The notes under the pieces: model-generated
What the model was told of the DNA's origin: nothing
Seen by the model: only the letters and a program-made list of their open reading frames with translations
Database searches by the model: none
Part shown: one piece after another, positions 1 through 64,000 of the stretch
Layout of the letters: each line of letters opens with the position of its first letter
Position numbering within the stretch: position 1 is the first letter of the stretch
Program-made: the position numbers and the translations under genes
Assembly: GCF_023955655.1 (NCBI RefSeq)
Contig: NZ_JAMXHT010000002.1
Span: forward strand, 186,001-250,000
Direction of reading: 5' to 3'
Length of the DNA: 64,000 nucleotides
From: Ralstonia soli
Lineage (GTDB): Bacteria; Pseudomonadota; Gammaproteobacteria; Burkholderiales; Burkholderiaceae

Positions 1-966
1 CTTGCAGGCGGGTCTTGCCTGGCCAGCGGTCTCGATGGCGGTAACCACGCCAACCTCTTCGGTGCCGCTGCCGCAGAAGCTGATCGAGATGCCGAGCGTA
101 TGCGCCGCAAGTTCGACGAACTCCCGCACGCTGTGTTGCACGCCGCTGGCGATGACATAGTCCTCGGGTTGCGGCTGCTGCAGCATCAGCCATTGCATCT
201 CGACATAGTCGCGCGCGTGTCCCCAATCCCGCAGCGCAGACAGGTTGCCCAGGTACAGCGTGTCCTGCAGACCGAGCGCGATGCGCGCGAGTGCACGCGT
301 GATCTTGCGCGTGACGAAGGTCTCGCCGCGGATGGGGCTCTCGTGATTGAACAGGATGCCGTTGCACGCGTACATGCCGTACGCCTCGCGATAGTTCACG
401 GTGATCCAGTACGCGTACAGCTTGGCCGCCGCGTAGGGGCTGCGCGGATAGAAAGGTGTCGATTCCTTCTGCGGAATCTCCTGCACGAGCCCGTAGAGCT
501 CGGATGTCGAGGCCTGATAGAAGCGTGTGGTGCGCTCCATGCCCAGGATGCGCAGCGCTTCCAGCATGCGCAGCGTACCGAGCGCATCGGTATTGGCCGT
601 GTATTCCGGTTCTTCGAACGACACCTGCACGTGGCTTTGCGCGGCCAGGTTGTAGACCTCGTCGGGCTGCGACTGCTGCACGATGCGCATCAGGCTTGCC
701 GTATCGGTCATGTCGCCGTGGTGAAGGAACAGACGGCGATCGGGCTGCTGCGGATCCTCGTACAGATGGTCGATGCGCTCGGTGTTGAACTGCGAGCTGC
801 GGCGCTTGATGCCGTGGACTTCATAGCCCTTGTCGAGCAGAAGCTCGCACAGATAGGCGCCGTCCTGACCGGTGATGCCGGTGATCAGCGCCCGCCGGGG
901 GCGCGCGTTGTGCGTCAAGTCTGCTTCGCCGAGTTTGCTCACCGGTTGGAGGTCGTAGGCACCCAT
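1..966 (-). CDS. gmd: GDP-mannose 4,6-dehydratase (3' end outside window)
   Basis: The enzyme converts GDP-D-mannose to GDP-4-keto-6-deoxymannose, the first step to GDP-fucose or GDP-rhamnose for surface polysaccharide, in the cytosol. Reading leftwards from the ATG at 966, the protein has a short N-terminal extension, then the Rossmann motif [12 protein letters not shown], the family sequence [46 protein letters not shown] and the catalytic [12 protein letters not shown] (Tyr-x3-Lys), then [20 protein letters not shown]. All are diagnostic of the extended short-chain dehydrogenase Gmd. About 320 residues are present and the reading frame is open at base 1, so only the C-terminus is missing. 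It lies 225 bp downstream of a LuxR-type regulator gene on the same strand. The identity is very likely. Confidence 0.93.
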
Positions 967-1191
967 TTCGTCCGTCGCTCCTGGCTTGTGTGTCCGCAAG
1001 CTGCACGTTGTTGACGTTGCGCGCCCCAGGCGGGGCGTGCATACCCGTCAGGCGACTGTATGCCGTGATGCCGCATGGCACTGTTGGATAGCCCACAGAG
1101 AGACTGGCTTGAGAGACGTCGGCACCGGCACGGACCGGCGTCGCAGTGAAGGCGGTGCGTTGGCGGGCGTGCAAGGACGCCCGCGTGAGGA

Positions 1192-2115
1192 TCAGAGCGA
1201 GGCGGAACCTACGCCGGATGGGTAGTGCGGCTCGTCCCGGCAGACTGCCTGATTGCGAGCCGGCGGCTCGTCACCGCTGACCCACTCGAACGTTGCGCCG
1301 CGCTGAAGCGCGGCGTAGACCGCCTCGCCTTTGTTCCGCACTTTCAGCCGTGCGTACAGCGTGCAGGCATGGCTCTTGACCGTGGCCACGGAGATATTGA
1401 GCATGCGGCTGACCGTCTTGATCGGATAGCCGCGCGCCAGCAGCACCAGCACTTCGTATTGACGCGGCGTGATCTGCAGCATCTCAGCCTCGGCATAATT
1501 CGGCTCCTCCCCGGGCTGGGGCGGGGCCGCCGCGGGTGGCATAGACATCGGCTGCCCGGGGCGAAGGCGGGTGAGGTCGTGCACCGCCACCGTGGAGCGC
1601 ATGGCCCTCGCACACGTGCTGGGCGAAGCCGGTTCCTGCACGGATAGCGAGGGTGGCAACGCAGTTGCCGAGGCCAACGATTGCGTTGCAGGCATGGCCG
1701 AGCGCGATGCCGAAGGCGTGGTGCCGACTGCGCCGACGAAGGTCAGGCCCTGCACGCTGGAGATTACCAACCGGATGGCGGCTTCGATCACCGCGAGCGA
1801 GGCAGACAAGGGCAAGCAGCCGCAAATGCCGCGCGCTGCGTCAGGGCTGGGCACGTGCACCGGCAGCGTATCGGCCAGCATCAAGATGCGTTGCGGTGCC
1901 AGGTGCTCGCGTGCCTGCTCAAGCTGGGCCCAGCCTGAGGCCGTGTCGGCCGGCATGCCAAACACCAGCAACTCAGCGTTTCGGTGTGGGACTTCGAGCC
2001 GGGCAACCTCGGCCGGCGACATCGCCAGCACGTATTCGAACTCCTCAATGGTTTGGAGCATCTGCAAAAGCCCCAGCCGGAGCAGAGGATGCTCCTCGAT
2101 CAGCAAGGCGTTCAT
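1192..2115 (-). CDS. LuxR/NarL-type transcriptional regulator with degenerate receiver
   Basis: This 307-residue DNA-binding regulator has two domains. Residues 1-115 have the shape of a response-regulator receiver (LLIEEHPLLRLGLLQML). The phosphoacceptor position in the normal LLDLSMP context is Val51 (ELLVFGMP), and the conserved Lys of GYLLKDA is replaced in GCLPLSAS, so ordinary phosphorylation is unlikely. A proline/alanine-rich linker (about 120-215) joins a C-terminal LuxR helix-turn-helix (ITPRQYEVLVLLARGYPIKTVSRML then ISVATVKSHACTLYARL). The nearest downstream gene is gmd, so a role in polysaccharide or surface control is possible but only inferred from position. The region upstream is long and AT-richer, consistent with a complex promoter. 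Confidence 0.85.
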   Translation of the reverse strand: MNALLIEEHPLLRLGLLQMLQTIEEFEYVLAMSPAEVARLEVPHRNAELLVFGMPADTASGWAQLEQAREHLAPQRILMLADTLPVHVPSPDAARGICGCLPLSASLAVIEAAIRLVISSVQGLTFVGAVGTTPSASRSAMPATQSLASATALPPSLSVQEPASPSTCARAMRSTVAVHDLTRLRPGQPMSMPPAAAPPQPGEEPNYAEAEMLQITPRQYEVLVLLARGYPIKTVSRMLNISVATVKSHACTLYARLKVRNKGEAVYAALQRGATFEWVSGDEPPARNQAVCRDEPHYPSGVGSASL

Positions 2116-2865
2116 TCTTCTTCACTCCCCGTTCGTGGACGAGCTGCGGGACGCTTTGCGTGTGGGTGTGAATGCTGCGTCAGGACAGGCGGCACCTCCT
2201 CGGCGGTGCCGTGATACTGCGTCAGCTCCCGTGCTTCCGTGTCAGTGGATGTCCAAGAGTGGGATGGACTTGCTCGCGCGACCAGAAGGATGACCCGAAC
2301 CAAACCCGAAGAAAAAATCTCGCTCCAGAATGGAGCTTAAAACCATCTTATGGGCTGGTTGGTTTGAATTCAAGCGACCGTATTTGCCCCAGCTGTGGGC
2401 GGAGAAAAAGCCCTACCTCATATTCTCTAAGCGGATCGTTCATTGGCGGAAAAAAAGCGCGCACGGCCTTCATATAGGCTGCGCGGCGAGGGTTTCATGG
2501 ATGATGCACTGACACTCCTCACATGTTTCACGCGTGCAACCTATTGGAATGAAAGCAGGCCGCCGAGTATTAAAAATTCATCCGCTTGGGGGATGAGATT
2601 AAAGAAACATCGTGTGGCATGGCGCAATAGTGAAACCAAAAAGAAAGGGCTTTTTATTGCGCGGGTGATGCAGCGATCCGGCACGAATCCGTCTGACTCG
2701 TGCAAATGGATGAGTGCATTGCTGTTCTTTAGCAGGAGGGGCGCCATGTTGCCGTGACGCCTGCCGCGTAGGTTCCCACCACCCTCCGGTGGATGTAGGC
2801 GCGCATCTGCGGGCCCGGTTCATTCTTGCGCGCGATACGCCCTCGCGGCCAGCCCCCGTAATCCG
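2116..2865. other. 750-bp gene-free, AT-richer intergenic region
   Basis: No convincing gene is visible between the LuxR-type regulator start (2115) and the MscS stop (2866). Short open frames exist but have no family resemblance or codon bias. The segment from about 2290 to 2720 is clearly richer in A and T than its surroundings (A-runs near 2310, 2450 and 2640), which fits a large promoter region for the regulator or a decayed or acquired piece. A small stem CCACC-CTCC-GGTGG lies near 2780. Nothing else is assigned. Confidence 0.5.
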
Positions 2866-3993
2866 TCAGGCATTGGCGCGCAGGCGCTGCGAGCCTTCTG
2901 TCTGTTTTCTGCCCGCCACGTCTTCCGGCTCGACGGGTTCGCCATCGCGGCGCACCAGTTGGATGGTGCGGGTGGGCAGTGCGAACGATGTGCCCAGGTT
3001 CTCCAACCCTTCCAGGATCGTCAGGTTGATGCGTTGCTGGATATCCATGTAGAGGTTGAAGTCGGGATCGGTCACGAAGTACACCACCTCGAAGTTCAGT
3101 GCGTTCTCGCCAAACTCTTTGAAGTGCGCACGATCGAAGCGCGTATTGCCGGCGGCTTCCACCGCGTGGCGAACGATGTCCGGAATTTTCTGCAACTGCG
3201 CCGCACGCGCATCGTAGGTCACGCCGAAGTTAAAGACGATACGTCGTTCCGACATTCTTTTGTAATTGTGGATCGTGCTCTTGAGCAGCGCCGTGTTGGA
3301 CGCGACGATCTCTTCGCCTGACAGGCTGCGGATGCGCGTGGTCTTCAGTCCCACGTGCTGCACCGTGCCGGCAATCGATTCGAACACGATGAAGTCGCCA
3401 ATCTCGAACGGTTTGTCCAAGCCGATGGCGAGCGAGGCAAACAAGTCGCTGAGGATGTTCTGCACCGCCAGCGCCACGGCCACGCCCCCAACACCCAGGC
3501 TGGCGACAAAGGCCGTGATGTTCACGCCCACGTTGGCCAGGATGGCGAGCAGCAGCATCGACCACAGCGCAAACCGCAGTACCCAGGCCGTCATCGACGT
3601 GATCACGGGGTTACGTGTGGCGTGGCTCTGTGCCGAGAGCCGATCGCGTGCCCACAGCTTCACGCCGCGGTTGAGCCACAGCGCAATCTGAAAGCCGATG
3701 ATGACGAACCAGATGTGATCCAGCTTGTTGGCAATGCGGGTGGGCAGTTCGATGAAGTACGAGCCGGCCAGCAGCGCGGCCAGTGCGATGAACAGCGGAT
3801 GTGTATCGCGCAGCACTGCCGTGACAAGAATGTCGAAGCGATGGCCGGTGCGACGGGCACGCGCATCGAGCCGGCTGCAGATCAGGCGCAGCACGCTCGA
3901 CAGCGCGGCATACGCAGCGATGACGGTTAGCGCTGCCGCAGCCCAATCGCGGGCCGGTACGCGCAGGAAGGTGTGGGCGTGGAGCCACTCCAT
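2866..3993 (-). CDS. MscS-family mechanosensitive ion channel
   Basis: This is an inner-membrane channel of about 375 residues that releases solutes on hypo-osmotic shock. Hydrophobic helices lie near residues 20-40, 70-90, 100-120 and 135-160. They are followed by the MscS pore helix and beta domain: ITAFVASLGVGGVAVALAVQ, NILSDLFASLAIGLDKPFEI and GDFIVFESIAGTVQHVGLKT, then TRIRSLSGEEIVASNTALL. The start at 3993 (ATG GAG TGG) is preferred because GGAG lies seven bases before it; upstream in-frame ATGs at 3999 and 4026 lack a well-spaced site. It is the small MscS/YnaI-like type rather than the large MscK type. The diguanylate cyclase gene on the same strand ends 52 bp before this start. Confidence 0.88.
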   Translation of the reverse strand: MEWLHAHTFLRVPARDWAAAALTVIAAYAALSSVLRLICSRLDARARRTGHRFDILVTAVLRDTHPLFIALAALLAGSYFIELPTRIANKLDHIWFVIIGFQIALWLNRGVKLWARDRLSAQSHATRNPVITSMTAWVLRFALWSMLLLAILANVGVNITAFVASLGVGGVAVALAVQNILSDLFASLAIGLDKPFEIGDFIVFESIAGTVQHVGLKTTRIRSLSGEEIVASNTALLKSTIHNYKRMSERRIVFNFGVTYDARAAQLQKIPDIVRHAVEAAGNTRFDRAHFKEFGENALNFEVVYFVTDPDFNLYMDIQQRINLTILEGLENLGTSFALPTRTIQLVRRDGEPVEPEDVAGRKQTEGSQRLRANA

Positions 3994-4045
3994 GGGCATC
4001 TCCGTGCAAGAACACGGATGCTGCACCGCACATAACGTGCCTGGC

Positions 4046-5146
4046 CTACTGGCGCGTCTGCTCCGCGCCCTGCAGATCCGCAGGCACGCACACGCGGTTG
4101 CGGCCCCGGCGCTTGGCTTCCATCAGCCCGATGTCGGCATCGGCCAAGAGGCGCGCAAGGTCCTGCGTCGGGCGCAGCGGCGCCGCCCCCACGCTGACCG
4201 TCAATGGGCCCACCGGTGTTTGCGTGTCGGCCACCGCAGTCTTGAGCCGTTCGACCACCGCAAGCGCATCGACCAGGCCGCAGGCTGGCAGCAGCACGGC
4301 AAATTCATCACCGCCGAGCCGGCCGAATAGATCATGCGGGCGCAGCACGCGCGCCAGCGCCTCGGACAGCGCGACGAGCGCTTCGTCGCCCGCCGCATGC
4401 CCCCAGGTGTCGTTGATGGACTTGAAGTGATCCACGTCGAGGTACAGCGCACAGAGCGGCTCGGCGTGGTGCTGGGCACGCTCCACGGCAAAGCTGCCGA
4501 GTTCAAAGAAACGCTGGCGCGCGAGCATGCCGGTCAGGTGGTCGGTGTTGGCGCGGTCGGCCAGGCTGCGCTCGGCCGCAAAGTGCCGCGCCATGGCACG
4601 CAACAGGTAGCGGTGGATGACGGCGGCCGCCGCAATGCAGATGGGCAGATACAGCATGAGCCCCAGCCAACCGTGGTGGACCGTGGTGACGGCGTCGGGC
4701 GCAAGGAGAAGCGCGGTAACGGGCCCGGCAATACACAGGCTCATCGCTAGGCAGAAATCACGCCGCGTGAGCCATGCCGGGCTGGTGGCGAGCGGCATCA
4801 GGTAGAACGCCGGCAGCACCCATTCCAGGCCGGCCTGATAACCGAATGCGATGATGGCCACCTCTTCGGCCAGCAGGTGGGTGAGCGCCAATGGCCCCCA
4901 CAGACCGGTATGCCGGTGCCGTTGCGCGGTCAGCACGATGGCCACCAGCAGCACGAGCAGTGCAAGCAACGGTGCGGGCTGATGCAACAACCCGACTGAC
5001 CAGCCCAGCGCGATCGCAAAGCCGTAGCCGAGCACGCCGCATTTGCTCAGCGCCAGGATCATCGGCACGAAGTGGCGCGCCTGGTAGTCGCGCGAAGGCG
5101 TACGTGCGTCGGGCAGGTCGGAGGGGGATCGGAAATTCGCGCTCAA
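4046..5146 (-). CDS. Membrane-anchored diguanylate cyclase (GGDEF)
   Basis: The protein makes cyclic di-GMP from two GTP. The N-terminal half has about six hydrophobic segments (ILALSKCGVLGYGFAIALGW through LMLYLPICIAAAAVIHRYLL). The C-terminal half is a GGDEF domain: NTDHLTGMLARQRFF, LYLDVDHFKSINDTWGHAAG, the intact active site RLGGDEFAVLLP, then LLADADIGLMEAKRRGRNRV. No EAL domain is present. The start is uncertain. The frame is open to an ATG at 5302, but the extra N-terminus looks non-coding. A TTG at 5146 (LSANFRS...) keeps the juxtamembrane segment, while the ATG at 5062 begins exactly at the first helix. None has a strong ribosome binding site. Confidence 0.85.
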   Translation of the reverse strand: MSANFRSPSDLPDARTPSRDYQARHFVPMILALSKCGVLGYGFAIALGWSVGLLHQPAPLLALLVLLVAIVLTAQRHRHTGLWGPLALTHLLAEEVAIIAFGYQAGLEWVLPAFYLMPLATSPAWLTRRDFCLAMSLCIAGPVTALLLAPDAVTTVHHGWLGLMLYLPICIAAAAVIHRYLLRAMARHFAAERSLADRANTDHLTGMLARQRFFELGSFAVERAQHHAEPLCALYLDVDHFKSINDTWGHAAGDEALVALSEALARVLRPHDLFGRLGGDEFAVLLPACGLVDALAVVERLKTAVADTQTPVGPLTVSVGAAPLRPTQDLARLLADADIGLMEAKRRGRNRVCVPADLQGAEQTRQ

Positions 5147-5449
5147 GGCAGGCAGAGGGGGGCCTTCTGGCGCGACGGAATGATGCGGGCGCGGGCAAGG
5201 CCGAATTGCGCAGCAAAGAGCACATTCTAATCGGGCGCGCCCGCTGTGCACGGATTTTTTGCACAGAGGGAGCGGCTGCCACCTGCCACCGCGGCCCGGC
5301 ATAGGTCATGTCCGAGGGGCTTTCCTGGTCACATCGCTCCACACATTTAAGGTAAAGCTCAGTCCATTGCGGTAGATTTCGGCGTTTGCCGGCGCCGATG
5401 TTTGAAGCGCCGGCTGTTCGTTTACCGTCGACCCGCGAGATTGCCGCGC

Positions 5450-6127
5450 ATGAACGCCATCCTCCTCATCGAAGACGACTTGCCGCTGGGCACCGCGCTG
5501 GCGCGCGCCCTGCGTCAGGCCGGTTACAACGCGACCTGGGTGCGCCGCCTGGTCGATGCGCAGAAGTGGATGACCACCAACACCTTCGAGGCCATCGTGC
5601 TCGACCTCGGCTTGCCCGACGGCGAGGGGCACGTGTTCCTGGAAGAACTGCGTGCCGCGCACAGCGACGTGCCGGTCATCATTGCGAGTGCGCGCGATGC
5701 ATTGTCGGAACGCCTCAAGGGGCTGGACGCCGGTGCGGACGACTTTCTCGTCAAACCGTTTCCGGTGGATGAGTTGATCGCCCGCCTGCGCGCGGTGTTG
5801 CGCCGCCATGCGGGGCAGAGCACGAACCAGTGGAACGTCGGCAACCTGGTCGTGGAGCCTTCGCAGAAGCGCGTGACGCAAGACGGCCAGATCATCGAGC
5901 TGACCCCGCGCGAATACCAACTGCTGCTCGAACTCGTGCGCCGTGCCCACCGGTGGGTCCCGCGCGAAACGCTCATGGACGCGCTCTACCGCGAAGGTGA
6001 CAGCGTCAGCGCCAACGCGCTCGAAGTCGTCATCCACCATCTGCGCCGCAAGCTCGGCAACGAGACCATCCAGACCATTCGCGGCGTTGGCTACATGGTC
6101 GGCGGCAATCGCGGGGGCAGCCAATGA
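5450..6127 (+). CDS. OmpR/PhoB-type response regulator
   Basis: A 225-residue two-component response regulator. The receiver has the acidic pair IEDD at the N-terminus, phosphoacceptor Asp52 (IVLDLGLPDGEG), the Thr/Ser position in VIIASARD and Lys102 (DDFLVKPFPVDEL). A winged-helix DNA-binding domain follows (ELTPREYQLLLELVRRAHRW, NALEVVIHHLRRKLG, IQTIRGVGYMVGG). The start ATG at 5450 fits the receiver's first strand; an upstream in-frame ATG at 5402 would add 16 non-conserved residues. The stop overlaps the start of the histidine kinase gene (ATGA at 6124), so the two are translationally coupled. Overall resemblance is to the QseB/TctD/PmrA class; the signal is unknown. Confidence 0.92.
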   Translation: MNAILLIEDDLPLGTALARALRQAGYNATWVRRLVDAQKWMTTNTFEAIVLDLGLPDGEGHVFLEELRAAHSDVPVIIASARDALSERLKGLDAGADDFLVKPFPVDELIARLRAVLRRHAGQSTNQWNVGNLVVEPSQKRVTQDGQIIELTPREYQLLLELVRRAHRWVPRETLMDALYREGDSVSANALEVVIHHLRRKLGNETIQTIRGVGYMVGGNRGGSQ

Positions 6128-7626
6128 AGCTGGCGGTTCCGGCCATCCTGCGGGTTCGCTCGCTGTCGTTCCGCATGTATGTGCTGATTCTGCTGGCGCT
6201 CGTGTTGATGCTGCTGGTGCAGCTCGTCATCGCGCATCTGGAAATTTCCCGCACCAACAGCCGCCAGGTGGTGAGCGATCTGCGTATGTCCGCGCAGGCC
6301 TATGCCGACCTCACCGCGCTCAACATGGGCGACGTGCCGCGCCGCGAAGAATTCCTGCGCCGCCTCACCGACATCAAGCTGGGCCTGTCGTTGCCCAACA
6401 TCCTGCCCGGCGAATTCCGCTACGTGCTGTGCGACCGCGCCGGCCATGTCATCACGGCGTTCCCGGGCGCGCCCACCATGCCATGCGGCAAGGCGCACGA
6501 CGCCGTGGTCGAGATCATGCTTGAGGGCAAACCGTGGCGCAGCTATACGGTCGACAGCATCGACGGCAAGCTATCGGCCACCGTGGCGCAGCCGCTGGCC
6601 GCGTATGAGCGCGCCATTCGCGACCTTTTCCAGGAAGTGGCAATTGCGCTGGCCATTCTGGCGATCGCGCTGATGGTGATGGTCGGCTGGGCCGCGCATC
6701 AGGGCCTCAAGCCGCTGCGCACGCTCACACGGCAGGTCGAGTCGCGCGATTCTGCCGATCTCGACCCCGTGCAAAGCGTGGAGCATGCTGAGCTGAAGCC
6801 GCTGGTCGACGCCCTGAACGGCCTATTCGCACGCGTGCGCCGCAGCATTGAAGCCGATCGGCGTTTTTTTGCCGATGCCGCGCATGAACTGCGTACGCCG
6901 TTGGCGGCCATTCAGGCGCAGGCCTATGTTGTGTCGCACTCCGATAGCGAGGACGACCGTTCGACCGCGCTGCGCGAGTTCGATCGCGGCATCTCGCGTG
7001 CGACGCAGTCCCTGGCCAAGCTGCTCGCCATTGCGCGGCTCGACGCACGCCGTGTCGAAGCGCAACTGGCACAGGGCGCGCTGTCCGACTTGGCCGGCTG
7101 TGCGCGCAGTGGCGTGATCCAGCAGGCTTCGCGCGCGGAGCGTCGCAACATCACGCTGTCGTACGAGGGGGCCAATCAGGCGTGGGTCGCGGTGTCCCAC
7201 GAGGATGCCGCCACGCTGGTGGAAAACGTGCTCGACAATGCCGTGCGCGAAACGCCCAACGGTGGCGAGGTGCGCGTGGCCGTGAAGCGGATCGAGCCGG
7301 GCAAGGATGGCGCGACGGTGCCGATGGTCGAACTGCGTATTGAAGACACCGGCCCAGGCATCCCGCCTGACGAACGCGAGCGCGTGTTCGAGCGTTTCTA
7401 CCGGCCGCGCGAGAGCCAGTCGCAGGGCAGTGGCCTGGGGCTGGCCATCGTGCGCCGCATCGTCGAGCTGGGGAACGGCTCGGTCGCCATCGAAGACGGT
7501 CTGCCTCATGCAGGCGGCAGGGGGTGCGCGATCGTGATTCGCCTGCCGGCGCTGGATGCCGCGCCCGAGCTGATCGAGCCCGACGACGTTCCGCCGGGCA
7601 TGGCCGATACCCCACGCAGCCACTGA
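6124..7626 (+). CDS. Sensor histidine kinase (two TM, partner of upstream regulator)
   Basis: A 500-residue inner-membrane sensor kinase. The first transmembrane helix lies at about 17-38 and the second at about 172-190; the roughly 130-residue periplasmic part contains two Cys (in VLCDRAGH and MPCGKAH). After a HAMP-like linker comes the H-box FFADAAHELRTPLAAIQ, with phosphorylated His254. The ATP-binding part follows: LVENVLDNAVRETPNGG (N-box), IEDTGPGIPPDERERVFERF and GSGLGLAIVRRIVELG. It overlaps the response regulator by four bases, so they form a cognate pair. It resembles the QseC/TctE class. The downstream neighbour is convergent. Confidence 0.92.
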   Translation: MKLAVPAILRVRSLSFRMYVLILLALVLMLLVQLVIAHLEISRTNSRQVVSDLRMSAQAYADLTALNMGDVPRREEFLRRLTDIKLGLSLPNILPGEFRYVLCDRAGHVITAFPGAPTMPCGKAHDAVVEIMLEGKPWRSYTVDSIDGKLSATVAQPLAAYERAIRDLFQEVAIALAILAIALMVMVGWAAHQGLKPLRTLTRQVESRDSADLDPVQSVEHAELKPLVDALNGLFARVRRSIEADRRFFADAAHELRTPLAAIQAQAYVVSHSDSEDDRSTALREFDRGISRATQSLAKLLAIARLDARRVEAQLAQGALSDLAGCARSGVIQQASRAERRNITLSYEGANQAWVAVSHEDAATLVENVLDNAVRETPNGGEVRVAVKRIEPGKDGATVPMVELRIEDTGPGIPPDERERVFERFYRPRESQSQGSGLGLAIVRRIVELGNGSVAIEDGLPHAGGRGCAIVIRLPALDAAPELIEPDDVPPGMADTPRSH

Positions 7627-7651
7627 CTCATACCGCCCTGTCGGTCGTCGA

Positions 7652-8263
7652 TCAGTAGCCGACTGTGAAGCGCTGGCGCGGGTGCGCCGGCGTTTCGGTT
7701 TCATCCAGGAAGGCGATGGCGAAGTCTTCCATCGATACCCAGCTCTTGCCGTTGGCATCGACCAGCAGCGTGTCCTTGCCGACGCGGAAGTGCCCCGTGC
7801 GCTCGCCCGGCTCGAAGATGGCCGACGGCGATACGAACGTCCAGTTCAGTTCCGTTTCCCCCCGCAGTGCGTTGAGGAAGTCGCGGCCGGCCGAGGCTTC
7901 GGCAAAGTATTCCTTCGGAAACTGCGGCGTATCGATCAGCGCCTTGCCGGGGGCAACCTCCAGGCTGCCTGCGCCGCCCACCACCAGCAGGCGCGACACA
8001 CCGGCTTTCTTCACCGCACTGACGATCTGCTCGGCAGTTGCCTGCTGGAAGCGCACCGTGCTGTAAGCCACATCGTTGCCTGCCAGCGCGGCGGCCAGCG
8101 CCGCCTGGTCTGCCACATCGACATCCTTGGCAGTCAGGCCGGCACGTGCCGGCAGCTTGGACGCGGTGCGCGCAATGGCCGTCACCTGATGGCCGCGGCG
8201 CAGCGCTTCGTCGATCAGGCGGGTACCCACGCGCCCCGTGGCGCCGATGATTGCGATCTTCAT
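7652..8263 (-). CDS. NAD(P)-dependent reductase, YwnB/NmrA-like
   Basis: A 203-residue atypical short-chain dehydrogenase. The N-terminal dinucleotide-binding motif is IAIIGATGRVGTRLIDEALR, followed by RGHQVTAIART. Later sequence includes VVGGAGSLEVAPG and TFVSPSAIFEPGERTGHFRV, as in the COG2910 putative NADH-flavin reductase group. There is no YxxxK catalytic pair, so the reaction is unknown. The start at 8263 has AGGAG nine bases upstream. It lies directly downstream of an Rrf2-type regulator on the same strand. The same pairing is known for ywnA-ywnB of Bacillus, which suggests local control by that regulator. Confidence 0.85.
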   Translation of the reverse strand: MKIAIIGATGRVGTRLIDEALRRGHQVTAIARTASKLPARAGLTAKDVDVADQAALAAALAGNDVAYSTVRFQQATAEQIVSAVKKAGVSRLLVVGGAGSLEVAPGKALIDTPQFPKEYFAEASAGRDFLNALRGETELNWTFVSPSAIFEPGERTGHFRVGKDTLLVDANGKSWVSMEDFAIAFLDETETPAHPRQRFTVGY

Positions 8264-8302
8264 GGTCAAACTCCTATGGAATGGTTTGAGTTGTTGAAAC
8301 GG

Positions 8303-8321
8303 AACTGTAATTATTTCAGTT
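8303..8321. promoter_or_regulatory. Candidate Rrf2 operator before the reductase gene
   Basis: AACTG and CAGTT form perfect inverted half-sites separated by nine bases, in an AT-rich stretch 40 bp upstream of the reductase start. The left half extends to AACTGTAATTATTT. A near-identical left half, AACTGTAACTAGTG, occurs upstream of the adjacent Rrf2-type gene. The shared sequence suggests one regulator acts on both promoters. This is inferred from pattern only. Confidence 0.5.
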
Positions 8322-8353
8322 ACATATAAGGGCAAAAAAAACGCACCGAGATC

Positions 8354-8791
8354 CTACGCCCTACGGCGACGGCGCTGCGCGTGTCCTACTTCACCGAGGA
8401 TGCTCGCGATGGTTTGCGCGGCGAGTTCCGCTTCCAGCGCGGCCTGGGCCCGCTCGGTCACGCGCTCCAGCACACCGGTGATCTCACGGCCGACGGTGCA
8501 TGCGGGGTTTGGCGCATTGGGCGGCAAGGCGATCAGTACCGGAGATTCCACCGTGCGAAACACATCGAGCAGCGTGATGCGATCGGCCGGCCGTGCCAGC
8601 GTTGCGCCGCCCGTCACCCCCATCTGCGAGGTTACGAAGCCCGCGTCAGCCAATTGCGCCACCAGGCGGCGAATCAGTGCCGGGTTGGTCCCCACGCTGC
8701 CGGCTATGAGCGACGATGGCACCGGCCCTTCCGCACTGGCGAGCAGGGTCAGGATGTGCACGGCGACGGCGAAGCGGCTACTGGTAGACAT
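8354..8791 (-). CDS. Rrf2-family transcriptional regulator (YwnA-like)
   Basis: A 145-residue winged-helix repressor. The N-terminal domain reads SSRFAVAVHILTLLASAEG then PVPSSLIAGSVGTNPALIRR (recognition helix) and VTGGATLARPADRITLLDVF, typical of Rrf2. Only one Cys is present (ACTVG), so the three-Cys iron-sulfur site of IscR/NsrR is absent and a cluster-sensing role is unlikely. The C-terminus is arginine-rich. Candidate operators lie just upstream of this gene and upstream of the reductase, which it probably represses together with itself. Confidence 0.88.
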   Translation of the reverse strand: MSTSSRFAVAVHILTLLASAEGPVPSSLIAGSVGTNPALIRRLVAQLADAGFVTSQMGVTGGATLARPADRITLLDVFRTVESPVLIALPPNAPNPACTVGREITGVLERVTERAQAALEAELAAQTIASILGEVGHAQRRRRRA

Positions 8792-8803
8792 GGTGATCGA
8801 CGT

Positions 8804-8830
8804 AAACTGTAACTAGTGTAGGAACAGTTT
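8804..8830. promoter_or_regulatory. Candidate Rrf2 autoregulatory operator
   Basis: AAACTGT and ACAGTTT are perfect inverted seven-base half-sites separated by 13 bases, starting 13 bp upstream of the Rrf2-type start codon. The left half continues as AACTGTAACTAGTG, matching the site before the reductase. The site probably overlaps the Rrf2 promoter, which suggests autorepression. Confidence 0.5.
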
Positions 8831-8944
8831 GCGTTGCAGTCAACCCGCTGAGTGTCGTCCGGCTCCGAAGTCAGCCGCGGCCGCCGGCCGATGCTGAAAC
8901 GCACGCTTTACGTCCCAGTTATTCGTACTCTTACGTCCCCGAGG

Positions 8945-9008
8945 GGGGAGGGAATACCCTGTCTTTCCATTCTTTGTCATCATTGCATAACATTATCATT
9001 GTGTTCTA
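8945..9008 (+). promoter_or_regulatory. Regulon element copy A (promoter of the first PhyH gene)
   Basis: First of six copies of the shared promoter element. It has the palindrome core AGGG-AATA-CCCT (8949-8960), TTGTCA at 8974-8979 and GTTCTA at 9003-9008, with a start codon 24 bases later. This copy differs from the others: the palindrome arms are short, the T-tract is weak, and palindrome centre to TTGTCA is 19.5 bp, about one helical turn less than the usual 28.5. The gene to its left (Rrf2-type) is divergent, so this palindrome cannot be the terminator of an upstream plus-strand gene. Confidence 0.7.
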
Positions 9009-9032
9009 CAAGAGACGAAGGTGAGAAACCCC

Positions 9033-9929
9033 ATGCTTGAGATGACAAGGCTCTCCGGCCAGGCAGCCACAGCCCAAGACGTGATCGCTGCGCTTGAGCG
9101 GGATGGCGGGGTGATTGTCGAAGACTTTCTTGCAAGCGAGACCCTCGATGGGCTGCGCAACGATCTGCTCCCGCTCATCGAGCGCCAAGCGGTGGGGCGG
9201 GACAGCTTCTCGGGTAACTGCACCCGGCGCCTGTCGCGCCTTTTCAGCCGGACCCGTCATTGCGCGGCGCTCGCCACGCATCCGCTCTACCTGCCGGTGG
9301 CCGAGCATTTTCTGGGTAAGCCGCGCGAAGTGTGGGTGGGCGACCGACGCGTGACGCTCACTGCGGGCGTGCGGATTGGGGTGACCCAGGCGATCCAGAT
9401 CGGCCCTGGCCAGGCCGCGCAGCCTTTGCATCGCGACGACACCGCCTTCATGTGGCGTCACCCCACCGCCGGCCGGGAAGGGCGCGTGCAGATCATTTGC
9501 GCGGTCTCGGATTTCACTGCGGAGAATGGCGGTACCCTCGTCATTCCGGGCAGCCATCTTTGGGACGACGATCGCAAGCCCGAACTATCGGAAGCGCAGC
9601 CGACCATCATGAAGGCCGGGTCGGCGCTGATCTTTCTCGGCTCGACGTTTCATGCGGGCGGCGCGAATACCACGCAAGGCGAGTACCGGACCGCCGTGGG
9701 CATCGCGCTCGACGCGGCGAACGTGCGCCAGGAAGAAAACATGTACCTGTCGATGACACCCGAAGACGTGGCGAGCTACCCCGAGCAGATCCAGCGGCTG
9801 CTGGGTTGGTCTGCCGGTGACAACCACATGGGCTGGGTCGAGGTGGATGGACAGATGATCGACCCGATCCATCTGCTGGGCGATCTGGACAGCGCAGCGG
9901 TCCGCGGCGTCGGCGCGCGTCGCGATTGA
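9033..9929 (+). CDS. Phytanoyl-CoA dioxygenase family (PhyH) oxygenase
   Basis: A 298-residue Fe(II)/2-oxoglutarate-dependent dioxygenase of the PhyH family, which hydroxylates aliphatic carbons. The iron ligands are visible as His133 and Asp135 (PLHRDDTAFMW) and His207 (GSTFHAGGANTT); Arg219 (EYRTAVGIAL) is placed to bind 2-oxoglutarate. The ATG at 9033 is preferred, with AAGGTGAG about seven bases upstream; a GTG at 9021 is an alternative. It is a single-gene unit directly behind element copy A and convergent with the next gene. A second PhyH protein at 31.5 kb carries the same element. The substrate is not known. Confidence 0.88.
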   Translation: MLEMTRLSGQAATAQDVIAALERDGGVIVEDFLASETLDGLRNDLLPLIERQAVGRDSFSGNCTRRLSRLFSRTRHCAALATHPLYLPVAEHFLGKPREVWVGDRRVTLTAGVRIGVTQAIQIGPGQAAQPLHRDDTAFMWRHPTAGREGRVQIICAVSDFTAENGGTLVIPGSHLWDDDRKPELSEAQPTIMKAGSALIFLGSTFHAGGANTTQGEYRTAVGIALDAANVRQEENMYLSMTPEDVASYPEQIQRLLGWSAGDNHMGWVEVDGQMIDPIHLLGDLDSAAVRGVGARRD

Positions 9930-9934
9930 TCTCC

Positions 9935-9965
9935 GGCGCGCGTACCGGCAAAAGCGGCGCGCGCC
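9935..9965. terminator. GC-rich hairpin between convergent genes
   Basis: GGCGCGCG (9935-9942) pairs perfectly with CGCGCGCC (9958-9965). It lies between the PhyH stop on the plus strand and the small membrane protein stop on the minus strand. There is no T-run on either side, so it would be a bidirectional, atypical terminator or a simple pause hairpin. Confidence 0.4.
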
Positions 9966-9968
9966 AAT

Positions 9969-10241
9969 TCAGCGCGTGCGGCGCGCCGCATCCGCCAGCG
10001 GCTTCCAGTGCAGGAACCCGAACAGCAGGGTCAGCAGGACGCTATCGAACAGCGGGCCCTTGTGCAGGGCCACCTTCTTGAAGCAGAAGACCACCTCCAG
10101 CGCATGTACCGCCAGCAACACCGCCGCCACACTGCGTACCCAGTGGGTGACGTTCGTGTCTAGCGGCAGTGCCGTCAGGTCGCTGCCGATGGCGATGCCG
10201 TACACCACAAGCAGCAGCAACTTGTTGGGAAGGTAGAACAC
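9969..10241 (-). CDS. Small membrane protein, DUF1145-like
   Basis: A 90-residue protein with hydrophobic segments near 4-22, 30-50 and 62-78, beginning FYLPNKLLLLVVYGIAIG and containing LLAVHALEVVFCFKK and LTLLFGFLHWKPLADAARR. This resembles the DUF1145 (YhhL-like) inner-membrane family; the function is unknown. A GTG at 10241 with AGAGG upstream is taken as start; the longer open frame adds an arginine-rich stretch that overlaps the upstream gene and looks non-coding. It is the last gene of the minus-strand catabolic series, 46 bp after the acyl-CoA ligase. Confidence 0.65.
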   Translation of the reverse strand: MFYLPNKLLLLVVYGIAIGSDLTALPLDTNVTHWVRSVAAVLLAVHALEVVFCFKKVALHKGPLFDSVLLTLLFGFLHWKPLADAARRTR

Positions 10242-10287
10242 GTTGGATTGCCTCTGGAAATGGGAGGGTGTTGATTGGCCCGCCGGC

Positions 10288-11970
10288 TCAGCGCGCCGCC
10301 TTCGCGGCTTCCTGATCCTGAAGCAGACGCCACATGATCTTGCCGGTGCCCGACTTCGGCAGCGATTCGACAAACTCAACGATGCGCGGTGCCTTGTACG
10401 CAGCCATGTTCTCGCGCGCCCAGGTGATGATGTCGTCCTCGGTCACGGTTCCCGCGTGTCTTGCGTTACGCACAACGAATGCCTTCACCGTTTCGCCCCG
10501 GTGGGCGTCTCGCGCCGCAATCACACAGACTTCCTGAATCGCGGGGTGGTAATACATCATGGTCTCGACCTCCGCCGGCCACACTTTGTAGCCCGACGCG
10601 TTGATCATCCGCTTCAGGCGGTCGGCCATGAAGAAGTAGCCGTCCTCGTCCTTTCTTGCCAGATCGCCGGTGCGCAGGAAGCGCTTGCCATCGATCTCGA
10701 TGAAAGCGTCGTGCGTTGCCTGGGGATTGCGCCAGTACCCTTGCATCAGTTGCGGGCCGTGCGTCACGATCTCGCCAGTCTGGCCGACCGGCATTTCAAC
10801 AAGCGTCTCCGGATCAACGATCCGGGCGTCGACGTCGAACATGGGAATGCCGAGGCAACTCGACTTCGGCCGTTGCGGCGGGTTGATGTGCGTCGGGGCG
10901 ATGGTCTCCGACAAGCCGTAGCCTTCGATGTACTCGATGCCGGTCTTGTCCTGCAGCTTCCGTGCGACGGCGTCGGGCATCGCGGCGCCGCCACCGGCCA
11001 TGACGCGCAGGCTCGACAGATCGTAGTCGTCGAGCTGCGGGTTCGAGAGGAAATCGACGGCCATGGTCGAAATCGACCACCACTCCGTGACACGATGCTG
11101 CCCGATCGCGCGCGCGGCGGCGTCGCGGTCCCAGCGCGGTAGTACCACGACGGTTGCCCCGCTGAAGAGCGGCGCGTTCAGTCCGGTCTGCATGCCCGTC
11201 ACATGGAACAGCGGCAAGACGGACAGCATGATCGAGTCCTGTCTGCCGCCAAACCAATTGACCAATCCGACCGCCGTGCACATCACGCTGCGATGCGTGT
11301 GCATGCAGCCCTTCGGCTTGCCGGTCGTGCCGGAGGTGTACGGCATCACGCACAGGTCATCGGGGCCTGCGGTCAACGGGCCCGGCTCCAGGCGCGCGTC
11401 GAGCACGTCGGCCCAGTGTGCGATGCCATTGTTGCCTCCGTTGTCGACACGGCGCGGCGCACCGACAAATGCCGGCGGCGTAATGCATGACGGTCGCTTC
11501 AGGTAATCGCTGTAGGTCGCGACGATGACGTGCGCGAGCTGTCCATCGGCTTCGCCGGCGAGTGGCGCGATACGTTCGTACAGATCCTGTGCGACGAACG
11601 CGGTGCGTGCGCCGCTGTCTTCCACGTAGTGGCGCAGCTCGTCCGTCATGTTCATCGGATTGATGGGCACGACGACCGCATTGGCGCGCAGGATGCCGTA
11701 GTAGGCGATCATCCATTGCGGGCTGTTCTGCATGTAGAGCAGGACGCGATCGCCCGCCTTCACACCGCAGCATTGCTGCAGATAGCCGGCGACACGTTCG
11801 GTCTCGTCCTTGAATTCAGCGAACGTGACGGGCGTGTCATAGAAGACGATGAACGGCTTGTCGGGGTACCGGGCCGCCGACACCTCCGCGTTGTAGTACA
11901 GATTTGTCGCCGGCAACGTCAGATGCGTGGGCAGGTGTGCGGGCCAGTAGGGGGAATGTTCCTGGGTCAT
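10288..11970 (-). CDS. Acyl-CoA synthetase (AMP-forming, fatty-acid type)
   Basis: A 560-residue acyl-activating enzyme that makes acyl-CoA from a carboxylic acid, ATP and CoA. The P-loop-like motif is PYTSGTTGKPKGCMHTH. The middle motif IEGYGLSETIAPTHINPPQ, the hinge region FLRTGDLARKDEDGYFFMAD and RLKRMINASGYKVWPAEVE, and the C-terminal catalytic Lys context LPKSGTGKIMWRLL are all intact. The family is medium- to long-chain fatty-acid CoA ligase. It sits downstream of monooxygenase, hydrolase, ALDH and GMC genes, so it probably activates the acid they produce for beta-oxidation. Confidence 0.9.
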   Translation of the reverse strand: MTQEHSPYWPAHLPTHLTLPATNLYYNAEVSAARYPDKPFIVFYDTPVTFAEFKDETERVAGYLQQCCGVKAGDRVLLYMQNSPQWMIAYYGILRANAVVVPINPMNMTDELRHYVEDSGARTAFVAQDLYERIAPLAGEADGQLAHVIVATYSDYLKRPSCITPPAFVGAPRRVDNGGNNGIAHWADVLDARLEPGPLTAGPDDLCVMPYTSGTTGKPKGCMHTHRSVMCTAVGLVNWFGGRQDSIMLSVLPLFHVTGMQTGLNAPLFSGATVVVLPRWDRDAAARAIGQHRVTEWWSISTMAVDFLSNPQLDDYDLSSLRVMAGGGAAMPDAVARKLQDKTGIEYIEGYGLSETIAPTHINPPQRPKSSCLGIPMFDVDARIVDPETLVEMPVGQTGEIVTHGPQLMQGYWRNPQATHDAFIEIDGKRFLRTGDLARKDEDGYFFMADRLKRMINASGYKVWPAEVETMMYYHPAIQEVCVIAARDAHRGETVKAFVVRNARHAGTVTEDDIITWARENMAAYKAPRIVEFVESLPKSGTGKIMWRLLQDQEAAKAAR

Positions 11971-12020
11971 GTCTCGACTTCAAAATCGGTATGAATGATC
12001 GGTAACGCGATAGGCGCGCC

Positions 12021-12746
12021 TTATCCCGCAAGGCTTGGGCTCGACAGGGCGCGTGCTGGCGCACGGCGCAGCAACTGCCACCCGAACAGCAGCATCCAGA
12101 GCGGCAGAGCGAGAACGACGACTGTCTCGCACGCACTCGCGAGCGCATTGAGGCCCGGGAAGAAGCCGAACATGAAGAACAGGCCGAAGAACCAACCCAC
12201 GATTCTCAAGAGGATCGTCCCGCCAAAGCCCGCTGCCTTGAGCAGCCGGGCCGCAATCGGCGTCCAGAAGAACACGGAAGGCCCTTCAACCCACCACAGA
12301 CCGTACTGCGTCGCATGGGCGATGGCCGACCAGACGGTCGCCGCAGCGACCTTCGTGGTCTCGTCCCCTCCTGCATAGATCTGCGCGAGCGGATGGAGGG
12401 TCGCCATCTGGAGCACTGCGCCGGTGATGCCGGAGATGACATAGAGCCCAACGGCGAGCGTCACCATGTTGCCGAGCGCACCTAGCTCATCACGGAAGGT
12501 ATGCAGGAAGTAGCCGCCGATGACGATGAACGGCAGATAGAAACCGAAGACATCGGCAAGCATCCACCAGCGGAACAGGTCGCGCGTTTCCGTGGGCAGC
12601 CCCAGCATCGAGGGGCCGTGAAACACCATCTCCATGTCCGAGCCGGCCACGGACAGCGACAAGCCGACGGTGGCATAAGCGACCAGACCGCCGATGATGG
12701 AGGTCCAGGCCGTGAAGCGTAAAGCGTTGTTCGATTGCGTGTTCAT
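12021..12746 (-). CDS. Uncharacterised six-TM membrane protein
   Basis: A 241-residue inner-membrane protein with about six hydrophobic helices: FTAWTSIIGGLVAYATVGLS, LADVFGFYLPFIVIGGYFL, MVTLAVGLYVISGITGAVLQ, a middle segment near VWSAIAHATQYGLWW, ILLRIVGWFFGLFFMFGFFP and TVVVLALPLWMLLFGWQLL. The family is not firmly recognised; it may be DUF4386-like. The start at 12746 (MNTQSNN) is chosen over 12833, whose extra residues are arginine/proline-rich and overlap the GMC gene. It lies between the GMC dehydrogenase and acyl-CoA ligase genes on the same strand, so it probably serves the same pathway, for example in transport or membrane anchoring. Confidence 0.7.
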   Translation of the reverse strand: MNTQSNNALRFTAWTSIIGGLVAYATVGLSLSVAGSDMEMVFHGPSMLGLPTETRDLFRWWMLADVFGFYLPFIVIGGYFLHTFRDELGALGNMVTLAVGLYVISGITGAVLQMATLHPLAQIYAGGDETTKVAAATVWSAIAHATQYGLWWVEGPSVFFWTPIAARLLKAAGFGGTILLRIVGWFFGLFFMFGFFPGLNALASACETVVVLALPLWMLLFGWQLLRRAPARALSSPSLAG

Positions 12747-12768
12747 CGTTCTCAAGGCATGCGGGTTG

Positions 12769-14427
12769 TCAGGTGGCCGCAGTTGCATGCGCGTTGGCCG
12801 CTTCGGCCTGTGCGCGAACCTGGGGCGTGACACGGCTGACGCCGCGAATCAGATCGACGGCTTTCTCGCCGATCATGATGGTGGGCGCGTTGGTGTTGCC
12901 GCCGATCAGTGTCGGCATGATCGACGCATCGACAATCCGCAGCCCCTCCAGGCCGTGCACGCGCAGTTGCGCATCGACCACAGCCATGTCGTCCTGGCCC
13001 ATGCGGCAGGTACCGACGGGGTGGTAGACGGTATCGGTGCGTTGCCGCAGCGTTGCGCGGATGTCGTCGTCGGTCTTCACGTGCGACGTGAAGAGGTCGC
13101 GCTTGGCCCATTTGGCGAGGGCGGGTGTCTGCATGAGACCACGCGTGATCTTGAAGCCGGCCACCATGTCCTCCACATCGCGCGGATCGGCGAAGAAGGC
13201 CGGGTCGATCACCGGTGCGGCGAGCGGATCGTTGCTGCGCAGCGTGACCGTACCGCGGCTGCGCGGGCGCAGCAGACACACGTGGCAGGAGAACCCGTGG
13301 CCCAGATGCATGCGGCGTGCGTGGTTGTCGACCAGCGCCACCACGAAATGCAACTGGATGTCGGGCGCCTCAAGATCAGGGCGCGTCTTCAGGAAGCCGC
13401 CACCTTCAGCAAAGTTCGTCGTCAACATGCCGCGCCGCTCGCTTCGGAAGCGCAGGATTTCGCTCAGCATGCGCACGCTGCCGCGCAGCGAGACGCCCAG
13501 CGTGTCGAGACTGCTTGTGCTGTAGCCGAAGACGAAGTCGGGGTGGTCCTGCAGATTGCGGCCCACGCCGGGCAGATGCTGCACGGTCTGGATGCCGACG
13601 CTTGCGAGCTCTTGCGCCGGGCCGACGCCCGACAACATCAGTAACTGCGGCGTCTGCAACGCGCCGGCGGCCAGCACGACTTCACGGCGCACACGCAGCG
13701 TGCGTACCGTGCCGTTCTGCAGCACCTCCACGCCCACGGCGCGCTTGCCTTCGAACAGGATGCGCCGGACCTGCGCGTGGGTTTCCACGGTGAGGTTGGC
13801 TCGTTGGCCGATGTGCGGGTGCAGGTACCCTCGCGCCGCGCTCCAGCGTTCGCCCTGCTTTTGCGTGACCTGGTAGATGCCGATCCCTTCCTGCTGCGCG
13901 CCGTTGAAATCGTCCGTGATCGGCAGGCCGGCCTGGCGGGCGGCTTCCAGATAGCGCGCCTGGAACGGGTTGTCGGTGCGCAAATCGCTGACATTGAGCG
14001 GGCCGTTGCGGCCGTGCCAGGCGTTGTCAAAGCGCTCGTTGTGCTCAGACAAACGGAAGTAGGGCAGCACATCGTCATACGACCAACCGCTGTTGCCGAG
14101 CGATGCCCAGTGGTCGTAGTCGCTGCGGTGGCCGCGAATGTAGACCATCGCGTTGATGGCGGAGGAGCCGCCCAGCGCCTTGCCGCGCGGCTGGTAGCCA
14201 ACGCGGCCGTTCAGCCCTGCTTGCGGCACGGTATCGAACGCCCAGTTGTTGAGCTTGGTCGGCATCATGGCGACCGCGCCCGCCGGCACCTTTACGACCA
14301 TGCTGTCGCCACGGCCGCCCGCCTCCAGCACGCAGACCGAGACGTTCGGATCTTCGGACAGACGGCCCGCAACCACGGAGCCGCCGGAGCCGCCACCAAC
14401 GATGATGTAATCGAACTGTTGACTCAT
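12769..14427 (-). CDS. GMC-family alcohol dehydrogenase (FAD)
   Basis: A 552-residue flavoprotein of the glucose-methanol-choline family, like AlkJ/choline dehydrogenase. The N-terminal FAD motif is YIIVGGGSGGSVVAGRLSED. GMC signature 1 appears as RGKALGGSSAINAMVYIRGH and signature 2 as AAGALQTPQLLMLSGVGPAQ; the C-terminal active site is TVYHPVGTCRMGQ with NTNAPTIMIGEKAVDLI. It probably oxidises an aliphatic alcohol to aldehyde, passing electrons to quinone. The start at 14427 (MSQQFDY) has GAGAGAA upstream; the ALDH stop lies 28 bp before it. Together they form an alcohol-to-acid oxidation pair. Confidence 0.9.
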   Translation of the reverse strand: MSQQFDYIIVGGGSGGSVVAGRLSEDPNVSVCVLEAGGRGDSMVVKVPAGAVAMMPTKLNNWAFDTVPQAGLNGRVGYQPRGKALGGSSAINAMVYIRGHRSDYDHWASLGNSGWSYDDVLPYFRLSEHNERFDNAWHGRNGPLNVSDLRTDNPFQARYLEAARQAGLPITDDFNGAQQEGIGIYQVTQKQGERWSAARGYLHPHIGQRANLTVETHAQVRRILFEGKRAVGVEVLQNGTVRTLRVRREVVLAAGALQTPQLLMLSGVGPAQELASVGIQTVQHLPGVGRNLQDHPDFVFGYSTSSLDTLGVSLRGSVRMLSEILRFRSERRGMLTTNFAEGGGFLKTRPDLEAPDIQLHFVVALVDNHARRMHLGHGFSCHVCLLRPRSRGTVTLRSNDPLAAPVIDPAFFADPRDVEDMVAGFKITRGLMQTPALAKWAKRDLFTSHVKTDDDIRATLRQRTDTVYHPVGTCRMGQDDMAVVDAQLRVHGLEGLRIVDASIMPTLIGGNTNAPTIMIGEKAVDLIRGVSRVTPQVRAQAEAANAHATAAT

Positions 14428-14455
14428 GATGTTTCTCTCGACAAGCAGTTGGCGG

Positions 14456-15877
14456 TCACGCAATGCGTGACAGCACGCGCAGCAACCAGTTGAAGGTGCG
14501 ACCGTAGGGCGGATGAAACAGCCCTGTGCCGTTCAGGCGGGCCTGGTGGAAGATCGGCTTGAGCTTGCTGAAGGTGTCGAAGCCCCATTTGCCGTGGTAA
14601 GCGCCCATGCCGCTCGGGCCCACGCCGCCAAACGGCTGGTCTTCCTGCACCAGATGCCACAGACAGTCGTTGACGGTGACGCCACCCGATACGGTCTCTT
14701 GCAGCGCGCGATGGCAGCGCGATGCTTCGTCGCCAAACCAGTACAGCGCGAGCGGGCGGGCGTTGCGCTGGATGTACGCCAGCGCGTCATCGAAGTTCGC
14801 GTATTCGACGATCGGCAGTATGGGCCCGAAGATTTCTTCGCGCATGAGCCGTGTGTCGGCTGGCGCGCCAATCACGAGCGTGGGCGGAAACTTGCGGGAC
14901 GCCGCGTTGAACGGCTCGCCCGCCGGGTTGACTTCGACCACGCGCGCGCCCGCTGCACGCGCTTCGCTGACCATCTCGGCCAGGCGCGCGCGATGGCGTT
15001 CACTGATGACGGCCGAGTAGTCCGGGTTGGAGACCAGTCGCGGATAGAGCTTCGCGATGGCCTGCACCAGATGCGAGGCGGTCTTCTCGGCGGTGCCGGC
15101 CGGGACCAGCAGATAGTCGGGCGCGACGCAGGTCTGTCCCGCATTCAGTAGCTTGCCGAACGCGATGCGCTGCGCCGCGACGGCCACATTGCACGACGCG
15201 TCGAGAATCGCCGGCGATTTGCCGCCGAGTTCCAGCGTGACCGGCGTCAGGTTGGCCGCGGCTGCTTGTGCCACCTGGTACCCCACCTGCGTCGACCCGG
15301 TGAAGAACAGATGATCGAACGGCAGGCTGGCAAAGGCCCTGCCGAGTTCGATATCGCCGACCGCGACATCGAGTTCGTCCGGGTTGAACATCTCGCGCGC
15401 CATCGAGGCGAGCAGATCGGACAGCCGGGGCGTGAGCTCCGACGGCTTGATCAAGACCCGGTTGCCGGCCGCAAGTGCAGCCAGCGCCGGCGCCAGCGAA
15501 AGCTGCAACGGATAGTTCCACGGAGAGATGATCCCCACCACGCCCAACGGCTGCGGCATGAGGCGGTTATGGCCGGGACGGAAATGCAGTGCGGTCGGCA
15601 CGCGGCGCGTGCGCATCCATTGCTTCAGATGCCGGCGCGCATGCCGGATGCCCGCGCGCACGATAAACACTTCAGTCAGGCGCGTTTCATGCACCGAGCG
15701 GCCCTGAAAATCGGCGTCGATGGCGCGCACGATGTCCGTCTCGTGCGTATCGATCCAGGCCGCCAGCCGGTCGAGGCGGGACAGCCGGGTCGCTAGCGTC
15801 GGGTAGGGGTCCAACGCAAACGCATGGCGCTGGCGTTCAAAGCTGGCGACAAGCTCGGTCGGGGAGCCTTGCAGCAT
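14456..15877 (-). CDS. Aldehyde dehydrogenase, coniferyl-aldehyde-dehydrogenase type
   Basis: A 473-residue NAD(P)-dependent aldehyde dehydrogenase. Visible motifs are IISPWNYPLQLSLAPALAAL, FTGSTQVGYQVA, the general base in VTLELGGKSPAI, the nucleophile Cys in NAGQTCVAPDYLL, REEIFGPILPIVEY and the C-terminal QEDQPFGGVGPSGMGAYHGK. The short length and HFRPGHNRLMPQPLG context place it near coniferyl aldehyde or long-chain aldehyde dehydrogenases (class III type) rather than betaine aldehyde types. The C-terminus has a hydrophobic tail (FNWLLRVLSRIA). It is adjacent to the GMC gene and likely oxidises that product to a fatty acid. Confidence 0.9.
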   Translation of the reverse strand: MLQGSPTELVASFERQRHAFALDPYPTLATRLSRLDRLAAWIDTHETDIVRAIDADFQGRSVHETRLTEVFIVRAGIRHARRHLKQWMRTRRVPTALHFRPGHNRLMPQPLGVVGIISPWNYPLQLSLAPALAALAAGNRVLIKPSELTPRLSDLLASMAREMFNPDELDVAVGDIELGRAFASLPFDHLFFTGSTQVGYQVAQAAAANLTPVTLELGGKSPAILDASCNVAVAAQRIAFGKLLNAGQTCVAPDYLLVPAGTAEKTASHLVQAIAKLYPRLVSNPDYSAVISERHRARLAEMVSEARAAGARVVEVNPAGEPFNAASRKFPPTLVIGAPADTRLMREEIFGPILPIVEYANFDDALAYIQRNARPLALYWFGDEASRCHRALQETVSGGVTVNDCLWHLVQEDQPFGGVGPSGMGAYHGKWGFDTFSKLKPIFHQARLNGTGLFHPPYGRTFNWLLRVLSRIA

Positions 15878-15922
15878 GGTGTCTCCTATGGACGAGCGTC
15901 GTGTATCGCGCGCTCGGTTTTG

Positions 15923-15948
15923 ACGCCGTTGCGGAACGGCGTGTTTTT
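15923..15948 (+). terminator. Hairpin with T-run (plus orientation)
   Basis: ACGCCGTT (15923-15930) and AACGGCGT (15935-15942) form a perfect eight-base stem with loop GCGG, followed by GTTTTTG. It has the form of an intrinsic terminator for plus-strand transcription, although both neighbouring genes are on the minus strand. It lies in the 144-bp gap between hydrolase and ALDH genes and may stop antisense transcripts. A separate ten-base inverted repeat (GGCCTGCAGC at 15964-15973 and GCTGCAGGCC at 15998-16007) lies next to it. Confidence 0.5.
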
Positions 15949-16021
15949 GTTGTGTTCATGCATGGCCTGCAGCTCGGCGTGGCCGCCGATCCTTGTCGCT
16001 GCAGGCCAAAAAAAATGCAGA

Positions 16022-16978
16022 TCAGGCGGAATGCCTGCCGACGCTTGCAAGCTCCGCTGTCGGGCGTGCTGCGTTGCGTCTCGCATGCCCGTCGATCAGG
16101 TTGATCAGCAGCGGCACGACGCCATCGGGGATGTCGTGGCCCATGCCGCGGATGGTGACCATCTCTGCGCCGGGAATGGCGGCAGCGGTTGCGGTACCGC
16201 CGCTGGGCGATACCATCAGGTCCCGATCGCCGTGCACCACCAGCGTTGGTACCTGGATCCGCTGGATTGCCGCTGTTCTGTCTCCGGACTTGATGATCGC
16301 GCCAATCTGGCGGGCCATGCCTTCGTGATCGCGCGCCTGCTGGCCTCTGTCCCACGCATCGGCGGCGTAGGCGCGTCGCGCTGCGTCATTCACGGGATAC
16401 GTCTGCGTGCCGATGTGGGCCATGATCTGGCTGTAGCGCTGGACGGCTTCGTCACGCGTGCGCGCGGGCGGCTTGGTCAGCATCGACATGCTGGACATGG
16501 CCGGCTGGCCGACCTTCCTGGAACCTGTAGTGGAGAAGATCGACGTGAGCGACAGCGTGCGCTGCGGATGGGTGCCAGCAATGATCTGCCCGATCATGCC
16601 GCCCATGGACATGCCCACGACGTGCGCGCGTGGCACACGCAGATGGTCGAGTAGGCCCACCGTGTCGGCAGCCATGTCTTCGAGGTCGTAGGCAGAGGGA
16701 ATGGGCCGTCGCAGAATCTGCCGGAGCAGCCCCGGCGGTTCCTGCGGAATGCGCGACGAGCGGCCCACGTCGCGGTTGTCGAAAACGATGACGCGAAAGC
16801 CGCATCGCACCAGGCCGTCGATCAGGCTGGCTGGCCACGATGTCAATTGCAGGCTCAGGCCCGCAATCAGCAGCAGGGGTTCTCCGCTCTCGGGGCCGTA
16901 CGTGCGGTAGCACAGGCGCACGCCGCTCGGCACATCGCAGAAGGCATCGCGCACTTCATCCATTGCATGGATCGACAT
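16022..16978 (-). CDS. Alpha/beta hydrolase (probable esterase)
   Basis: A 318-residue alpha/beta-hydrolase. The nucleophile elbow is HVVGMSMGGMIGQI (Ser124), with oxyanion region LLLIAGLSLQLTSW, acid Asp in TLVVHGDRDLMVS and His in IRGMGHDIPDGV, a complete triad. It starts at 16978, only two bases after the stop of the Baeyer-Villiger-type monooxygenase, so the pair is co-translated. In known pairs such as MekA-MekB of Pseudomonas, the monooxygenase turns a ketone into an ester and the hydrolase splits it. The same order suggests that role here. The 55 residues encoded upstream in frame look non-coding. Confidence 0.85.
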   Translation of the reverse strand: MSIHAMDEVRDAFCDVPSGVRLCYRTYGPESGEPLLLIAGLSLQLTSWPASLIDGLVRCGFRVIVFDNRDVGRSSRIPQEPPGLLRQILRRPIPSAYDLEDMAADTVGLLDHLRVPRAHVVGMSMGGMIGQIIAGTHPQRTLSLTSIFSTTGSRKVGQPAMSSMSMLTKPPARTRDEAVQRYSQIMAHIGTQTYPVNDAARRAYAADAWDRGQQARDHEGMARQIGAIIKSGDRTAAIQRIQVPTLVVHGDRDLMVSPSGGTATAAAIPGAEMVTIRGMGHDIPDGVVPLLINLIDGHARRNAARPTAELASVGRHSA

Positions 16979-16980
16979 GA

Positions 16981-18507
16981 TCAGGCTCCAACGGCGCGAC
17001 GCGCCTGGGTGGTGCCCACGCCGGTCGCTTGCTGCGCGTGCTGGAAGCGCAGGTACGGGTTTTCGACTGCACCGTCTCGCAGATTCACAACATCGATGTT
17101 GTAGTCCTGGGACATGAGCCAGGGCGAGTCCGGACCCTGGCAAGGCAGGCTGTCGATGGAGCGCTTCACGTAGCCGGCGCCGAAATCGAGCAGCGGACGC
17201 TTGGGCATGTCAGCGTCAGGAAACTGGGGCGTACAGATGGCGAAACCCGTGCGATCCATGTAGTCGAGCACGCGGCAGAAATGCTGCGCCAGCAACCCCA
17301 GCTTGAGCGTCCACGACGAATTCGTATAACCGATGGAAAAGGCGTAGTTCGGTACGCCGCTGAGCATCATGCCTTTGAAGGTCACCGTGCTATGCAGGTC
17401 GACAGGCTCGCCATCGACGATCAGCTTGATGCCGCCGAACAGCCGGAGGTTGAGCCCGGTGGCCGTCACGACAATGTCGGCCGGCAGCTCTTGGCCCGAT
17501 TCGAGCAGGATGCCCGTTTCGGTAAACGTCTTGATACGGTCCGTCACCACCGATGCGCTACCTTCGCGGATGCACTTGAACAGGTCGCCATCGGGCACGG
17601 CGCACAGGCGCTGGTCCCACGGGTCGTATGGCGGATTGAAGTGGATGTCGACCGGATAGCCCTTGGGCAGCTGGCGCTTGTTGAGGAAGCGGATGAGGCT
17701 GCGCGCGAATTTGGGGCGCGTCTTGCACAGGTGCCAGATGCCGCGCGCAATGGCGATGTTCTTGCGCCGCACGAGCGCATAGGCCCAGGTGTGCGGCATC
17801 ACCTTGCGCAGCGTGTTGGCGATGATGTCTTCCGAGGGCAGGCTCGCGATATAGGTGGGCGTGCGCTGGAGCATCGTCACGTGCTTGGCCTTCTCGGCCA
17901 TGGCCGGCAACAGTGTGACGGCGGTGGCGCCGCTGCCGATCACCACGACGTGCTTGCCGGTGTAATCGAGATCTTCCGGCCAGTGCTGCGGATGGACCGT
18001 TTGGCCCTGGAAGCGTTCGATCCCTTCCAGCTTGGGGGTGAAACCCTGATCGTGGTGATAGTAGCCAGCGGCACTGAAGAACCATTTGGCCAGAATCGTC
18101 CGGCGTTCACCCGTATCAGTGCGCTCGACTTCCACCGTCCACAGCGCTTGCGCGCTCGACCACGATGCCTGAATCACCTTGTGGTTCACGCGGATGTGGC
18201 GATCGATCCCATATTCGGCGGCGGTCTCCCGCAGGTAGGAAAGAATCTCCTTGGCCCCGGCAATCGATTTTTTGTACGGCCACGGTTTGAACTCGTAGCC
18301 GTAGGTATGCATGTCCGAATCGGACCGGATGCCGGGATAGCGGAACAGGTCCCAGGTGCCCCCGGTTGCCGCACGCGATTCCAGAAGCACGTATGACGTA
18401 CCCGGGCGTTCAGTCTCCAGGTAACGCGCGACGCCAATGCCGGACAGGCCGGCGCCAGCGATCAGAACGTCCACATGCTCGGTGGGCGGAAGGTGGTGTA
18501 CGGTCAC
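16981..18507 (-). CDS. Flavin monooxygenase, Baeyer-Villiger type
   Basis: A 508-residue FAD- and NADPH-dependent class B monooxygenase. The first Rossmann motif is LIAGAGLSGIGVARYLE (about 15-31). The Baeyer-Villiger fingerprint FxGxxxHxxxWP is intact as FQGQTVHPQHWP (166-177). The second Rossmann motif is VVVIGSGATAVTLLPAM. GGTWDLFRYPGIRSDSDMHT is typical of FMO/BVMO proteins that convert ketones to esters. It is the first gene of the minus-strand series, divergent from a PucR regulator 144 bp away. A ketone substrate on an aliphatic chain is the best guess; an N-hydroxylating role cannot be ruled out. Confidence 0.9.
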   Translation of the reverse strand: MTVHHLPPTEHVDVLIAGAGLSGIGVARYLETERPGTSYVLLESRAATGGTWDLFRYPGIRSDSDMHTYGYEFKPWPYKKSIAGAKEILSYLRETAAEYGIDRHIRVNHKVIQASWSSAQALWTVEVERTDTGERRTILAKWFFSAAGYYHHDQGFTPKLEGIERFQGQTVHPQHWPEDLDYTGKHVVVIGSGATAVTLLPAMAEKAKHVTMLQRTPTYIASLPSEDIIANTLRKVMPHTWAYALVRRKNIAIARGIWHLCKTRPKFARSLIRFLNKRQLPKGYPVDIHFNPPYDPWDQRLCAVPDGDLFKCIREGSASVVTDRIKTFTETGILLESGQELPADIVVTATGLNLRLFGGIKLIVDGEPVDLHSTVTFKGMMLSGVPNYAFSIGYTNSSWTLKLGLLAQHFCRVLDYMDRTGFAICTPQFPDADMPKRPLLDFGAGYVKRSIDSLPCQGPDSPWLMSQDYNIDVVNLRDGAVENPYLRFQHAQQATGVGTTQARRAVGA

Positions 18508-18610
18508 AGCGTGTCTCCAAATCGCGTCGAATTGCGCGAGCTGGAAGGTATTTTCGTTGGCGGAATCTGGCTAAACAAGGTATGAAGCGCACCATGTTCT
18601 ATGTGAATTG

Positions 18611-18623
18611 GTGCAGAATGCAC
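18611..18623. promoter_or_regulatory. Candidate operator in the BVMO-PucR divergent promoter
   Basis: A perfect 13-bp palindrome with half-sites GTGCA and TGCAC around GAA lies 28 bases upstream of the PucR start, in the 144-bp divergent intergenic region. Position and symmetry suit binding by the PucR protein or another dimeric regulator acting on both directions. GTTCTA at 18597-18602 lacks the fixed-spacing partners of the six-copy element. Confidence 0.4.
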
Positions 18624-18651
18624 TGAATCTTGTTTTGGGAACGGTCTTGTC

Positions 18652-19902
18652 ATGCCTCAGAATCCAGTCCCGTCCGGTCGGACAAGCTGGCCGCTGCCTT
18701 CGCCACGCGTTCAGGAATTGATTCGGCAGGGCGCGGAAATCGCCCTCAATGTGCAGGCGGCGTGGCTGCAGGAGCTGGACCAGGTGAACGTGGCCAGCAG
18801 TGAGGTGATGAGCGACCCCGTGGTGGCGGCGGCCATCCGCAGAATCAACCGCAACGCACTGACGCAATGGGTGACCGCCAACATGGAAAACCCCGGCGCA
18901 CCCGTGCCTCGCTACGAGTCGGCCGATATGCAGAGCACCGCCAGGGAGCTGGTGCGGCGTGGCTTGACCGACCTGGTGTTCGCATCGGCCCGTTCGTCGC
19001 AGAGCATGTTGTGGCAACGCTGGATGGAGCTGGCTTTCACCTTGACCGACGATCCCCAGGAGCTGCATGAGCTCCTGATGGTGACATCACGCTCAAGCTT
19101 GGCGTTTGTCGACGCCAACATGGAGGGCATGGCCGAACTCCTCCGGGCCGAACGCGAGGCGTATCTGAGGGGCACACATGCCGACCGGCGCGAACTGATC
19201 ACGCTCATCGTGGAAGGGACGGCCATCGGCGCGCAGGAGGCCAGCAGGCGTTTGGGTTATGCGCTGGATCAACCTCACCATGCGGCCGTCATCTGGAGCG
19301 AGGAGGCGGAGGCCGAATCGGGTCTTCTGGAGCAGGCCGCTGAGGCGCTGGCCCAGTGCGCGGACACACGTAACTTGCTCGTCGTCGTCGCGAACACGGC
19401 CACGCTGTGGGTCTGGGTCCATGGTGGCGAGCCGGTGGACATGGAATCCTTGCGACGCCGGATCAAGGCCCTGCCGGGTGTGCATATGACCGTGGCGACG
19501 GCAGGGCGCGGCATCGAAGGATTCCGTCACGGACACCTGGACGCGCTGGCAACGCAGCGCCTGCTGGGCCGACTGCACACGGGCGCTGGCGTGGTGCATG
19601 CGGACGGTATGAGCCTGATCGCGCTGATGACGCAGCACATGGAGTCCGTGCAGCAGTTCATCACGCGCACCCTGGGCGATCTGGCCACCGCCGACAAATC
19701 GCTGCGCCAGGCGCTTCGCGTGTTCCTGGCTGAAGGTTGCAACGTCACGGAAGCTGCGGAAAAGGCGCATGTCCACCGCAATACGCTGCTGCGCCGGCTG
19801 GAGCGTGCCGAATCGCTCCTGCCTCGCTCGTTGGCGCAGCAGCGGCTGCATGTTGCGGCGGCACTGGAGGTGCTCTATTGGACCGCGGGCGATTACGATT
19901 GA
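18652..19902 (+). CDS. PucR/CdaR-family transcriptional regulator
   Basis: A 416-residue regulator. The N-terminal 170 residues form a helical sensor-like region (RsbRD/PucR type). A GGDEF-like PucR domain follows (about 180-300, HHAAVIWSEEAEAESGLLEQ and LLVVVANTATLWVWVHGG). The C-terminus has the PucR helix-turn-helix FLAEGCNVTEAAEKAHVHRN then TLLRRLERAESLLP (about 360-395). Members usually activate adjacent catabolic genes in response to a pathway compound. It is divergent from the Baeyer-Villiger monooxygenase series and precedes element copy B, so it is a candidate regulator of either. The start ATG at 18652 follows GGAACGG. Confidence 0.88.
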   Translation: MPQNPVPSGRTSWPLPSPRVQELIRQGAEIALNVQAAWLQELDQVNVASSEVMSDPVVAAAIRRINRNALTQWVTANMENPGAPVPRYESADMQSTARELVRRGLTDLVFASARSSQSMLWQRWMELAFTLTDDPQELHELLMVTSRSSLAFVDANMEGMAELLRAEREAYLRGTHADRRELITLIVEGTAIGAQEASRRLGYALDQPHHAAVIWSEEAEAESGLLEQAAEALAQCADTRNLLVVVANTATLWVWVHGGEPVDMESLRRRIKALPGVHMTVATAGRGIEGFRHGHLDALATQRLLGRLHTGAGVVHADGMSLIALMTQHMESVQQFITRTLGDLATADKSLRQALRVFLAEGCNVTEAAEKAHVHRNTLLRRLERAESLLPRSLAQQRLHVAAALEVLYWTAGDYD

Positions 19903-19978
19903 TCGCCCCACAAGGCGAGGTGTGGCGAACGCGTCGTCCCAACGCCGGAATCGAAGCGCTGGGGCACGTGTTCACCGA

Positions 19979-20050
19979 GGCAGGGAAATCCCTGCCTTTT
20001 TCTTTGCGTCAATCTTTGTCACGATTGCCTAATATTGGTGTTTCGTTCTA
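19979..20050 (+). promoter_or_regulatory. Regulon element copy B (promoter of MFS-NMO-crotonase unit)
   Basis: The stem GGCAGGG (19979-19985), loop AAAT and CCCTGCC (19990-19996) are followed by a T-rich tract, TTGTCA at 20016-20021 and GTTCTA at 20045-20050. Compared with copy F, the stem base pairs change together (GGC/GCC here, GAC/GTC there), so symmetry is kept. Palindrome centre to TTGTCA is 28.5 bp. The first start codon is 134 bases downstream; the leader between shows no gene. The palindrome could also end transcription of the PucR gene 76 bp upstream. Confidence 0.75.
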
Positions 20051-20184
20051 AAAAACTGCCGAGCGCTGTCGGGTTCGCTAGTTGGGCGATCTGGACGGCC
20101 TGACGGGCAGAAGCGTCGGCGCCCGTACCATTGAAGCGGACGGAAGGCAGTCGATTTGACGATGTATTCCTTTGAAGGGTTACC

Positions 20185-21432
20185 ATGACAACAACACCGC
20201 CGTCGGCACGTAAATCCAGTGGTGTTGCGTTTGCCTGTGCAGGCCTTCTGTGGTCGCTCGGGACGCTGATCGTCAATATTCTGCCGGTGGTGTTTCAGGC
20301 CCTGCACCAGAGCCGTGGTCTGAGCGAAGACCAGCTTGGTGCGCTGGGTACGGCCTTCGTGCTGGGATCGGGTTTGACCTCTGCGAGCGGCCCCTTCTGG
20401 GTGTTCCGCTCAAACATCACGTGGGTGAGCATCGGGGCACTGTTCGCGGCGGCTCTCGGACTGCTGGGCGTCGCCTTCTTGTCGGATGCCAGCAACCAGA
20501 CGCAGTGGTGGTTCGTCGTCGGCCTGGCAAGCGGTTGTATTTCGACGCCGTCGTTCACGGCGCTCGGTTATGCCGCGAACCCGCTGCGAGCCTATAGCCT
20601 TGCGATCTTTGCATCGATTGTGATCGCGGCGCTGGCTTCTTTCGGCTTGCCATTTCTTGCGGTGCCGCCATCTGGAGATCGGGGTGTACTGATGGCAATC
20701 GCAGCGGTGTTTGTTCTGGCCACGCCCTGTGCGTTTGCGCTGAGCAAGGTGCGGCTCCAGGCGGCATCTGCGTCGAGCGCGCGTGCGGATACGCCGCGCA
20801 ATCCGGCGCGCTCCGCCGGATATCGCCTGGCGCTTGCCGCGCCGATCCTGACCGCCGTGGCGGGTTCTGTCTTCACCGGCGTGTTCATGGGTGGCATCTA
20901 CAACTTTGCCGACGCGATCGCCACGGCCGGCGGCGTCCAAGCGCAAGCGGTGGGTGCGATTGTCGCTATGTCTCTCATCAGTTCGCTTGTCGGGTCGGTC
21001 CTGCCGTCGATTCTGGGGGATCGGATTCCCGCCACGGTGCTCATTGGTGTGGCAAGCACCCTTGTCGTCTTGATGTATCCGCTCATGGCAAGCCATTCGG
21101 CGACGGCTTTCGGCATCGGCTTCATCATCCACGGGCTGATCGCAACCATGGTCTACACGTACTACCTTGGCGCGGTACGGCGCCTCGATTTCACCGACCG
21201 CATCTACGTTGCCTATCCGGCAATGCAAGCGCTTGGCCTTGCCGGCGGAACCGCGTTTGCCGGCTTTCTGCTGGCGCGTTCCACGCCAGCGATGTTGTTT
21301 GGCGTGGCATCGGTCCTGGTCATGCTGTCCTGGCTGGCCCTGATTGCCGCCGAGCGGCTTTCGGCACGCTTCTCCGCCCCTTTCAGCAACCATCGTCCAC
21401 CGAACGCGGCCGAGGTGGTTCCCCAGCATTGA
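20185..21432 (+). CDS. MFS transporter
   Basis: A 415-residue major facilitator superfamily permease with about 12 hydrophobic helices, starting GVAFACAGLLWSLGTLIVNI. The central cytoplasmic loop lies near residue 190. The typical MFS loop motif is weak, and the specificity cannot be read from sequence. The start at 20185 follows GAAGGG. It is the first gene behind element copy B and is followed by nitronate monooxygenase and crotonase genes on the same strand, so it probably imports their substrate or exports a by-product. Confidence 0.85.
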   Translation: MTTTPPSARKSSGVAFACAGLLWSLGTLIVNILPVVFQALHQSRGLSEDQLGALGTAFVLGSGLTSASGPFWVFRSNITWVSIGALFAAALGLLGVAFLSDASNQTQWWFVVGLASGCISTPSFTALGYAANPLRAYSLAIFASIVIAALASFGLPFLAVPPSGDRGVLMAIAAVFVLATPCAFALSKVRLQAASASSARADTPRNPARSAGYRLALAAPILTAVAGSVFTGVFMGGIYNFADAIATAGGVQAQAVGAIVAMSLISSLVGSVLPSILGDRIPATVLIGVASTLVVLMYPLMASHSATAFGIGFIIHGLIATMVYTYYLGAVRRLDFTDRIYVAYPAMQALGLAGGTAFAGFLLARSTPAMLFGVASVLVMLSWLALIAAERLSARFSAPFSNHRPPNAAEVVPQH

Positions 21433-21596
21433 AACAGTCTCAGCACAGAGGATCCGCATGGTAGTGGCCTCTGGCAACGCTGCTGGCTGATTGTTAGTCA
21501 TGGTTGGCTAGATCGGCCTATATGTCTCGCTTGGTGCGTGGCGAAGGGCGCGCGCCAAGCCGGGGCCATTTCATATCAACTTCAACACCGTGCATC

Positions 21597-22572
21597 ATGA
21601 AAACCAAGATCACCGAACTTTTGGGCATCGCGTATCCGATCATCCAGGGGGGGCATGCACCATGTCGGGCTTGCCGAACTGGCAGCAGCCGTTTCCAACG
21701 CGGGCGGGCTCGGCATCATCACCGGCCTTACGCAGAGAACACCGCAGGATCTGGCCGCCGAAATCCGGCGTTGCCGCGAAATGACCGACAAGCCGTTCGG
21801 CGTGAATCTGACCTTCCTGCCCACAGTCAACTCGCCTGACTATCCCGGCTATATCCGTGCCATCGTCGAAGGCGGGGTGAAGGTGGTGGAAACCGCAGGC
21901 AACAATCCGGCGCCCTACCTGGCCTCACTCAAGGAGGCGGGCATCAAGGTGATCCACAAATGCACGTCGGTGCGTCATGCGCTGAAGGCGGAGTCGATCG
22001 GTTGCGATGCCGTCAGCGTGGATGGATTTGAATGCGGCGGTCACCCCGGCGAAGACGACATTCCAAACTTCATCCTGCTGCCGCGTGCTGCTGAAGCGCT
22101 CAAGATTCCGTTTGTGGCTTCAGGCGGCATGGCGGATGGCCGGTCGCTGGCGGCGGCACTGTCGCTCGGAGCGGATGGCATCAACATGGGCACGCGCTTC
22201 GTCGCCACGCAGGAGGCGCCGGTGCACGAGAACGTGAAGCAGGCGCTGGTGGCCGCCACCGAACTGGACACCCGCCTGGTCATGCGTCCGCTGCGCAATA
22301 CCGAGCGCGTGCTGCGCAATGCTGCGGTCGACCGCATCCTGGAAAAGGAGCGCGCACTGGGCACGGGTGTCAAGTTCGAAGATATCGTCGACGAGGTCGC
22401 GGGCGTGTACCCGAAGATCATGAAAGACGGCGCGCTCGACGCAGGCGCGTGGTCGTGCGGTCTGGTCGTCGGCCTCATCAAGGACATCCCGACGGTGAAG
22501 GAGCTGGTCGATCGCATTGTGCGCGAGGCGACTGACATCATCAGCGGCCGTCTGGCGCGCATGGTCGTGTGA
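21597..22572 (+). pseudogene. Nitronate monooxygenase, frameshifted at a G7 run
   Basis: The protein belongs to the FMN-dependent nitronate monooxygenase (2-nitropropane dioxygenase) family, which oxidises alkyl nitronates. Translation from the ATG at 21597 gives MKTKITELLGIAYPIIQGG. The frame then breaks at the G run 21647-21653, and the expected continuation MHHVGLAELAAAVSNAGG starts one base later at 21655. One G fewer would restore the frame. The rest is intact, including GFECGGHPGEDDIPN with the active-site His and VASGGMADGRSLAAALSLGA. The restored length is about 324 residues, normal for the family. The cause may be a homopolymer sequencing error, a true mutation, or slippage. An internal start at 21655 would lack the first strand of the barrel. 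It is co-directional with the MFS and crotonase genes. Confidence 0.82.
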
Positions 22573-22587
22573 CGACGGGAGTGCGAG

Positions 22588-23394
22588 ATGCCACAGAATT
22601 CCGTCCTGCTTGATATTGACACCGAGAGCGGCGTTGCGACCGTTACACTCAATCGGCCCGAAGCCCTCAATGTGCTGGACGACACGCTCTGCGCGCATCT
22701 GCACGACGCATTGAGCCAGGTCGAATCGAACAGCGATGTGCGTGCCGTCGTCTTGCAAGGCGCCGGGCCGCACTTCATGGCCGGTGGCGACATCAAGAGC
22801 TTTCACGTCACGCTTGACCAGGCGCCCGCCGAACGCCGGCAATGGTTCGAGCAGCTCCTTGCCAGCGCGCATGAATCGATCATCCGGATCCGGCACATGG
22901 AGAAGCCGGTGCTTGCCAGCGTGCGGGGGGCGGTTGCCGGTTTTGGGTTGTCGCTGATGAACAGTTGCGATCTGGCCGTCGCGGCGGACGATGCCTACTT
23001 CACGATGGCCTACTGCAACATCGGCACCAGCCCGGATGGCAGCGGCACCTATGGCCTGCCGCGCATCGTCGGCCTGAAGCGGGCCATGGAGATCGCGCTG
23101 TTGGGCGAGCGTTTCGACGCGCGGCAGGCGTTTGAACTGGGTCTGGTCAATCGCATCGTGCCCGCGACGGCATTGGCAGACACCACCCGCTCGCTTGCGG
23201 TGCGTCTTGCCGCGGGGCCGACGCGGGCGCTGGGCCGGACCAAGCGGCTGCTGAATGAATCGCTCAGCCGCACGCTCATCGAGCAATTGCTGGCGGAACA
23301 GGTGAGTTTTGCCCGCTGCGCGATGGAGCCGGATTTCGAATGCGGCGTGCGTGCGTTCGTCGAGAGGCGCAAACCGGTGTTCAACGGCCGGTGA
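22588..23394 (+). CDS. Enoyl-CoA hydratase/isomerase (crotonase)
   Basis: A 268-residue crotonase-fold enzyme acting on acyl-CoA. The oxyanion-hole segments are GPHFMAGGDIKSF and VRGAVAGFGLSLMNSCDLAV. The second catalytic region reads CNIGTSPDGSGTYGLPRIVG, with Asp where classical hydratases have the Glu of PGAGGT. That pattern is shared with PaaG/isomerase-type members, so isomerisation is as likely as hydration. The start at 22588 has GGAG upstream, and the gene is 15 bp after the nitronate monooxygenase stop, so they form one unit. It probably takes part in degrading CoA-activated products. Confidence 0.88.
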   Translation: MPQNSVLLDIDTESGVATVTLNRPEALNVLDDTLCAHLHDALSQVESNSDVRAVVLQGAGPHFMAGGDIKSFHVTLDQAPAERRQWFEQLLASAHESIIRIRHMEKPVLASVRGAVAGFGLSLMNSCDLAVAADDAYFTMAYCNIGTSPDGSGTYGLPRIVGLKRAMEIALLGERFDARQAFELGLVNRIVPATALADTTRSLAVRLAAGPTRALGRTKRLLNESLSRTLIEQLLAEQVSFARCAMEPDFECGVRAFVERRKPVFNGR

Positions 23395-23435
23395 GTGTCT
23401 CCGCAGGATTGCTCCCAATGTGAACCGAGTCTGGA

Positions 23436-23493
23436 AAAGACAGATCACGGTTCGAAAATGACAAGTCTTGGCATGGGCGCCCTCTACAGAATA
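23436..23493 (+). promoter_or_regulatory. AraC-type promoter element, copy 1
   Basis: The core GGTTCGAAAATGACAAG (from 23449) is shared with a second copy at 26.6 kb, along with flanking GACA at its left and CAGAATA (-10-like) at its right. The match extends over about 55 bp, with conserved spacing. GACA-type direct half-sites are 21 bp apart, two helical turns, typical of AraC-family dimers. It lies upstream of a short peptide ORF and an MFS gene. The AraC-type gene at 25.5-26.5 kb is the likely regulator. The part of the 360-bp gap not covered by this element or the peptide ORF shows nothing recognisable. Confidence 0.6.
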
Positions 23494-23545
23494 AGCCCCC
23501 AGGAGGCGACCTTTATCCGCCACGGATGAAGGTACGAAAGAGGGC

Positions 23546-23716
23546 ATGCCCGTGTCGCTCCAACCGAGCGGCGCCCGCGCATGGGCAGCAGCAAGACATG
23601 CTGAGTGCCCCATGCGCCGAGCTGGTTGGCCCCCCCTTCGAAATCAGAGCCTGCAGTGCTCGTCTGTCAAAGAGCGAGTTGGCGTCTTGCGCTCAAATTC
23701 GTGGCACCGGGCATGA
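23546..23716 (+). CDS. Possible 56-residue leader peptide
   Basis: A short frame starting MPVSLQPSGARAWAAARHAE and ending SNSWHRA, with GAAAGAGGG just before the ATG, 39 bp ahead of the MFS gene. No family is recognised. Its position after the AraC-type element parallels the peptide ORF at 26.7 kb: both have a GAAAG-G-G site, start 53-59 bases after the AGAAT box, and contain LQP near the N-terminus. It could be a leader peptide, a decayed gene or chance. Confidence 0.3.
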   Translation: MPVSLQPSGARAWAAARHAECPMRRAGWPPLRNQSLQCSSVKERVGVLRSNSWHRA

Positions 23717-23755
23717 CGAGCACAAAGACATGATCTGCCGTACGAGGAGCATTCG

Positions 23756-25315
23756 ATGATGACGCAGGGCGAGATGAACGCAGCACCACTGGCATCGAGA
23801 TTCTGGAACCGTGAACTCACGGTGTATCCCGATCAGACAGCGCGCCGTTTGTATCTGCTGTTGGTCGTGCTCATTACGGTTGTCTTGTATTACGAGCTCT
23901 ACGTTGGCGGCGGTGTGGCCACCCTGATGATGGCCGACCTCAATATCCCGTTTGAAGTCTTCGTGTATGTGACGGCGATCAGCAACCTGCTGGGCGCTTT
24001 CGCATCGTTGGTTGCCGGTCTTGCCGATCGCTTCGGGCGTGCCAATCTGGTGATCTACGGACAATTGCTTGCGGCGTTGATCACGCTCTTTTGGATGCCG
24101 AATGTCACCAGCATGGTGAGTTGGGGAATCGCGCTTTCTGCAGTCGCTTTTGTCGAGGGCATTGTACTGGTGGCCACGCCGGCGCTGGTTCGGGATTTCT
24201 CCCCGCAGGTGGGGCGCGCTGCCGCCATGGGCTTCTGGACGATCGGGCCCGTGCTCGGCAGCCTGGCGGTGAGCGGGGTGGTCACGCTGACCTTGCCGCA
24301 CTACCGCACCTGGCAGAGCCAGTACATCATCGCCGGCGCGCTTGGGCTTGTCCTTTTTGTACTTTCGCTGCTGTTTCTCAGGGAGTTGACCCCGAGCTTG
24401 CGCGATCAATTGATGGTGAGCGAGCGTGACCGCATGCTGGTGGAGCTGAAGGCCAAGGGCCTGAATGTCGCCGCGTCGCTGGCGCATCCGTGGCGCCAGG
24501 TCTTGCGCGTGGACATCATCGCTTCGGCATTGGGTGTGTCGATGCTGCTGTTCTTCTACTACACGATGGTGGGTTTCGGGGTGATCTACCTCGTCACGAT
24601 CTTCCAGTACAGCGTGGACGAGGCCAATGCGCTCTTCAATTGGACCTGGGCAACGGAAGGGGCTGCGCTTGTCGCCGCGGGGCTGTTGTCCGATCGGCTG
24701 CGAGTCCGCAAGCCGTTCATGCTGGTGGGGGCCATCGGCTTCTGTGCGCTGGTGTGGCTGTGGCTTCAGATGCTCCAGGCAGCCGAAAAGCCGTCGATCG
24801 GCACGTTGACCGTGATCTCCAGTTGCCTGATCTCGTTCTCGGCCATGGCCTACGTGACATGGATGGCCAGCTTCACTGAGACGATCGAGGCACACAACCC
24901 AGCGCTCACGGCGATTGGGCTCGCACTCTGGGGCTGGATTATCCGCGTTGCCGTCAGCGCATGCTTTGTGCTGCTGCCCTCGGTCGTGACGTCGATGAAC
25001 CCCTTGCTCGGGGCCGGCCCTGTCCTTGCTGCCTATGAGAAGGCCGTGGCAGACAAGGTGCCGCCGTCAGCGGAGCTATTGGCAGCGCTCGGTCAGGTGA
25101 AGCAAGCGGCTGTCGCCGCACCCGCCGAATGGCGAACCTGGTATTGGATCTGCATCGGAGCGGGACTGTTCTTTACTGCGACGATTTCTGTGATGCGAGG
25201 CCGCTGGAGCCCGGTTGCTGCCAAACGCGACCAGGAAGCGCATGACGCTGTGGTTGCACGGGAGCTTGCGAAGCTGCGCGAATCGTCGGGGCTCGCGCAG
25301 CAAGACGCAGCGTAA
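23756..25315 (+). CDS. MFS transporter with AraC-type element
   Basis: A 519-residue major facilitator permease with 12 predicted helices. The first is LLLVVLITVVLYYELYVGGG; the loop between helices 2 and 3 reads SLVAGLADRFGRANLVIYG, matching the MFS signature G-x3-D-R-x-G-R. A long periplasmic or cytoplasmic segment near residues 410-450 separates the last two helices. Substrate is unknown. Start ATGs at 23756 and 23759 follow CGAGGAG. The gene lies behind the first AraC-type element and is convergent with the AraC gene, suggesting inducible uptake for the enzymes at 27-31 kb. Confidence 0.85.
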   Translation: MMTQGEMNAAPLASRFWNRELTVYPDQTARRLYLLLVVLITVVLYYELYVGGGVATLMMADLNIPFEVFVYVTAISNLLGAFASLVAGLADRFGRANLVIYGQLLAALITLFWMPNVTSMVSWGIALSAVAFVEGIVLVATPALVRDFSPQVGRAAAMGFWTIGPVLGSLAVSGVVTLTLPHYRTWQSQYIIAGALGLVLFVLSLLFLRELTPSLRDQLMVSERDRMLVELKAKGLNVAASLAHPWRQVLRVDIIASALGVSMLLFFYYTMVGFGVIYLVTIFQYSVDEANALFNWTWATEGAALVAAGLLSDRLRVRKPFMLVGAIGFCALVWLWLQMLQAAEKPSIGTLTVISSCLISFSAMAYVTWMASFTETIEAHNPALTAIGLALWGWIIRVAVSACFVLLPSVVTSMNPLLGAGPVLAAYEKAVADKVPPSAELLAALGQVKQAAVAAPAEWRTWYWICIGAGLFFTATISVMRGRWSPVAAKRDQEAHDAVVARELAKLRESSGLAQQDAA

Positions 25316-25495
25316 TGGCGCCAGCCGCCACCCGCGCGCGTACGTTGTCTGCCGGATGCGCCTGTCACACACATCGCCACCCTCCAGGAAGCAGGGGGCC
25401 TCAATGGAATCCCCGTTCTTGCTGATGGACAAGGCGCTCACGCAGATGCAACGGTGGACATGCAGCCAAACAGCCGAAGCGAGGAAGCGCGGCGA

Positions 25496-26530
25496 CTACT
25501 CCCCCGCGTTGGCGGCACGGCGATAGTCGGATGGGCTGACCCCGTTGGCCCGACGAAACGCGCGGCTAAAATTCGCCACATCAGTAAAGCCGAGCCGGTA
25601 CGCAATCTGCGAGATCGGGAGCGTTTCATCGAGGAGAAGTTCGCGGGCGCGCCCGTTGCGCACATCGGTGGCTAGGTCGCGAAGGCTGCTTCCTTCTTTC
25701 TTCAGCTGGCGGTCCAGCGTGCGCGGCGAGATGCCGAGGAACCTTGCCAGGTCCTCCAGCGTGGGTTGGTTGTCTTCCGCTTCGCGCAGCATCATGAGGA
25801 CCCAGTTGGTCCAGCCGAGCTGGTCGCCAGACTGCTGCAGCAGTGCCTCGCATCGCTCTTCGGCCATGCGCACGGCGTGCTCGTTGGCCATCGGAAGCCG
25901 CGCGTCGAGGCTCCATGTATCTGCCACCAGGCGGACTTCGGGTAATGGCGAGGCGCCGAAATGCACACGGGCGGGTGCCAGTTCCCGATAGCGCTCGACA
26001 TGCGCCGGCGCCTCCATCGACAGGTAAATGTCGTACACCGGTGAAGGGTTCTGCAACAGCGGCGTGCATTGGAAGTGGGTCGCCACAGCCATGAGTTCCT
26101 GCAGCAGATTGAGGGTCTGCGCGCCCATGGGCTGCGCCGGTCTGTAGATGATCTCCATGCGATTGCCGGTGCGCTGGTAAATCATCCGGAACATCGGCGT
26201 GAGCAGCTTGAAATAGCGGGCACACTGGCGCAGTGACTGATCGAGCGTCGCGTACGACAGCATCGCGTAGCCGAGGATGCCATGCGAATTCTGCGTGATG
26301 CGCCGTCCCCATTCGAAGCCGATATCGGTACGCCCAGTCAGGCGGAAGGCTTCCGAGAGCAAGCGCTCATATTGCTGCGTATTGAGGGCGAAATCCGTTT
26401 CCCTGAAACGCTCAGAATCGATATCGGCCGCGTGCAGCAGCGCATCGAGCGATGTGCCGGCGGATTTCAGGTAATCCCCCATCAGCAGCCAGTAGCGGGC
26501 CGGTATCAAAGGGCGAAGGGTGGGTTTCAT
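25496..26530 (-). CDS. AraC-family regulator (Arabinose_bd-type N-terminus)
   Basis: A regulator of about 344 residues. The N-terminal domain is of the Arabinose_bd/OruR type (LKSAGTSLDALLHAADIDSE, HGILGYAMLSYATLDQSLRQ, FRMIYQRTGNRMEI). The C-terminal AraC DNA-binding domain reads LEDLARFLGISPRTLDRQLK and LPISQIAYRLGFTDVANFSR then AFRRANGVSPSDYRRA. Start at 26530 is most likely; ATGs at 26548 and 26560 are alternatives without clear ribosome binding sites. It is divergent from the peptide/GMC/ALDH/cupin series and convergent with the MFS. Each direction carries one copy of a shared element that fits AraC-type direct repeats, so it probably activates both. Confidence 0.9.
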   Translation of the reverse strand: MKPTLRPLIPARYWLLMGDYLKSAGTSLDALLHAADIDSERFRETDFALNTQQYERLLSEAFRLTGRTDIGFEWGRRITQNSHGILGYAMLSYATLDQSLRQCARYFKLLTPMFRMIYQRTGNRMEIIYRPAQPMGAQTLNLLQELMAVATHFQCTPLLQNPSPVYDIYLSMEAPAHVERYRELAPARVHFGASPLPEVRLVADTWSLDARLPMANEHAVRMAEERCEALLQQSGDQLGWTNWVLMMLREAEDNQPTLEDLARFLGISPRTLDRQLKKEGSSLRDLATDVRNGRARELLLDETLPISQIAYRLGFTDVANFSRAFRRANGVSPSDYRRAANAGE

Positions 26531-26589
26531 TGTCCGTTGCTCTGTCATGCGTTGACGCACGAGTCCACAGCCACAGCGGTGTCTATAAA

Positions 26590-26645
26590 GGACAAGTCAT
26601 GGTTTGAAAATGACAAGCCCGCGCGCGGGCTGTCCTCGCAGAATG
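26590..26645 (+). promoter_or_regulatory. AraC-type promoter element, copy 2
   Basis: GACAAG (26591-26596) recurs at 26612-26617, 21 bp later, flanking CATGGTTTGAAAAT. The downstream part matches copy 1 up to CAGAATG at 26639-26645 (-10-like). A GC palindrome GCCCGCGCGCGGGC lies between. It is 60 bp upstream of the divergent AraC start and 59 bp before a short peptide ORF, so it may serve both directions. Confidence 0.62.
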
Positions 26646-26703
26646 GGTGCACACAGAAGCGTTCCATCCAGTCCGGATGAGAGCACTCGAAAGGAGACGG
26701 TCC

Positions 26704-26838
26704 ATGTTGCTTCAACCCATCAGCGCTGATTCCATGCTCTGCGGCGACACCCGCTGGGCGCGCCTTGCGCCGCGTGCCAATCACGCGATGATCCCGGATT
26801 TCAAAGCCCGTCTGGTACGGGGAGAAACCACTACCTAG
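26704..26838 (+). CDS. Possible 44-residue leader peptide
   Basis: A short frame starting MLLQPISADSMLCGDTRWAR and ending VRGETTT, with AAAGGAGA eight bases before the ATG, one of the best ribosome binding sites in this part. No family is recognised. It lies between the AraC-type element and the GMC gene (265 bp further on). The similar peptide before the MFS gene also has LQP near its N-terminus, which suggests related leader ORFs rather than chance. It is not a PqqA-like precursor, because it lacks the Glu-x3-Tyr motif. Confidence 0.4.
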   Translation: MLLQPISADSMLCGDTRWARLAPRANHAMIPDFKARLVRGETTT

Positions 26839-26844
26839 CCGAAG

Positions 26845-27014
26845 TCGCGTGCCGAATTGCAAATGAGGCGCCTTCCTCTCGCGTATGCGATGCGGTGGAG
26901 GGCCTCCATGGCCAAGTCTTCCCACGCCACGTCGATGCCATCGATAGAGCGGCAAGACGCAGGCGCTGAACGTGCATCCGCGTTCTCTCTCGCCATTTGC
27001 AACGGCGCACGCGA
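26845..27014. repeat. 170-bp segment bounded by 24-26-bp inverted repeats
   Basis: The left arm 26845-26870 begins TCGCGTGC and contains TTGCAAATG; the right arm 26991-27014 is its near-complement (CATTTGCAA and GCACGCGA). The arms are separated by about 120 bp without a gene. The layout resembles a miniature inverted-repeat element, but no target duplication is visible next to the arms. It could equally fold as a long hairpin in the leader of the GMC mRNA. Confidence 0.45.
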
Positions 27015-27102
27015 TCTGTCGCCAAATCGCCCAGAAAACTTAACAGCCACGGCTCGCCGCGTGCGGTGGGCTACGTGTGGTGTGGCTCAAGGAGTGGTAA
27101 GC

Positions 27103-29091
27103 ATGCATGAATGGATGAATGACAATCGACGCGCAGCACTACGTGCAATCTGCGACACAGTGGTCCCGGCAATTGAACATGCCGATGACGCGGACGGCTT
27201 CTGGGCGCGTCGTGCCACCGACGTCGGCGCCGATCAGGCGATCGTCGCGATGCTGGCAGCGATGCCGCCCGATGCACGCAATGGCTTGCTGGGCTTGATC
27301 GACGGCCTGGCTGCGCAGGGCATTGTTAGCGCATCACAACTGTCGCGCGAACAGATCCTGTCCCGTACGGCGATGCTCGGCGCAATGGCGATGGTCGGCA
27401 TCAACGCGCTGACGGCGCTTGTGCGCTACGCGACGTATGGCTTGCCAGACGCCTCGGGAAAAAACCCGTTCTGGAAACATTGGGGGTACCCGGGCCCGGT
27501 CAGCGCGCCTGTGCAGGCAGAAAAGCCGATCCGGCCGGTCGTGCCCAAGGGCGACGTCACCGTCCACGCAGATGTGGTTGTGGTCGGCTCGGGAGCGGGC
27601 GGCGGCGTGATGGCGGGCAAGCTGACGCAGGCCGGTCTGAAGGTGGTCGTGCTCGAAGCCGGCGGCTACTTCAATGAATCGGATTTCAATCAGAGCGAAC
27701 CCTGGGCACTCCAGAACCTCTATTGGCGCGGTGGTTCCACGTCGACTGCGGACATGAACGTCTCGATGCTGGCTGCTGCGACGCTCGGCGGAGGCACCAC
27801 GGTCAACTGGAGCAATTGTCTGCGCACGCGTGCCTGGGTGCGCGATGAGTGGGCGCGCGAGCATGGGTTGGACGGTGTAGATGGACCGGATTTCGAGCGG
27901 CATCTTGACGCGGTTTCACAGCGTATTGGGGTCAACGACCAGTGTTCCGATCTGAATGGCCCAAACCAGCGGGTCAAGGACGGCGCGGACAAGCTCGGGT
28001 GGTCCTTCAAGCTGCTGTCGCGCAACGCGGACAAGGCAACGTACGATCCGGAAAACGCCGGCTACATGGCCTTCGGAGACCAGTCGGGCTCCAAGCTTGG
28101 GACCATGAGGACCTATCTGCAGGATGCGTTCGACGGCGGCGCCGACATCATCGTGCGCTGCCGTGCCGACCGCGTGCTCGTGGAAGGTGGCCGCGCCGCG
28201 GGTGTCGATGCCACGTACCGCGATCCGGCAACCGGCGCGACCGCCAAGGTCACCGTGCGGGCGCCGCGTGTGGTGGTTGCGGGCGGAACGCTCGAATCGC
28301 CGGCGTTGCTGCTGCGTTCCGGCATCGGCGGTCCGGCTGTCGGCAACTACTTGCGGCTGCATCCCGTTGCCATTATTTCGGCTGAATACCAGGCGCCGCA
28401 GAACGCGTGGTGGGGCGCACCAATGACCGGCATGATCAACGAGTTCGAGCATCCGGAGAACGGTTATGGCTTCCTGATCCAAACGCCGTTTTTCGGCGCG
28501 GGCACGACAGCCGCCTCCATGCCGTTCACGACGGCTGCCGCGCACAAGGCGGCGATGCACCGGGTGGGTTACAGCTCGGCCACCATCGGCCTGACGCGTG
28601 ATCACGGGCACGGCCGGATCACGATCGACGCGAACGGCGAGGCCGTACCGACCTACGCGGTGACGGACTCGCTGGACATTGCCAACCTGCGCAAGGGCGT
28701 GGAAACACAGGTCCGCATGCACCACGCGGCCGGCGCACTCAAGATCACCGCGCTGGCTGCAGGGGCGCCAGCCTGGCGCTGGGGCGACGACCTCGAGGCC
28801 TACATCGCCAGGCTTCAACGTATCCCGTTCCGCCTGGGCGGATTCCAACTGTTTTCTGCGCACCAGATGGGTACCTGCCGCATGGGCAAGGACCCGAGGA
28901 CCAGCGTGGCTGGCCCGTTTGGTGAGTTGCACGATACGCCCGGCGTGTGGATCGGCGATGCCAGCGCGTTCCCCACCTCATCCGGAACCAATCCGATGCT
29001 TTCAACGATGGCGCTTGCCCATCGCACTGCCGAAGCGATCATTGCGGCCCGCATTCCGGCGGCCAGCACGCTCGGCACGGTACAGGCCTGA
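27103..29091 (+). CDS. GMC oxidoreductase, long-chain fatty-alcohol-oxidase type
   Basis: A 662-residue FAD oxidoreductase. An N-terminal helical region (1-150, RRAALRAICDTVVPAIEHAD) precedes the FAD motif HADVVVVGSGAGGGVMAGKL, as in FAD-dependent fatty alcohol oxidases. Other motifs are LGGGTTVNWSNCLRT, VVVAGGTLESPALLLRSGIG and the active-site FQLFSAHQMGTCRMGKDP with SSGTNPMLSTMALA. No Tat or Sec signal is seen. Start at 27103 has AAGGAG nine bases upstream; the frame is open to 26857 but the added part has no family features. It is 13 bp before an ALDH gene, together forming a long-chain alcohol-to-acid pair under the AraC-type element. Confidence 0.87.
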   Translation: MHEWMNDNRRAALRAICDTVVPAIEHADDADGFWARRATDVGADQAIVAMLAAMPPDARNGLLGLIDGLAAQGIVSASQLSREQILSRTAMLGAMAMVGINALTALVRYATYGLPDASGKNPFWKHWGYPGPVSAPVQAEKPIRPVVPKGDVTVHADVVVVGSGAGGGVMAGKLTQAGLKVVVLEAGGYFNESDFNQSEPWALQNLYWRGGSTSTADMNVSMLAAATLGGGTTVNWSNCLRTRAWVRDEWAREHGLDGVDGPDFERHLDAVSQRIGVNDQCSDLNGPNQRVKDGADKLGWSFKLLSRNADKATYDPENAGYMAFGDQSGSKLGTMRTYLQDAFDGGADIIVRCRADRVLVEGGRAAGVDATYRDPATGATAKVTVRAPRVVVAGGTLESPALLLRSGIGGPAVGNYLRLHPVAIISAEYQAPQNAWWGAPMTGMINEFEHPENGYGFLIQTPFFGAGTTAASMPFTTAAAHKAAMHRVGYSSATIGLTRDHGHGRITIDANGEAVPTYAVTDSLDIANLRKGVETQVRMHHAAGALKITALAAGAPAWRWGDDLEAYIARLQRIPFRLGGFQLFSAHQMGTCRMGKDPRTSVAGPFGELHDTPGVWIGDASAFPTSSGTNPMLSTMALAHRTAEAIIAARIPAASTLGTVQA

Positions 29092-29104
29092 AGGAGACCA
29101 CCCC

Positions 29105-30549
29105 ATGGATGCAACCACTGCCAACGTCCGCCACAACCGCTTCTACATCGGCGGCGAATGGGTCGACCCCGCACCGGGCTATGCAGCACACGACGTGATC
29201 AATGCTTCGACAGAAGACATCATCGCCACGATTCCGCTCGGAACCGCGGCGGACGTGGACCGCGCTGTCGCCGCGGCCCGCAAGGGTTTCGAGGTGTGGT
29301 CGCAATCTGACCTGAAAACCCGCTCCGAGGCGTTGACGGGGATTCACGCCAAGCTGGCCGAACGCAGCAACGAGATTGCGACCGTGATCTCGCGTGAGAT
29401 GGGCATGCCGTTGCCCGTGTCGGGCCTGCTCCAGGCGGGTCTTCCGCAGTGGTCCTTCGCAACGATGGCCAAGCTCGTGCACGAGTTTGACTGGGAGGAA
29501 ACCGTCGGCAATTCGCTGATCGTGCGCGAGCCGATCGGCGTGGTTGGAGCGATCACGCCGTGGAACTATCCGCTGCACCAGGTGGCCGCGAAGGTCGCGC
29601 CCGCCATTGCGGCCGGTTGCGCGATCGTACTGAAGCCCAGCGAAGTGGCGCCGCTGTCGTCGTTCCTGCTTGCAGAGATCATCGACTCGGTCGGACTGCC
29701 GGCTGGCGTGTTCAACCTGGTGACGGGAGCGGGGCCCGTGGTGGGGGAGGCACTCGCCATGCACCCAGACGTCGACTGATTTCGCTCACAGGCTCGACGC
29801 GTGCGGGCCGGCGCGTGAGCGAGCTTGCCGCGCACACCATCAAGCGGGTGTCGCTGGAGCTGGGTGGAAAATCAGCGAACATCATTCTGGATGACGTGGG
29901 TGAAGACCTGCAGGCGGCCGTCATCGATGGCATCCAGAAGTGCTTCCTCAACTCCGGCCAGACCTGCACGGCGTTCACGCGCATGCTGGTGCCCCGCCGC
30001 CTGTTGACCGATGTGGAGGCGATCGCGAAGGCAGCCGCCGAGTCCGCCAAGCTCGGGGATCCGTTTGCCCCGGGCACGGATCTTGGCCCGATGGTGACGC
30101 GGGGCCATCTTGAAACCGTGCGCAGCTACATTCGCAAGGGTATTGAAGAAGGTGCGCGGCTGATCTGCGGCGGCCCGGAGCCGGTGGAAGGGCTGGGCAA
30201 GGGCTGGTTCGTCAAGCCGACCGTTTTCTCCGCTGTCGAACCCGGCATGACGATCGAGCAGGAAGAGATCTTCGGTCCCGTGCTGGCGATCATTCCCTAC
30301 GACCGTGAGGAAGACGCGATCCGCATTGCGAACGACTCGATCTATGGTCTTTCGGGCGGCGTCTGGAGCCGAGACCCCGCACGCGCTGAACGGGTAGCTC
30401 GCCGCATGCGCACGGGCATGGTCGATATCAACGGCGCAGCGTTCAATCCGATGCAGCCATTCGGCGGCTACCGGCAATCAGGCAATGGCCGCGAACTCGG
30501 CACGCATGGGCTGGCGGAGTTCACGGAAATCAAGGCGATCCAGCGCTGA
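29105..30549 (+). pseudogene. Aldehyde dehydrogenase with a one-base deletion
   Basis: NAD-dependent aldehyde dehydrogenase. From ATG 29105 (GGAG upstream) the frame runs RFYIGGEWVDPAPGYAAHDV through [20 protein letters not shown] to AMHPDVD and stops at TGA 29777-29779. The family continuation [20 protein letters not shown] follows directly in another frame, with [14 protein letters not shown], the Cys motif [13 protein letters not shown] and [14 protein letters not shown], ending at 30549. One missing base in GAC-TGATT (for example ATG or CTG after GAC) accounts for it. Restored length is about 482 residues, normal. The break separates the cofactor part from the catalytic Cys, so the gene as written is inactive. 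Sequencing error is an alternative. Confidence 0.85.
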
Positions 30550-30665
30550 CGGGGCCAACCCGTCCTGAGTATTCCAAGCCAAACACAACAAAAGATAGAC
30601 CGACGGCGCAGGCCTCAAGCCACGCGCCGCGGCCTGTCGCGTCTTTTCTACTCAAGGAGTCATGC

Positions 30666-31157
30666 GTGGCACTGCCCAACGTTAACCATCAGTCGTTTCT
30701 ACTGACCATCAATCGTCACCGGGACGGCGAAATCAAGAATGCAGCCCCTGGCTTGCACATCACACCGTGCTTCCTCGATGCCGAGAACGGCGTCTGGGTG
30801 CTGTACGCGCGCTTTGATGCCGGCACTCTCCTGCCGAAGCATTTCCATACCGGAACGGTGCACTTCTATACGACGGCCGGTGCCTGGAACTATGTGGAGT
30901 ATCCGGACGACGTGCAGACCGCTGGTTCGTACCTCTTTGAGCCGGGCGGTTCCGTCCATACCTTCTCGAGCAAAGACGGCGCTGAGGGTTTCATGGTCGT
31001 GCACGGCGCGAACGTGAACTTCGACCAGGACGACAACTACATGGACATCATGGACGCTGGTGTCATCGAGCAGGCGCTGCATGAAGTGGCCAAGGCCACC
31101 GGGCAAACCATGCCGCGCTACATCCGCCCAGGCGGCGGTGCCCGATTCAGCAAGTGA
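30666..31157 (+). CDS. Cupin, 2,4'-dihydroxyacetophenone dioxygenase-like
   Basis: A 163-residue single-domain cupin. Metal-binding cupin motif 1 is LLPKHFHTGTVHFYTTAGAW and motif 2 is AGSYLFEPGGSVHTFSSKDG. The order and wording match the 2,4'-dihydroxyacetophenone dioxygenase group, non-haem iron enzymes that cleave a carbon-carbon bond next to a ketone; actual substrate here is unknown. A GTG at 30666 (VALPNVNHQ) is the start, with AAGGAG six bases upstream. It follows the GMC and ALDH genes on the same strand with a 116-bp gap and probably belongs to the AraC-linked unit. Confidence 0.8.
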   Translation: MALPNVNHQSFLLTINRHRDGEIKNAAPGLHITPCFLDAENGVWVLYARFDAGTLLPKHFHTGTVHFYTTAGAWNYVEYPDDVQTAGSYLFEPGGSVHTFSSKDGAEGFMVVHGANVNFDQDDNYMDIMDAGVIEQALHEVAKATGQTMPRYIRPGGGARFSK

Positions 31158-31369
31158 GGAGCGGTGGTGGGAGCGCTTCGTGATAGCCGGTGTCCAGCGA
31201 ACCCGCATGGTGTGAATCCCACTCGCGAGTGTGGTTTTGCACCAGTTCAACGAAAGCGGTTGTTCCGACACGGAATTGGCTGGCGTCTACGGAACCAGAA
31301 CGGGGAACTTAAGTGCTGCAATCGTTTGCGACGAGGCCTCTTCTGCTCTTCTTTGGCGCATGCAAAAAA
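31158..31369. other. Leader/intergenic segment before element copy C
   Basis: About 210 bp between the cupin stop and element copy C. It contains no convincing gene; short frames are unlike known proteins. A segment near 31190-31260 has riboswitch-like wording (GGTGTGAATCCCAC) but the other conserved boxes of cobalamin riboswitches are missing. Nothing is assigned. Confidence 0.4.
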
Positions 31370-31441
31370 GGCAGGGAAATCCCTGTCTTTTTCTTTTGTC
31401 ATATCTTTATCATAGTTGCCTAACTTTGGTGATTTGTTCTA
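31370..31441 (+). promoter_or_regulatory. Regulon element copy C (promoter of PhyH-Rid unit)
   Basis: Stem GGCAGGG (31370-31376), AAAT, CCCTGTC (31381-31387), then a T-rich tract, TTATCA at 31407-31412, TTGCCTAACTTTGGTG in the spacer and GTTCTA at 31436-31441. Palindrome centre to the -35-like box is 28.5 bp and box to GTTCTA 29 bp, the standard spacing. The PhyH start codon is 66 bases after GTTCTA. Confidence 0.78.
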
Positions 31442-31507
31442 CAGAGTGTGCGATGCGGAAGCACTCGTGGTCCGCCGCCGCGCAATCGACTAATCAGGAG
31501 ATCGTTG

Positions 31508-32350
31508 ATGGATGAATCTAAGCGCAAGGCCTTCGCAGAAGATGGCGCCATTCTCATGGAAGGCTGTCTGAACAAGGAGCAACTGCAGCTGTGCAGGGAC
31601 GTCTTCGACTGGGGCATCGAAAATCCAGGCCCTGGCGCCAGTTCCATGTTCGACGGCACCGAGCAGCGATCGCACGTCGACAACGCCAATCCGTTTGCCA
31701 AGGCGCGGCTGGACGAACTGGTCGGTAAGCTGCCGTTGGGCCAGATGTTTGCAGACCTGTGGGGCTCCAAGCACGTGTGGTATTTCGCCGAGGAACTCTT
31801 TCTCAAGACGGGTGGCAAGGCAGCGCGTTCGTCCTGGCACCAGGACACCTCGTACCTGCCATGGGCCGGGTCGCACTGGGGTAACGCGTGGATAACCTTC
31901 GAAGCCGTTCCGAAGCGCAATGCGCTGGAGGTCGTGCGCGGATCGCACCACGGCACGCAGTATGACGGCACCACGTTCAAGAGCGTCGACGACCCGACCG
32001 ATCCGCTGCACGGTGACGCTGCTGTGCCGTTCTGGCCGCGGATGCCGGATATCGAGGCCGAGCGCAGCGCCAATCCGAACGCCTACGACATCCTCTCGTG
32101 GGCGATCAATCCGGGGGACGTCCTTGTCCTGCATCCGGGCACGCTGCATGGCGGCGCCCCCACCGACGCAGACTTTCCCGATCGCCACACGCTCGTGCTG
32201 CGTTTCTTTGGCGACGATGCCACGTTCAGGCCGTTGCCTGAAAACAGCCGCTCGGGCTACAGCAAAGCAGGCGTCCTGTTCGCCGACGAGATCGCGCATT
32301 TGAAGTCGGGTGATCCGTTCCGTGCGCCCTGCTTCCGTCAAGTTGTTTAA
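31508..32350 (+). CDS. Phytanoyl-CoA dioxygenase family (PhyH) oxygenase, second copy
   Basis: A 280-residue Fe(II)/2-oxoglutarate dioxygenase. Ligands are His111 and Asp113 (RSSWHQDTSYLPW) and His214 (HPGTLHGGAPTD), with Arg in RHTLVLRFFGDD for 2-oxoglutarate. It is only distantly similar to the PhyH at 9.0 kb, so the two probably act on different positions or substrates. Start 31508 follows AGGAG. It is 23 bp before the Rid-family gene, behind element copy C. Confidence 0.88.
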   Translation: MDESKRKAFAEDGAILMEGCLNKEQLQLCRDVFDWGIENPGPGASSMFDGTEQRSHVDNANPFAKARLDELVGKLPLGQMFADLWGSKHVWYFAEELFLKTGGKAARSSWHQDTSYLPWAGSHWGNAWITFEAVPKRNALEVVRGSHHGTQYDGTTFKSVDDPTDPLHGDAAVPFWPRMPDIEAERSANPNAYDILSWAINPGDVLVLHPGTLHGGAPTDADFPDRHTLVLRFFGDDATFRPLPENSRSGYSKAGVLFADEIAHLKSGDPFRAPCFRQVV

Positions 32351-32373
32351 GCAAACACAGAGAGGTACACACC

Positions 32374-32781
32374 ATGACTGCCAAACGTCAATCGATTGTT
32401 CCGGCGCCGTTCCAGACCTACTACGACGCCTACCACTTCTCGCCCGCCACGCGCGTGGGCGACATCATCTGGGTGTCCGGCCAGGTCGGGATCGGTGCGG
32501 ATGCGAAACCCGCCGAGGGTATGCGGGCACAGGCGCAGATTGCGTTCGAGTGCCTGAAGGGCGTGCTCGAAACGGCCGGCGCCAGCTTGGCTGACGTGGT
32601 TGAGCTGACGACCTTCCATACCGACCTGCGGGGCGAGATGGCGGAATTCACGCCGGTCAAGGATGCGTACTTCCCGGATCGCTATCCGTCGTGGACGGCA
32701 GTCGGGGTGACGCAGTTGGCGCTTCCCGAGCTGTGTGTCGAAATTCGCGCGGTGGCGGTGGCAGGGTCCGGCAAAGACTGA
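32374..32781 (+). CDS. Rid (YjgF/YER057c/UK114) family protein, non-archetypal
   Basis: A 135-residue Rid-fold protein (VGDIIWVSGQVGIGADAKPA, AGASLADVVELTTFHTDLRG, LPELCVEIRAVAVAG). Archetypal RidA hydrolyses reactive imines/enamines and needs an Arg in the PAR motif before the last strands; here that place reads YPSWTAVGV, without Arg. A different activity, or another member of the Rid1-7 groups, is therefore likely. The location beside a PhyH oxygenase and upstream of amine oxidases still suggests handling of amine-derived intermediates. Confidence 0.85.
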   Translation: MTAKRQSIVPAPFQTYYDAYHFSPATRVGDIIWVSGQVGIGADAKPAEGMRAQAQIAFECLKGVLETAGASLADVVELTTFHTDLRGEMAEFTPVKDAYFPDRYPSWTAVGVTQLALPELCVEIRAVAVAGSGKD

Positions 32782-32873
32782 GCTGGGGGCTCGAAGCGCT
32801 TCTGAGTACCGGTGCGTGTGTGCTGTGACTACCGCGCGTTCGCAAGTCGTCAACGATGGATGAGCACGGATTC

Positions 32874-32949
32874 GCTGAACAGGGAATACCCGAGCTTTTT
32901 TTTAGCTTACGTCTTTGTCATCATTTACTAAGATTGCTAGTGTGTTCTA
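32874..32949 (+). promoter_or_regulatory. Regulon element copy D (promoter of DUF1329-to-cytochrome unit)
   Basis: Core AGGG-AATA-CCC (32881-32891) lies within weaker outer pairs (GCT and AGC), followed by TTTTTTTT, TTGTCA at 32915-32920 and GTTCTA at 32944-32949. Palindrome centre to TTGTCA is 28.5 bp. The DUF1329 start codon lies 47 bases after GTTCTA. It controls what looks like the longest unit, six genes to 41.9 kb. Confidence 0.75.
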
Positions 32950-32996
32950 CACAGTCAACATGACCGGTGTGTGAAGGCGGAGTCGGAAGGAGAACC

Positions 32997-34364
32997 ATGA
33001 TGAAGAAGTACGGAATCGAAGCCGTGTCCGCTATCGCGGCGGCAGTGTGTCTTGTGATCGGAACCGCTGCCATGGCGGAAGACCTCACGCCGGAAGGTGG
33101 TGATCGTGCGGCCAGCAAGGATGGTGCGGTGCCTGCCTATGCAGGCAAGCAGGCGGCCGAGGCAGGCTGGGAATGGGGCAAGTACCGCGGTGACTTCTGG
33201 AAGCACAAGAACGAGAAGCCGCTCTATTCGATCGACGCATCGAATGTCGATAAGTACGCCGCGCAGCTGACGCCGGGCCAGATCGCGCTGGTCAAGCAGA
33301 AGAAGGGCTACCGGATGGACGTGTATCCGTCGCATCGCGAGTGCCAAGTGCCCGACTTCGTTGCGCAGAACTCCAAGGCGAACCTGACGGGCGCGAAGCT
33401 CGATTCCACCGGCGAACAGTTGGAGACCGCAGCCCTCCCAGGCGTTGCATTTCCGCAGCCGAAGAACGGTGCAGAAGCAATCCTGAACTACATCTACCGT
33501 TACCGTGGTGAAGGCCTGGAATGGCCGAAGATGGCGACCGTGGTGTCTCCGCGTCCGGGGAGCAACGAGTGGATCGACGCGATCGCTCCGCAGCATGCGT
33601 TCTTCCCATGGGGCAAGCAGGGCAAGGCGACGCCGCAAGAAGTCGATCAGGTCAGCAACGCCGCCTTCTTCAAGGTTGAGTCGCCGCCGGCGCTGGCGGG
33701 CCAAGCCTTTGTGCAGCGCCAGTTCTTCAACAAGCCATCGGAGACGTTCTACTACTTCCCGGGGCAGCGCCGTGTGCGCCGCATGCCGGCCTATACGCAC
33801 GATGCGCCGATCATCGGCATGGAGAACCAGTATCTGATCGATGAGGCCAACATGTTCTACGGCACCATCGACCGCTTCAACTGGAAGCTCGTCGGCAAGA
33901 AGGAAATGATCGTGCCGTACAACGCGTTCGGCATGTACAAGTTCAAGGCCAACCTGCACGACGTTGCCACGCCTGAGGGCATCGCTTCCGCCAACCGTCG
34001 CTACGAGATGCACCGCGTCTGGGTGGTCGAGGCAACGGTCAAGCCCAGTGCACGCCACGTTGACTCCAAGAAGGTCTTCTACCTGGATGAAGACAGCTGG
34101 TTGGCGCTCGTCGGCGAGGACTACGACGCCCAAGGCAAGCTGTGGAAGGTACGCGAGAGCTACCCGATTCCGGTGTGGGAGCTGGGCGGCACGTGCGATA
34201 ACGAGCCGTTCGTGCAGTACGACGTGATTAACGGGCGTTACGTCATGGACCAGGCGACCTTCGGCCAGGGTCAGGACATTCGCTGGTACCAGCACATCAA
34301 CGATCCGCGTTTCAAGACGGACTTCTTCACCGCAGAAACGCTGCGCGCGGTGAGCGAGCGCTGA
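32997..34364 (+). CDS. DUF1329 exported protein
   Basis: A 455-residue protein with a Sec signal peptide (AVSAIAAAVCLVIGTAAMAE, cleavage after AMA). The mature part has DUF1329 features such as YPSHRECQVPDFVAQNSKAN, YYFPGQRRVRRMPAYTHDAP and KKVFYLDEDSWLALVGEDYD. It is a periplasmic or outer-membrane-associated LolA-like fold protein often encoded with DUF1302 and an RND/MMPL protein in clusters for hydrophobic compounds such as steroids and terpenes. Start 32997 follows AAGGAGAA. It is the first gene behind element copy D. Confidence 0.9.
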   Translation: MMKKYGIEAVSAIAAAVCLVIGTAAMAEDLTPEGGDRAASKDGAVPAYAGKQAAEAGWEWGKYRGDFWKHKNEKPLYSIDASNVDKYAAQLTPGQIALVKQKKGYRMDVYPSHRECQVPDFVAQNSKANLTGAKLDSTGEQLETAALPGVAFPQPKNGAEAILNYIYRYRGEGLEWPKMATVVSPRPGSNEWIDAIAPQHAFFPWGKQGKATPQEVDQVSNAAFFKVESPPALAGQAFVQRQFFNKPSETFYYFPGQRRVRRMPAYTHDAPIIGMENQYLIDEANMFYGTIDRFNWKLVGKKEMIVPYNAFGMYKFKANLHDVATPEGIASANRRYEMHRVWVVEATVKPSARHVDSKKVFYLDEDSWLALVGEDYDAQGKLWKVRESYPIPVWELGGTCDNEPFVQYDVINGRYVMDQATFGQGQDIRWYQHINDPRFKTDFFTAETLRAVSER

Positions 34365-34440
34365 AGATAGCCGCATGGGCGGGGGCCGGCGTGCGCTTGA
34401 GGAGGGGCGCGCCGGCATTCAACGGGATGGAGGAAGGGCG

Positions 34441-36276
34441 ATGAAAACAACGAAGATGTTCCGGCGCAGCGCGATATCGCTGGCCGTTCTGGGGGCGACT
34501 GCGTCCAACGCATATGCCTACGATTTCACGTTGGGCGCGGACGATGCGGTCAAGGGTTCGCTGGTCAGCAACATCACGGCTGGCGTGGCGTCCCGGACCA
34601 AGAGCCCGAGCTGCGCGCTCACGGGGGACCCGAACGCGAACGGCTGCGGGGCAGCAGCCAACACCGACCAGTGGGGCGCGGGCGACAACGGCGACCTGAA
34701 CTATCGCAAGTGGAAGCCGTACAGCGCGTACCTGAGCGCGACCAGCGAACTGCTGCTGACCATGCCAACCCAGGGCCTGAAGTTCATGGCGCGCGGTACC
34801 GGCATGTACGACTTCATGGCCAAGAACACGGAGCGCACGCCGCTGTCGAGCGACGCGAAGGCGCAACTCGTGTACGACGCCCACGTGCTCGACCTGTGGG
34901 GCCAGAAAGATTTCACGATCGCTGACCGCAACGCGCACGTACGTGTCGGTAACCAGGTCATCAACTGGGGCGAGAGCATGTTCGCCATGGGCGGCATCAA
35001 CGCCACCAACTCGCTCGACATCCAGAAGCTGCTGATTCCGGGCTCGCAGCTCAAGCAAGCGCTGCTGCCGGCCCCGATGGTGAGCTTTGCCTCCGACCTT
35101 TCGAATGGGTTCAGCACCGAGGCCTACTACCAGTTCATCTGGAACGGCAACCGCATGCCGCCGGTGGGCTCGTTCTGGTCGGTGTCGAACGCGGTTGGTC
35201 GCGGCGCGGAGCCCTTCACGGTCAACACGAACAACTTCAACGCGAACGGCCCGAGTGCGGGTACGGTCGCGGGCCAGAACGGGCTGAACAGCCGTGATCC
35301 GGGCACCATCGCCGCGATCAACAATGGTCTGGTCAATGGCGACTTTGCGGGGCCGCCGTCATCGGATTTTGGTCTTCCGATCTCGAGCAAGCTGCCTTCC
35401 AAATACAAGCCGCAGTTCGGCGTGAAGTTCAACTACGTGCCGAAGACCATCGATGCGAACTTCGCGTTCTACTACGAGAACTACACCGACAAGTCGCCGG
35501 TGCTGACGTCCTTTGCGAACAACACGCTGCAGTGGTCGTATCCGCAGAACCGCCAGCTGTTTGGCGTGAGCGCGAACTTCCCGGTCGGGCCGTGGGCGGT
35601 GGGCACCGAGCTGTCGTATCGCCCGCGTGATGCGGTGTCGCTTTCGAGCTGCTACGGTGCCGGCGGCCCGATGGACTTGAACGTGAACCCGGCCGGTGTC
35701 GACTGCCAGCAGTGGGTGGATCGCAAGAAGCTGCAGTTCGGCATCAACGGCATTCTGGCGCTCACGCGCAGCGAGTACCCGTTCCTCAAGATGATCGGTG
35801 CGGATTCGGCCACGCTGACCGCCGAGGCGACGATGGTCTATTACCCGGGCTTGGGCGGAAGCGTGACGCGCACGGTCAACGGTGTGGACGTCATGCAGGC
35901 GCCCCAGGCCGGTTATCTGACCTGGTTGAACAACAACTCGGGCTCGGGCTACCCCATCGGCATGCGCCAGGGTACGGCGGCGTCCGGCGGTGTGACGGTT
36001 GACTTCAACTGGACGTATGACGGCACGCTGATCCCAGGCTGGCAGGTGACACCGGGGGTGACGGTCAACGCGGGCCTGTACGGCTACACCCCGACGTTCA
36101 ACGCGAACTACATGCAGGGCGCCAAGTCGGCCAACTTCTACGTGTTGTTCAACCAGAACCCGACGGTGTGGCAGGCGGGCATCAACTTCACGGCGTTCTG
36201 GGGTGGGCACAACACCGTGGGCAATCCGTACTCGGACCGGAATTTCATCGGGGCATTTGTCACGCGAAATTTCTGA
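34441..36276 (+). CDS. DUF1302 outer-membrane beta-barrel protein
   Basis: A 611-residue protein with a signal peptide (ISLAVLGATASNAYA) and beta-rich mature sequence: YDFTLGADDAVKGSLVSNIT at the N-terminus, KFNYVPKTIDANFAFYYENY, and a C-terminal barrel strand ending in NFIGAFVTRNF with a terminal Phe, as in outer-membrane proteins. The DUF1302 family is thought to form a channel for hydrophobic substrates; this is family knowledge. It lies 76 bp after the DUF1329 gene with GGAGGAAGGG before the start, and ahead of the MMPL gene. Confidence 0.9.
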   Translation: MKTTKMFRRSAISLAVLGATASNAYAYDFTLGADDAVKGSLVSNITAGVASRTKSPSCALTGDPNANGCGAAANTDQWGAGDNGDLNYRKWKPYSAYLSATSELLLTMPTQGLKFMARGTGMYDFMAKNTERTPLSSDAKAQLVYDAHVLDLWGQKDFTIADRNAHVRVGNQVINWGESMFAMGGINATNSLDIQKLLIPGSQLKQALLPAPMVSFASDLSNGFSTEAYYQFIWNGNRMPPVGSFWSVSNAVGRGAEPFTVNTNNFNANGPSAGTVAGQNGLNSRDPGTIAAINNGLVNGDFAGPPSSDFGLPISSKLPSKYKPQFGVKFNYVPKTIDANFAFYYENYTDKSPVLTSFANNTLQWSYPQNRQLFGVSANFPVGPWAVGTELSYRPRDAVSLSSCYGAGGPMDLNVNPAGVDCQQWVDRKKLQFGINGILALTRSEYPFLKMIGADSATLTAEATMVYYPGLGGSVTRTVNGVDVMQAPQAGYLTWLNNNSGSGYPIGMRQGTAASGGVTVDFNWTYDGTLIPGWQVTPGVTVNAGLYGYTPTFNANYMQGAKSANFYVLFNQNPTVWQAGINFTAFWGGHNTVGNPYSDRNFIGAFVTRNF

Positions 36277-36339
36277 CGGGTGACATGGCTGGAAGCGGCG
36301 CACGTTGTGCGCCGCCGGAATACTTGAAGGGGTAGTGTC

Positions 36340-38700
36340 GTGTTGAATCGTCTTGTTGCGGGGCTGGAAAAAGCCTTCTTCGGCCACCGCGCAATCGTGC
36401 TTGTGGTGATCGGTTTGTTTACTGCCGTGATGGCCGTCTTCGCCGTACAGCTGCGCATGGATGCGGGCTTCGAGAAGCAGATGCCAATTGGCCATGAGTA
36501 CATCCAAACGTTCCAGAAGTACCGGAATGACTTGCTGGGCGCGAACCGCATCACCGTGGTCGTGCGCGCGAAGAAGGGTTCCATCTGGACGCCCGAAGGG
36601 CTGACGCGCCTGTACAACGTAACGCAGGCGGTGACGTACCTGCCGAATGTTGACCGGATCGGGGTCCGCTCGCTGTGGACGCCGAACTCGTTCGTCAATG
36701 AGATCACCGAAGAAGGCTTCCGCGCCGAGCCCATTATTTCGGGCTCGATCACGCCGGATCAACTGACGCCCGAAGTCGTCTCGCAGATTCGCCGCGCGAC
36801 CACGTTGGGTGGCTACGTCGGCACGCTGGTCTCGCACAACGAAGACAGCGCGATGATCACCGCCGAGCTGAACGAACGCGACAGCAGCGGCAAGGTGCTC
36901 GACTACGTGGCGTTCAACCACACGCTTGAAGAGAAGATCCGCAAGCCGTTCGAAGATGCCGGCTACGAAATCCAGATCATCGGTTTCGCCAAGCAGATCG
37001 GTGACATTGCCGACGGCGCGACCGCTGTGCTGGGCTTCTGCGCGATCGCATTGCTGCTGACAGCACTCGCTGTGTACTGGTACTGCCACTCGGTGCGCTT
37101 CACGGTACTGCTGATCGTCTGCTCGCTGACCTCGCTGGTTTGGCAGTTTGGCACGTTGAAGCTGCTGGGCTTTGGCTTGGACCCGCTGGCCGTGCTGGTG
37201 CCGTTCCTGGTGTTTGCCATTGGCGTGTCGCACGGCGTGCAGCAGGTCAACTTCATCGTGCGTGAGATCGCACGCGGGAACAACTCGTTCGATGCAGCAC
37301 GCCATAGCTTCACCGGCCTGCTGATCCCCGGCGTGCTGGCGCTTGTGACGGCTTTCGTCTCGTTCATCACGCTGCTGCTGATCCCGATTCCGATGGTGCG
37401 TGAGCTGGCAATCACGGCTTCGCTCGGTGTGGGCTACAAGATCATCACGAACCTGATCCTGCTGCCGGTGGCCGCATCGTGCTTCAACTTCACCAAGGAA
37501 TACGCGGAAAGCGCGCTCAAGCGCAGCGGTCGGCGCGCGGTGCTGTTGCGTCCGCTGGCCAAGGTTGCCCAACCGAAATATGCAGGAGCCACGGTCGCCC
37601 TGACTTGCGTGGTCTTTGCGCTGGCGGCGTGGCAGAGCCGTGACCGCGTGATCGGCACCCTGCAGCCGGGCGCGCCGGAGTTGCGTGAGGAAGCGCGCTT
37701 CAACCGTGATGCAACGTCCATCGCGGGCAACTACGACATGGGCCTGGACTGGCTGTCGGTGGCGATCGAGTCGACCGGCAAGGCGTGCGACAACCCGGCC
37801 GTCGGCCTGTATGAGAACGAATTCACCGCGGCCATGCGCACCGAGCCGGGTGTGGTGTCGGTCCAGTCGTACTCGTCCATGCTGCGCACCTATAACGCGG
37901 GCTACAACGAGGACTATCCAAAGATGAACGTCGTGCCGATCGACCCAGACAACTACGGGGCGGTGTCGGTGGATGTGGCGCGCCTCAAGGGCTTCATGAC
38001 GGCCGATTGCAGTATGACTGCCGTTCATCTGTACCTAGCCGACCACAAGGCGACGACCATCAACCGGGTTCTGGATGACATCAAGCACTACCGCACTTCG
38101 CATCCGTTCCCCGGCATCAACATCCGCCTGGCGGCTGGCAATGCGGGCGTGCTCGCTGCCACCAATGACGAAGTCGAGAGAAGCGAACTGCCGATGATGC
38201 TGTACGTGTACGCAGCCATCGTGATCCTCGTGTTCCTGGCCTACCGCGACTGGCGCTCGATGCTGGCCTGCTGCGTGCCGCTCACGGTGGCGACCTTCAT
38301 CGGCTACTGGTTTATGAAGGAACTCAAGATCGGCCTGACGGTGGCCACACTGCCGGTCATGGTGCTGGCGGTGGGGATCGGCGTGGACTACGCGCTTTAC
38401 ATCTACAACCGGCTGCAGCGGCACCTGGCCGAAGGCGATCCGATTCTCAAGGCCATGGAGCGTGCGTTGGAGTTCGAGTGCGTGGCGACGATCTTTACGG
38501 CGATCACGCTGGCGGTTGGAGTGGTGACGTGGAGCTTCTCGGCGCTCAAGTTCCAGGCCGACATGGGCAAGCTGCTGGCGTTCATGTTCATCGTCAACCT
38601 GGTGATGGCCATGACGGCACTGCCTGCGCTGGCCTCGGTGCTGGAGCGCTGGTTTCCGCGTCGCAAACCGGCACGGGTGCCGGGCCTGCTCAGCCACTGA
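36340..38700 (+). CDS. MMPL/RND-family transporter
   Basis: A 786-residue inner-membrane protein of the RND superfamily with two repeats of six helices and large periplasmic loops. Helix 1 is IVLVVIGLFTAVMAVFAVQL; helices 2-6 begin TAVLGFCAIALLLTALAVYW; the second half has LPMMLYVYAAIVILVFLAY and VMVLAVGIGVDYALYIYNRL, with the Asp-Tyr pair typical of MMPL proteins in the proton relay. The start is GTG 36340 with GAAGGGG upstream. Co-encoded with DUF1329, DUF1302 and YCF48 proteins, it probably moves a hydrophobic substrate across the envelope. Direction is not known. Confidence 0.9.
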   Translation: MLNRLVAGLEKAFFGHRAIVLVVIGLFTAVMAVFAVQLRMDAGFEKQMPIGHEYIQTFQKYRNDLLGANRITVVVRAKKGSIWTPEGLTRLYNVTQAVTYLPNVDRIGVRSLWTPNSFVNEITEEGFRAEPIISGSITPDQLTPEVVSQIRRATTLGGYVGTLVSHNEDSAMITAELNERDSSGKVLDYVAFNHTLEEKIRKPFEDAGYEIQIIGFAKQIGDIADGATAVLGFCAIALLLTALAVYWYCHSVRFTVLLIVCSLTSLVWQFGTLKLLGFGLDPLAVLVPFLVFAIGVSHGVQQVNFIVREIARGNNSFDAARHSFTGLLIPGVLALVTAFVSFITLLLIPIPMVRELAITASLGVGYKIITNLILLPVAASCFNFTKEYAESALKRSGRRAVLLRPLAKVAQPKYAGATVALTCVVFALAAWQSRDRVIGTLQPGAPELREEARFNRDATSIAGNYDMGLDWLSVAIESTGKACDNPAVGLYENEFTAAMRTEPGVVSVQSYSSMLRTYNAGYNEDYPKMNVVPIDPDNYGAVSVDVARLKGFMTADCSMTAVHLYLADHKATTINRVLDDIKHYRTSHPFPGINIRLAAGNAGVLAATNDEVERSELPMMLYVYAAIVILVFLAYRDWRSMLACCVPLTVATFIGYWFMKELKIGLTVATLPVMVLAVGIGVDYALYIYNRLQRHLAEGDPILKAMERALEFECVATIFTAITLAVGVVTWSFSALKFQADMGKLLAFMFIVNLVMAMTALPALASVLERWFPRRKPARVPGLLSH

Positions 38701-38715
38701 TCCGGAGACACAGAC

Positions 38716-39681
38716 ATGATCAAGACTCTTGTGGCCGGCATTGCGCTGTGCGTGGCCTCAACGGCGTTCGCCCAATCCAAAGGAACGGTCGCCACCTGGA
38801 GCGCCAAGCCGGCGCATGCGTGGGCCGCGCCGACGCACATGATGCTGCTGGACGCGACGCACGCCGGCAAACGCATCGTCGCCGTGGGTGAGAGCGGCAT
38901 CGTTCTGCTCTCCGACGACGAAGGCAAGACCTACCGGCAAGCCCGCAGCGTGCCGGTCTCGGCCACGCTGTCCGCTGTCAACTTCATCGATGACATGCGT
39001 GGATGGGTGGTCGGGCAGTGGGGCGTGATTCTCGCGACCACCGATGGCGGAGAAACCTGGACCAAGCAGCGCATGGACACGGCGGTCGATCAGCCGTTGT
39101 TCTCGGTGCTCTTTACGAACGACCACGATGGGATTGCCGTTGGCCTGTGGTCATTGATGCTGCAGACGCATGACGGCGGCAAGACGTGGACCCGCACCAC
39201 GCTGCCCAAACCGCCCAACGGCGGCAAGGCGGACCGCAACCTGTACCACGTGTTTGCGGATGGCAAGGGCGCGCTCTACATCTCCGCAGAACAAGGGACC
39301 GTACTCAAGTCGACCGACGGCGGCGCCAACTGGGATTACCTCGCCACGGGCGGCAAGGGCTCGTTGTGGTCGGGTGTGGCAATGCCTGACGGCCGGGTCG
39401 TGGTGGGCGGGTTGCTCGGCAGCCTGTTCCAAAGCAGCGACGGCGGGGCGAACTGGCAACCGTTGACGGCCGAGACCAAAAGCTCGATCACCAATCTTGT
39501 GGCAACCGGCAAGGGGCTGATGGCGGTGGGGCTCGATGGGCTGGTGCTGAAGCAGCGTGAAGACGGGGCGCCGTTCGATATCGCGCAACGCCCGGACCGT
39601 GCTGCGCTGACCGCTGCCGTGATCGATGCCGGCGGCAAGCCGATTCTGTTTTCAAAAGAGGGAGTGCTGGCCGAACGCTAA
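38716..39681 (+). CDS. YCF48/BNR-repeat exported beta-propeller
   Basis: A 321-residue protein with a signal peptide (TLVAGIALCVASTAFAQ) and repeated BNR/YCF48 motifs: VLLSDDEGKTYRQ, ILATTDGGETWTKQ, LMLQTHDGGKTWTRT, VLKSTDGGANWDYL and LFQSSDGGANWQPL, giving a beta-propeller in the periplasm or outer membrane. It lies 15 bp after the MMPL gene. In related clusters such proteins accompany the DUF1302/DUF1329/MMPL set and probably act in assembly or substrate binding. The photosystem II assembly role of plant YCF48 does not apply. Confidence 0.88.
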   Translation: MIKTLVAGIALCVASTAFAQSKGTVATWSAKPAHAWAAPTHMMLLDATHAGKRIVAVGESGIVLLSDDEGKTYRQARSVPVSATLSAVNFIDDMRGWVVGQWGVILATTDGGETWTKQRMDTAVDQPLFSVLFTNDHDGIAVGLWSLMLQTHDGGKTWTRTTLPKPPNGGKADRNLYHVFADGKGALYISAEQGTVLKSTDGGANWDYLATGGKGSLWSGVAMPDGRVVVGGLLGSLFQSSDGGANWQPLTAETKSSITNLVATGKGLMAVGLDGLVLKQREDGAPFDIAQRPDRAALTAAVIDAGGKPILFSKEGVLAER

Positions 39682-39714
39682 GCCGGGCTAGTCGTCGTTA
39701 GAGGAACAAAAAAC

Positions 39715-41220
39715 ATGACAAACGAAAAAGGGGCATCCAAGATGGCCCCGGAGAGTGGACCGGCAGTACCAAGCCGGCGCCGGCTCCTTGGTGTTGCTGC
39801 AGCAGCGGGCGCGGCGTCGCTGGCGGCAGGGGCAGCATCGCGCGCGGTGGCTGCTACGGCCTCGGCGCAGCCTGACGTGCTGGACGTCGCGATCATCGGC
39901 GCAGGGCTGGCGGGGCTCACCGCCGCGCGCGATCTGAAGCGCGCGGGGTGCGAATCATTCGTCGTGCTGGAGGCGCGTAACCGCGTTGGCGGCCGCACAT
40001 ACAACCACGACATCGGAAACGGTGTCGTTTCTGAAGCGGGTGGCCAGTGGATCGGCCCCGGGCAGACCGCAATTTCCGATCTGGCGCGCGAGCTTGAAGT
40101 CGACACCTTCCCGACCTACTACGCCGGCAAGACCGTGATCCTGGCAGGCGATACCAAGGTGGCGCAGGATCTGCAAGGCGGCAGCTCCGGTGACGAGAAG
40201 ATTGCGGCCAAACTCAACGAACTGGCGCGCGGTGTGCCATCGGCTGCACCCTGGAAAGCCAAGAACGCGGCGGAGCTCGACAAGCTGTCGTATGGCGAGT
40301 GGCTGCGGCAGCAAGGCGTGCAGTATCAGGACGGATACTTTCTTGCCATTGCGGCGAAGCTGTCGCTCGGCGGAGCGCCCGCGCAACTGGGTCTCTTGCA
40401 ATACCTGCAGGCGATTGCCAGTGCCGAGAACAGTGTCGAAAGGCTCGAATCCATCAAGGGCGGCGCGCAGGAAACGCGCTTCGTCGGCGGCTCGCAAATC
40501 CTCAGCATCAAGATGGCGAAGGACCTGGGCGACAAGGTCAAGCTGTCTCGCCCGGTGCGCAAGATTGTCGGCTGGAACCGCGACGTCGTCGAGTTGCACA
40601 CCGATCAGGGCATCGTGCGCGCACGCCACGTGATCGTGGCGCTCAACCCGGCGCTCTGCAACCAGATCGCCTTTGACCCGCCGCTGCCCGCAGGGCGTTC
40701 GCAACTACAGCAGCGTTGGCCCGCGAATGCGCCAATGCGCAAGACCGTGCATGTCTACGACAAACCGTTTTGGCGGGAAGACGGCAACAGCGGGCAGATC
40801 TTTCAGGTCGGTGGTCCGGTGTTCATGTCCTATGACAACTCGCCGCCTGACGGCTCCATCGGCGTGCTCAGCGCGTTTGTAGCACCCGGTGCATTGCCCT
40901 CGAACCCGAAAGCCGCCGAGCAGGCGCTGACGGCCATCTACGTGCAGGCGTTTGGCGAGAAGGCACGGCATCCGGCGCAGTTTCATGACTTCGACTGGGG
41001 CCGCGTTGATCCGTGGACATTGCAGTGCATCCATCCGATTCCGCCAGGCTTCTGGACAAAGTGGGGCGAGTTCCTGCGCCCCGCCGTGGGGCGGTTGATC
41101 TGGTCGGGCACCGAGACTGCCGACATCTGGCCCGGCGCGATGGACGGCGCTGTGCGCTCCGGACATCGGGCGGCCCTGCAGGCGCTGGGTGACATGGCGC
41201 AGCGCGCTCGGGAGGTCTGA
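39715..41220 (+). CDS. Tat-exported flavin amine oxidase/dehydrogenase 1
   Basis: A 501-residue flavoprotein of the monoamine oxidase family. The N-terminus has a twin-arginine signal (SRRRLLGVAAAAGAASLAAG, residues 20-39), so the enzyme is folded and sent to the periplasm. FAD motifs are VAIIGAGLAGLTAARDLKRA (about 58-77) and LEARNRVGGRTYNHD; the C-terminus is LIWSGTETADIWPGAMDGAV, without the Cys that attaches FAD covalently in mammalian MAO. Arrangement and signal resemble NicA2 of Pseudomonas putida, an amine dehydrogenase using cytochrome c. Here the next gene, one base after the stop, encodes a dihaem cytochrome c, its likely electron acceptor. The amine substrate is unknown. Confidence 0.88.
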   Translation: MTNEKGASKMAPESGPAVPSRRRLLGVAAAAGAASLAAGAASRAVAATASAQPDVLDVAIIGAGLAGLTAARDLKRAGCESFVVLEARNRVGGRTYNHDIGNGVVSEAGGQWIGPGQTAISDLARELEVDTFPTYYAGKTVILAGDTKVAQDLQGGSSGDEKIAAKLNELARGVPSAAPWKAKNAAELDKLSYGEWLRQQGVQYQDGYFLAIAAKLSLGGAPAQLGLLQYLQAIASAENSVERLESIKGGAQETRFVGGSQILSIKMAKDLGDKVKLSRPVRKIVGWNRDVVELHTDQGIVRARHVIVALNPALCNQIAFDPPLPAGRSQLQQRWPANAPMRKTVHVYDKPFWREDGNSGQIFQVGGPVFMSYDNSPPDGSIGVLSAFVAPGALPSNPKAAEQALTAIYVQAFGEKARHPAQFHDFDWGRVDPWTLQCIHPIPPGFWTKWGEFLRPAVGRLIWSGTETADIWPGAMDGAVRSGHRAALQALGDMAQRAREV

Positions 41221-41883
41221 ATGAAACGAGCAAAGATTCTTGGTATCACTGTGGCAGTTGCGCTGGCCGCCGCGATCGGCGCGGGCGCGCTTTACGGGCG
41301 CGATATCGTGGACGGCATGCGCTTCGAGAAGGCGATGCACGAGATTGGCGAAGCGGAGAAAACCGGCCCCTGGCCGCAGCCGCACGAGACGTGCTTCGTT
41401 TGCCATGGGCCGCGTGGCCAATCGCTGAACGCGTGGTATCCGGCTCTGACCGGTCAGCCGAAGACGTACATCGCTGCCCAATTGCACGCGTTCGCCAGCG
41501 ACCATCGTTCCAATCCCTACATGGGGCCGCTCGCCAAAGACCTCACCAATGCGCAGATCGATGCATTGGCTGACTACTTCGCCCAGCAGGCGCCCGCACG
41601 CAACGAAGAGGTCACAGCCGACGCAACGCTCGAAAAGCGCGGGCTGGCATTGGTGCAGGCCCGGAGTTGCCAAGCCTGCCACGGCGAGAAACTGATGGGC
41701 AAGGATCAGGCGCCGCGCCTGGCGGGGCAAGGCGAAGACTATCTCGCCAAGCAGCTCGCCGACTTCAAGGCCGGCGCACGCAAGGACCCGACGGGCGCCA
41801 TGAACGGGATTGCCGCAACGCTGTCGAGCGACGATGTCCCGGCGGTCGCACGCTATCTCGCCGGTATGTCGCCAGGACGATAA
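41221..41883 (+). CDS. Dihaem cytochrome c, partner of amine oxidase 1
   Basis: A 220-residue periplasmic cytochrome with an N-terminal hydrophobic segment (GITVAVALAAAIGAGALYG) that is an anchor or signal. Two haem sites are present: CFVCH (58-62) and CQACH (150-154), each followed by a possible axial Met (NPYMGP, Met101; TGAMNG, Met194). The two halves are tandem class I c-type domains of the c4 type. The start codon begins immediately after the amine oxidase stop, so the two are coupled. It probably accepts electrons from the flavoenzyme and feeds the terminal oxidase. Confidence 0.9.
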   Translation: MKRAKILGITVAVALAAAIGAGALYGRDIVDGMRFEKAMHEIGEAEKTGPWPQPHETCFVCHGPRGQSLNAWYPALTGQPKTYIAAQLHAFASDHRSNPYMGPLAKDLTNAQIDALADYFAQQAPARNEEVTADATLEKRGLALVQARSCQACHGEKLMGKDQAPRLAGQGEDYLAKQLADFKAGARKDPTGAMNGIAATLSSDDVPAVARYLAGMSPGR

Positions 41884-42018
41884 CGCCAACATCCACACTC
41901 GCCAGGCTTGCGCATCCGTCGATCGTAAAGGCGCAGCATCGTCGTTGATGCTGCCGACCCGGTGCGCAGGTCACGCCTCCTAGATCCCTGGTCTTTTGGT
42001 CTCCTCTGGGGTCTTTTC

Positions 42019-42049
42019 ATGCCGTGTTCGCACGGCATTCTTTTTTTTT
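42019..42049 (+). terminator. Intrinsic terminator of the DUF1329-to-cytochrome unit
   Basis: ATGCCGTG (42019-42026) and CACGGCAT (42031-42038) form a perfect stem with loop TTCG, followed by TC and nine Ts. It is a textbook terminator 136 bp after the cytochrome stop. Element copy E begins five bases later with its own hairpin, so that second palindrome is not needed for termination. Confidence 0.85.
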
Positions 42050-42053
42050 CAGA

Positions 42054-42125
42054 GACAGGGTATTCCCCGTCTTTTTTTTCCTACCAATGATTGTCATCAT
42101 GACCTAACTTTATATACGTGTTCTA
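42054..42125 (+). promoter_or_regulatory. Regulon element copy E (promoter of FDPYT-DAO unit)
   Basis: GACAGGG (42054-42060), TATT, CCCCGTC (42065-42071), then T8, TTGTCA at 42091-42096, CCTAACTTT in the spacer and GTTCTA at 42120-42125. Spacing is standard (28.5 and 29 bp). A 260-bp leader without a recognised gene separates it from the small FDPYT protein gene. Confidence 0.78.
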
Positions 42126-42385
42126 AGAGATGGCGATCGAAGTCTCCAGTCTCTTGCTCCCGTATCTGAAGGGAGCCCGCAAGAGGCAGGCGATTTTTCT
42201 GGCGCTCAGTCGAACGCGGCTCAGAGGTTCGGGCCTGTTTCTGCCCATCCTCCTGGAGCAACGCAGGTTGACCAGCGCGGCGTGAAGCAGCGTGTGCAGC
42301 CAGAACGCCCAAACGGGAGAACGGGAGCAATGCCCCAGGCCCTGCCTGAGGCGATGTCGAAAATCAGTTGAAGAAGGAGTGCGTC

Positions 42386-42658
42386 ATGCAACTCAAGCAA
42401 CTTGGTATTGCCTCGGTGATTGTGGCTGGCTGTCTGGTGGCAGCGGGTCCATGGGCACAACCCGATCGCATTGGCACGTATGAAATGGCCGCGCAGGATT
42501 CGCAGGCGGGCGCTGGTAACGGTGATGCCGGCTCAACGGAGGGCGCCCCCCGTTTCGACCCATACACGCAGGGCCACCGCACAGGGCGTTTCGACCCTTA
42601 CACGGAAGGCATGGGTCGCCCCGTCGTCGACCTGATCTGGATTCAGGGGAATACGTGA
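42386..42658 (+). CDS. Small exported protein with RFDPYT repeats
   Basis: A 90-residue protein with a signal peptide (GIASVIVAGCLVAAGPWA, cut near residue 24) and a short, Gly/Asp-rich mature part. RFDPYT occurs twice, at 56-61 and 68-73 (RFDPYTQG and RFDPYTEG), 12 residues apart, followed by a hydrophobic tail (VVDLIWIQG). Start 42386 has AAGGAG six bases upstream. The family is not recognised. It is the first gene behind element copy E, ahead of a DAO-type oxidase, so it is expressed with the amine pathway. It may bind a metal or peptide partner or be processed; function is unknown. Confidence 0.7.
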   Translation: MQLKQLGIASVIVAGCLVAAGPWAQPDRIGTYEMAAQDSQAGAGNGDAGSTEGAPRFDPYTQGHRTGRFDPYTEGMGRPVVDLIWIQGNT

Positions 42659-42863
42659 GTGGTAGCCCTGCACCCAGGGGCCATCCGCGCATCACTGCCG
42701 GGCATCGGATAACGCTACGAGCAGGTCACAACTACGCGACGAAGCCGGCGAGCGACAGGTGCAGTGCGCGCACTGCAATTCAGGAAAACGGAGGTGGGCT
42801 GCAGGGCGCTGAAGAGGCAGCGTTCCCCCTCCCTAGTTTGAGCAAGCATGGAAAGAGGCACGC

Positions 42864-44336
42864 ATGAGTGAACGAGCAAATACAAACTGGGGCGATGAGC
42901 TGCGTTACGCCGGGGGTGTTAGGGATATTCAAGTCGCCGGTGCGACCACAACAGCAAAGGCTGCACCGCCCGTTGCGCGTGCGGGTAAGGAGGCGCAGAT
43001 CCGCACGGCGCTGGAGGCCTATCGCCCCTTTGGTGGGTGGCTCGACAAGCCGAAGGATCTGCAACCACGGCTTGAAGGCGACGTGAGCGCCGATGTCGTC
43101 ATCGTTGGCGCAGGCTTTGCGGGCTTGTCTACTGCACTGGAATTGACCGCCGCCGGTGCAAAGGTCGTCGTCCTAGAGCGCGAGTTTGCCGGCTTTGGCG
43201 CAAGCGGCCGCAACGCGGGCTATCTGGCTGGCGGGCAGGGGCTTGAGTATGAGCTGTTCCTCAAGCGTGTGGGGCGCGAGCAGGCGAAAAAGATCGTCAG
43301 CTTCTACGACGCGGGCGTGAGCTACGTTGAACGCAAGCTCGGCGAATACGGCATCGATTGCGATTACAACGCCTCCGGGATCATCCGCGCGGGGGTGCAT
43401 CCGTCCCAGGAAGAGAAGGTGCGCAAGAGCATGCGGATTGCCGCCGAGCTTGGTCACCAATCCCAGTTTCTGGATGGCCGCGAGATGCGCGCACGCGGCA
43501 TTCCGCCGGCGTTCCTGTTTGGCGCCTATTCGGCCAATGGCGGCACGCTGGACCCTGGAAAATACGTGCTGGGCCTGCGGCGCGCAGCGATCCGAGCTGG
43601 CGTGAAGCTCTACGAAAACACGCCACTGCTGTCTTACACCGAAGGCCCGATCGTGAAGGTGAACACCGAGCGCGGCAGCGTCAGTGCCCCGGTTCTGGTG
43701 TTCGCCACCAATGCCTATACGCCGCAGATTGGCCTGCTTGGCGACAAGGTGATGCCGTTCCGGGTCTCGGCAATCGAAACCGAACCCCTCTCCGCAGCGC
43801 AGTTGGCAGCGCTGGGCTGGGCGCGGCGCGAAGGGATCGTGACGGTGCACTGGACGATGGAGAGCCATCGGCTGACGGCCCGCAACTCGCTCGTGTTGAC
43901 GACCAAGCGGATCCACTATGTGTATGGATCGCATACACCCCATGTGCCGGACAACGATGCCTATCGCGAACTGGTTGTGGCGCTGCACGATCGCTTCCCC
44001 GCGTTGAAGGACTTGGCCATCCGGGCGTGCTGGAGTGGCTACGTCAGCATGGCTGGCGATGCGCTGCCCGTCGTCGGGGAGACCGGCGCGCAGAAGAACA
44101 TCCTCTATACCGCAGGGTGCTCGGGGCATGGCGTCGGTACGCAGTCGATGATGGGCCATCTGCTTGCCGAGCGGATTCGCGGCAGGGAGCATCCGCTGCT
44201 TTCGGCGTTGCACCACAAGACGCCTTCAACGCTGCCTGAACCGCTGCGATGGTGCGCGGTCAACGGGCTGATCGGCCTGACCAACACACTGGATGAGCAG
44301 CTGAACCGCAAGGTACGTCGTTCGGCCGCCGCTTAG
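42864..44336 (+). CDS. FAD-dependent oxidoreductase, DAO/PuuB type
   Basis: A 490-residue cytosolic flavoenzyme (no signal). After a 75-residue extension comes VSADVVIVGAGFAGLSTALE and GFGASGRNAGYLAGGQG, as in gamma-glutamylputrescine oxidase and sarcosine/glycine oxidase types. The C-terminal SGYVSMAGDALPVVGETG and YTAGCSGHGVGTQSMMGHLL are typical. It likely oxidises a secondary or N-substituted amine. It lies behind the small FDPYT protein gene and before the TetR gene, on the same strand. Confidence 0.85.
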   Translation: MSERANTNWGDELRYAGGVRDIQVAGATTTAKAAPPVARAGKEAQIRTALEAYRPFGGWLDKPKDLQPRLEGDVSADVVIVGAGFAGLSTALELTAAGAKVVVLEREFAGFGASGRNAGYLAGGQGLEYELFLKRVGREQAKKIVSFYDAGVSYVERKLGEYGIDCDYNASGIIRAGVHPSQEEKVRKSMRIAAELGHQSQFLDGREMRARGIPPAFLFGAYSANGGTLDPGKYVLGLRRAAIRAGVKLYENTPLLSYTEGPIVKVNTERGSVSAPVLVFATNAYTPQIGLLGDKVMPFRVSAIETEPLSAAQLAALGWARREGIVTVHWTMESHRLTARNSLVLTTKRIHYVYGSHTPHVPDNDAYRELVVALHDRFPALKDLAIRACWSGYVSMAGDALPVVGETGAQKNILYTAGCSGHGVGTQSMMGHLLAERIRGREHPLLSALHHKTPSTLPEPLRWCAVNGLIGLTNTLDEQLNRKVRRSAAA

Positions 44337-44484
44337 TCAATCGGCAACAGGTCGAATCTGACGACCACACGCAGTGGCTACAGACGTCTTGTGGTACGAG
44401 AGCCGGAGGGGGCTTCAGCGATATACTGTAGCTCCCTCGACCAACCGCTGATGTGATGACCTTGGTGAGGCGATATATCCAATC

Positions 44485-45180
44485 ATGACAGAGACGACAA
44501 TACTCCCTGCTGAGCAACGCCGCCCCCGAAAACGGCGCGCGTCTGCTGCCCCCGAAGGAGCAAGCCCAGAGACCTTGCGGGCTCAGGGCGTGCGTACGCG
44601 CAACGCAATCGTTCGCGTGGCAAGAAAGCTCCTGCTTGAGGGTGGGCCGCTGGAATTCTCGCTGCGCGCGGTGGCCCTTCGGGCCGGGATCAGTGTCAGC
44701 AATCTCCAGTACTACTTTCCGAGCCGGCCGGCAGTATTGCGCGCTGTGATGGAACCCGAGATGGGTATGTATCTGGACGCGCTCAAGCATGCGCTTGAGA
44801 GCAGCGAGTCGCCCCTCGAAGCGCATGAAGCGATCCTGAAGCGAGCGATCAGCGACGCGAGAAATACCAAGTACGTGGCGTTGTGGCGGCACTTTCTCTC
44901 GTTCGCGTCTACCGATCCGGAGTGCGCGAAACTGATCGATGGGTGGTACGACACGCTGACACAAGAGTTGGCAAGGTTGATCCGCACGATCAATCCAAAG
45001 TACGACGTGGCCGAGAGTCTGCACGTTGCCGCGCTACTGATCGCGATGGCCGACGGGTTGACGCTTCAGCTCGGCACAATGGGCCGCAAGCATAGCTATC
45101 TGGACGGGCTCGAGGAGCGATTCCTCTCCTTCGCCAATGCCGTCGTGCTGGGAAAGGTGCCGGGTCCGAGCAAGCGTTAA
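44485..45180 (+). CDS. TetR/AcrR-family regulator
   Basis: A 231-residue regulator with an N-terminal arginine-rich tail. The TetR HTH reads RTRNAIVRVARKLLLEGGPL then LRAVALRAGISVSNLQYYFP (about 38-80). The C-terminal ligand domain has a BetI-like profile (LWRHFLSFASTDPECAKLID). It lies between the DAO gene and element copy F. It is a candidate regulator for the amine units, as TetR dimers recognise palindromes such as that in the six-copy element, but this is inference. Confidence 0.88.
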   Translation: MTETTILPAEQRRPRKRRASAAPEGASPETLRAQGVRTRNAIVRVARKLLLEGGPLEFSLRAVALRAGISVSNLQYYFPSRPAVLRAVMEPEMGMYLDALKHALESSESPLEAHEAILKRAISDARNTKYVALWRHFLSFASTDPECAKLIDGWYDTLTQELARLIRTINPKYDVAESLHVAALLIAMADGLTLQLGTMGRKHSYLDGLEERFLSFANAVVLGKVPGPSKR

Positions 45181-45211
45181 TCGTCAGACCGCCGCTACGG
45201 CAACCAACAAA

Positions 45212-45283
45212 GACAGGGGAATACCCTGTCTTTTTTTTCTCCCTGTATTTGGTACATTGTCCTATGTTTGGTAACGCGTTCTA
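45212..45283 (+). promoter_or_regulatory. Regulon element copy F (promoter of second amine oxidase unit)
   Basis: The strongest palindrome: GACAGGG (45212-45218), GAATA, CCCTGTC (45224-45230), then T8. The -35-like box is TTGGTA (45249-45254), CCTATGTTTGG lies in the spacer and GTTCTA is at 45278-45283. Box to GTTCTA is 29 bp; centre to box is 27.5 bp. The first start codon lies 152 bases downstream. Confidence 0.75.
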
Positions 45284-45435
45284 TTTAAGGCGCCCTGGGG
45301 TACACGCGCTGCCTGTTGGCAGGCCTGGAAGAAGGGAGGGGCGGCGAGACGCGCTTGCCGGTTCGCAAGCCATACGCAATGCGGCCGCGGCGCAAGACGC
45401 ATACAGGATCTCGTTCTAGCAGTCACTGAAACAAC

Positions 45436-46920
45436 ATGGCAGAGAAAACTCCCCCAAAGACGTCAGCCAACCTGCAGCGCAGGCAATGGCTCAAATACGC
45501 CGGTGTCACGGCTGCCGCGGGCAGTCTGGCGCTTGGCGCCCGGCAGGCAGACGCCGGTGACGCCCCGACCGCGCAGAAGGCAGATGGCGTCCTTGACGTC
45601 GTCATCATCGGCGCCGGGCTGGCAGGCCTGACTGCCGCGCGTGACCTGCAATCGGCGGGTTGCCAATCCTTTGTGGTGCTGGAGGCGCGAGACCGTGTCG
45701 GCGGGCGCACGCTCAACTACAACATCGAAGGCGGCTATGTCTCGGAAGTCGGCGGACAGTGGATCGGCCCCGGTCAGACAGCGGTGGCGGATCTGGCCCG
45801 TGAACTGGAGGTCGGCACGTTCCCGACCTACTACGATGGCAAGACCGTCATCCTGGGTGGCGACGGTCGGGTGGAAATCGATCTGAAGGGAACGTTCGGC
45901 TCAGACGAGGCCGTTGGCGCGCGCCTGAGCAAGCTCTCCCGCGACGTGCCCTCGGGCGCGCCGTGGAAGTCTCCGCATGTCGCAGAGCTGGACAAGCTCT
46001 CGGTGGGGGACTGGCTGGCCAAGCAGAACATCAAGCCTGAAGACCAGATGGGGTGGAACAGCAGCGTCACGCTCTCTGGTGGCGCGACGCCGGCCAAGAT
46101 GGGGCTGCTGCATTTTCTGTCCATGATCAATTCGGCTGACCGCGATTATTTCCAGCTCGACTCGATCAAGCACAGCGCCCAGGAGACCCGGTTTGTTGGC
46201 GGCTCACAGATTCTGAGCATCAAGATGGCCAAGCAACTGGGTGACAAGGTGCGCCTGTCGACACCGGTGCGCAAAATTTCGGGTTGGGACCGCGATGTCG
46301 TTACGCTGCATACCGACCGTGGCGAGGTGCGCGCCCGCAAAGTCATCATGGCCATCCACCCGGCCCTGTGTCAGCAGGTGGAGTTCAACCCGCCGCTGCC
46401 TGAGAAGCGCGCCGCTTTGCAGCGCGCGTGGCCCGCGCATTCGCCGGCGCGTAAGACGGCCATGGTGTACCGCCGTCCCTACTGGCGTGAGAGGGGCTTG
46501 AACGGACACGTCCTGCAGGTGGGCGGGCCGGTGATCTGGGCCTTCGACAACTCGCCCCCGGGCGGAGAAATCGGTGTCATCAACGCTTTTGTCATGAATG
46601 CGAGGTTGCCATCGGAGCCCGAGGCGGCCAAGACCATCCTGACCGAGCTCTACGCCCGGGCGTGGGGCCGTGAAGCGCTGTCGCCGGTCGCCTATCACGA
46701 TCACGATTGGAGCCGGGACGATCCGTGGACCATCACATGCGTCTCTGCCATTCCGCCGGGCTTCTGGAGCACCCATGGGGAGGCGCTGCGCCCGCCATGC
46801 GGCAACCTGATCTGGTCCGGGACGGAGACCGCGGAAATCTGGGCGGGCTATATGGACGGTGCGGTGCGCTCTGGTCATCAGGCGTCCCTTCAAGTACTGA
46901 ACGCGCTGCGTCGCGCATAA
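45436..46920 (+). CDS. Tat-exported flavin amine oxidase/dehydrogenase 2
   Basis: A 494-residue homologue of the enzyme at 39.7 kb along its full length. The twin-arginine motif is QRRQWLKYAGVTAAAGSLAL (residues 14-33). FAD motifs are VVIIGAGLAGLTAARDLQSA and LEARDRVGGRTLNYN; the C-terminus is LIWSGTETAEIWAGYMDGAV. No covalent FAD Cys is seen. It is 9 bp before a dihaem cytochrome c gene, repeating the first pair's layout. Two pairs behind the same element suggest different amine substrates or successive steps. Confidence 0.88.
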   Translation: MAEKTPPKTSANLQRRQWLKYAGVTAAAGSLALGARQADAGDAPTAQKADGVLDVVIIGAGLAGLTAARDLQSAGCQSFVVLEARDRVGGRTLNYNIEGGYVSEVGGQWIGPGQTAVADLARELEVGTFPTYYDGKTVILGGDGRVEIDLKGTFGSDEAVGARLSKLSRDVPSGAPWKSPHVAELDKLSVGDWLAKQNIKPEDQMGWNSSVTLSGGATPAKMGLLHFLSMINSADRDYFQLDSIKHSAQETRFVGGSQILSIKMAKQLGDKVRLSTPVRKISGWDRDVVTLHTDRGEVRARKVIMAIHPALCQQVEFNPPLPEKRAALQRAWPAHSPARKTAMVYRRPYWRERGLNGHVLQVGGPVIWAFDNSPPGGEIGVINAFVMNARLPSEPEAAKTILTELYARAWGREALSPVAYHDHDWSRDDPWTITCVSAIPPGFWSTHGEALRPPCGNLIWSGTETAEIWAGYMDGAVRSGHQASLQVLNALRRA

Positions 46921-46929
46921 GGGGCGGAC

Positions 46930-47586
46930 ATGAAGAAACTTATCCTGGCCGGCGTCGCTGCCGTGGTTGCGGTGCTGCTAGTGGTCTTTGGTCCGGACCT
47001 TCTCGCTCTCTATCGGCTTGACCGCTATATCGATGCTTCGGCCGCGGCCTATCAGGCCGATGGTGGCCCCTGGCCACACGTCACCGATGTTTGCTTCGGC
47101 TGTCATGGTGACAAGGGCAACTCGCTGCATCAGGGCTATCCCAGCCTGGCAGGGCAGCCTGCGGCGTACCTGCAAACGCAGTTGCACAACTTTGCGAGTG
47201 GGGCACGCAGCAATCCGAACATGGGCCCGTTGGCCATGACCATGGGCGACGCGCAGATCAAGGACCTGGCGGGTTACTTTTCCAGGGCAACGCCCGTGGC
47301 AAACCACTACTTCAAGCCGGATCCGCAACTACGCGTGAAAGGGCTGCAGTTGGTGGAGGCGGGCAACTGCGCCGCATGCCACGGCGCTCAGCTGATGGGG
47401 CATGACCAGTTCCCCCGGCTCGCAGGCCAAGGCTACGACTACATCCTGGCCCAGTTCGATGCATTCGCCGCCGGCACGCGAAGCGAACCCACCGGAATGA
47501 TGAAGCGCATTGCTGAAAGCGCTTCTCCGGAAGACCGCAAGGCGATGGCCAACTACCTTGCCAGTCTTGAACCGAAACAACATTGA
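46930..47586 (+). CDS. Dihaem cytochrome c, partner of amine oxidase 2
   Basis: A 218-residue cytochrome with an N-terminal membrane segment (LILAGVAAVVAVLLVVFGPD) and haem motifs CFGCH (55-59) and CAACH (147-151). Candidate Met ligands are in SNPNMGPLA and EPTGMMKRI. It resembles the dihaem cytochrome at 41.2 kb in length and motif order, and probably accepts electrons from the adjacent amine oxidase in the periplasm. Confidence 0.9.
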   Translation: MKKLILAGVAAVVAVLLVVFGPDLLALYRLDRYIDASAAAYQADGGPWPHVTDVCFGCHGDKGNSLHQGYPSLAGQPAAYLQTQLHNFASGARSNPNMGPLAMTMGDAQIKDLAGYFSRATPVANHYFKPDPQLRVKGLQLVEAGNCAACHGAQLMGHDQFPRLAGQGYDYILAQFDAFAAGTRSEPTGMMKRIAESASPEDRKAMANYLASLEPKQH

Positions 47587-47626
47587 CGCATCAAGCGCAA
47601 TCGATCATTGATATTGGAGTGGAATC

Positions 47627-48322
47627 ATGGATCACAGGTCTCTTGTCCTTGTGCTCTCCGCCGTCTTGCTGGCGCTGAGTTCGTTTGTCTTCGGCTGGAA
47701 GTTCGTCAAGAAGCGCAACTACCTTCTCGGGATCGAGATGTGGGTTGTTGGCGTGTCGTCCTCGAACGCCGTCGTGTTCTTTGCGACCGAGTCGCCGGTC
47801 TCCTACGCGATTTCCCATTTCTTTGACGCCTTCTCGCGCGGCTTGGGCATGCCGGTCATCGCGGTCTTGGGCATGATGACCATCACGCATGGCTTCAAGC
47901 CATCAACCCGGTTTGACGTGGCGGCGTTTGTGGTTTCGTTTGCGGTCACATTCTTTGTGCTTGAGGCACATTTCTTCGAAGGGATCCTGCCTTACTTCTT
48001 TTTGGCGATGTCGGTGCTGTTGTCGCTTTATCTCGCCTATGTCATCAAGCGGTTGCTCGGCATTGGCGCAGTTCTCCAGGCGATAGCCGTGTTGTTGGCC
48101 CTGGCGAGCTGCCAGGCGATCGCGGCGATCTACGACTTTTACAAGATCCCCGGAGAAGAAACGAACGTCGTGTTCAACTTCTACACGCTGGCGCTGTGCA
48201 CGTGGGCTTACTTGATGCCGTCACTCCATTACGCCTACTCGGCGCTGGAGCGCGCGCAGAAGCGTGACGTGCAGGTTCATTCCGACCACGCGCTTCACGG
48301 TTTGGGGCGCACTTCGCGCTGA
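47627..48322 (+). CDS. Uncharacterised seven-helix membrane protein
   Basis: A 231-residue protein with about seven hydrophobic helices, starting SLVLVLSAVLLALSSFVFGW and including FVVSFAVTFFVLEAHFFEG, FFLAMSVLLSLYLAYVIKRL and AVLLALASCQAIAAIYDFYK. The tail HSDHALHGLGRTSR is hydrophilic. No family is recognised. It follows the second dihaem cytochrome by 40 bp in the same unit, so it could be a quinone- or cytochrome-interacting membrane component, a permease or a sensor. Only topology is supported. Confidence 0.7.
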   Translation: MDHRSLVLVLSAVLLALSSFVFGWKFVKKRNYLLGIEMWVVGVSSSNAVVFFATESPVSYAISHFFDAFSRGLGMPVIAVLGMMTITHGFKPSTRFDVAAFVVSFAVTFFVLEAHFFEGILPYFFLAMSVLLSLYLAYVIKRLLGIGAVLQAIAVLLALASCQAIAAIYDFYKIPGEETNVVFNFYTLALCTWAYLMPSLHYAYSALERAQKRDVQVHSDHALHGLGRTSR

Positions 48323-48622
48323 TCGCGAAGCTTGTCGGCCTGGGCTTCTGCCCAGTTCCGGCGGATCAGGTGCTCAGGCAAACGCCAGCAAGTACGCACC
48401 GCGGCCACCGTACCAGCCGGCAGGCGTCTGCCCTGACTCGCTCTCGCCGGCATTTGCCGAACGATCCATATGCAGTGTCGGCAAAAACGCAATTCGCTGC
48501 CGTAGGATAGGCGCCGAACGATACCATCGTCGGCGCCGCTGCTTCTAAGCTTGACGCCATGGACGGTGGCTTGCCACCGCGTCTGTATTCTTCTTGGCGT
48601 TCAATCACACAGGAGCGTTCTC
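48323..48622. other. 300-bp intergenic segment after the central region
   Basis: This gap separates the last gene of the amine unit from the HAD hydrolase. A minus-strand frame from about 48492 to 48295 (C-terminal part LPEHLIRRNWAEAQADKLRD) has plausible codon use but no recognised family and no clear start signal; it may be the remnant of a gene. No element copy or strong terminator is visible. Confidence 0.4.
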
Positions 48623-49330
48623 ATGGCCCTTCGGGATTTCAAAGTGCTGACCTTCGACGTCGTCGGGACGTTGATCGACTTCGAGGGCGGCATGCTCGCC
48701 TATCTGCACAAGGTGCTCGAGGCGGCGCCTGGCACGGTGGTCACGGACGACGCCTTTCTCGCGGCCTATCGGGCAGCACGCAAGCGCGGCCAGACCGAGT
48801 GGTACCCCGATGATCTCGTGCCGTGCTGGCACATCGTCGCGCAAGAACTCGGGTTGCCCGACAGCGATGCGCTGGCGCGCGGTTTTCGGGATTCCGTGGC
48901 CGAATGGCCGGCGTTTCCCGATTCGGTCGAGGCGCTGCAGCGCCTGCGCAAGCACTTCAAGCTTGTCACCATGACGAACGCGCAGTCCTGGGCGCTCGAG
49001 CACTTTCAGCGCACGCTGGGCTCGCCGTTCGACATGCTGCTCAGCTGCGACGATGCCCTCTGCGAGAAACCCGATGCACGCTATTTCGCCTACGCGCGCG
49101 GCCGTTACGAAGGCGCCTGGGGCTTCAAGCAGGCCGACAACCTGCACGTGGCGCAGAGCCAGTATCACGATATCGGGGTGTCCAAGCGCCTGGGCATCGC
49201 CACCTGCTGGATCGAGCGCCGCCATGGCCTGAAGGGCTCGGGCGGCACGATTGAATCGGAGCACGCCGTGCCCGACTACCACTTCCATACGCTGGCGCAA
49301 CTGGCCGATGCGGTGGAGGCCGGCCAATGA
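48623..49330 (+). CDS. HAD-family hydrolase, haloacid-dehalogenase type II-like
   Basis: A 235-residue HAD protein. Motif I is VLTFDVVGTLIDFEG, with the nucleophile Asp but Val where phosphatases have the second Asp, as in L-2-haloacid dehalogenase-like members (FDxxGT). Motif II is LVTMTNAQSW, the Lys is in DDALCEKPDARYF, and the last acidic motif is ADNLHVAQSQYHDIGVSKRL, where the usual acidic residues are weak. Substrate is unknown. Start 48623 has AGGAG upstream. The stop overlaps the M20 amidohydrolase start by four bases. Confidence 0.82.
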   Translation: MALRDFKVLTFDVVGTLIDFEGGMLAYLHKVLEAAPGTVVTDDAFLAAYRAARKRGQTEWYPDDLVPCWHIVAQELGLPDSDALARGFRDSVAEWPAFPDSVEALQRLRKHFKLVTMTNAQSWALEHFQRTLGSPFDMLLSCDDALCEKPDARYFAYARGRYEGAWGFKQADNLHVAQSQYHDIGVSKRLGIATCWIERRHGLKGSGGTIESEHAVPDYHFHTLAQLADAVEAGQ

Positions 49331-50520
49331 AGCCGGGCGCGATTGCCGAGCCGGTGGCGGATCTGCTGCCGGAACTGGTGGCACTGCGGCACGACCTGCA
49401 TGCCAATCCCGAGCTTGCCTACCAAGAACACCGTACCGCCGGCATCGTGGCGCAGTCGCTGCGTGTGCTGGGTCTGGCGGTGGAAGAGGGCATTGGCGGC
49501 ACGGGTGTCGTGGGCACGTTGCGTGGTGGGCAGGGCGCGCGCAGCGTTGCGCTGCGTGCTGACATGGACGCACTGCCCATGGTGGAACTGGGCCGGTCAT
49601 CGTATGCCAGTCGCGTGCAGGGCAAGCACCATGGGTGCGGGCATGACGGTCACACCAGCATGCTGATCGGCGCCGCGCGCCAGCTTGCGCGCACGGGCGT
49701 CGATGGCACGGTGCACTTCATTTTCCAGCCCGCCGAAGAGGGCCAGGCCGGCGCGCGCCGCATGATCGAAGACGGCCTGTTCGAGCGCTTCCCCTGCGAC
49801 AGCGTCTATGCGTTGCACAACTGGCCGGACCTGCCACTGGGCCACGCGCAAACGCGGCCCGGCCCCATCATGGCTGCCGCAGACCGCTTCGACATCACGG
49901 TGCGTGGACGAGGCGGCCATGCCGCGCAGCCGCACCACACGCCCGACGCCATCCTGGCTGCCAGCCAGCTCGTCACGCAACTGCATACCATCGTGTCGCG
50001 CCGGATTGATCCGAACGAATCGGCGGTGCTGTCCGTCACGCGCATCGAGGGCGGACACAGCCACAACGTGTTGCCGGCCGAAGTGCGCATTACCGGCACG
50101 GTACGCAGCTTTGATGCCGCGTCGCAAGACCGCATCGAGGCGGCGTTGCGTGACACGGCCAACGGCATTGCGTTGGCCAGCGGCACGCAGGTGGAAGTGG
50201 ACTACCGCCGCTACTACCCGGCCACCATCAACACGCCGGCAGAAGCGGCGCTTGCGTTGGATGCGGCACAGGCGATCGGCCTGCAGGCGCAGATGGCGCC
50301 ACGCGCGGCGTTCACGTCAGAAGACTTCGCCTTCATGCTGCAGCAGAAGCCGGGTGCGTACTTGTGGCTCGGCCAGGGACGGGCGGAGCCCGGCTCCGAT
50401 GGCGAATACCCGCTGCACCACCCGTGTTACGACTTCAACGACGATGCGCTGCCGCTCGGCGTGCGCTGGTTTTGCGAAGTCGCCCGCCGCGCGCTGGCCG
50501 CCGTTTCACCTCAGTCTTGA
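49327..50520 (+). CDS. M20 amidohydrolase (hippurate hydrolase-like)
   Basis: A 397-residue metallo-amidohydrolase that cleaves N-acyl amino acids or similar amides. Metal-binding motifs are KHHGCGHDGHTSMLIGAARQ, IFQPAEEGQAGARRMIEDGL and YALHNWPDLPLG; the dimerisation domain contains GRGGHAAQPHHTPDAI, and the last ligand is in AFTSEDFAFMLQQKPG. It is translationally coupled to the HAD hydrolase (ATGA overlap). The family covers hippurate, N-acetyl-amino-acid and IAA-amino-acid hydrolases, so the substrate is unclear. Confidence 0.9.
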   Translation: MKPGAIAEPVADLLPELVALRHDLHANPELAYQEHRTAGIVAQSLRVLGLAVEEGIGGTGVVGTLRGGQGARSVALRADMDALPMVELGRSSYASRVQGKHHGCGHDGHTSMLIGAARQLARTGVDGTVHFIFQPAEEGQAGARRMIEDGLFERFPCDSVYALHNWPDLPLGHAQTRPGPIMAAADRFDITVRGRGGHAAQPHHTPDAILAASQLVTQLHTIVSRRIDPNESAVLSVTRIEGGHSHNVLPAEVRITGTVRSFDAASQDRIEAALRDTANGIALASGTQVEVDYRRYYPATINTPAEAALALDAAQAIGLQAQMAPRAAFTSEDFAFMLQQKPGAYLWLGQGRAEPGSDGEYPLHHPCYDFNDDALPLGVRWFCEVARRALAAVSPQS

Positions 50521-50560
50521 ACGGCGGCCACGCGCATCCCCATCCTCGTATTGCTGTGCT

Positions 50561-51889
50561 CTAGAAGTCGGCCACCTTGCCCCAGGCCGACTGCTTGAAG
50601 CGGGCGGGGTGATAGGGCGCGGGGTCGAAGATCGGCTTTTTGTCACCGGTCACCAGATCGGCAATCAGGTGGCCCGCGCCGGGGCCGATACCGAACCCGT
50701 GGCCCGAGAAGCCTGCCGCCAGGATGAACCCCGGGATCTCCGGCACTTCGCCGATGCCTGGCACGCCGTCCGGCGTGTTGTCGACAAAGCCAGCCCAGGC
50801 ATTGGCGATGCCCGCCTGGCCGAGCACCGGCAGCAGTTCGACGGCGCGGTTGTAGGTTTGCTTGACAGCCGCTGGATCCGGCCGTGGGTCAAGGATGCGC
50901 ATGCGCTCCATGGGCGTGGGTGCATCGAGCCGCCACCGCGCGAGTGTTTCGTGGCCAGCGCGAATGCCTTCCAATCCGCCGGGGAACACATTGCGCCAGC
51001 GCTTGGCGAGCATCGGCAGAAACTGCGGCGCGAAGCGCAGGAGCTGCGCCGTCGGGTCCACGCGTCCGCGCCCGCTGATGGCCAGGTTGTAGCTGCCATC
51101 GCTGCGGCGGGTGATGGACACGCGCGCCGTATGCAGGGCGTCTGGCACCGGCTCGGTCACCCCAGTCACCCGCACGATGGACTGGCGAACCGTCGCCTGC
51201 GGAAAGCGGATGCCCAATTGGCGGCAGAACGACGATGCCCACGCGCCGCCGGCAAACACCACGGTACGGGTCTTGATGGTGCCGGCTTCCGTGACGACAC
51301 CGCTCACGCGCCCGCCCTCGACTTCAATGCCGCGCGCGGCGCAGTTTTGATGCACGGTGCCGCCGAGCTTCATGAGCGCAGCGGCCACAGCGGGTGCCGC
51401 CTTGGCCGGGTCTGCCGTGCCGTCGCTCGGTGAGAACACGCCGCCCTTCCACGCCCGCCCGGTGAGCCGGCCCCGCTCGGAGGCTTCACTGCTGCTCAGC
51501 ATGTGCGTGGTCACGCCGGCCGTTCTGGCGAAATCGCGCCACTTTGCCCAGCGCGCGATCTCGTCTTCGTCGTTGCTGAGATAGAGCAGGCCGCACCGGC
51601 GGAAACCCGTGTCTTCACCGGTGTCTGCGGCAAACTGCTCCCACAGTTCGAGGCTCTTGGTCGCCATCGGCAGCTCACGCGCATCGCGGTTTTGCTGGCG
51701 GCACCAGCCCCAATTGCGGCTCGACTGTTCAGCCCCGATGCGGCCTTTCTCGACCACGGCAACCGAAACGCCGCGCCGGGCCAGGTAGTAGGCAGCAAAG
51801 ACGCCGATGATGCCGCCGCCGATCACGACAACGTCGGCTTGTGCGGGCAGGGGAGAGGCGCTCTCGATCAGGCGCAACGGTTGAGACAT
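50561..51889 (-). CDS. FAD-dependent oxidoreductase (DAO family)
   Basis: A 442-residue flavoenzyme. The FAD motif is ADVVVIGGGIIGVFAAYYLA, with RRGVSVAVVEKGRIGAEQSS and RNWGWCRQQNRDARELPM, a wording common in D-amino-acid dehydrogenase-like and opine/amine oxidases. The C-terminal segment is ILAAGFSGHGFGIGPGAGHL. Start 51889 (MSQPLRL) has GAGGAAAG upstream. It lies 34 bp after the bicupin gene on the same strand. A dehydrogenase or oxidase for an N-substituted amino acid is likely. Confidence 0.85.
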   Translation of the reverse strand: MSQPLRLIESASPLPAQADVVVIGGGIIGVFAAYYLARRGVSVAVVEKGRIGAEQSSRNWGWCRQQNRDARELPMATKSLELWEQFAADTGEDTGFRRCGLLYLSNDEDEIARWAKWRDFARTAGVTTHMLSSSEASERGRLTGRAWKGGVFSPSDGTADPAKAAPAVAAALMKLGGTVHQNCAARGIEVEGGRVSGVVTEAGTIKTRTVVFAGGAWASSFCRQLGIRFPQATVRQSIVRVTGVTEPVPDALHTARVSITRRSDGSYNLAISGRGRVDPTAQLLRFAPQFLPMLAKRWRNVFPGGLEGIRAGHETLARWRLDAPTPMERMRILDPRPDPAAVKQTYNRAVELLPVLGQAGIANAWAGFVDNTPDGVPGIGEVPEIPGFILAAGFSGHGFGIGPGAGHLIADLVTGDKKPIFDPAPYHPARFKQSAWGKVADF

Positions 51890-51923
51890 CACTCGCTTTC
51901 CTCGCTCTCGTTTTTTCTGGGGC

Positions 51924-52652
51924 TTAGGCCTGCGCGTTTTGCACGACGTAGAACTTGGCGACGCGCGCCGTGCTCTCCCACCCGATGGCGGTACCTTGCG
52001 GTACGAAGATGGCATCGCCCGTGCTCACGGAGAGTGCGCTGCCGTCTGGGTCATCGGGGCTGGCGAATCGCACACTGCCATCCAGCACGTACATGAATTC
52101 ATTCACCGGATGCGGGCGAACGATCCGGTGGTAAGACGTCGAGTCCCAGGTGCCTGCACGGTATTGCGTTGGCTCGTTGGTGAAGACGTTGTCGCTGCGG
52201 CACTGCGGGGCCGGCCCAAGCAGCACTTCCGGAGCCGGGCCGCCAGACGGTTTGAAGTCCGCATCCGCATGCAGCGGAATGAGCGCCGGCGTCGCGGGCG
52301 TATCGCTCGCCTCGGTGCAGAACACGAATCGAACCCCAGCCGCAGCCTCGATGCGCACGGCCGTGCCCGATGCGATTACTGCGCCAGCGCCCGCGCCGAT
52401 CACGTGCGGCTCAGCGCCGGGTGCGGTAAGTGTGAGTTCGCCCTCCACGACGGTGAGCGTCTCGGTATGCGGATACCTTGCGACATCCCGCTGGCCAACA
52501 AAGCTGGCGCGGCCGGCGCTCATTGCGTTGGGCCCTTCCCAGGCAATCTCACGTTCTCGCGCGAACGGGTCGGTCGGGCTCAGGCCGGCTTGGCGGAACA
52601 CAGTGGAGAGCGGGGCGCCATCGGCGCGGTGCAGCATCAGGGCGGTTGTCAT
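51924..52652 (-). CDS. Bicupin protein (DUF861-type)
   Basis: A 242-residue protein with two cupin domains. The first has YPHTETLTVVEGELTLTAPG and the second RIVRPHPVNEFMYVLDGSVR with SVSTGDAIFVPQGTAIGWES. The second domain fits EutQ/DUF861-type cupins, which may bind a metal or act on small amines/ureides. It is encoded between the Lrp regulator and the DAO oxidase on the same strand, so it presumably works in the same pathway. Enzymatic role is unknown. Confidence 0.78.
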   Translation of the reverse strand: MTTALMLHRADGAPLSTVFRQAGLSPTDPFAREREIAWEGPNAMSAGRASFVGQRDVARYPHTETLTVVEGELTLTAPGAEPHVIGAGAGAVIASGTAVRIEAAAGVRFVFCTEASDTPATPALIPLHADADFKPSGGPAPEVLLGPAPQCRSDNVFTNEPTQYRAGTWDSTSYHRIVRPHPVNEFMYVLDGSVRFASPDDPDGSALSVSTGDAIFVPQGTAIGWESTARVAKFYVVQNAQA

Positions 52653-52724
52653 GCGGGTTGGTCCTTGCCGACTCCCAACGTGGCCTTGGTTTCGAGGGGC
52701 GGCGTCAGGTACGGGTACGGGGCG

Positions 52725-53219
52725 TTAGCGTTGGTTGGGAAAGAGCCGCTCGATCGGACAGTGCGTCTTGATGAACGGCGACTTGATGACGATGTAGCTG
52801 AAATACTTGGCAATGCCGATGTTGCGTTCCAGCAGGTCTTCAATCACTTCCTGGTAGTGATTGACGCCCCGCGTGATGAAGCGCAGCAGGTAGTCGTAGC
52901 CGCCGGAAAGCAGATGGCATTCGAGCACCTCGTCCACGTCGCGGATGGCGGCTTCAAAGCGCACGAACGTTTCGCGGTGGTGGTCGGACAGCGTGACTTC
53001 GGTAAAGACGGTGAGCGTGTCGCCCAGCTTTTCCAGGCGGATGTGCGCGCCGTATCCGGAGATGTAGCCGGCCTGTTCCAGCCGCTTGACGCGGATCAGG
53101 CACGGGCTGGGCGACAGGCCCACGGCGTCGGCCAGGTCCACGTTGGTCATGCGCCCGTTCTTCTGCAGTTGGGCGAGGATGCGCAGGTCCAGACGATCGA
53201 TCTTGAGAGCTTCGGTCAT
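52725..53219 (-). CDS. Lrp/AsnC-family regulator
   Basis: A 164-residue regulator. The HTH is LDLRILAQLQKNGRMTNVDL then ADAVGLSPSPCLIRVKRLEQ, and the RAM ligand domain contains FVRFEAAIRDVDEVLECHLL and GGYDYLLRFITRGVNHYQEV. Lrp-type proteins sense amino acids or related metabolites and often control adjacent catabolic genes. It is located between the class III aminotransferase and bicupin genes, all on the minus strand, and probably regulates them. Confidence 0.92.
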   Translation of the reverse strand: MTEALKIDRLDLRILAQLQKNGRMTNVDLADAVGLSPSPCLIRVKRLEQAGYISGYGAHIRLEKLGDTLTVFTEVTLSDHHRETFVRFEAAIRDVDEVLECHLLSGGYDYLLRFITRGVNHYQEVIEDLLERNIGIAKYFSYIVIKSPFIKTHCPIERLFPNQR

Positions 53220-53292
53220 GGCAGTGGCGAAGGCGTGGATGATGTGTCTGATTCTGCGGCAGCCCGGGGCGGTTGTGTGAATTCCTGCCGGG

Positions 53293-54693
53293 TCAGGCGA
53301 GTGCGGCGCGTACGGCGGGCACGGCCAGCACGTCGTCGAGCGTCTTCTTCAGCCGCACGAAGAGCTGCGCGAACTCGTCTTCGGTAAAGGTCAGCGCCGG
53401 GGCAAAGCCCAGGATGTTGTCGCCAAATGCACGGAAGACGAGGCCATTGCGATAGGCGGCCGAGGCAATCAGGTCGGGCAGGCCGAGTGCCGTATCGAAG
53501 CCCCGTTTGGTGGCCTTGTCGCTCACCAGTTCCAGCGCCCCGAGCAGGCCGCGGTGGCGCGAATCGCCCACCAGCGGGTGCGCCAGCAGCGCATCGAGCC
53601 CCCCGCCAAAGCTGGCGGCACCGCGCTGGCCGTTGGCGAGGATGCCGCCTTCTTCGTACAGGCGCAGTACCTCCAGCGCCACAGCGGCGCTCACCGGGTG
53701 CGCTGAATACGTCGCTCCATGCCCGATCGGCGCGCCTGCGGGTGCGCCGTCGGCAATGCCCGCGTAGATGGCGTCCGAAATCAATGTGGCGCCCATCGGC
53801 ACGTAACCGGCGGTCAGGCCCTTGGCCATCGTCATGATGTCGGGCTCCACGCCTTCGGCATCGCACGCAAACATGGGGCCGGTGCGGCCAAAGCCGGTGA
53901 TGACTTCATCCACCACAAACAGGATGCCGAGTTCGCGCGCCGCCTCGCGCATGGCCTTGAGCCAGCCCTTGGGCGGCACGATCACGCCGCCGGAGCCCTG
54001 GATCGGTTCGCAGAAGAATGCGGCGACGTTGTCGGCGCCCAGCTCCGCCACCTTGGCGCGCAAGGCCGCCACCGATGCCGCGATGATGCCTTGCGTGTCG
54101 GCCGGATCGGCAGCACGGTAAGGGTTGGGCGAAGGAATGTAATGCTGCGTCGGCAGTGGCAGATCAAAGCCGCGATGGAATGCCGGCAGCGCCGTCAGCC
54201 CGGCACCCGTGGACGAGCTGCCGTGATACCCGCGCTCCAGCGCAATGAAATGCTTCTTGGCCGGTTTGCCGATCGCATTGAAGTACTGGACGATGAAGCG
54301 CACCGCCGCATCCACCGATTCCGACCCGCCCAGGGTCAGATACACATGGTTGAGCGAGCGCGGCGTGATCTGCACCAGCTTCTCGGCCAGGCGGATGGCG
54401 GGCTCGCTGCTGAAGTGGAAATAGCCCGTGGCATAGGGCAGGCGGCGCATCTGCTCGGCGGCGGCCTGCGCCACGCTCTCCTGGCCATAGCCGACGTTGA
54501 CGCACCACAGGCCTGCAAACGCGTCGAGCAATTCGTGGCCGGAGGCATCCGTGAGCCACGCGCCCTTGCCGGAAGTCAGCACCGTCGGCCCGCGCTGCTC
54601 GTGCGTGCGCCACGCCGAGACAGGGTGGATGAGGTGTGCACGGTCAATCGCGTTGAGCGAGGCAAGCTGGGGCAGGTCAGTGAGCTGGGTCAT
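53293..54693 (-). CDS. Class III aminotransferase (omega-amino acid type)
   Basis: A 466-residue PLP enzyme. The signature LGILFVVDEVITGFGRTGPM, the catalytic Lys in PDIMTMAKGLTAGYVPMGAT, FFCEPIQGSGGVIVPPKGWL and the substrate/PLP region LTLGGSESVDAAVRFIVQYF are all present. The family includes omega-amino acid-pyruvate, putrescine and beta-alanine transaminases. With an ALDH, DAO oxidases and Lrp nearby it fits conversion of an amine or omega-amino acid to an aldehyde. The start region lies beyond a 512-bp intergenic stretch with the palindromic repeat array. Confidence 0.9.
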   Translation of the reverse strand: MTQLTDLPQLASLNAIDRAHLIHPVSAWRTHEQRGPTVLTSGKGAWLTDASGHELLDAFAGLWCVNVGYGQESVAQAAAEQMRRLPYATGYFHFSSEPAIRLAEKLVQITPRSLNHVYLTLGGSESVDAAVRFIVQYFNAIGKPAKKHFIALERGYHGSSSTGAGLTALPAFHRGFDLPLPTQHYIPSPNPYRAADPADTQGIIAASVAALRAKVAELGADNVAAFFCEPIQGSGGVIVPPKGWLKAMREAARELGILFVVDEVITGFGRTGPMFACDAEGVEPDIMTMAKGLTAGYVPMGATLISDAIYAGIADGAPAGAPIGHGATYSAHPVSAAVALEVLRLYEEGGILANGQRGAASFGGGLDALLAHPLVGDSRHRGLLGALELVSDKATKRGFDTALGLPDLIASAAYRNGLVFRAFGDNILGFAPALTFTEDEFAQLFVRLKKTLDDVLAVPAVRAALA

Positions 54694-54940
54694 GGTGGCG
54701 TCCGTTCATGCGGAAAGCGGAAGTGCATTCGATAGCGCAATCAATGGGTTCAAGAGTAGGCCGAGCCGCGCATGGAGTGATGCTGCTTTGCGGGCGCGGA
54801 ACGAAGCAGCCTGCTGTTGTGCGGCCCGTCGCAGCAGATCGTGCGGCGGGGGTGGATGGCGGGTGTGGGCAAGGCGGGCACTGGCAACTGACTGCACCGT
54901 TGTGACGCGTGCGGCGCCAAACGCCATGCATACGTGTCAA

Positions 54941-55196
54941 AGAGCCGCCGTCGAGTCTTCTAGTGTCGGTGCCGGGTCTGAAAGCGTGGACCCTCGGCAC
55001 TCGGAGAGCCGGTGCTGGGTCTTCGAGCATCGGCATCGAGACAAAAAGAGCCGACCCCCTGGCACAAAAAGAGCCGGCCTTGGCTCTCGGAGTGTCTGCG
55101 CCGGGTCTAAAAGTGTCGACCGGGGGCACGCAGAGCGTCGCGCTCGGGTCTTTGAGACCCGACGCTGGCTCTCAGAGCGCCAGCACCAGGACTCGG
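54941..55196. repeat. Array of twelve 21-23-bp quasi-palindromic units
   Basis: Twelve consecutive units start at 54941, 54962, 54983, 55005, 55026, 55047, 55070, 55091, 55112, 55134, 55155 and 55176. Consensus is AGNGYCGRCGCCGGGTCT plus three to five variable bases, so each unit approximates the palindrome AGACCCGGCGCCGGGTCT. Junctions form hairpins, for example GGGTCT-TTG-AGACCC at 55146-55160. Unit lengths of 21, 22 and 23 bp break any reading frame, so the array is not coding. The left part of the gap (54694-54940) shows no gene. It lies downstream of the GhrA-like reductase and upstream of the aminotransferase. Confidence 0.75.
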
Positions 55197-55205
55197 GGTG
55201 TCGCC

Positions 55206-56138
55206 CTAGTACCCGCGTGTGCGGTCCACCAGCCCAATCATGGGCTCGCCGGCATTGAAGCGGCGCAGGTTGTCGATCACCACGGCAGCGGCGGAGAGCG
55301 GCTGCGTCATGCTGGCGATGTGCGGCGTGATGTGGATGCGCGGGTGTTTCCAGAGCGCATGGCCGGCCGGCAATGGCTCGGGGTCGGTCACATCCAGCAT
55401 GGCTTCACTGAGCTGGCCGCTGTCGAGCGCGGCGAGCAGGTCGTCGCTGACCAACTGCGGGCCACGGCCCACGTGCACCAGCATGGCGCCCTGCGGCAGG
55501 TGCGCGAACAGCGTGGCGTTCAGCATGCGGCGCGTGGCATCGGTCAGCGGCAGCAGACAGATGAGGATGTCGGTGCGCGCCAGGAAGGCGGGCAGCGCTT
55601 CCTGCCCGGCAAAACACTGCACGCCTTCAACGACATGCTGCGAGCGGCTCCAGCCGGCGCAATCGAAGCCAAAGTCCAGCAATTGCGCGAGCACGGCCTG
55701 CCCCAAGGAGCCTAAGCCGAGCACCCCCACGCGGCGCTCAGCGGCGGGGCGCACCGGCAGCGGGCGCCATTCTCCGGTCTGCTGCTGGCGGCGGTAGGCG
55801 GGAATGTCGCGGTGCAGGCTCAGCACGGCCTGCGTGACGTACTCGACCATGCCGCGCACGATGCCGGGCTCGACCATGCGCACCACGGGCAGCGCCGGCG
55901 GCAGCGCGGCAAAGTCGAACTGATCAACCCCCGCCCCCGACGAGAACAACACCTCCAGCTGCGGAAACTGGGTGGCGAGATCGGCCGGTGGCTCCCATGC
56001 CGCCAGAAAGCGCACGCGCTGCGGGTCGCCCACGTCGGGCCAGATGCGGAAGTCGATCTCGGGCGCGTGCTGGCGGAAGACCTCGGCCCATTGGCGCCCG
56101 CGGACGGGGTCGGATTTGTAGAGGAAGGTGGTCGTCAC
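55206..56138 (-). CDS. ghrA: Glyoxylate/hydroxypyruvate reductase A-like D-2-hydroxyacid dehydrogenase
   Basis: A protein of about 310 residues of the D-isomer 2-hydroxyacid dehydrogenase family, GhrA branch. The NAD(P) motif is VGVLGLGSLGQAVLAQLLDF. Catalytic Arg is in HVGRGPQLVSDD, Glu in DVTDPEPLPAGHAL and His in IHITPHIAS. The N-terminus TTTFLYKSDPVRGRQWAEVF matches the GhrA substrate domain. Start is GTG 56138 by family length; an ATG at 56171 would add 11 proline-rich residues. It probably reduces glyoxylate, hydroxypyruvate or a related 2-oxo acid. The repeat array begins 9 bp after its stop. Confidence 0.85.
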   Translation of the reverse strand: MTTTFLYKSDPVRGRQWAEVFRQHAPEIDFRIWPDVGDPQRVRFLAAWEPPADLATQFPQLEVLFSSGAGVDQFDFAALPPALPVVRMVEPGIVRGMVEYVTQAVLSLHRDIPAYRRQQQTGEWRPLPVRPAAERRVGVLGLGSLGQAVLAQLLDFGFDCAGWSRSQHVVEGVQCFAGQEALPAFLARTDILICLLPLTDATRRMLNATLFAHLPQGAMLVHVGRGPQLVSDDLLAALDSGQLSEAMLDVTDPEPLPAGHALWKHPRIHITPHIASMTQPLSAAAVVIDNLRRFNAGEPMIGLVDRTRGY

Positions 56139-56181
56139 GGTCGGGCTGTCTGGTCTTGGATGCGGATGCAAGGCTGGAAGC

Positions 56182-57081
56182 TCAGCCCATCGCCTGGGTC
56201 ACGATGGCGAACAGCGCGGGTGCGCCGGGCGGCGTGGCGAGCGGCGAGGTTTGCCCCCCCGCACGCACCATGGTGGTGGGCGCATCCACGCGCAGCAGGC
56301 CGATGCTTTCCAGCCATTCGGCCAGGCCGCTGTCGAAGTCGATGTCGATGCGTGTGAAATGTCCGGCGTTGATGCCGGCCAGGTGGGCGATCAGCGCTTT
56401 GGCGCTTTCGGCGTCGGGCGCGACCACGGGGCCGATGGCATGGCCGCGCCCAAAACGGCGCAGCATGGCAAAGCCGCGCGCCTCGCCGTCGTCGTCCAGG
56501 ACGACGCACGCGTCTGCGGTGGCGAGCAGGTCGTCGATCAAGGCGTCGCGCGGCATGCCGCGTGCCTGTGCGTCGAGCCGGCGCAGGTCTTCGGCTTCAT
56601 TGAGCCCCGCAGGGCGCAGGCGCCAGCCGGGCGGCAGGGCGATCAACGGGGTGGGCTGTGCCGTGCCCTGGTGCTGGCGGATTTCGCCGGTGCGCACGAA
56701 CCCCAGGCGCTCATAGAGACCGCGTCCTTCGGCGGTGGCGTGCAGCAGCACGGTGTGGTCATCCAGGCCATCGAGCAGGGCGCTCATCAGGCGATGGCCG
56801 ACGCGCCTGCCCTGGCATGCCGGCGTGACGATCACCAACCCGATGGTGGCGTGGCGCGGGCCCCATCGCCAGCGCAGGGCGGTGGCGATGATCTCGCCGT
56901 CGCGCTCGGCGACGATGCCTTCGGCATGCGCAAAACTCTGCGCCCAGTCGGCAGGGCGGTGCGGCCAGCGCTGCTCTTCCGACAAGGCGTGCGCCCGGGC
57001 CAGATCATCGGCGGTCATCGAACGCAGTACCACGCCGTCGTCGGCGGGAGCGTTCTGGACGGGTACGGACGAGGAAGACAT
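56182..57081 (-). CDS. GNAT-family N-acetyltransferase, two-domain
   Basis: A 299-residue protein. The N-terminal GNAT domain (about 18-140) has the acetyl-CoA-binding segment IGLVIVTPACQGRRVGHRLM and YERLGFVRTGEIRQHQG. A second GNAT-like domain (about 150-290) starts WRLRPAGLNEAEDLRRLDAQ and is of the YitH/Acetyltransf_18 type. The substrate is unknown. The start at 57081 has GGACCTCTCCT upstream. It is divergent from the ALDH gene and co-directional with the reductase. Confidence 0.85.
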   Translation of the reverse strand: MSSSSVPVQNAPADDGVVLRSMTADDLARAHALSEEQRWPHRPADWAQSFAHAEGIVAERDGEIIATALRWRWGPRHATIGLVIVTPACQGRRVGHRLMSALLDGLDDHTVLLHATAEGRGLYERLGFVRTGEIRQHQGTAQPTPLIALPPGWRLRPAGLNEAEDLRRLDAQARGMPRDALIDDLLATADACVVLDDDGEARGFAMLRRFGRGHAIGPVVAPDAESAKALIAHLAGINAGHFTRIDIDFDSGLAEWLESIGLLRVDAPTTMVRAGGQTSPLATPPGAPALFAIVTQAMG

Positions 57082-57323
57082 AGGAGAGGTCCTTCGGCGA
57101 AGGATAAGGGTGGCACCGGCGTTTATCTTGGACGACATCGCGTTGCGGAGCCAGACCGAATTCGGGTTTATCCGCAATTTGCAAGCATCGTCTGTGCGGG
57201 GTGTGGGTTTCGCAATTCGATGCGGTGGTGCCCGCGCTTACGAACACAAATGCCGAGCCTTCCCGCCTAGCATCAATAACCCCATTCACCTATGCGTGCC
57301 GGGCTTCGGCACCCCGACCTTTC

Positions 57324-58817
57324 GTGCAGACATTCGACCCCCAGACCATTCGCGTGCCCTCGGGCCATTTCATCGGCGGGCAGCTTGTGCCCGCGAGTTT
57401 GTCCACTGAGGCCCGCATCACCGTGCGGCGCCCCTCCGACAACGCCGTGCATGCGGAATTGCCGCTGGCCGATGCCGCCACGGTGGATGCCGCCGTGCAG
57501 AACGCATGGCAGGCCTGGCGCACGAGCGACTGGGCACGCCGCGCCCCACGCGAGCGGGCACGCGTGCTGCGGCGCTGGGCAGACCTGATCGATGCCGACG
57601 TGGCCCACATGGCGCCGCTCGAGGCGGTGTGTTCCACCCGCCCGGTGCGCGACGCCGCTGCCTGGGATGTGCCATTCACCGCCGAGGGCCTGCGCTTCTT
57701 TGCGGAATACGCGGACAAGCTCGGCGGCGATGTGGCGGCCACGCGGCAAGACAACCTCGGCATGGTGGTGGCCGAACCCTATGGCGTGGTGGGTGCGATC
57801 ACGCCGTGGAACTTTCCGCTGGTGATGGTTTCGTGGAAGGTGGGCGCGGCGCTGGCGGCCGGCAATGCGGTGGTGCTCAAGCCTTCGGAGTTGACGCCGT
57901 ATTCCGCCATTCGCCTGGCGGAGCTGGCCATTGAAGCGGGCGTGCCGCCGGGCCTGTTCAACGTGGTGCAGGGCGACGGCCGCACCACGGGCGATGCGCT
58001 CTCGCGCCACCCGCTCATCTCGAAGATGACCTTCACGGGCTCGACGCGCACGGGTGCGGCCATCATGGCCACGTGCGCATCGCACGGCCCGAAGCCGGTC
58101 ACGCTGGAACTGGGTGGCAAGAGCCCGCAGCTCGTCTTTGACGATGCGCCGGACATCGACCGGCTGGCCGGCATCGTCGCGGGCGCCATCACCGGCAACG
58201 CGGGGCAGGTGTGTGTGGCCGGGTCGCGGCTGATCGTGCAGCGGGGCATTGCCCAGGCATTGATCGAGCGCATCGCAGCGCGCTTTGCCGCGTTGCAGCC
58301 CGGCGCCACGTGGGACCCCGCCGCCACGCTGCCGCCCATCATTTCTGCGGCGCAGGCGGGGCGCATTCTCGACATCGTGGAGCGCGCGCGTGATGCGGGC
58401 GCGCAGGTGCGCTGCGGTGGCGGCCTCTTTGGCGACGGGCCCGGCGGTGCGTACTTCCAGCCCACGCTGCTTGAAGGCGTGCGTGCGGATAACCCCGCTG
58501 TGCAGGAAGAGATCTTCGGCCCCGTGCTGACCGTGCAGACCTTCGATGACGAAGAAGAGGGCCTGGCCCTGGCCGCGCATGAACACTACGGATTGGCCGC
58601 TGGCGTGCATACCGCAGACATTGGCCGTGCCCTGCGCGCCATGCGCGGCATTGCCGCCGGCACGGTCTGGATCAACCGCTATGGGCGCAGCGCAGACTTC
58701 GTGATCCCCACCGGCGGCTACCACCAGTCAGGCATCGGCAAGGACCTGGGCCGGCAAGCCGTGGAGGCCAACCTGCGCTTCAAGAGCGTACTGATCGACT
58801 TTGCTGCAGCGCATTAG
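57324..58817 (+). CDS. Aldehyde dehydrogenase (betaine/gamma-aminobutyraldehyde type)
   Basis: A protein of about 497 residues, NAD(P)-dependent. Motifs are [33 protein letters not shown], the base Glu in VTLELGGKSPQLVF, the nucleophile in [34 protein letters not shown] and PTGGYHQSGIGKDLG. Length and motifs are like PuuC and similar amino-aldehyde dehydrogenases. Start GTG 57324 (VQTFDPQTIRVP) is inferred from family length; there is no strong ribosome binding site. It lies near the DAO oxidase and HAD genes, so it probably oxidises the aldehyde from amine oxidation. Confidence 0.87.
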   Translation: MQTFDPQTIRVPSGHFIGGQLVPASLSTEARITVRRPSDNAVHAELPLADAATVDAAVQNAWQAWRTSDWARRAPRERARVLRRWADLIDADVAHMAPLEAVCSTRPVRDAAAWDVPFTAEGLRFFAEYADKLGGDVAATRQDNLGMVVAEPYGVVGAITPWNFPLVMVSWKVGAALAAGNAVVLKPSELTPYSAIRLAELAIEAGVPPGLFNVVQGDGRTTGDALSRHPLISKMTFTGSTRTGAAIMATCASHGPKPVTLELGGKSPQLVFDDAPDIDRLAGIVAGAITGNAGQVCVAGSRLIVQRGIAQALIERIAARFAALQPGATWDPAATLPPIISAAQAGRILDIVERARDAGAQVRCGGGLFGDGPGGAYFQPTLLEGVRADNPAVQEEIFGPVLTVQTFDDEEEGLALAAHEHYGLAAGVHTADIGRALRAMRGIAAGTVWINRYGRSADFVIPTGGYHQSGIGKDLGRQAVEANLRFKSVLIDFAAAH

Positions 58818-59029
58818 TGGTGCACCCACGGTGCATTCGCGGTGCGAACGGCACGCCACCGGTGCAGACCGCATGGCATGCCGCGAGTGCCATCCGAAAC
58901 AGCAGCTTTCTCACGTGAGACCGTGCATTTCCCTATAACCGGTATGCACTCGCATGCTTCAATGATTTCGTCATAACCCTGTTGCAGAGACTGCATAAGC
59001 GCAGCCACCTCAAGGACCTGAGACCGACC

Positions 59030-59695
59030 ATGACCTTCCGCCCCAAGTACATCACCTTTGACTGCTACGGCACGCTCACCCGCTTTCGCATGGGCGAAAT
59101 GACGCGCGAGCTGTTTGCCGATCGCATTCCTGCCGAGCAGATGGAGCAGTTCATTGCTGACTTCACCGCCTACCGCTTCGACGAGGTGCTGGGCGACTGG
59201 AAACCGTACGAGGTGGTGCTGAAGAACGCCGTGCGCCGCCTGTGCAAGAAATGGAAGATCCAGTACTTCGACACCGACGGTCAGGCCTACTACGACGCCG
59301 TGCCGACGTGGGACCCGCATGCCGACGTGCCGGCGGGCCTGGCGAAGGTGGCGAAGGAGATTCCGCTGGTGATCCTCTCCAACGCAGACGACGCGCAGAT
59401 CCAGAAGAACGTGGCCATGCTCGGTGCGCCGTTCCACCGCGTGTACACCGCACAGCAGGCCCAGGCCTACAAGCCACGCCTGAAAGCCTTCGAATACATG
59501 TTCGATTCGCTCGGCTGCAACCCGGAAGACGTGCTGCACGTGTCGTCCAGCCTGCGCTATGACCTGATGTCGGCCGACGATCTCGGCATCGTCAACAAGG
59601 TGTTCGTCAACCGCGGCCACGGCCCGGGCAACCCGGCGTATCGCTACACCGAGATCCAGGACATCGGCGGCCTGCCGGGCGTTGTTGGTCTTTAA
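59030..59695 (+). CDS. HAD-family hydrolase, haloacid-dehalogenase type II
   Basis: A 221-residue HAD enzyme with motif I YITFDCYGTLTRFRMGE (Asp nucleophile, FDxYGT as in L-2-haloacid dehalogenases), motif II IPLVILSNADDAQIQ, Lys in AQAYKPRLKAFEYMFDSLG and the C-terminal LHVSSSLRYDLMSADDLGI. Start at 59030 (MTFRPKYITFD) is chosen; upstream residues in the longer frame are atypical. It is 24 bp before an FAD oxidoreductase. A second HAD of this type is at 48.6 kb. Whether it dehalogenates or dephosphorylates cannot be told. Confidence 0.85.
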   Translation: MTFRPKYITFDCYGTLTRFRMGEMTRELFADRIPAEQMEQFIADFTAYRFDEVLGDWKPYEVVLKNAVRRLCKKWKIQYFDTDGQAYYDAVPTWDPHADVPAGLAKVAKEIPLVILSNADDAQIQKNVAMLGAPFHRVYTAQQAQAYKPRLKAFEYMFDSLGCNPEDVLHVSSSLRYDLMSADDLGIVNKVFVNRGHGPGNPAYRYTEIQDIGGLPGVVGL

Positions 59696-59719
59696 GCCGC
59701 CCCCCCACGCCCACGCGAC

Positions 59720-61018
59720 ATGAACCCCATGAAACTCGACTCCTACTGGAACGATTCGGTGCCCGCCCTGGCGCTGGAGGCGCACGATCTGCCGGTGCAG
59801 GTGGACGTGGCCATCGTCGGCGGCGGTTTCACGGGGTTGTCGGCGGCGCTGGCGCTGGCGCGGCGTGGTGCCAGCGTGGTCGTGCTGGAGGCGGGGGAGC
59901 GGGTGGCGCCCGAGGCGTCCGGCCGCAATGGCGGGCACGTGAACAATGGCCTGGCCGTCGATTACGCGGACTTGGCTGCCAAGGTGGGCGTGGATCGCGC
60001 GCGCGCTTGGTATCAGGCCTACGACGCCGCTGTCGATACGGTAGAGCGCATCGTGCGCGACGAGGGCATCGCCTGCGACTTCCAACGCAACGGCAAGCTT
60101 AAGCTCGCCACCAAGCTGTATCAGATGGATGCACTGCAACGCAGCGCAGACCGCCTGATTGCGGATGGTGTGGATGCCGATGTGGAGATACTCGATGCCG
60201 GCCGCGTGCGCGCAGAAGTGCAGAGCGAGCGCTTCCAAGGCGGCTTGCTCTACAAGCGCAGTGGCCAGATGCATATGGGCCGTTTCGCACAGGGTTTGGC
60301 ACTGGCTGCGCAACGTCAGGGTGCGCAGATTCATACGCGCACTTGCGTACAACGCATTGAGCGTGTGCAGGGGCAGGTGCATCGCATCCACACCTCGCGC
60401 GGCACGGTGTTGGCCAAGCAGGTACTGCTGGCTACCGGTGCATCGCGCCATGGCGGGTATGGCACGTTCGGCTGGCTGCGCCGGCGCATCGTGCCCATCG
60501 GCAGCTTCATCGTCACCACCGAGCCGCTGGGCGCAGAACGCGCGCATGCACTGCTGGCTGCGCGCCGCACGTATGTGACGGTGGCCAACATCCATCATTA
60601 CTTCCGCCTCACGCCGGACCACCGGCTCGTGTTTGGCGGCCGCGCGCGCTTTGCGGTGTCCAGCCCGCAGCAGGACGCGGCGAGCGGCGAGATCCTGCGC
60701 GCCGGCCTGACCGAGACCTTCCCGCAGTTGCGCGGCGTGCGCCTCGATTACTGCTGGGGCGGCCTGGTCGACATGACGCAAGACCGTCTGCCGCACGCGG
60801 GCGAGCGCGACGGGCTGTTCTATTCCATGGGCTACAGCGGCCATGGCACGCAGATGTCCGTGCACATGGGCGAACGCATGGCTGCGGTGATGGCCGGCGA
60901 CGCCGCCGCCAACCCGTGGCGCGATCGCGCGTGGAGCGCCATTCCCGGTCACTTTGGCCCGCCGTGGTTTCTACCGGCGGTGGGCATGTACTACCAGCTC
61001 AAGGACAGATTTGCCTGA
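59720..61018 (+). CDS. FAD-dependent oxidoreductase, DAO/PuuB type, second in this region
   Basis: A 432-residue flavoenzyme. FAD motif is VDVAIVGGGFTGLSAALALA, with EAGERVAPEASGRNGGHVNN as in gamma-glutamylputrescine oxidases. C-terminal motif is GLFYSMGYSGHGTQMSVHMG. It is placed with a HAD hydrolase upstream and a peptide-type ABC transporter downstream on the same strand, so its substrate is likely an imported amine or small amino compound. It is distinct in sequence from the DAO proteins at 42.9 and 50.6 kb. Confidence 0.87.
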   Translation: MNPMKLDSYWNDSVPALALEAHDLPVQVDVAIVGGGFTGLSAALALARRGASVVVLEAGERVAPEASGRNGGHVNNGLAVDYADLAAKVGVDRARAWYQAYDAAVDTVERIVRDEGIACDFQRNGKLKLATKLYQMDALQRSADRLIADGVDADVEILDAGRVRAEVQSERFQGGLLYKRSGQMHMGRFAQGLALAAQRQGAQIHTRTCVQRIERVQGQVHRIHTSRGTVLAKQVLLATGASRHGGYGTFGWLRRRIVPIGSFIVTTEPLGAERAHALLAARRTYVTVANIHHYFRLTPDHRLVFGGRARFAVSSPQQDAASGEILRAGLTETFPQLRGVRLDYCWGGLVDMTQDRLPHAGERDGLFYSMGYSGHGTQMSVHMGERMAAVMAGDAAANPWRDRAWSAIPGHFGPPWFLPAVGMYYQLKDRFA

Positions 61019-61094
61019 GCTGAGCAGCAACCGATTTTTTCGCTGTTTTTACCATCGCAACGCTTTCCATTCAGATCCACCAGGAGCCCCCACC

Positions 61095-62714
61095 ATGAGC
61101 GACAGCCGTAATGAGTTCGAGAACCTTGTCGGCCCGAGCGAGAGCCTGCGCGTGATGGAGTCGCTAAAGCGCGGTGCCTCGCGGCGCGACGTATTGAAAA
61201 TGCTGATGGCAGGCGGCATGCAGGCCACGCTGGCCGGCGGGCTGGCGGGCACGGCGGTGTCCGTCTATGCACAGACGCCGCGCCGTGGCGGGCGCATCCG
61301 TGTGGCGGTTGCCACCGCGGCAGCCACGGACACGCTGGATCCGGCCAAGCAGTCGAACCAGAACGACTACGTGCGCTGCAACATGGTCTACAACGGTCTG
61401 TTTTCGCTCGACAGCACGCTGACGCCGCAGCCGGCGCTGGCCGAATCGTTCCACACCACCGATGCCAAGACGTGGGTGTTCACGTTGCGCAAGGGCGTGA
61501 CTTTCCACGATGGCAAAGCGCTGTCGCCGGCCGACGTGGTGTATTCCATCCAGCGCCATAAAGACCCGGCCACCGCTTCCAAGGCCAAGGTGCTGGCCGA
61601 TCAGATCGACAGCATCAAGGCCAGTGGCCCGGACGAGGTGACGGTGGTGCTGACCGCCCCGAACGCCGATCTGCCGGTGGTGCTGGGCACATACCACTTC
61701 CAGATCGTCAAAGACGGCACGAAAGACTTCAATGCCGGTATCGGCACCGGCCCGTACAAGCTCAAGGAGTTCAAGCCCGGCGTGCGCACGTTGGTGGTCC
61801 GCAACGAGGGCTACTGGAAACCAGGCAAGCCGTATCTGGATGAAATCGAGATGGTCGGCATCGGCGATGACAGCGCGCGCGTCAACGCGCTGCTCTCGGG
61901 TGGGATGGACTTGGTGGCCTCGGTCGACCCGCGCTCGGTAGCACGTGTCAAGGGCACGCCGGGTTACTCCATCTTCACCACGCAGTCGGGCCAGTATTCC
62001 GACCTGATCATGCGCGGGGACGTGGGGCCCGGCACGAACCCTGACTTTGCGCTGGCCATGAAGTATCTGTTCGACCGCGAGCAGATGAAGCGGACCATTG
62101 CGCTGGGCAACGCCGTGATCGCCAACGACCAGCCGATCGACCCGACCAACCGCTTCTACTTCAAGGGATTGCCGCAGCGCCCGTTCGACCTGGACAAGGC
62201 CAAGTTCCACCTGAAGAAATCCGGCGTGAGCGGAAAGGTTCCGGTGGTGGCATCGCCGGCGGCCACGTATTCGGTGGAGATTGCGCTGGTGCTGCAGCAG
62301 ACCGCGCAGCGCATCGGGCTGGATCTGGACGTCAAGCGCATGCCGGCCGACGGTTACTGGTCCAACCACTGGCTCAACAGCCCGGTGGGTTTTGGCAACG
62401 TCAACCCGCGCCCGAGTGCCGACACCATCCTCACGCAGTTCTTCAAGTCCGATGCAGCGTGGAACGAGTCGCGCTGGAAGAACCCCAAGTTTGACCAGTT
62501 GCTGATGGCCGCACGCGCGGAAACGGACGTTGCCAAGCGCAAGCAGATGTATGCGGACATGCAGACGATGATCCACGACGAGGCCGGCATCGGCATTCCG
62601 ATGTTCCTGGCCAGCATTGACGGGCACACGTCCAAGCTCAAGGGTTTCTCGGCGATCCCGCTGGGCGGCCTGATGGGCTATGCGTTTGCTGAGCACGTTT
62701 GGCTTGAAGCCTGA
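61095..62714 (+). CDS. ABC transporter substrate-binding protein (SBP family 5, Tat signal)
   Basis: A 539-residue periplasmic solute receptor of the oligopeptide/dipeptide/nickel class. The N-terminus carries a twin-arginine motif (ASRRDVLKMLMAGGMQATLA, about 28-47) with cleavage near YAQ. The mature protein has the SBP_bac_5 features LAESFHTTDAKTWVFTLRKG, VTFHDGKALSPADVVYSIQR and NAGIGTGPYKLKEF. Start 61095 has AGGAG upstream. It heads a dpp/opp-like transporter with the two permease genes behind it and follows a DAO oxidase, which suggests import of an amine, opine or peptide-like substrate. Confidence 0.88.
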   Translation: MSDSRNEFENLVGPSESLRVMESLKRGASRRDVLKMLMAGGMQATLAGGLAGTAVSVYAQTPRRGGRIRVAVATAAATDTLDPAKQSNQNDYVRCNMVYNGLFSLDSTLTPQPALAESFHTTDAKTWVFTLRKGVTFHDGKALSPADVVYSIQRHKDPATASKAKVLADQIDSIKASGPDEVTVVLTAPNADLPVVLGTYHFQIVKDGTKDFNAGIGTGPYKLKEFKPGVRTLVVRNEGYWKPGKPYLDEIEMVGIGDDSARVNALLSGGMDLVASVDPRSVARVKGTPGYSIFTTQSGQYSDLIMRGDVGPGTNPDFALAMKYLFDREQMKRTIALGNAVIANDQPIDPTNRFYFKGLPQRPFDLDKAKFHLKKSGVSGKVPVVASPAATYSVEIALVLQQTAQRIGLDLDVKRMPADGYWSNHWLNSPVGFGNVNPRPSADTILTQFFKSDAAWNESRWKNPKFDQLLMAARAETDVAKRKQMYADMQTMIHDEAGIGIPMFLASIDGHTSKLKGFSAIPLGGLMGYAFAEHVWLEA

Positions 62715-62768
62715 CGGCGCGCCCGGGGTGTCAATGGCGTTCTTGCCCAAGGTGATGAAGGAGCTGTC

Positions 62769-63725
62769 ATGAATCGAGTCATCCTGAAGCTGCTGGCGCG
62801 GCGGGTGGCGCTGGCGTTGCTGTCGCTGCTGGCGGTGTCGGTGATCGTCTTCTCGATCACCGCCGTGCTGCCGGGCGACGCGGCGCAAGAGCAGTTGGGG
62901 CAGGACGCCACACCCGAGGCGCTCGCGGCGCTGCGCGCACAGATGGGGCTGAACGTGCCGGCACCGCAGCGCTATGCACACTGGCTGGCCGGCATTGCAC
63001 GCGGTGACCTGGGCCAATCGACCACCACGCAGATGCCGGTGGCCGACCTGGTGGCGAGCCGCTTGCCCAACTCGCTGCTGCTCGCCGCGGTGACGGCGCT
63101 GTTCTCGGTGCCGGTTGCGCTCAGCCTCGGGGTGGCTTCGGCCGTGTGGCGCGGGTCGTGGTTCGACCGGCTGGCATCCACGGCTTCGGTGGCGGTGGTG
63201 TCGGTGCCCGAGTTCCTGGTGGCGACGCTGGCGGTGCTGGTGTTTGCCGTCAAGCTGCGCTGGTTGCCAGCGCTGTCATACGTCAACGACATTGAATCGC
63301 TCGGCCAGATGTTGCAGGCCTTTGCCATGCCGGTGCTCAGTCTGTGCTGCGTGATCGTCGCGCAGATGATGCGCATGAGCCGCGCGGCCGTCATTGACCA
63401 GCTCGAGGCGCCGTATATCGAGATGGTCCGCCTCAAGGGCGCTTCGCCGATGCGTGTGGTACTGGCGCACGCCTTGCCAAACGCCGTGGGGCCGATCGCC
63501 AATGCGGTGGCACTGTCGCTGTCGTACCTGCTGGGCGGGGTGATCATCATCGAGACGATTTTCAACTACCCCGGCATCGCCAAGCTGATGGTCGATGGCG
63601 TGTCGCAGCGCGACATGCCGCTGGTGCAGGCCTGCGCGATGATCTTCTGCGCCGGCTACCTGCTGCTCGTGACCACTGCCGATGTGCTGGGCATCGTTGC
63701 CAACCCGCGTCTGCGGCACCGCTGA
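62769..63725 (+). CDS. ABC transporter permease (DppB type)
   Basis: A 318-residue inner-membrane permease with six helices. Helix 1 is VALALLSLLAVSVIVFSITA. The EAA loop that contacts the ATPase is MVRLKGASPMRVVLAHALPN. The motif LPGDAAQEQLGQDATPEALA is typical of DppB/OppB permeases. The start at 62769 follows GGAGCTGTC. It is 54 bp after the substrate-binding protein gene. The stop lies inside a short tandem repeat, 43 bp ahead of the second permease gene. Confidence 0.9.
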   Translation: MNRVILKLLARRVALALLSLLAVSVIVFSITAVLPGDAAQEQLGQDATPEALAALRAQMGLNVPAPQRYAHWLAGIARGDLGQSTTTQMPVADLVASRLPNSLLLAAVTALFSVPVALSLGVASAVWRGSWFDRLASTASVAVVSVPEFLVATLAVLVFAVKLRWLPALSYVNDIESLGQMLQAFAMPVLSLCCVIVAQMMRMSRAAVIDQLEAPYIEMVRLKGASPMRVVLAHALPNAVGPIANAVALSLSYLLGGVIIIETIFNYPGIAKLMVDGVSQRDMPLVQACAMIFCAGYLLLVTTADVLGIVANPRLRHR

Positions 63726-63752
63726 AATCGCGCTGAAATCGCGCTGAAATCG
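63720..63752 (+). repeat. Three tandem 11-bp repeats at the permease stop
   Basis: CGCTGAAATCG occurs three times in a row (63720-63730, 63731-63741, 63742-63752), followed by a degenerate fourth copy (CGTTGATACGG). The permease stop codon TGA lies in the first copy. It is a simple repeat in the spacer between the two permease genes and probably arose by slippage. Changes in copy number would vary the distance to the next start codon. Confidence 0.75.
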
Positions 63753-63768
63753 CGTTGATACGGATCCT

Positions 63769-64000
63769 ATGAATAAGAGCCTGACGATGGAAACCACGCC
63801 TACCTCTCCAACGTTGCCGGCTACCACGCCGCCGCCTGCCCCGCGCCACCGGGTCCGGCACCTGCTGAGCAGCTTTGGCATCACGGGCCTCATTGGCCTG
63901 ACGGTGTTGGTGTTCTGGCTGCTGGCAGCCGTGGTCGGCCCCGCGCTGCTGCCGGCCCACCTGATCACCAATGGCGACGGCAATGGCGATGTGTTCGGGC
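63769..64000 (+). CDS. ABC transporter permease (DppC type), 5' part
   Basis: The first 77 codons of the second permease are present and the gene runs off the right edge. A Pro/Thr-rich N-terminal tail (TTPTSPTLPATTPPPAPRH) precedes the first helix (ITGLIGLTVLVFWLLAAVVG) and the start of a periplasmic loop. This is the layout of DppC/OppC-type permeases with a cytoplasmic N-terminus. Position directly after the DppB-like gene supports the assignment. Confidence 0.8.
   Translation, partial: MNKSLTMETTPTSPTLPATTPPPAPRHRVRHLLSSFGITGLIGLTVLVFWLLAAVVGPALLPAHLITNGDGNGDVFG

Follow-up and report, generated by a model that had tools for sequence, protein, structure and literature searches.

A six-copy tandem direct-repeat element in a catabolic and export cluster of Ralstonia soli as candidate promoter-operator of the local TetR-family regulator

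In Bacillus subtilis, the TetR-family repressor QdoR acts locally, controls its own gene and is released by flavonoids from two operators on the qdoI promoter (PMC8481877). The AraC-family regulator SphR of Pseudomonas aeruginosa is described as using direct-repeat half-sites, TGNCCSNNRNNSNCC, spaced 6-8 bp apart (PMC3900636). For Burkholderia sp. 383, a regulon of the sigma-54 activator AphR was predicted which comprises DUF1302/DUF1329/COG1033/COG4447 and PhyH operons (PMC6449761), and the AmeD monoterpene efflux module of Castellaniella is composed of DUF1302/DUF1329/MMPL (PMC6394551). Here, a stretch of 64,000 nucleotides from Ralstonia soli (contig NZ_JAMXHT010000002.1, positions 186,001 to 250,000; "the window") was analysed, for which a preliminary description had listed six copies of a putative promoter element upstream of catabolic genes.

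All six copies, termed A to F, were confirmed at the positions and on the strand given earlier (Table 1). The box was found exactly 29 bp upstream of GTTCTA throughout, as claimed; its letters vary (TTGTCA in A, B, D and E, TTATCA in C, TTGGTA in F). The tetramer 12 bp upstream of GTTCTA reads CTAA in B, C, D and E and CTAT in F, in agreement with the description, but ATAA in A, and the allegedly conserved spacer occurs in its exact form, TTGCCTAACTTTGG, in C alone. For the distance from palindrome centre to box, values of 28.5 bp (four copies), 27.5 bp and 19.5 bp had been reported; 28.5 was reproduced for B, C and D and 19.5 for A, while E (28.0-28.5) and F (27.5-28.0) depend on the reading of an extra C or G. 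In A, the palindrome is thus about one helical turn nearer to the core, and the T-tract is mostly absent. The statement that catabolic units on the plus strand follow all copies is broadly correct, but B meets the gene of an MFS-type transporter first, and 739 nt containing a thiolase stub lie between E and the FAD oxidoreductase and TetR genes. Element F begins about 32 bp past the end of the TetR gene.

Table 1. Positions of the element copies, their downstream genes and the TetR-family gene in the window.
Feature	Position	Strand	Decamer	Direct-repeat core	Remarks
Element A	8945..9008	+	8950-8959 (GGGAATACCC)	8973-9008	5' of PhyH gene 9033
Element B	19979..20050	+	19983-19992	20015-20050	5' of MFS-type transporter, NMO and enoyl-CoA hydratase genes
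Element C	31370..31441	+	31374-31383	31406-31441	5' of PhyH and RidA genes
Element D	32874..32949	+	32882-32891	32914-32949	5' of DUF1329, DUF1302, MMPL, YCF48, amine oxidase and cytochrome c genes
Element E	42054..42125	+	42058-42067 (GGGTATTCCC)	42090-42125	5' of FAD oxidoreductase and TetR genes, beyond the gap
Element F	45212..45283	+	45217-45226	45248-45283	5' of amine oxidase, cytochrome c and membrane protein genes
PhyH-family dioxygenase gene	9033..9929	+			Target of A; not element-led in the 30 cluster groups of relatives
MFS-type transporter (below Pfam cut-off), nitronate-monooxygenase-family and enoyl-CoA hydratase genes	20185..23394	+			Target of B
PhyH dioxygenase and RidA-family genes	31508..32781	+			Target of C, kept in relatives
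DUF1329, DUF1302, MMPL, YCF48, flavin amine oxidase and cytochrome c genes	32967..41883	+			Target of D
DAO-family FAD oxidoreductase gene	42864..44336	+			E operon, together with TetR
TetR-family regulator gene	44485..45180	+			TetR_N and TetR_C_6 (BetI-type C-terminal) domains; candidate binder of the core
Monoamine/putrescine-oxidase-like gene, cytochrome c, conserved membrane protein without Pfam match	45436..48322	+			Target of F

With a sequence-only model of the six copies, the 5.73-Mb genome gave six matches and no more at E ≤ 10 (weakest, 1.6e-14); the same copies had trained this model, and independent support comes from further copies in 26 other genomes. All six lie within 36 kb and are co-oriented with the downstream gene. 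A model built from 37 diverse copies added only weak partial matches in the own genome. Searching the own genome for the palindrome alone with up to 3 mismatches recovered three of the six copies and one stray place, missing three known copies, and is a weak test of absence. The cassette is present in 27 of 299 Burkholderiaceae genomes with 3-6 copies each, clustered upstream of equivalent operons, and is therefore neither a chance match nor an interspersed repeat. A mobile or REP-like repeat without a role in transcription would account for several copies in one region; it is contradicted by the restriction to six uniformly oriented copies in the genome and by equivalent positions across genera, and we regard it as extremely improbable. 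Across the order, 399 genomes were searched and 4 matched, namely the own genome and three with partial matches (model positions 3-32, 4-49 and 3-50), which cover the palindrome and T-tract part and were taken as chance or terminators. No Rfam match at gathering thresholds was obtained in the window. The earlier proposal that the element is a promoter module which marks out a local regulon of catabolic genes, rather than being scattered genome-wide, thus withstood the scans of the own and of related genomes which its authors had suggested.

For the anatomy of the element, 114 matches were reduced to 54 by removing those ≥ 85% identical and to 50 Burkholderiaceae copies by dropping core scores < 20. 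The block from TTTGTCA to GTTCTA, previously divided into box, spacer and GTTCTA, is a tandem direct repeat of the 17-mer TTTGkyAwnnTGwyCTA with a period of 19 bp and a core length of 36 bp, a feature that had been overlooked. A repeat as strong at this period arose in 0 of 2000 permutations of the 50 copies. The same repeat was found in 15 Oxalobacteraceae copies (one near-duplicate of 16 dropped; detected with models trained on Burkholderiaceae copies), with 10.67 of 17 identities versus 5.51 after shuffling (0/2000). Inverted repeats within the core scored at chance level (450/1000 column permutations, 50 Burkholderiaceae copies), and the dyads GTCATnATGAC and TTACC-N7-GGTAA, picked by eye as possible operators, were discarded. 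The upstream GGG-N4-CCC palindrome, on the other hand, is a significant inverted repeat (0/1000 permutations). It forms a module separate from the core, at a distance of 27 ± 1 bp in 47 of 50 copies and 18 bp in A. GGG-N4/5-CCC was counted in 46 of 50 Burkholderiaceae copies, a scan whose range excludes copy A, where the palindrome was seen by separate inspection. It is confined to Burkholderia, Cupriavidus and close kin and was absent in 15/15 Oxalobacteraceae copies, which retain the T-tract, located about 11-18 bp upstream of the core between palindrome and core. Since related loci with TetR and repeat lack it, the palindrome does not form the core of this system.

Placing the -35 at TTGTCA and the start just after GTTCTA, as proposed before, finds weak backing in the window and better backing in relatives. 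The hexamers 17 bp from TTGTCA are CATTGT, TGTTTC, TGATTT, TAGTGT, ATACGT and TAACGC in the window; one of the six fits TAnnnT and four have two of T1, A2 and T6. TAnnnT occurs at this position in 20 of 50 Burkholderiaceae copies (44/50 with two of the three bases) and in 13 of 15 Oxalobacteraceae copies. In Burkholderiaceae, the TA ending GTTCTA scores about equally well as -10. Two other arrangements were rejected: ATGACC/17 bp/TCTAnn yielded TAnnnT in 0/50 copies, and with 19 bp/TAnnnn, T1 and A2 are kept but TAnnnT appears in only 6/50 and 2/15 copies. In A, only 24 nt including GAAGG separate CTA from ATG; therefore, the start cannot lie far downstream.

With TTGTCA as -35, the palindrome centre would come to lie around -63, or around -54 in A, in keeping with the position of about -62 that the preliminary description had assigned to a class I activator. 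Taken in full, such a model would make activation from the palindrome the main control, with no TetR repression at the core. The TAnnnT of relatives, the significant inverted repeat at fixed spacing (a turn shorter in A), the T-tract between palindrome and core, and a hairpin strength independent of upstream gene direction agree with such a model. However, the palindrome is missing from the Oxalobacteraceae copies, neither an activator gene common to at least 20 clusters nor a conserved gene for a protein binding the palindrome was found, and the 17-bp direct repeat and its TetR link are left unexplained. We consider this model quite unlikely.

Alternatively, palindrome and T-tract could be only an intrinsic terminator which insulates each operon and was copied along with the promoter. 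Many copies show a GC stem and, after it, a run of T, strong hairpins lie about 30 bp past the TetR stop, pairing is in excess at stem pair 6 (31/46 versus 23.9) and several TetR-adjacent Oxalobacteraceae copies bear unrelated terminator-like hairpins. Yet stems were equally strong when the upstream gene was divergent (13 copies, compared with 30 co-directional copies with a gap < 400 bp; 49 of 50 copies typed; p = 0.53), GGG...CCC is retained while outer pairs are often broken, and E already has its own terminator-like hairpin directly upstream (42019-42038). The Oxalobacteraceae copies keep the T-tract without a GGG-CCC stem. Hence neither is the stem tied to a co-directional upstream gene nor the T-tract to the stem, and a terminator-only function appears unlikely.

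Although the preliminary description rightly proposed a local regulon, it named no regulator and missed the TetR gene, whose occurrence follows that of the element among the family genomes sampled. TetR and element occur in the same 27 of 299 genomes, with the element in 0 of the 272 others, and TetR is the only transcription-factor family among 13 gene families common to at least 20 clusters. An element match was present at 51 of 55 TetR loci (genome contigs searched). In 35 of these 51, tabulated by hand, a match lies on the strand of TetR and begins 31-131 bp beyond that gene. The four loci without a match are L113, L124, which has one weak core-like place, L138 and L167, whose TetR is only 26% identical. 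Co-occurrence of TetR and element partly reflects linkage, as both travel in one cluster. The MMPL exporter is found in 59 of 299 genomes, 27 with TetR and element and 32 with neither; ten TetR-less exporter loci (MMPL 72-93%), fetched from a larger set, gave one weak relic match (L178). Six exporter loci were fetched from among ten matches in the plasmid collection, three having TetR and elements and three neither. A Caballeronia plasmid carries a broken TetR beside retained elements, which fits recent loss but also independence. In distant relatives, repeat and T-tract adjoin a 45-52% identical TetR in the absence of the palindrome. The stretch SNLQYYFP, presumably the recognition helix judging by the usual layout of TetR proteins, does not vary among 12 TetR sequences from the two families, and relatives of the window protein with solved structures include many TetR-family regulators. 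TetR operators are usually palindromes. The core is a direct and not an inverted repeat, and the significant palindrome upstream is not kept with TetR in Oxalobacteraceae. On these sequence comparisons, the cluster's own TetR is the best candidate for the regulator.

A non-TetR protein on the 17-bp repeats was also considered, either an AraC-like one whose subunits each contact DNA at two points or a response regulator of the OmpR type. Direct repeats with a secondary period of 9-10 bp would fit both types, and such a period is weakly visible in the core; an AraC-family gene lies at 25496-26560, and some Burkholderia clusters have a histidine kinase and a response regulator at their flanks. 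The AraC gene, however, has only 24-32% partial matches in the clusters of relatives, of 30 cluster groups, 16 have the kinase family and 14 the response-regulator family, and class II activation needs a promoter further downstream, which the short leader of A forbids. This makes such a regulator distinctly improbable.

We hold with moderate confidence that the element is a shared promoter-operator cassette of a local TetR regulon, in which TetR represses at the tandem boxes until a pathway compound binds. The sequence itself shows the anatomy, locality, orientation and conservation of the element and its co-occurrence with TetR. The first 17-bp box would hold the -35 and the second the -10, with transcription starting just after GTTCTA. 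The T-tract is probably an UP-element-like site for the alpha-CTD and the GGGAATACCC palindrome, at its fixed phase, probably a site for a second regulator. TetR most likely binds the boxes and thereby keeps RNA polymerase off each of the operons, that of its own gene among them, and it would be released by a pathway substrate or intermediate, probably either an amine or the product of amine oxidation. Because the boxes cover -35 and -10, we infer that the likeliest mode is repression which a pathway compound relieves. More tentatively, TetR may read a non-palindromic tandem direct repeat (17-bp asymmetric box, 19-bp period) over -35/-10, the GGGAATACCC site for a second protein may have been gained within a single branch of the order, and the cassette may have been copied to recruit operons, for instance A and B in this lineage; this combination is possible rather than probable.

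The pathway substrate probably contains an amine. Sphingosine had been considered on account of the oxidase and cytochrome pairs; it was dropped, and "amine" kept, because the nearest known structures of the oxidase encoded at 45436 are monoamine and putrescine oxidases. The SphR half-site also differs, and the conserved regulator is not of the AraC type. With the proposed regulon, the catabolic and export cluster of 27 among 299 sampled family genomes gains a testable candidate regulator and a precise putative operator. The TetR ligand, if found, would reveal the pathway substrate. The natural series of core only, core plus palindrome, relics and TetR-less paralogues may indicate how such cassettes acquire modules and come to serve further operons.

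No description of the element was recognised among open-licence papers, in which DNA motifs are poorly searchable as text. As regards the systems introduced above, target-operon gene content overlaps with the predicted AphR regulon, but the AphR motif given there, GCTTGATCATTTGATCATGC, was matched nowhere in the window even with 3 mismatches allowed, and sigma-54-like (-12/-24) sites were not enriched in the window (11 versus 18.7 expected). By name, the export genes are related to the envelope export genes of the AmeD module. The SphR regulon resembles the present one in having direct-repeat half-sites before few promoters, its targets being a porin-like protein, an oxidase and a cytochrome c (PMC3900636). 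Unlike in SphR, the box here differs from the published TGNCCSNNRNNSNCC and the conserved regulator is TetR-type; a sphingosine regulon of two such half-sites and an AraC regulator was rejected, as the consensus differs and the AraC gene of the window is not conserved in the clusters. QdoR, as described, shares with the regulon proposed here from sequence a local TetR-family regulator with paired sites, its own gene being included. In contrast to QdoR, the two boxes form a strict direct repeat with a 19-bp period over the promoter, and six promoters of one cluster carry them.

Six copies of the element (A–F, table) lie in the window where a preliminary description had placed them, with the spacings reported there apart from small corrections. 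When the 5.73-Mb genome was searched at E ≤ 10 with a sequence-only profile built from these copies (R1), six places matched, and every one lies in the window on the + strand. At E < 0.05 a second profile, from 37 diverse copies (R2), matched the same six elements alone; of three weaker matches, two are palindromes read on the reverse strand and one is a stray place. The palindrome pattern alone recovered 3/6 known copies and one stray place with three mismatches, and added little. As the profile matches are confined to the window copies, the element is local and not scattered genome-wide, the finding that had been named as speaking against a local regulon. A separate terminator-like hairpin was located directly upstream of element E.

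The anatomy was determined from 50 non-redundant copies. Conservation is strong up to the final A of GTTCTA and falls there, with a weak A-rich stretch beyond. Autocorrelation of the core profile gave a single positive offset of 19 bp, and the core consists of two tandem 17-mers, which read TTtgtcATnaTgaCCTA and tTTggtAntgTgTtCTA in Burkholderiaceae and TTTGTntntTTGtCCTA and TTTgGTAntaTGtcCTA in the distant loci (Pseudoduganella, Massilia, Janthinobacterium, Duganella and Rugamonas, which we take to be Oxalobacteraceae). The direct-repeat score was reached in 0/2000 column permutations; the best inverted repeat within the core scored no better than chance (450/1000 permutations). Permutation confirmed the upstream palindrome as an inverted repeat (0/1000), and its centre lies 26-28 bp from the core in 47 of the 50 copies, 25 and 36 bp once each, and 18 bp in copy A. 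One Pseudoduganella copy has a seeming third upstream 17-bp box (TTTGTACGTTTGTCCTA).

The window's TetR was the sole transcription-factor family among 13 gene families common to at least 20 cluster groups. By tblastn it was found in 28/30 groups; the exceptions, G250a and G277b, are contigs whose genomes encode TetR on a different contig. In the family sample, an even draw of 299 genomes from a larger group, the element (E ≤ 0.001) occurred in 27 genomes and 7/25 genera with 3-6 copies per genome, and TetR at E ≤ 1e-40 was present in exactly these 27. Linkage alone would account for some of this co-occurrence, hence TetR-less exporter loci were compared. The MMPL exporter was present in 59/299 genomes at E ≤ 1e-250, and all 32 MMPL-bearing genomes without TetR lacked the element at the thresholds used. 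Ten TetR-less exporter loci were fetched, including two own-genome paralogues: nine had no element match and L178 held a weak 15.7-bit relic, while an orthologous TetR was absent from all ten and two hold a 30-31% relative. Six exporter loci, from ten matches in the plasmid collection, were fetched as well. TetR and elements were both present in C. necator C39, B. arboris pla_1 and Caballeronia pNK84, and both absent from B. arboris pla_2, P. sprentiae and Azoarcus. On pNK84 the TetR orthologue is broken over two reading frames and the elements are retained, which makes this plasmid a natural case of regulator loss; their persistence beside a broken TetR counts against TetR as the regulator. 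A decayed element follows the second, isolated TetR copy of genome G267. Some of the Burkholderia clusters also have a histidine kinase gene paired with a response regulator gene, and a second TetR-like gene.

TetR relatives were found at 55 loci in genome_contigs, and an element match (E ≤ 0.05) was obtained at 51; the four loci without a match at this threshold (L113, L124, L138 and L167) also speak against the TetR model. In the Oxalobacteraceae, TetR is 45-52% identical, has the SNLQYYFP stretch in common with the window TetR, and is accompanied by element matches at 8/8 loci. The tandem repeat is kept in these copies, as is the T-tract (T fraction 0.68 vs 0.16 further upstream, p = 0.001), and GGG-N4/5-CCC was found in 0/15. 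Since these loci keep TetR and the repeat without this palindrome, sequence comparison ties TetR to the repeat rather than to the palindrome. This favours the tandem repeat as the predicted TetR site and speaks against palindrome and T-tract being simply a terminator. A terminator role is compatible with some copies, since stem pair 6 has excess pairing and TetR-adjacent copies have strong stems. In the Burkholderiaceae branch, the palindrome is probably an added site for an activator or second regulator. TetR operators are usually palindromic; the core is not, which is a further point against its assignment to TetR.

In copy A, 24 nt separate CTA from ATG, with GAAGG beginning 8 nt past CTA; in others the distance is 35 or 36 nt. 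Because the copy A leader is so short, the predicted transcription start must be close to CTA, and the promoter would overlap the repeat. The preliminary description took TTGTCA as -35 with the start directly past GTTCTA. This is the best placement on the relatives' copies, but the window hexamers are weak and an alternative -10 remains. The TTGTCA box has on average 4.04/6 matches to TTGACA (50 copies); 17 bp past it, TAnnnT occurs in 20/50 and two of T1, A2 and T6 in 44/50 copies. In Oxalobacteraceae copies, TAnnnT occupies this place in 13/15 (TATTAT, TAGGAT and similar). In the window copies the -10 hexamers are poor (TAnnnT 1/6, two of three bases 4/6), which weighs against the TetR model. 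The TA ending GTTCTA is an alternative candidate, as it also scores well in Burkholderiaceae (3.34 vs 2.82 mean matches). The TTGTCA/17-bp placement appears the best promoter reading. Box 1 would then contain the -35 and box 2 the -10; the T-tract would run from about -54 to -47, and the palindrome would be centred around -63 (around -54 in A).

One cassette sits on the cluster's operons, the TetR gene lies within one such operon, and the boxes overlap the most plausible promoter. TetR would repress every element-bearing operon, its own included, and a pathway compound would relieve this repression. In relatives, elements precede several recurring operons: amine oxidase - cytochrome c - membrane protein; PhyH - RidA - DUF1329 - DUF1302 - MMPL - YCF48 - amine oxidase - cytochrome c; DUF5938 - CoA ligase - thiolase - FAD oxidoreductase - TetR; and acyl-CoA dehydrogenase. 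In none of the 30 cluster groups examined were the genes downstream of elements A and B preceded by an element. Cytochrome c genes follow both the gene for a monoamine/putrescine-oxidase-like enzyme and that for a second flavin amine oxidase; together with the RidA protein, these pairs point to an amine. Among the 16 own-genus genomes listed, the element is present in the window's genome only, a distribution suggestive of transfer or loss. The 16S sequence of this genome shares 96.4% identity with that of a Cupriavidus and about 92.5% with Burkholderia, by which the organism is probably Ralstonia-like.

The DUF5938, CoA ligase and thiolase genes driven by the relatives' E-type element are missing in the window, and the gap after element E holds a thiolase remnant. 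A conserved membrane-type protein with several hydrophobic helices by eye and no Pfam match occurs in 28/30 cluster groups, possibly a new family tied to the pathway. In G192, G251 and G297, too, a PucR-type regulator and a monooxygenase/hydrolase/GMC block lie close to the clusters.

Coordinates of the elements and associated features
Feature	Sequence	Position	Remark
Elements A-F (starts)	window	8945, 19979, 31370, 32874, 42054, 45212	+ strand
Monooxygenase/hydrolase/GMC block	window	12769-18507	
PucR-type regulator	window	18652-19902	
Terminator-like hairpin	window	42019-42038	
Gap after element E	window	42126-42863	
ORF-like region	window	about 42350-42655	61% like ORF of C. necator C39 cluster
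Thiolase C-terminus remnant	window	42766-42846	27 aa, 70%
TetR gene	window	44485-45180	+ strand
Membrane-type protein	window	47627-48322	
MMPL export modules (L172/L173)	C12, own genome	526719-529076; 329626-331983	MMPL 92%; 72% identical; no element or TetR
Kinase/response regulator pair and second TetR-like gene	L064 (and equivalents)	8479-10340 and 13577-14302	
Decayed element	L104	9614-9684	
Possible third 17-bp box	L153	about 10725-10800	
Broken TetR orthologue	L169, Caballeronia sp. NK8 pNK84	29640-30114	

The system is described as a putative local regulon of TetR type whose operator cassette is an unusual tandem repeat. No description of the element was found in the literature searched. 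An earlier study of Burkholderia sp. 383 (PMC6449761) placed part of the cluster's gene set under AphR, a sigma-54 regulator; AphR control of the window operons was rejected, as the AphR motif is absent in the window. Among TetR repressors, paired operators are known for QdoR (PMC8481877).
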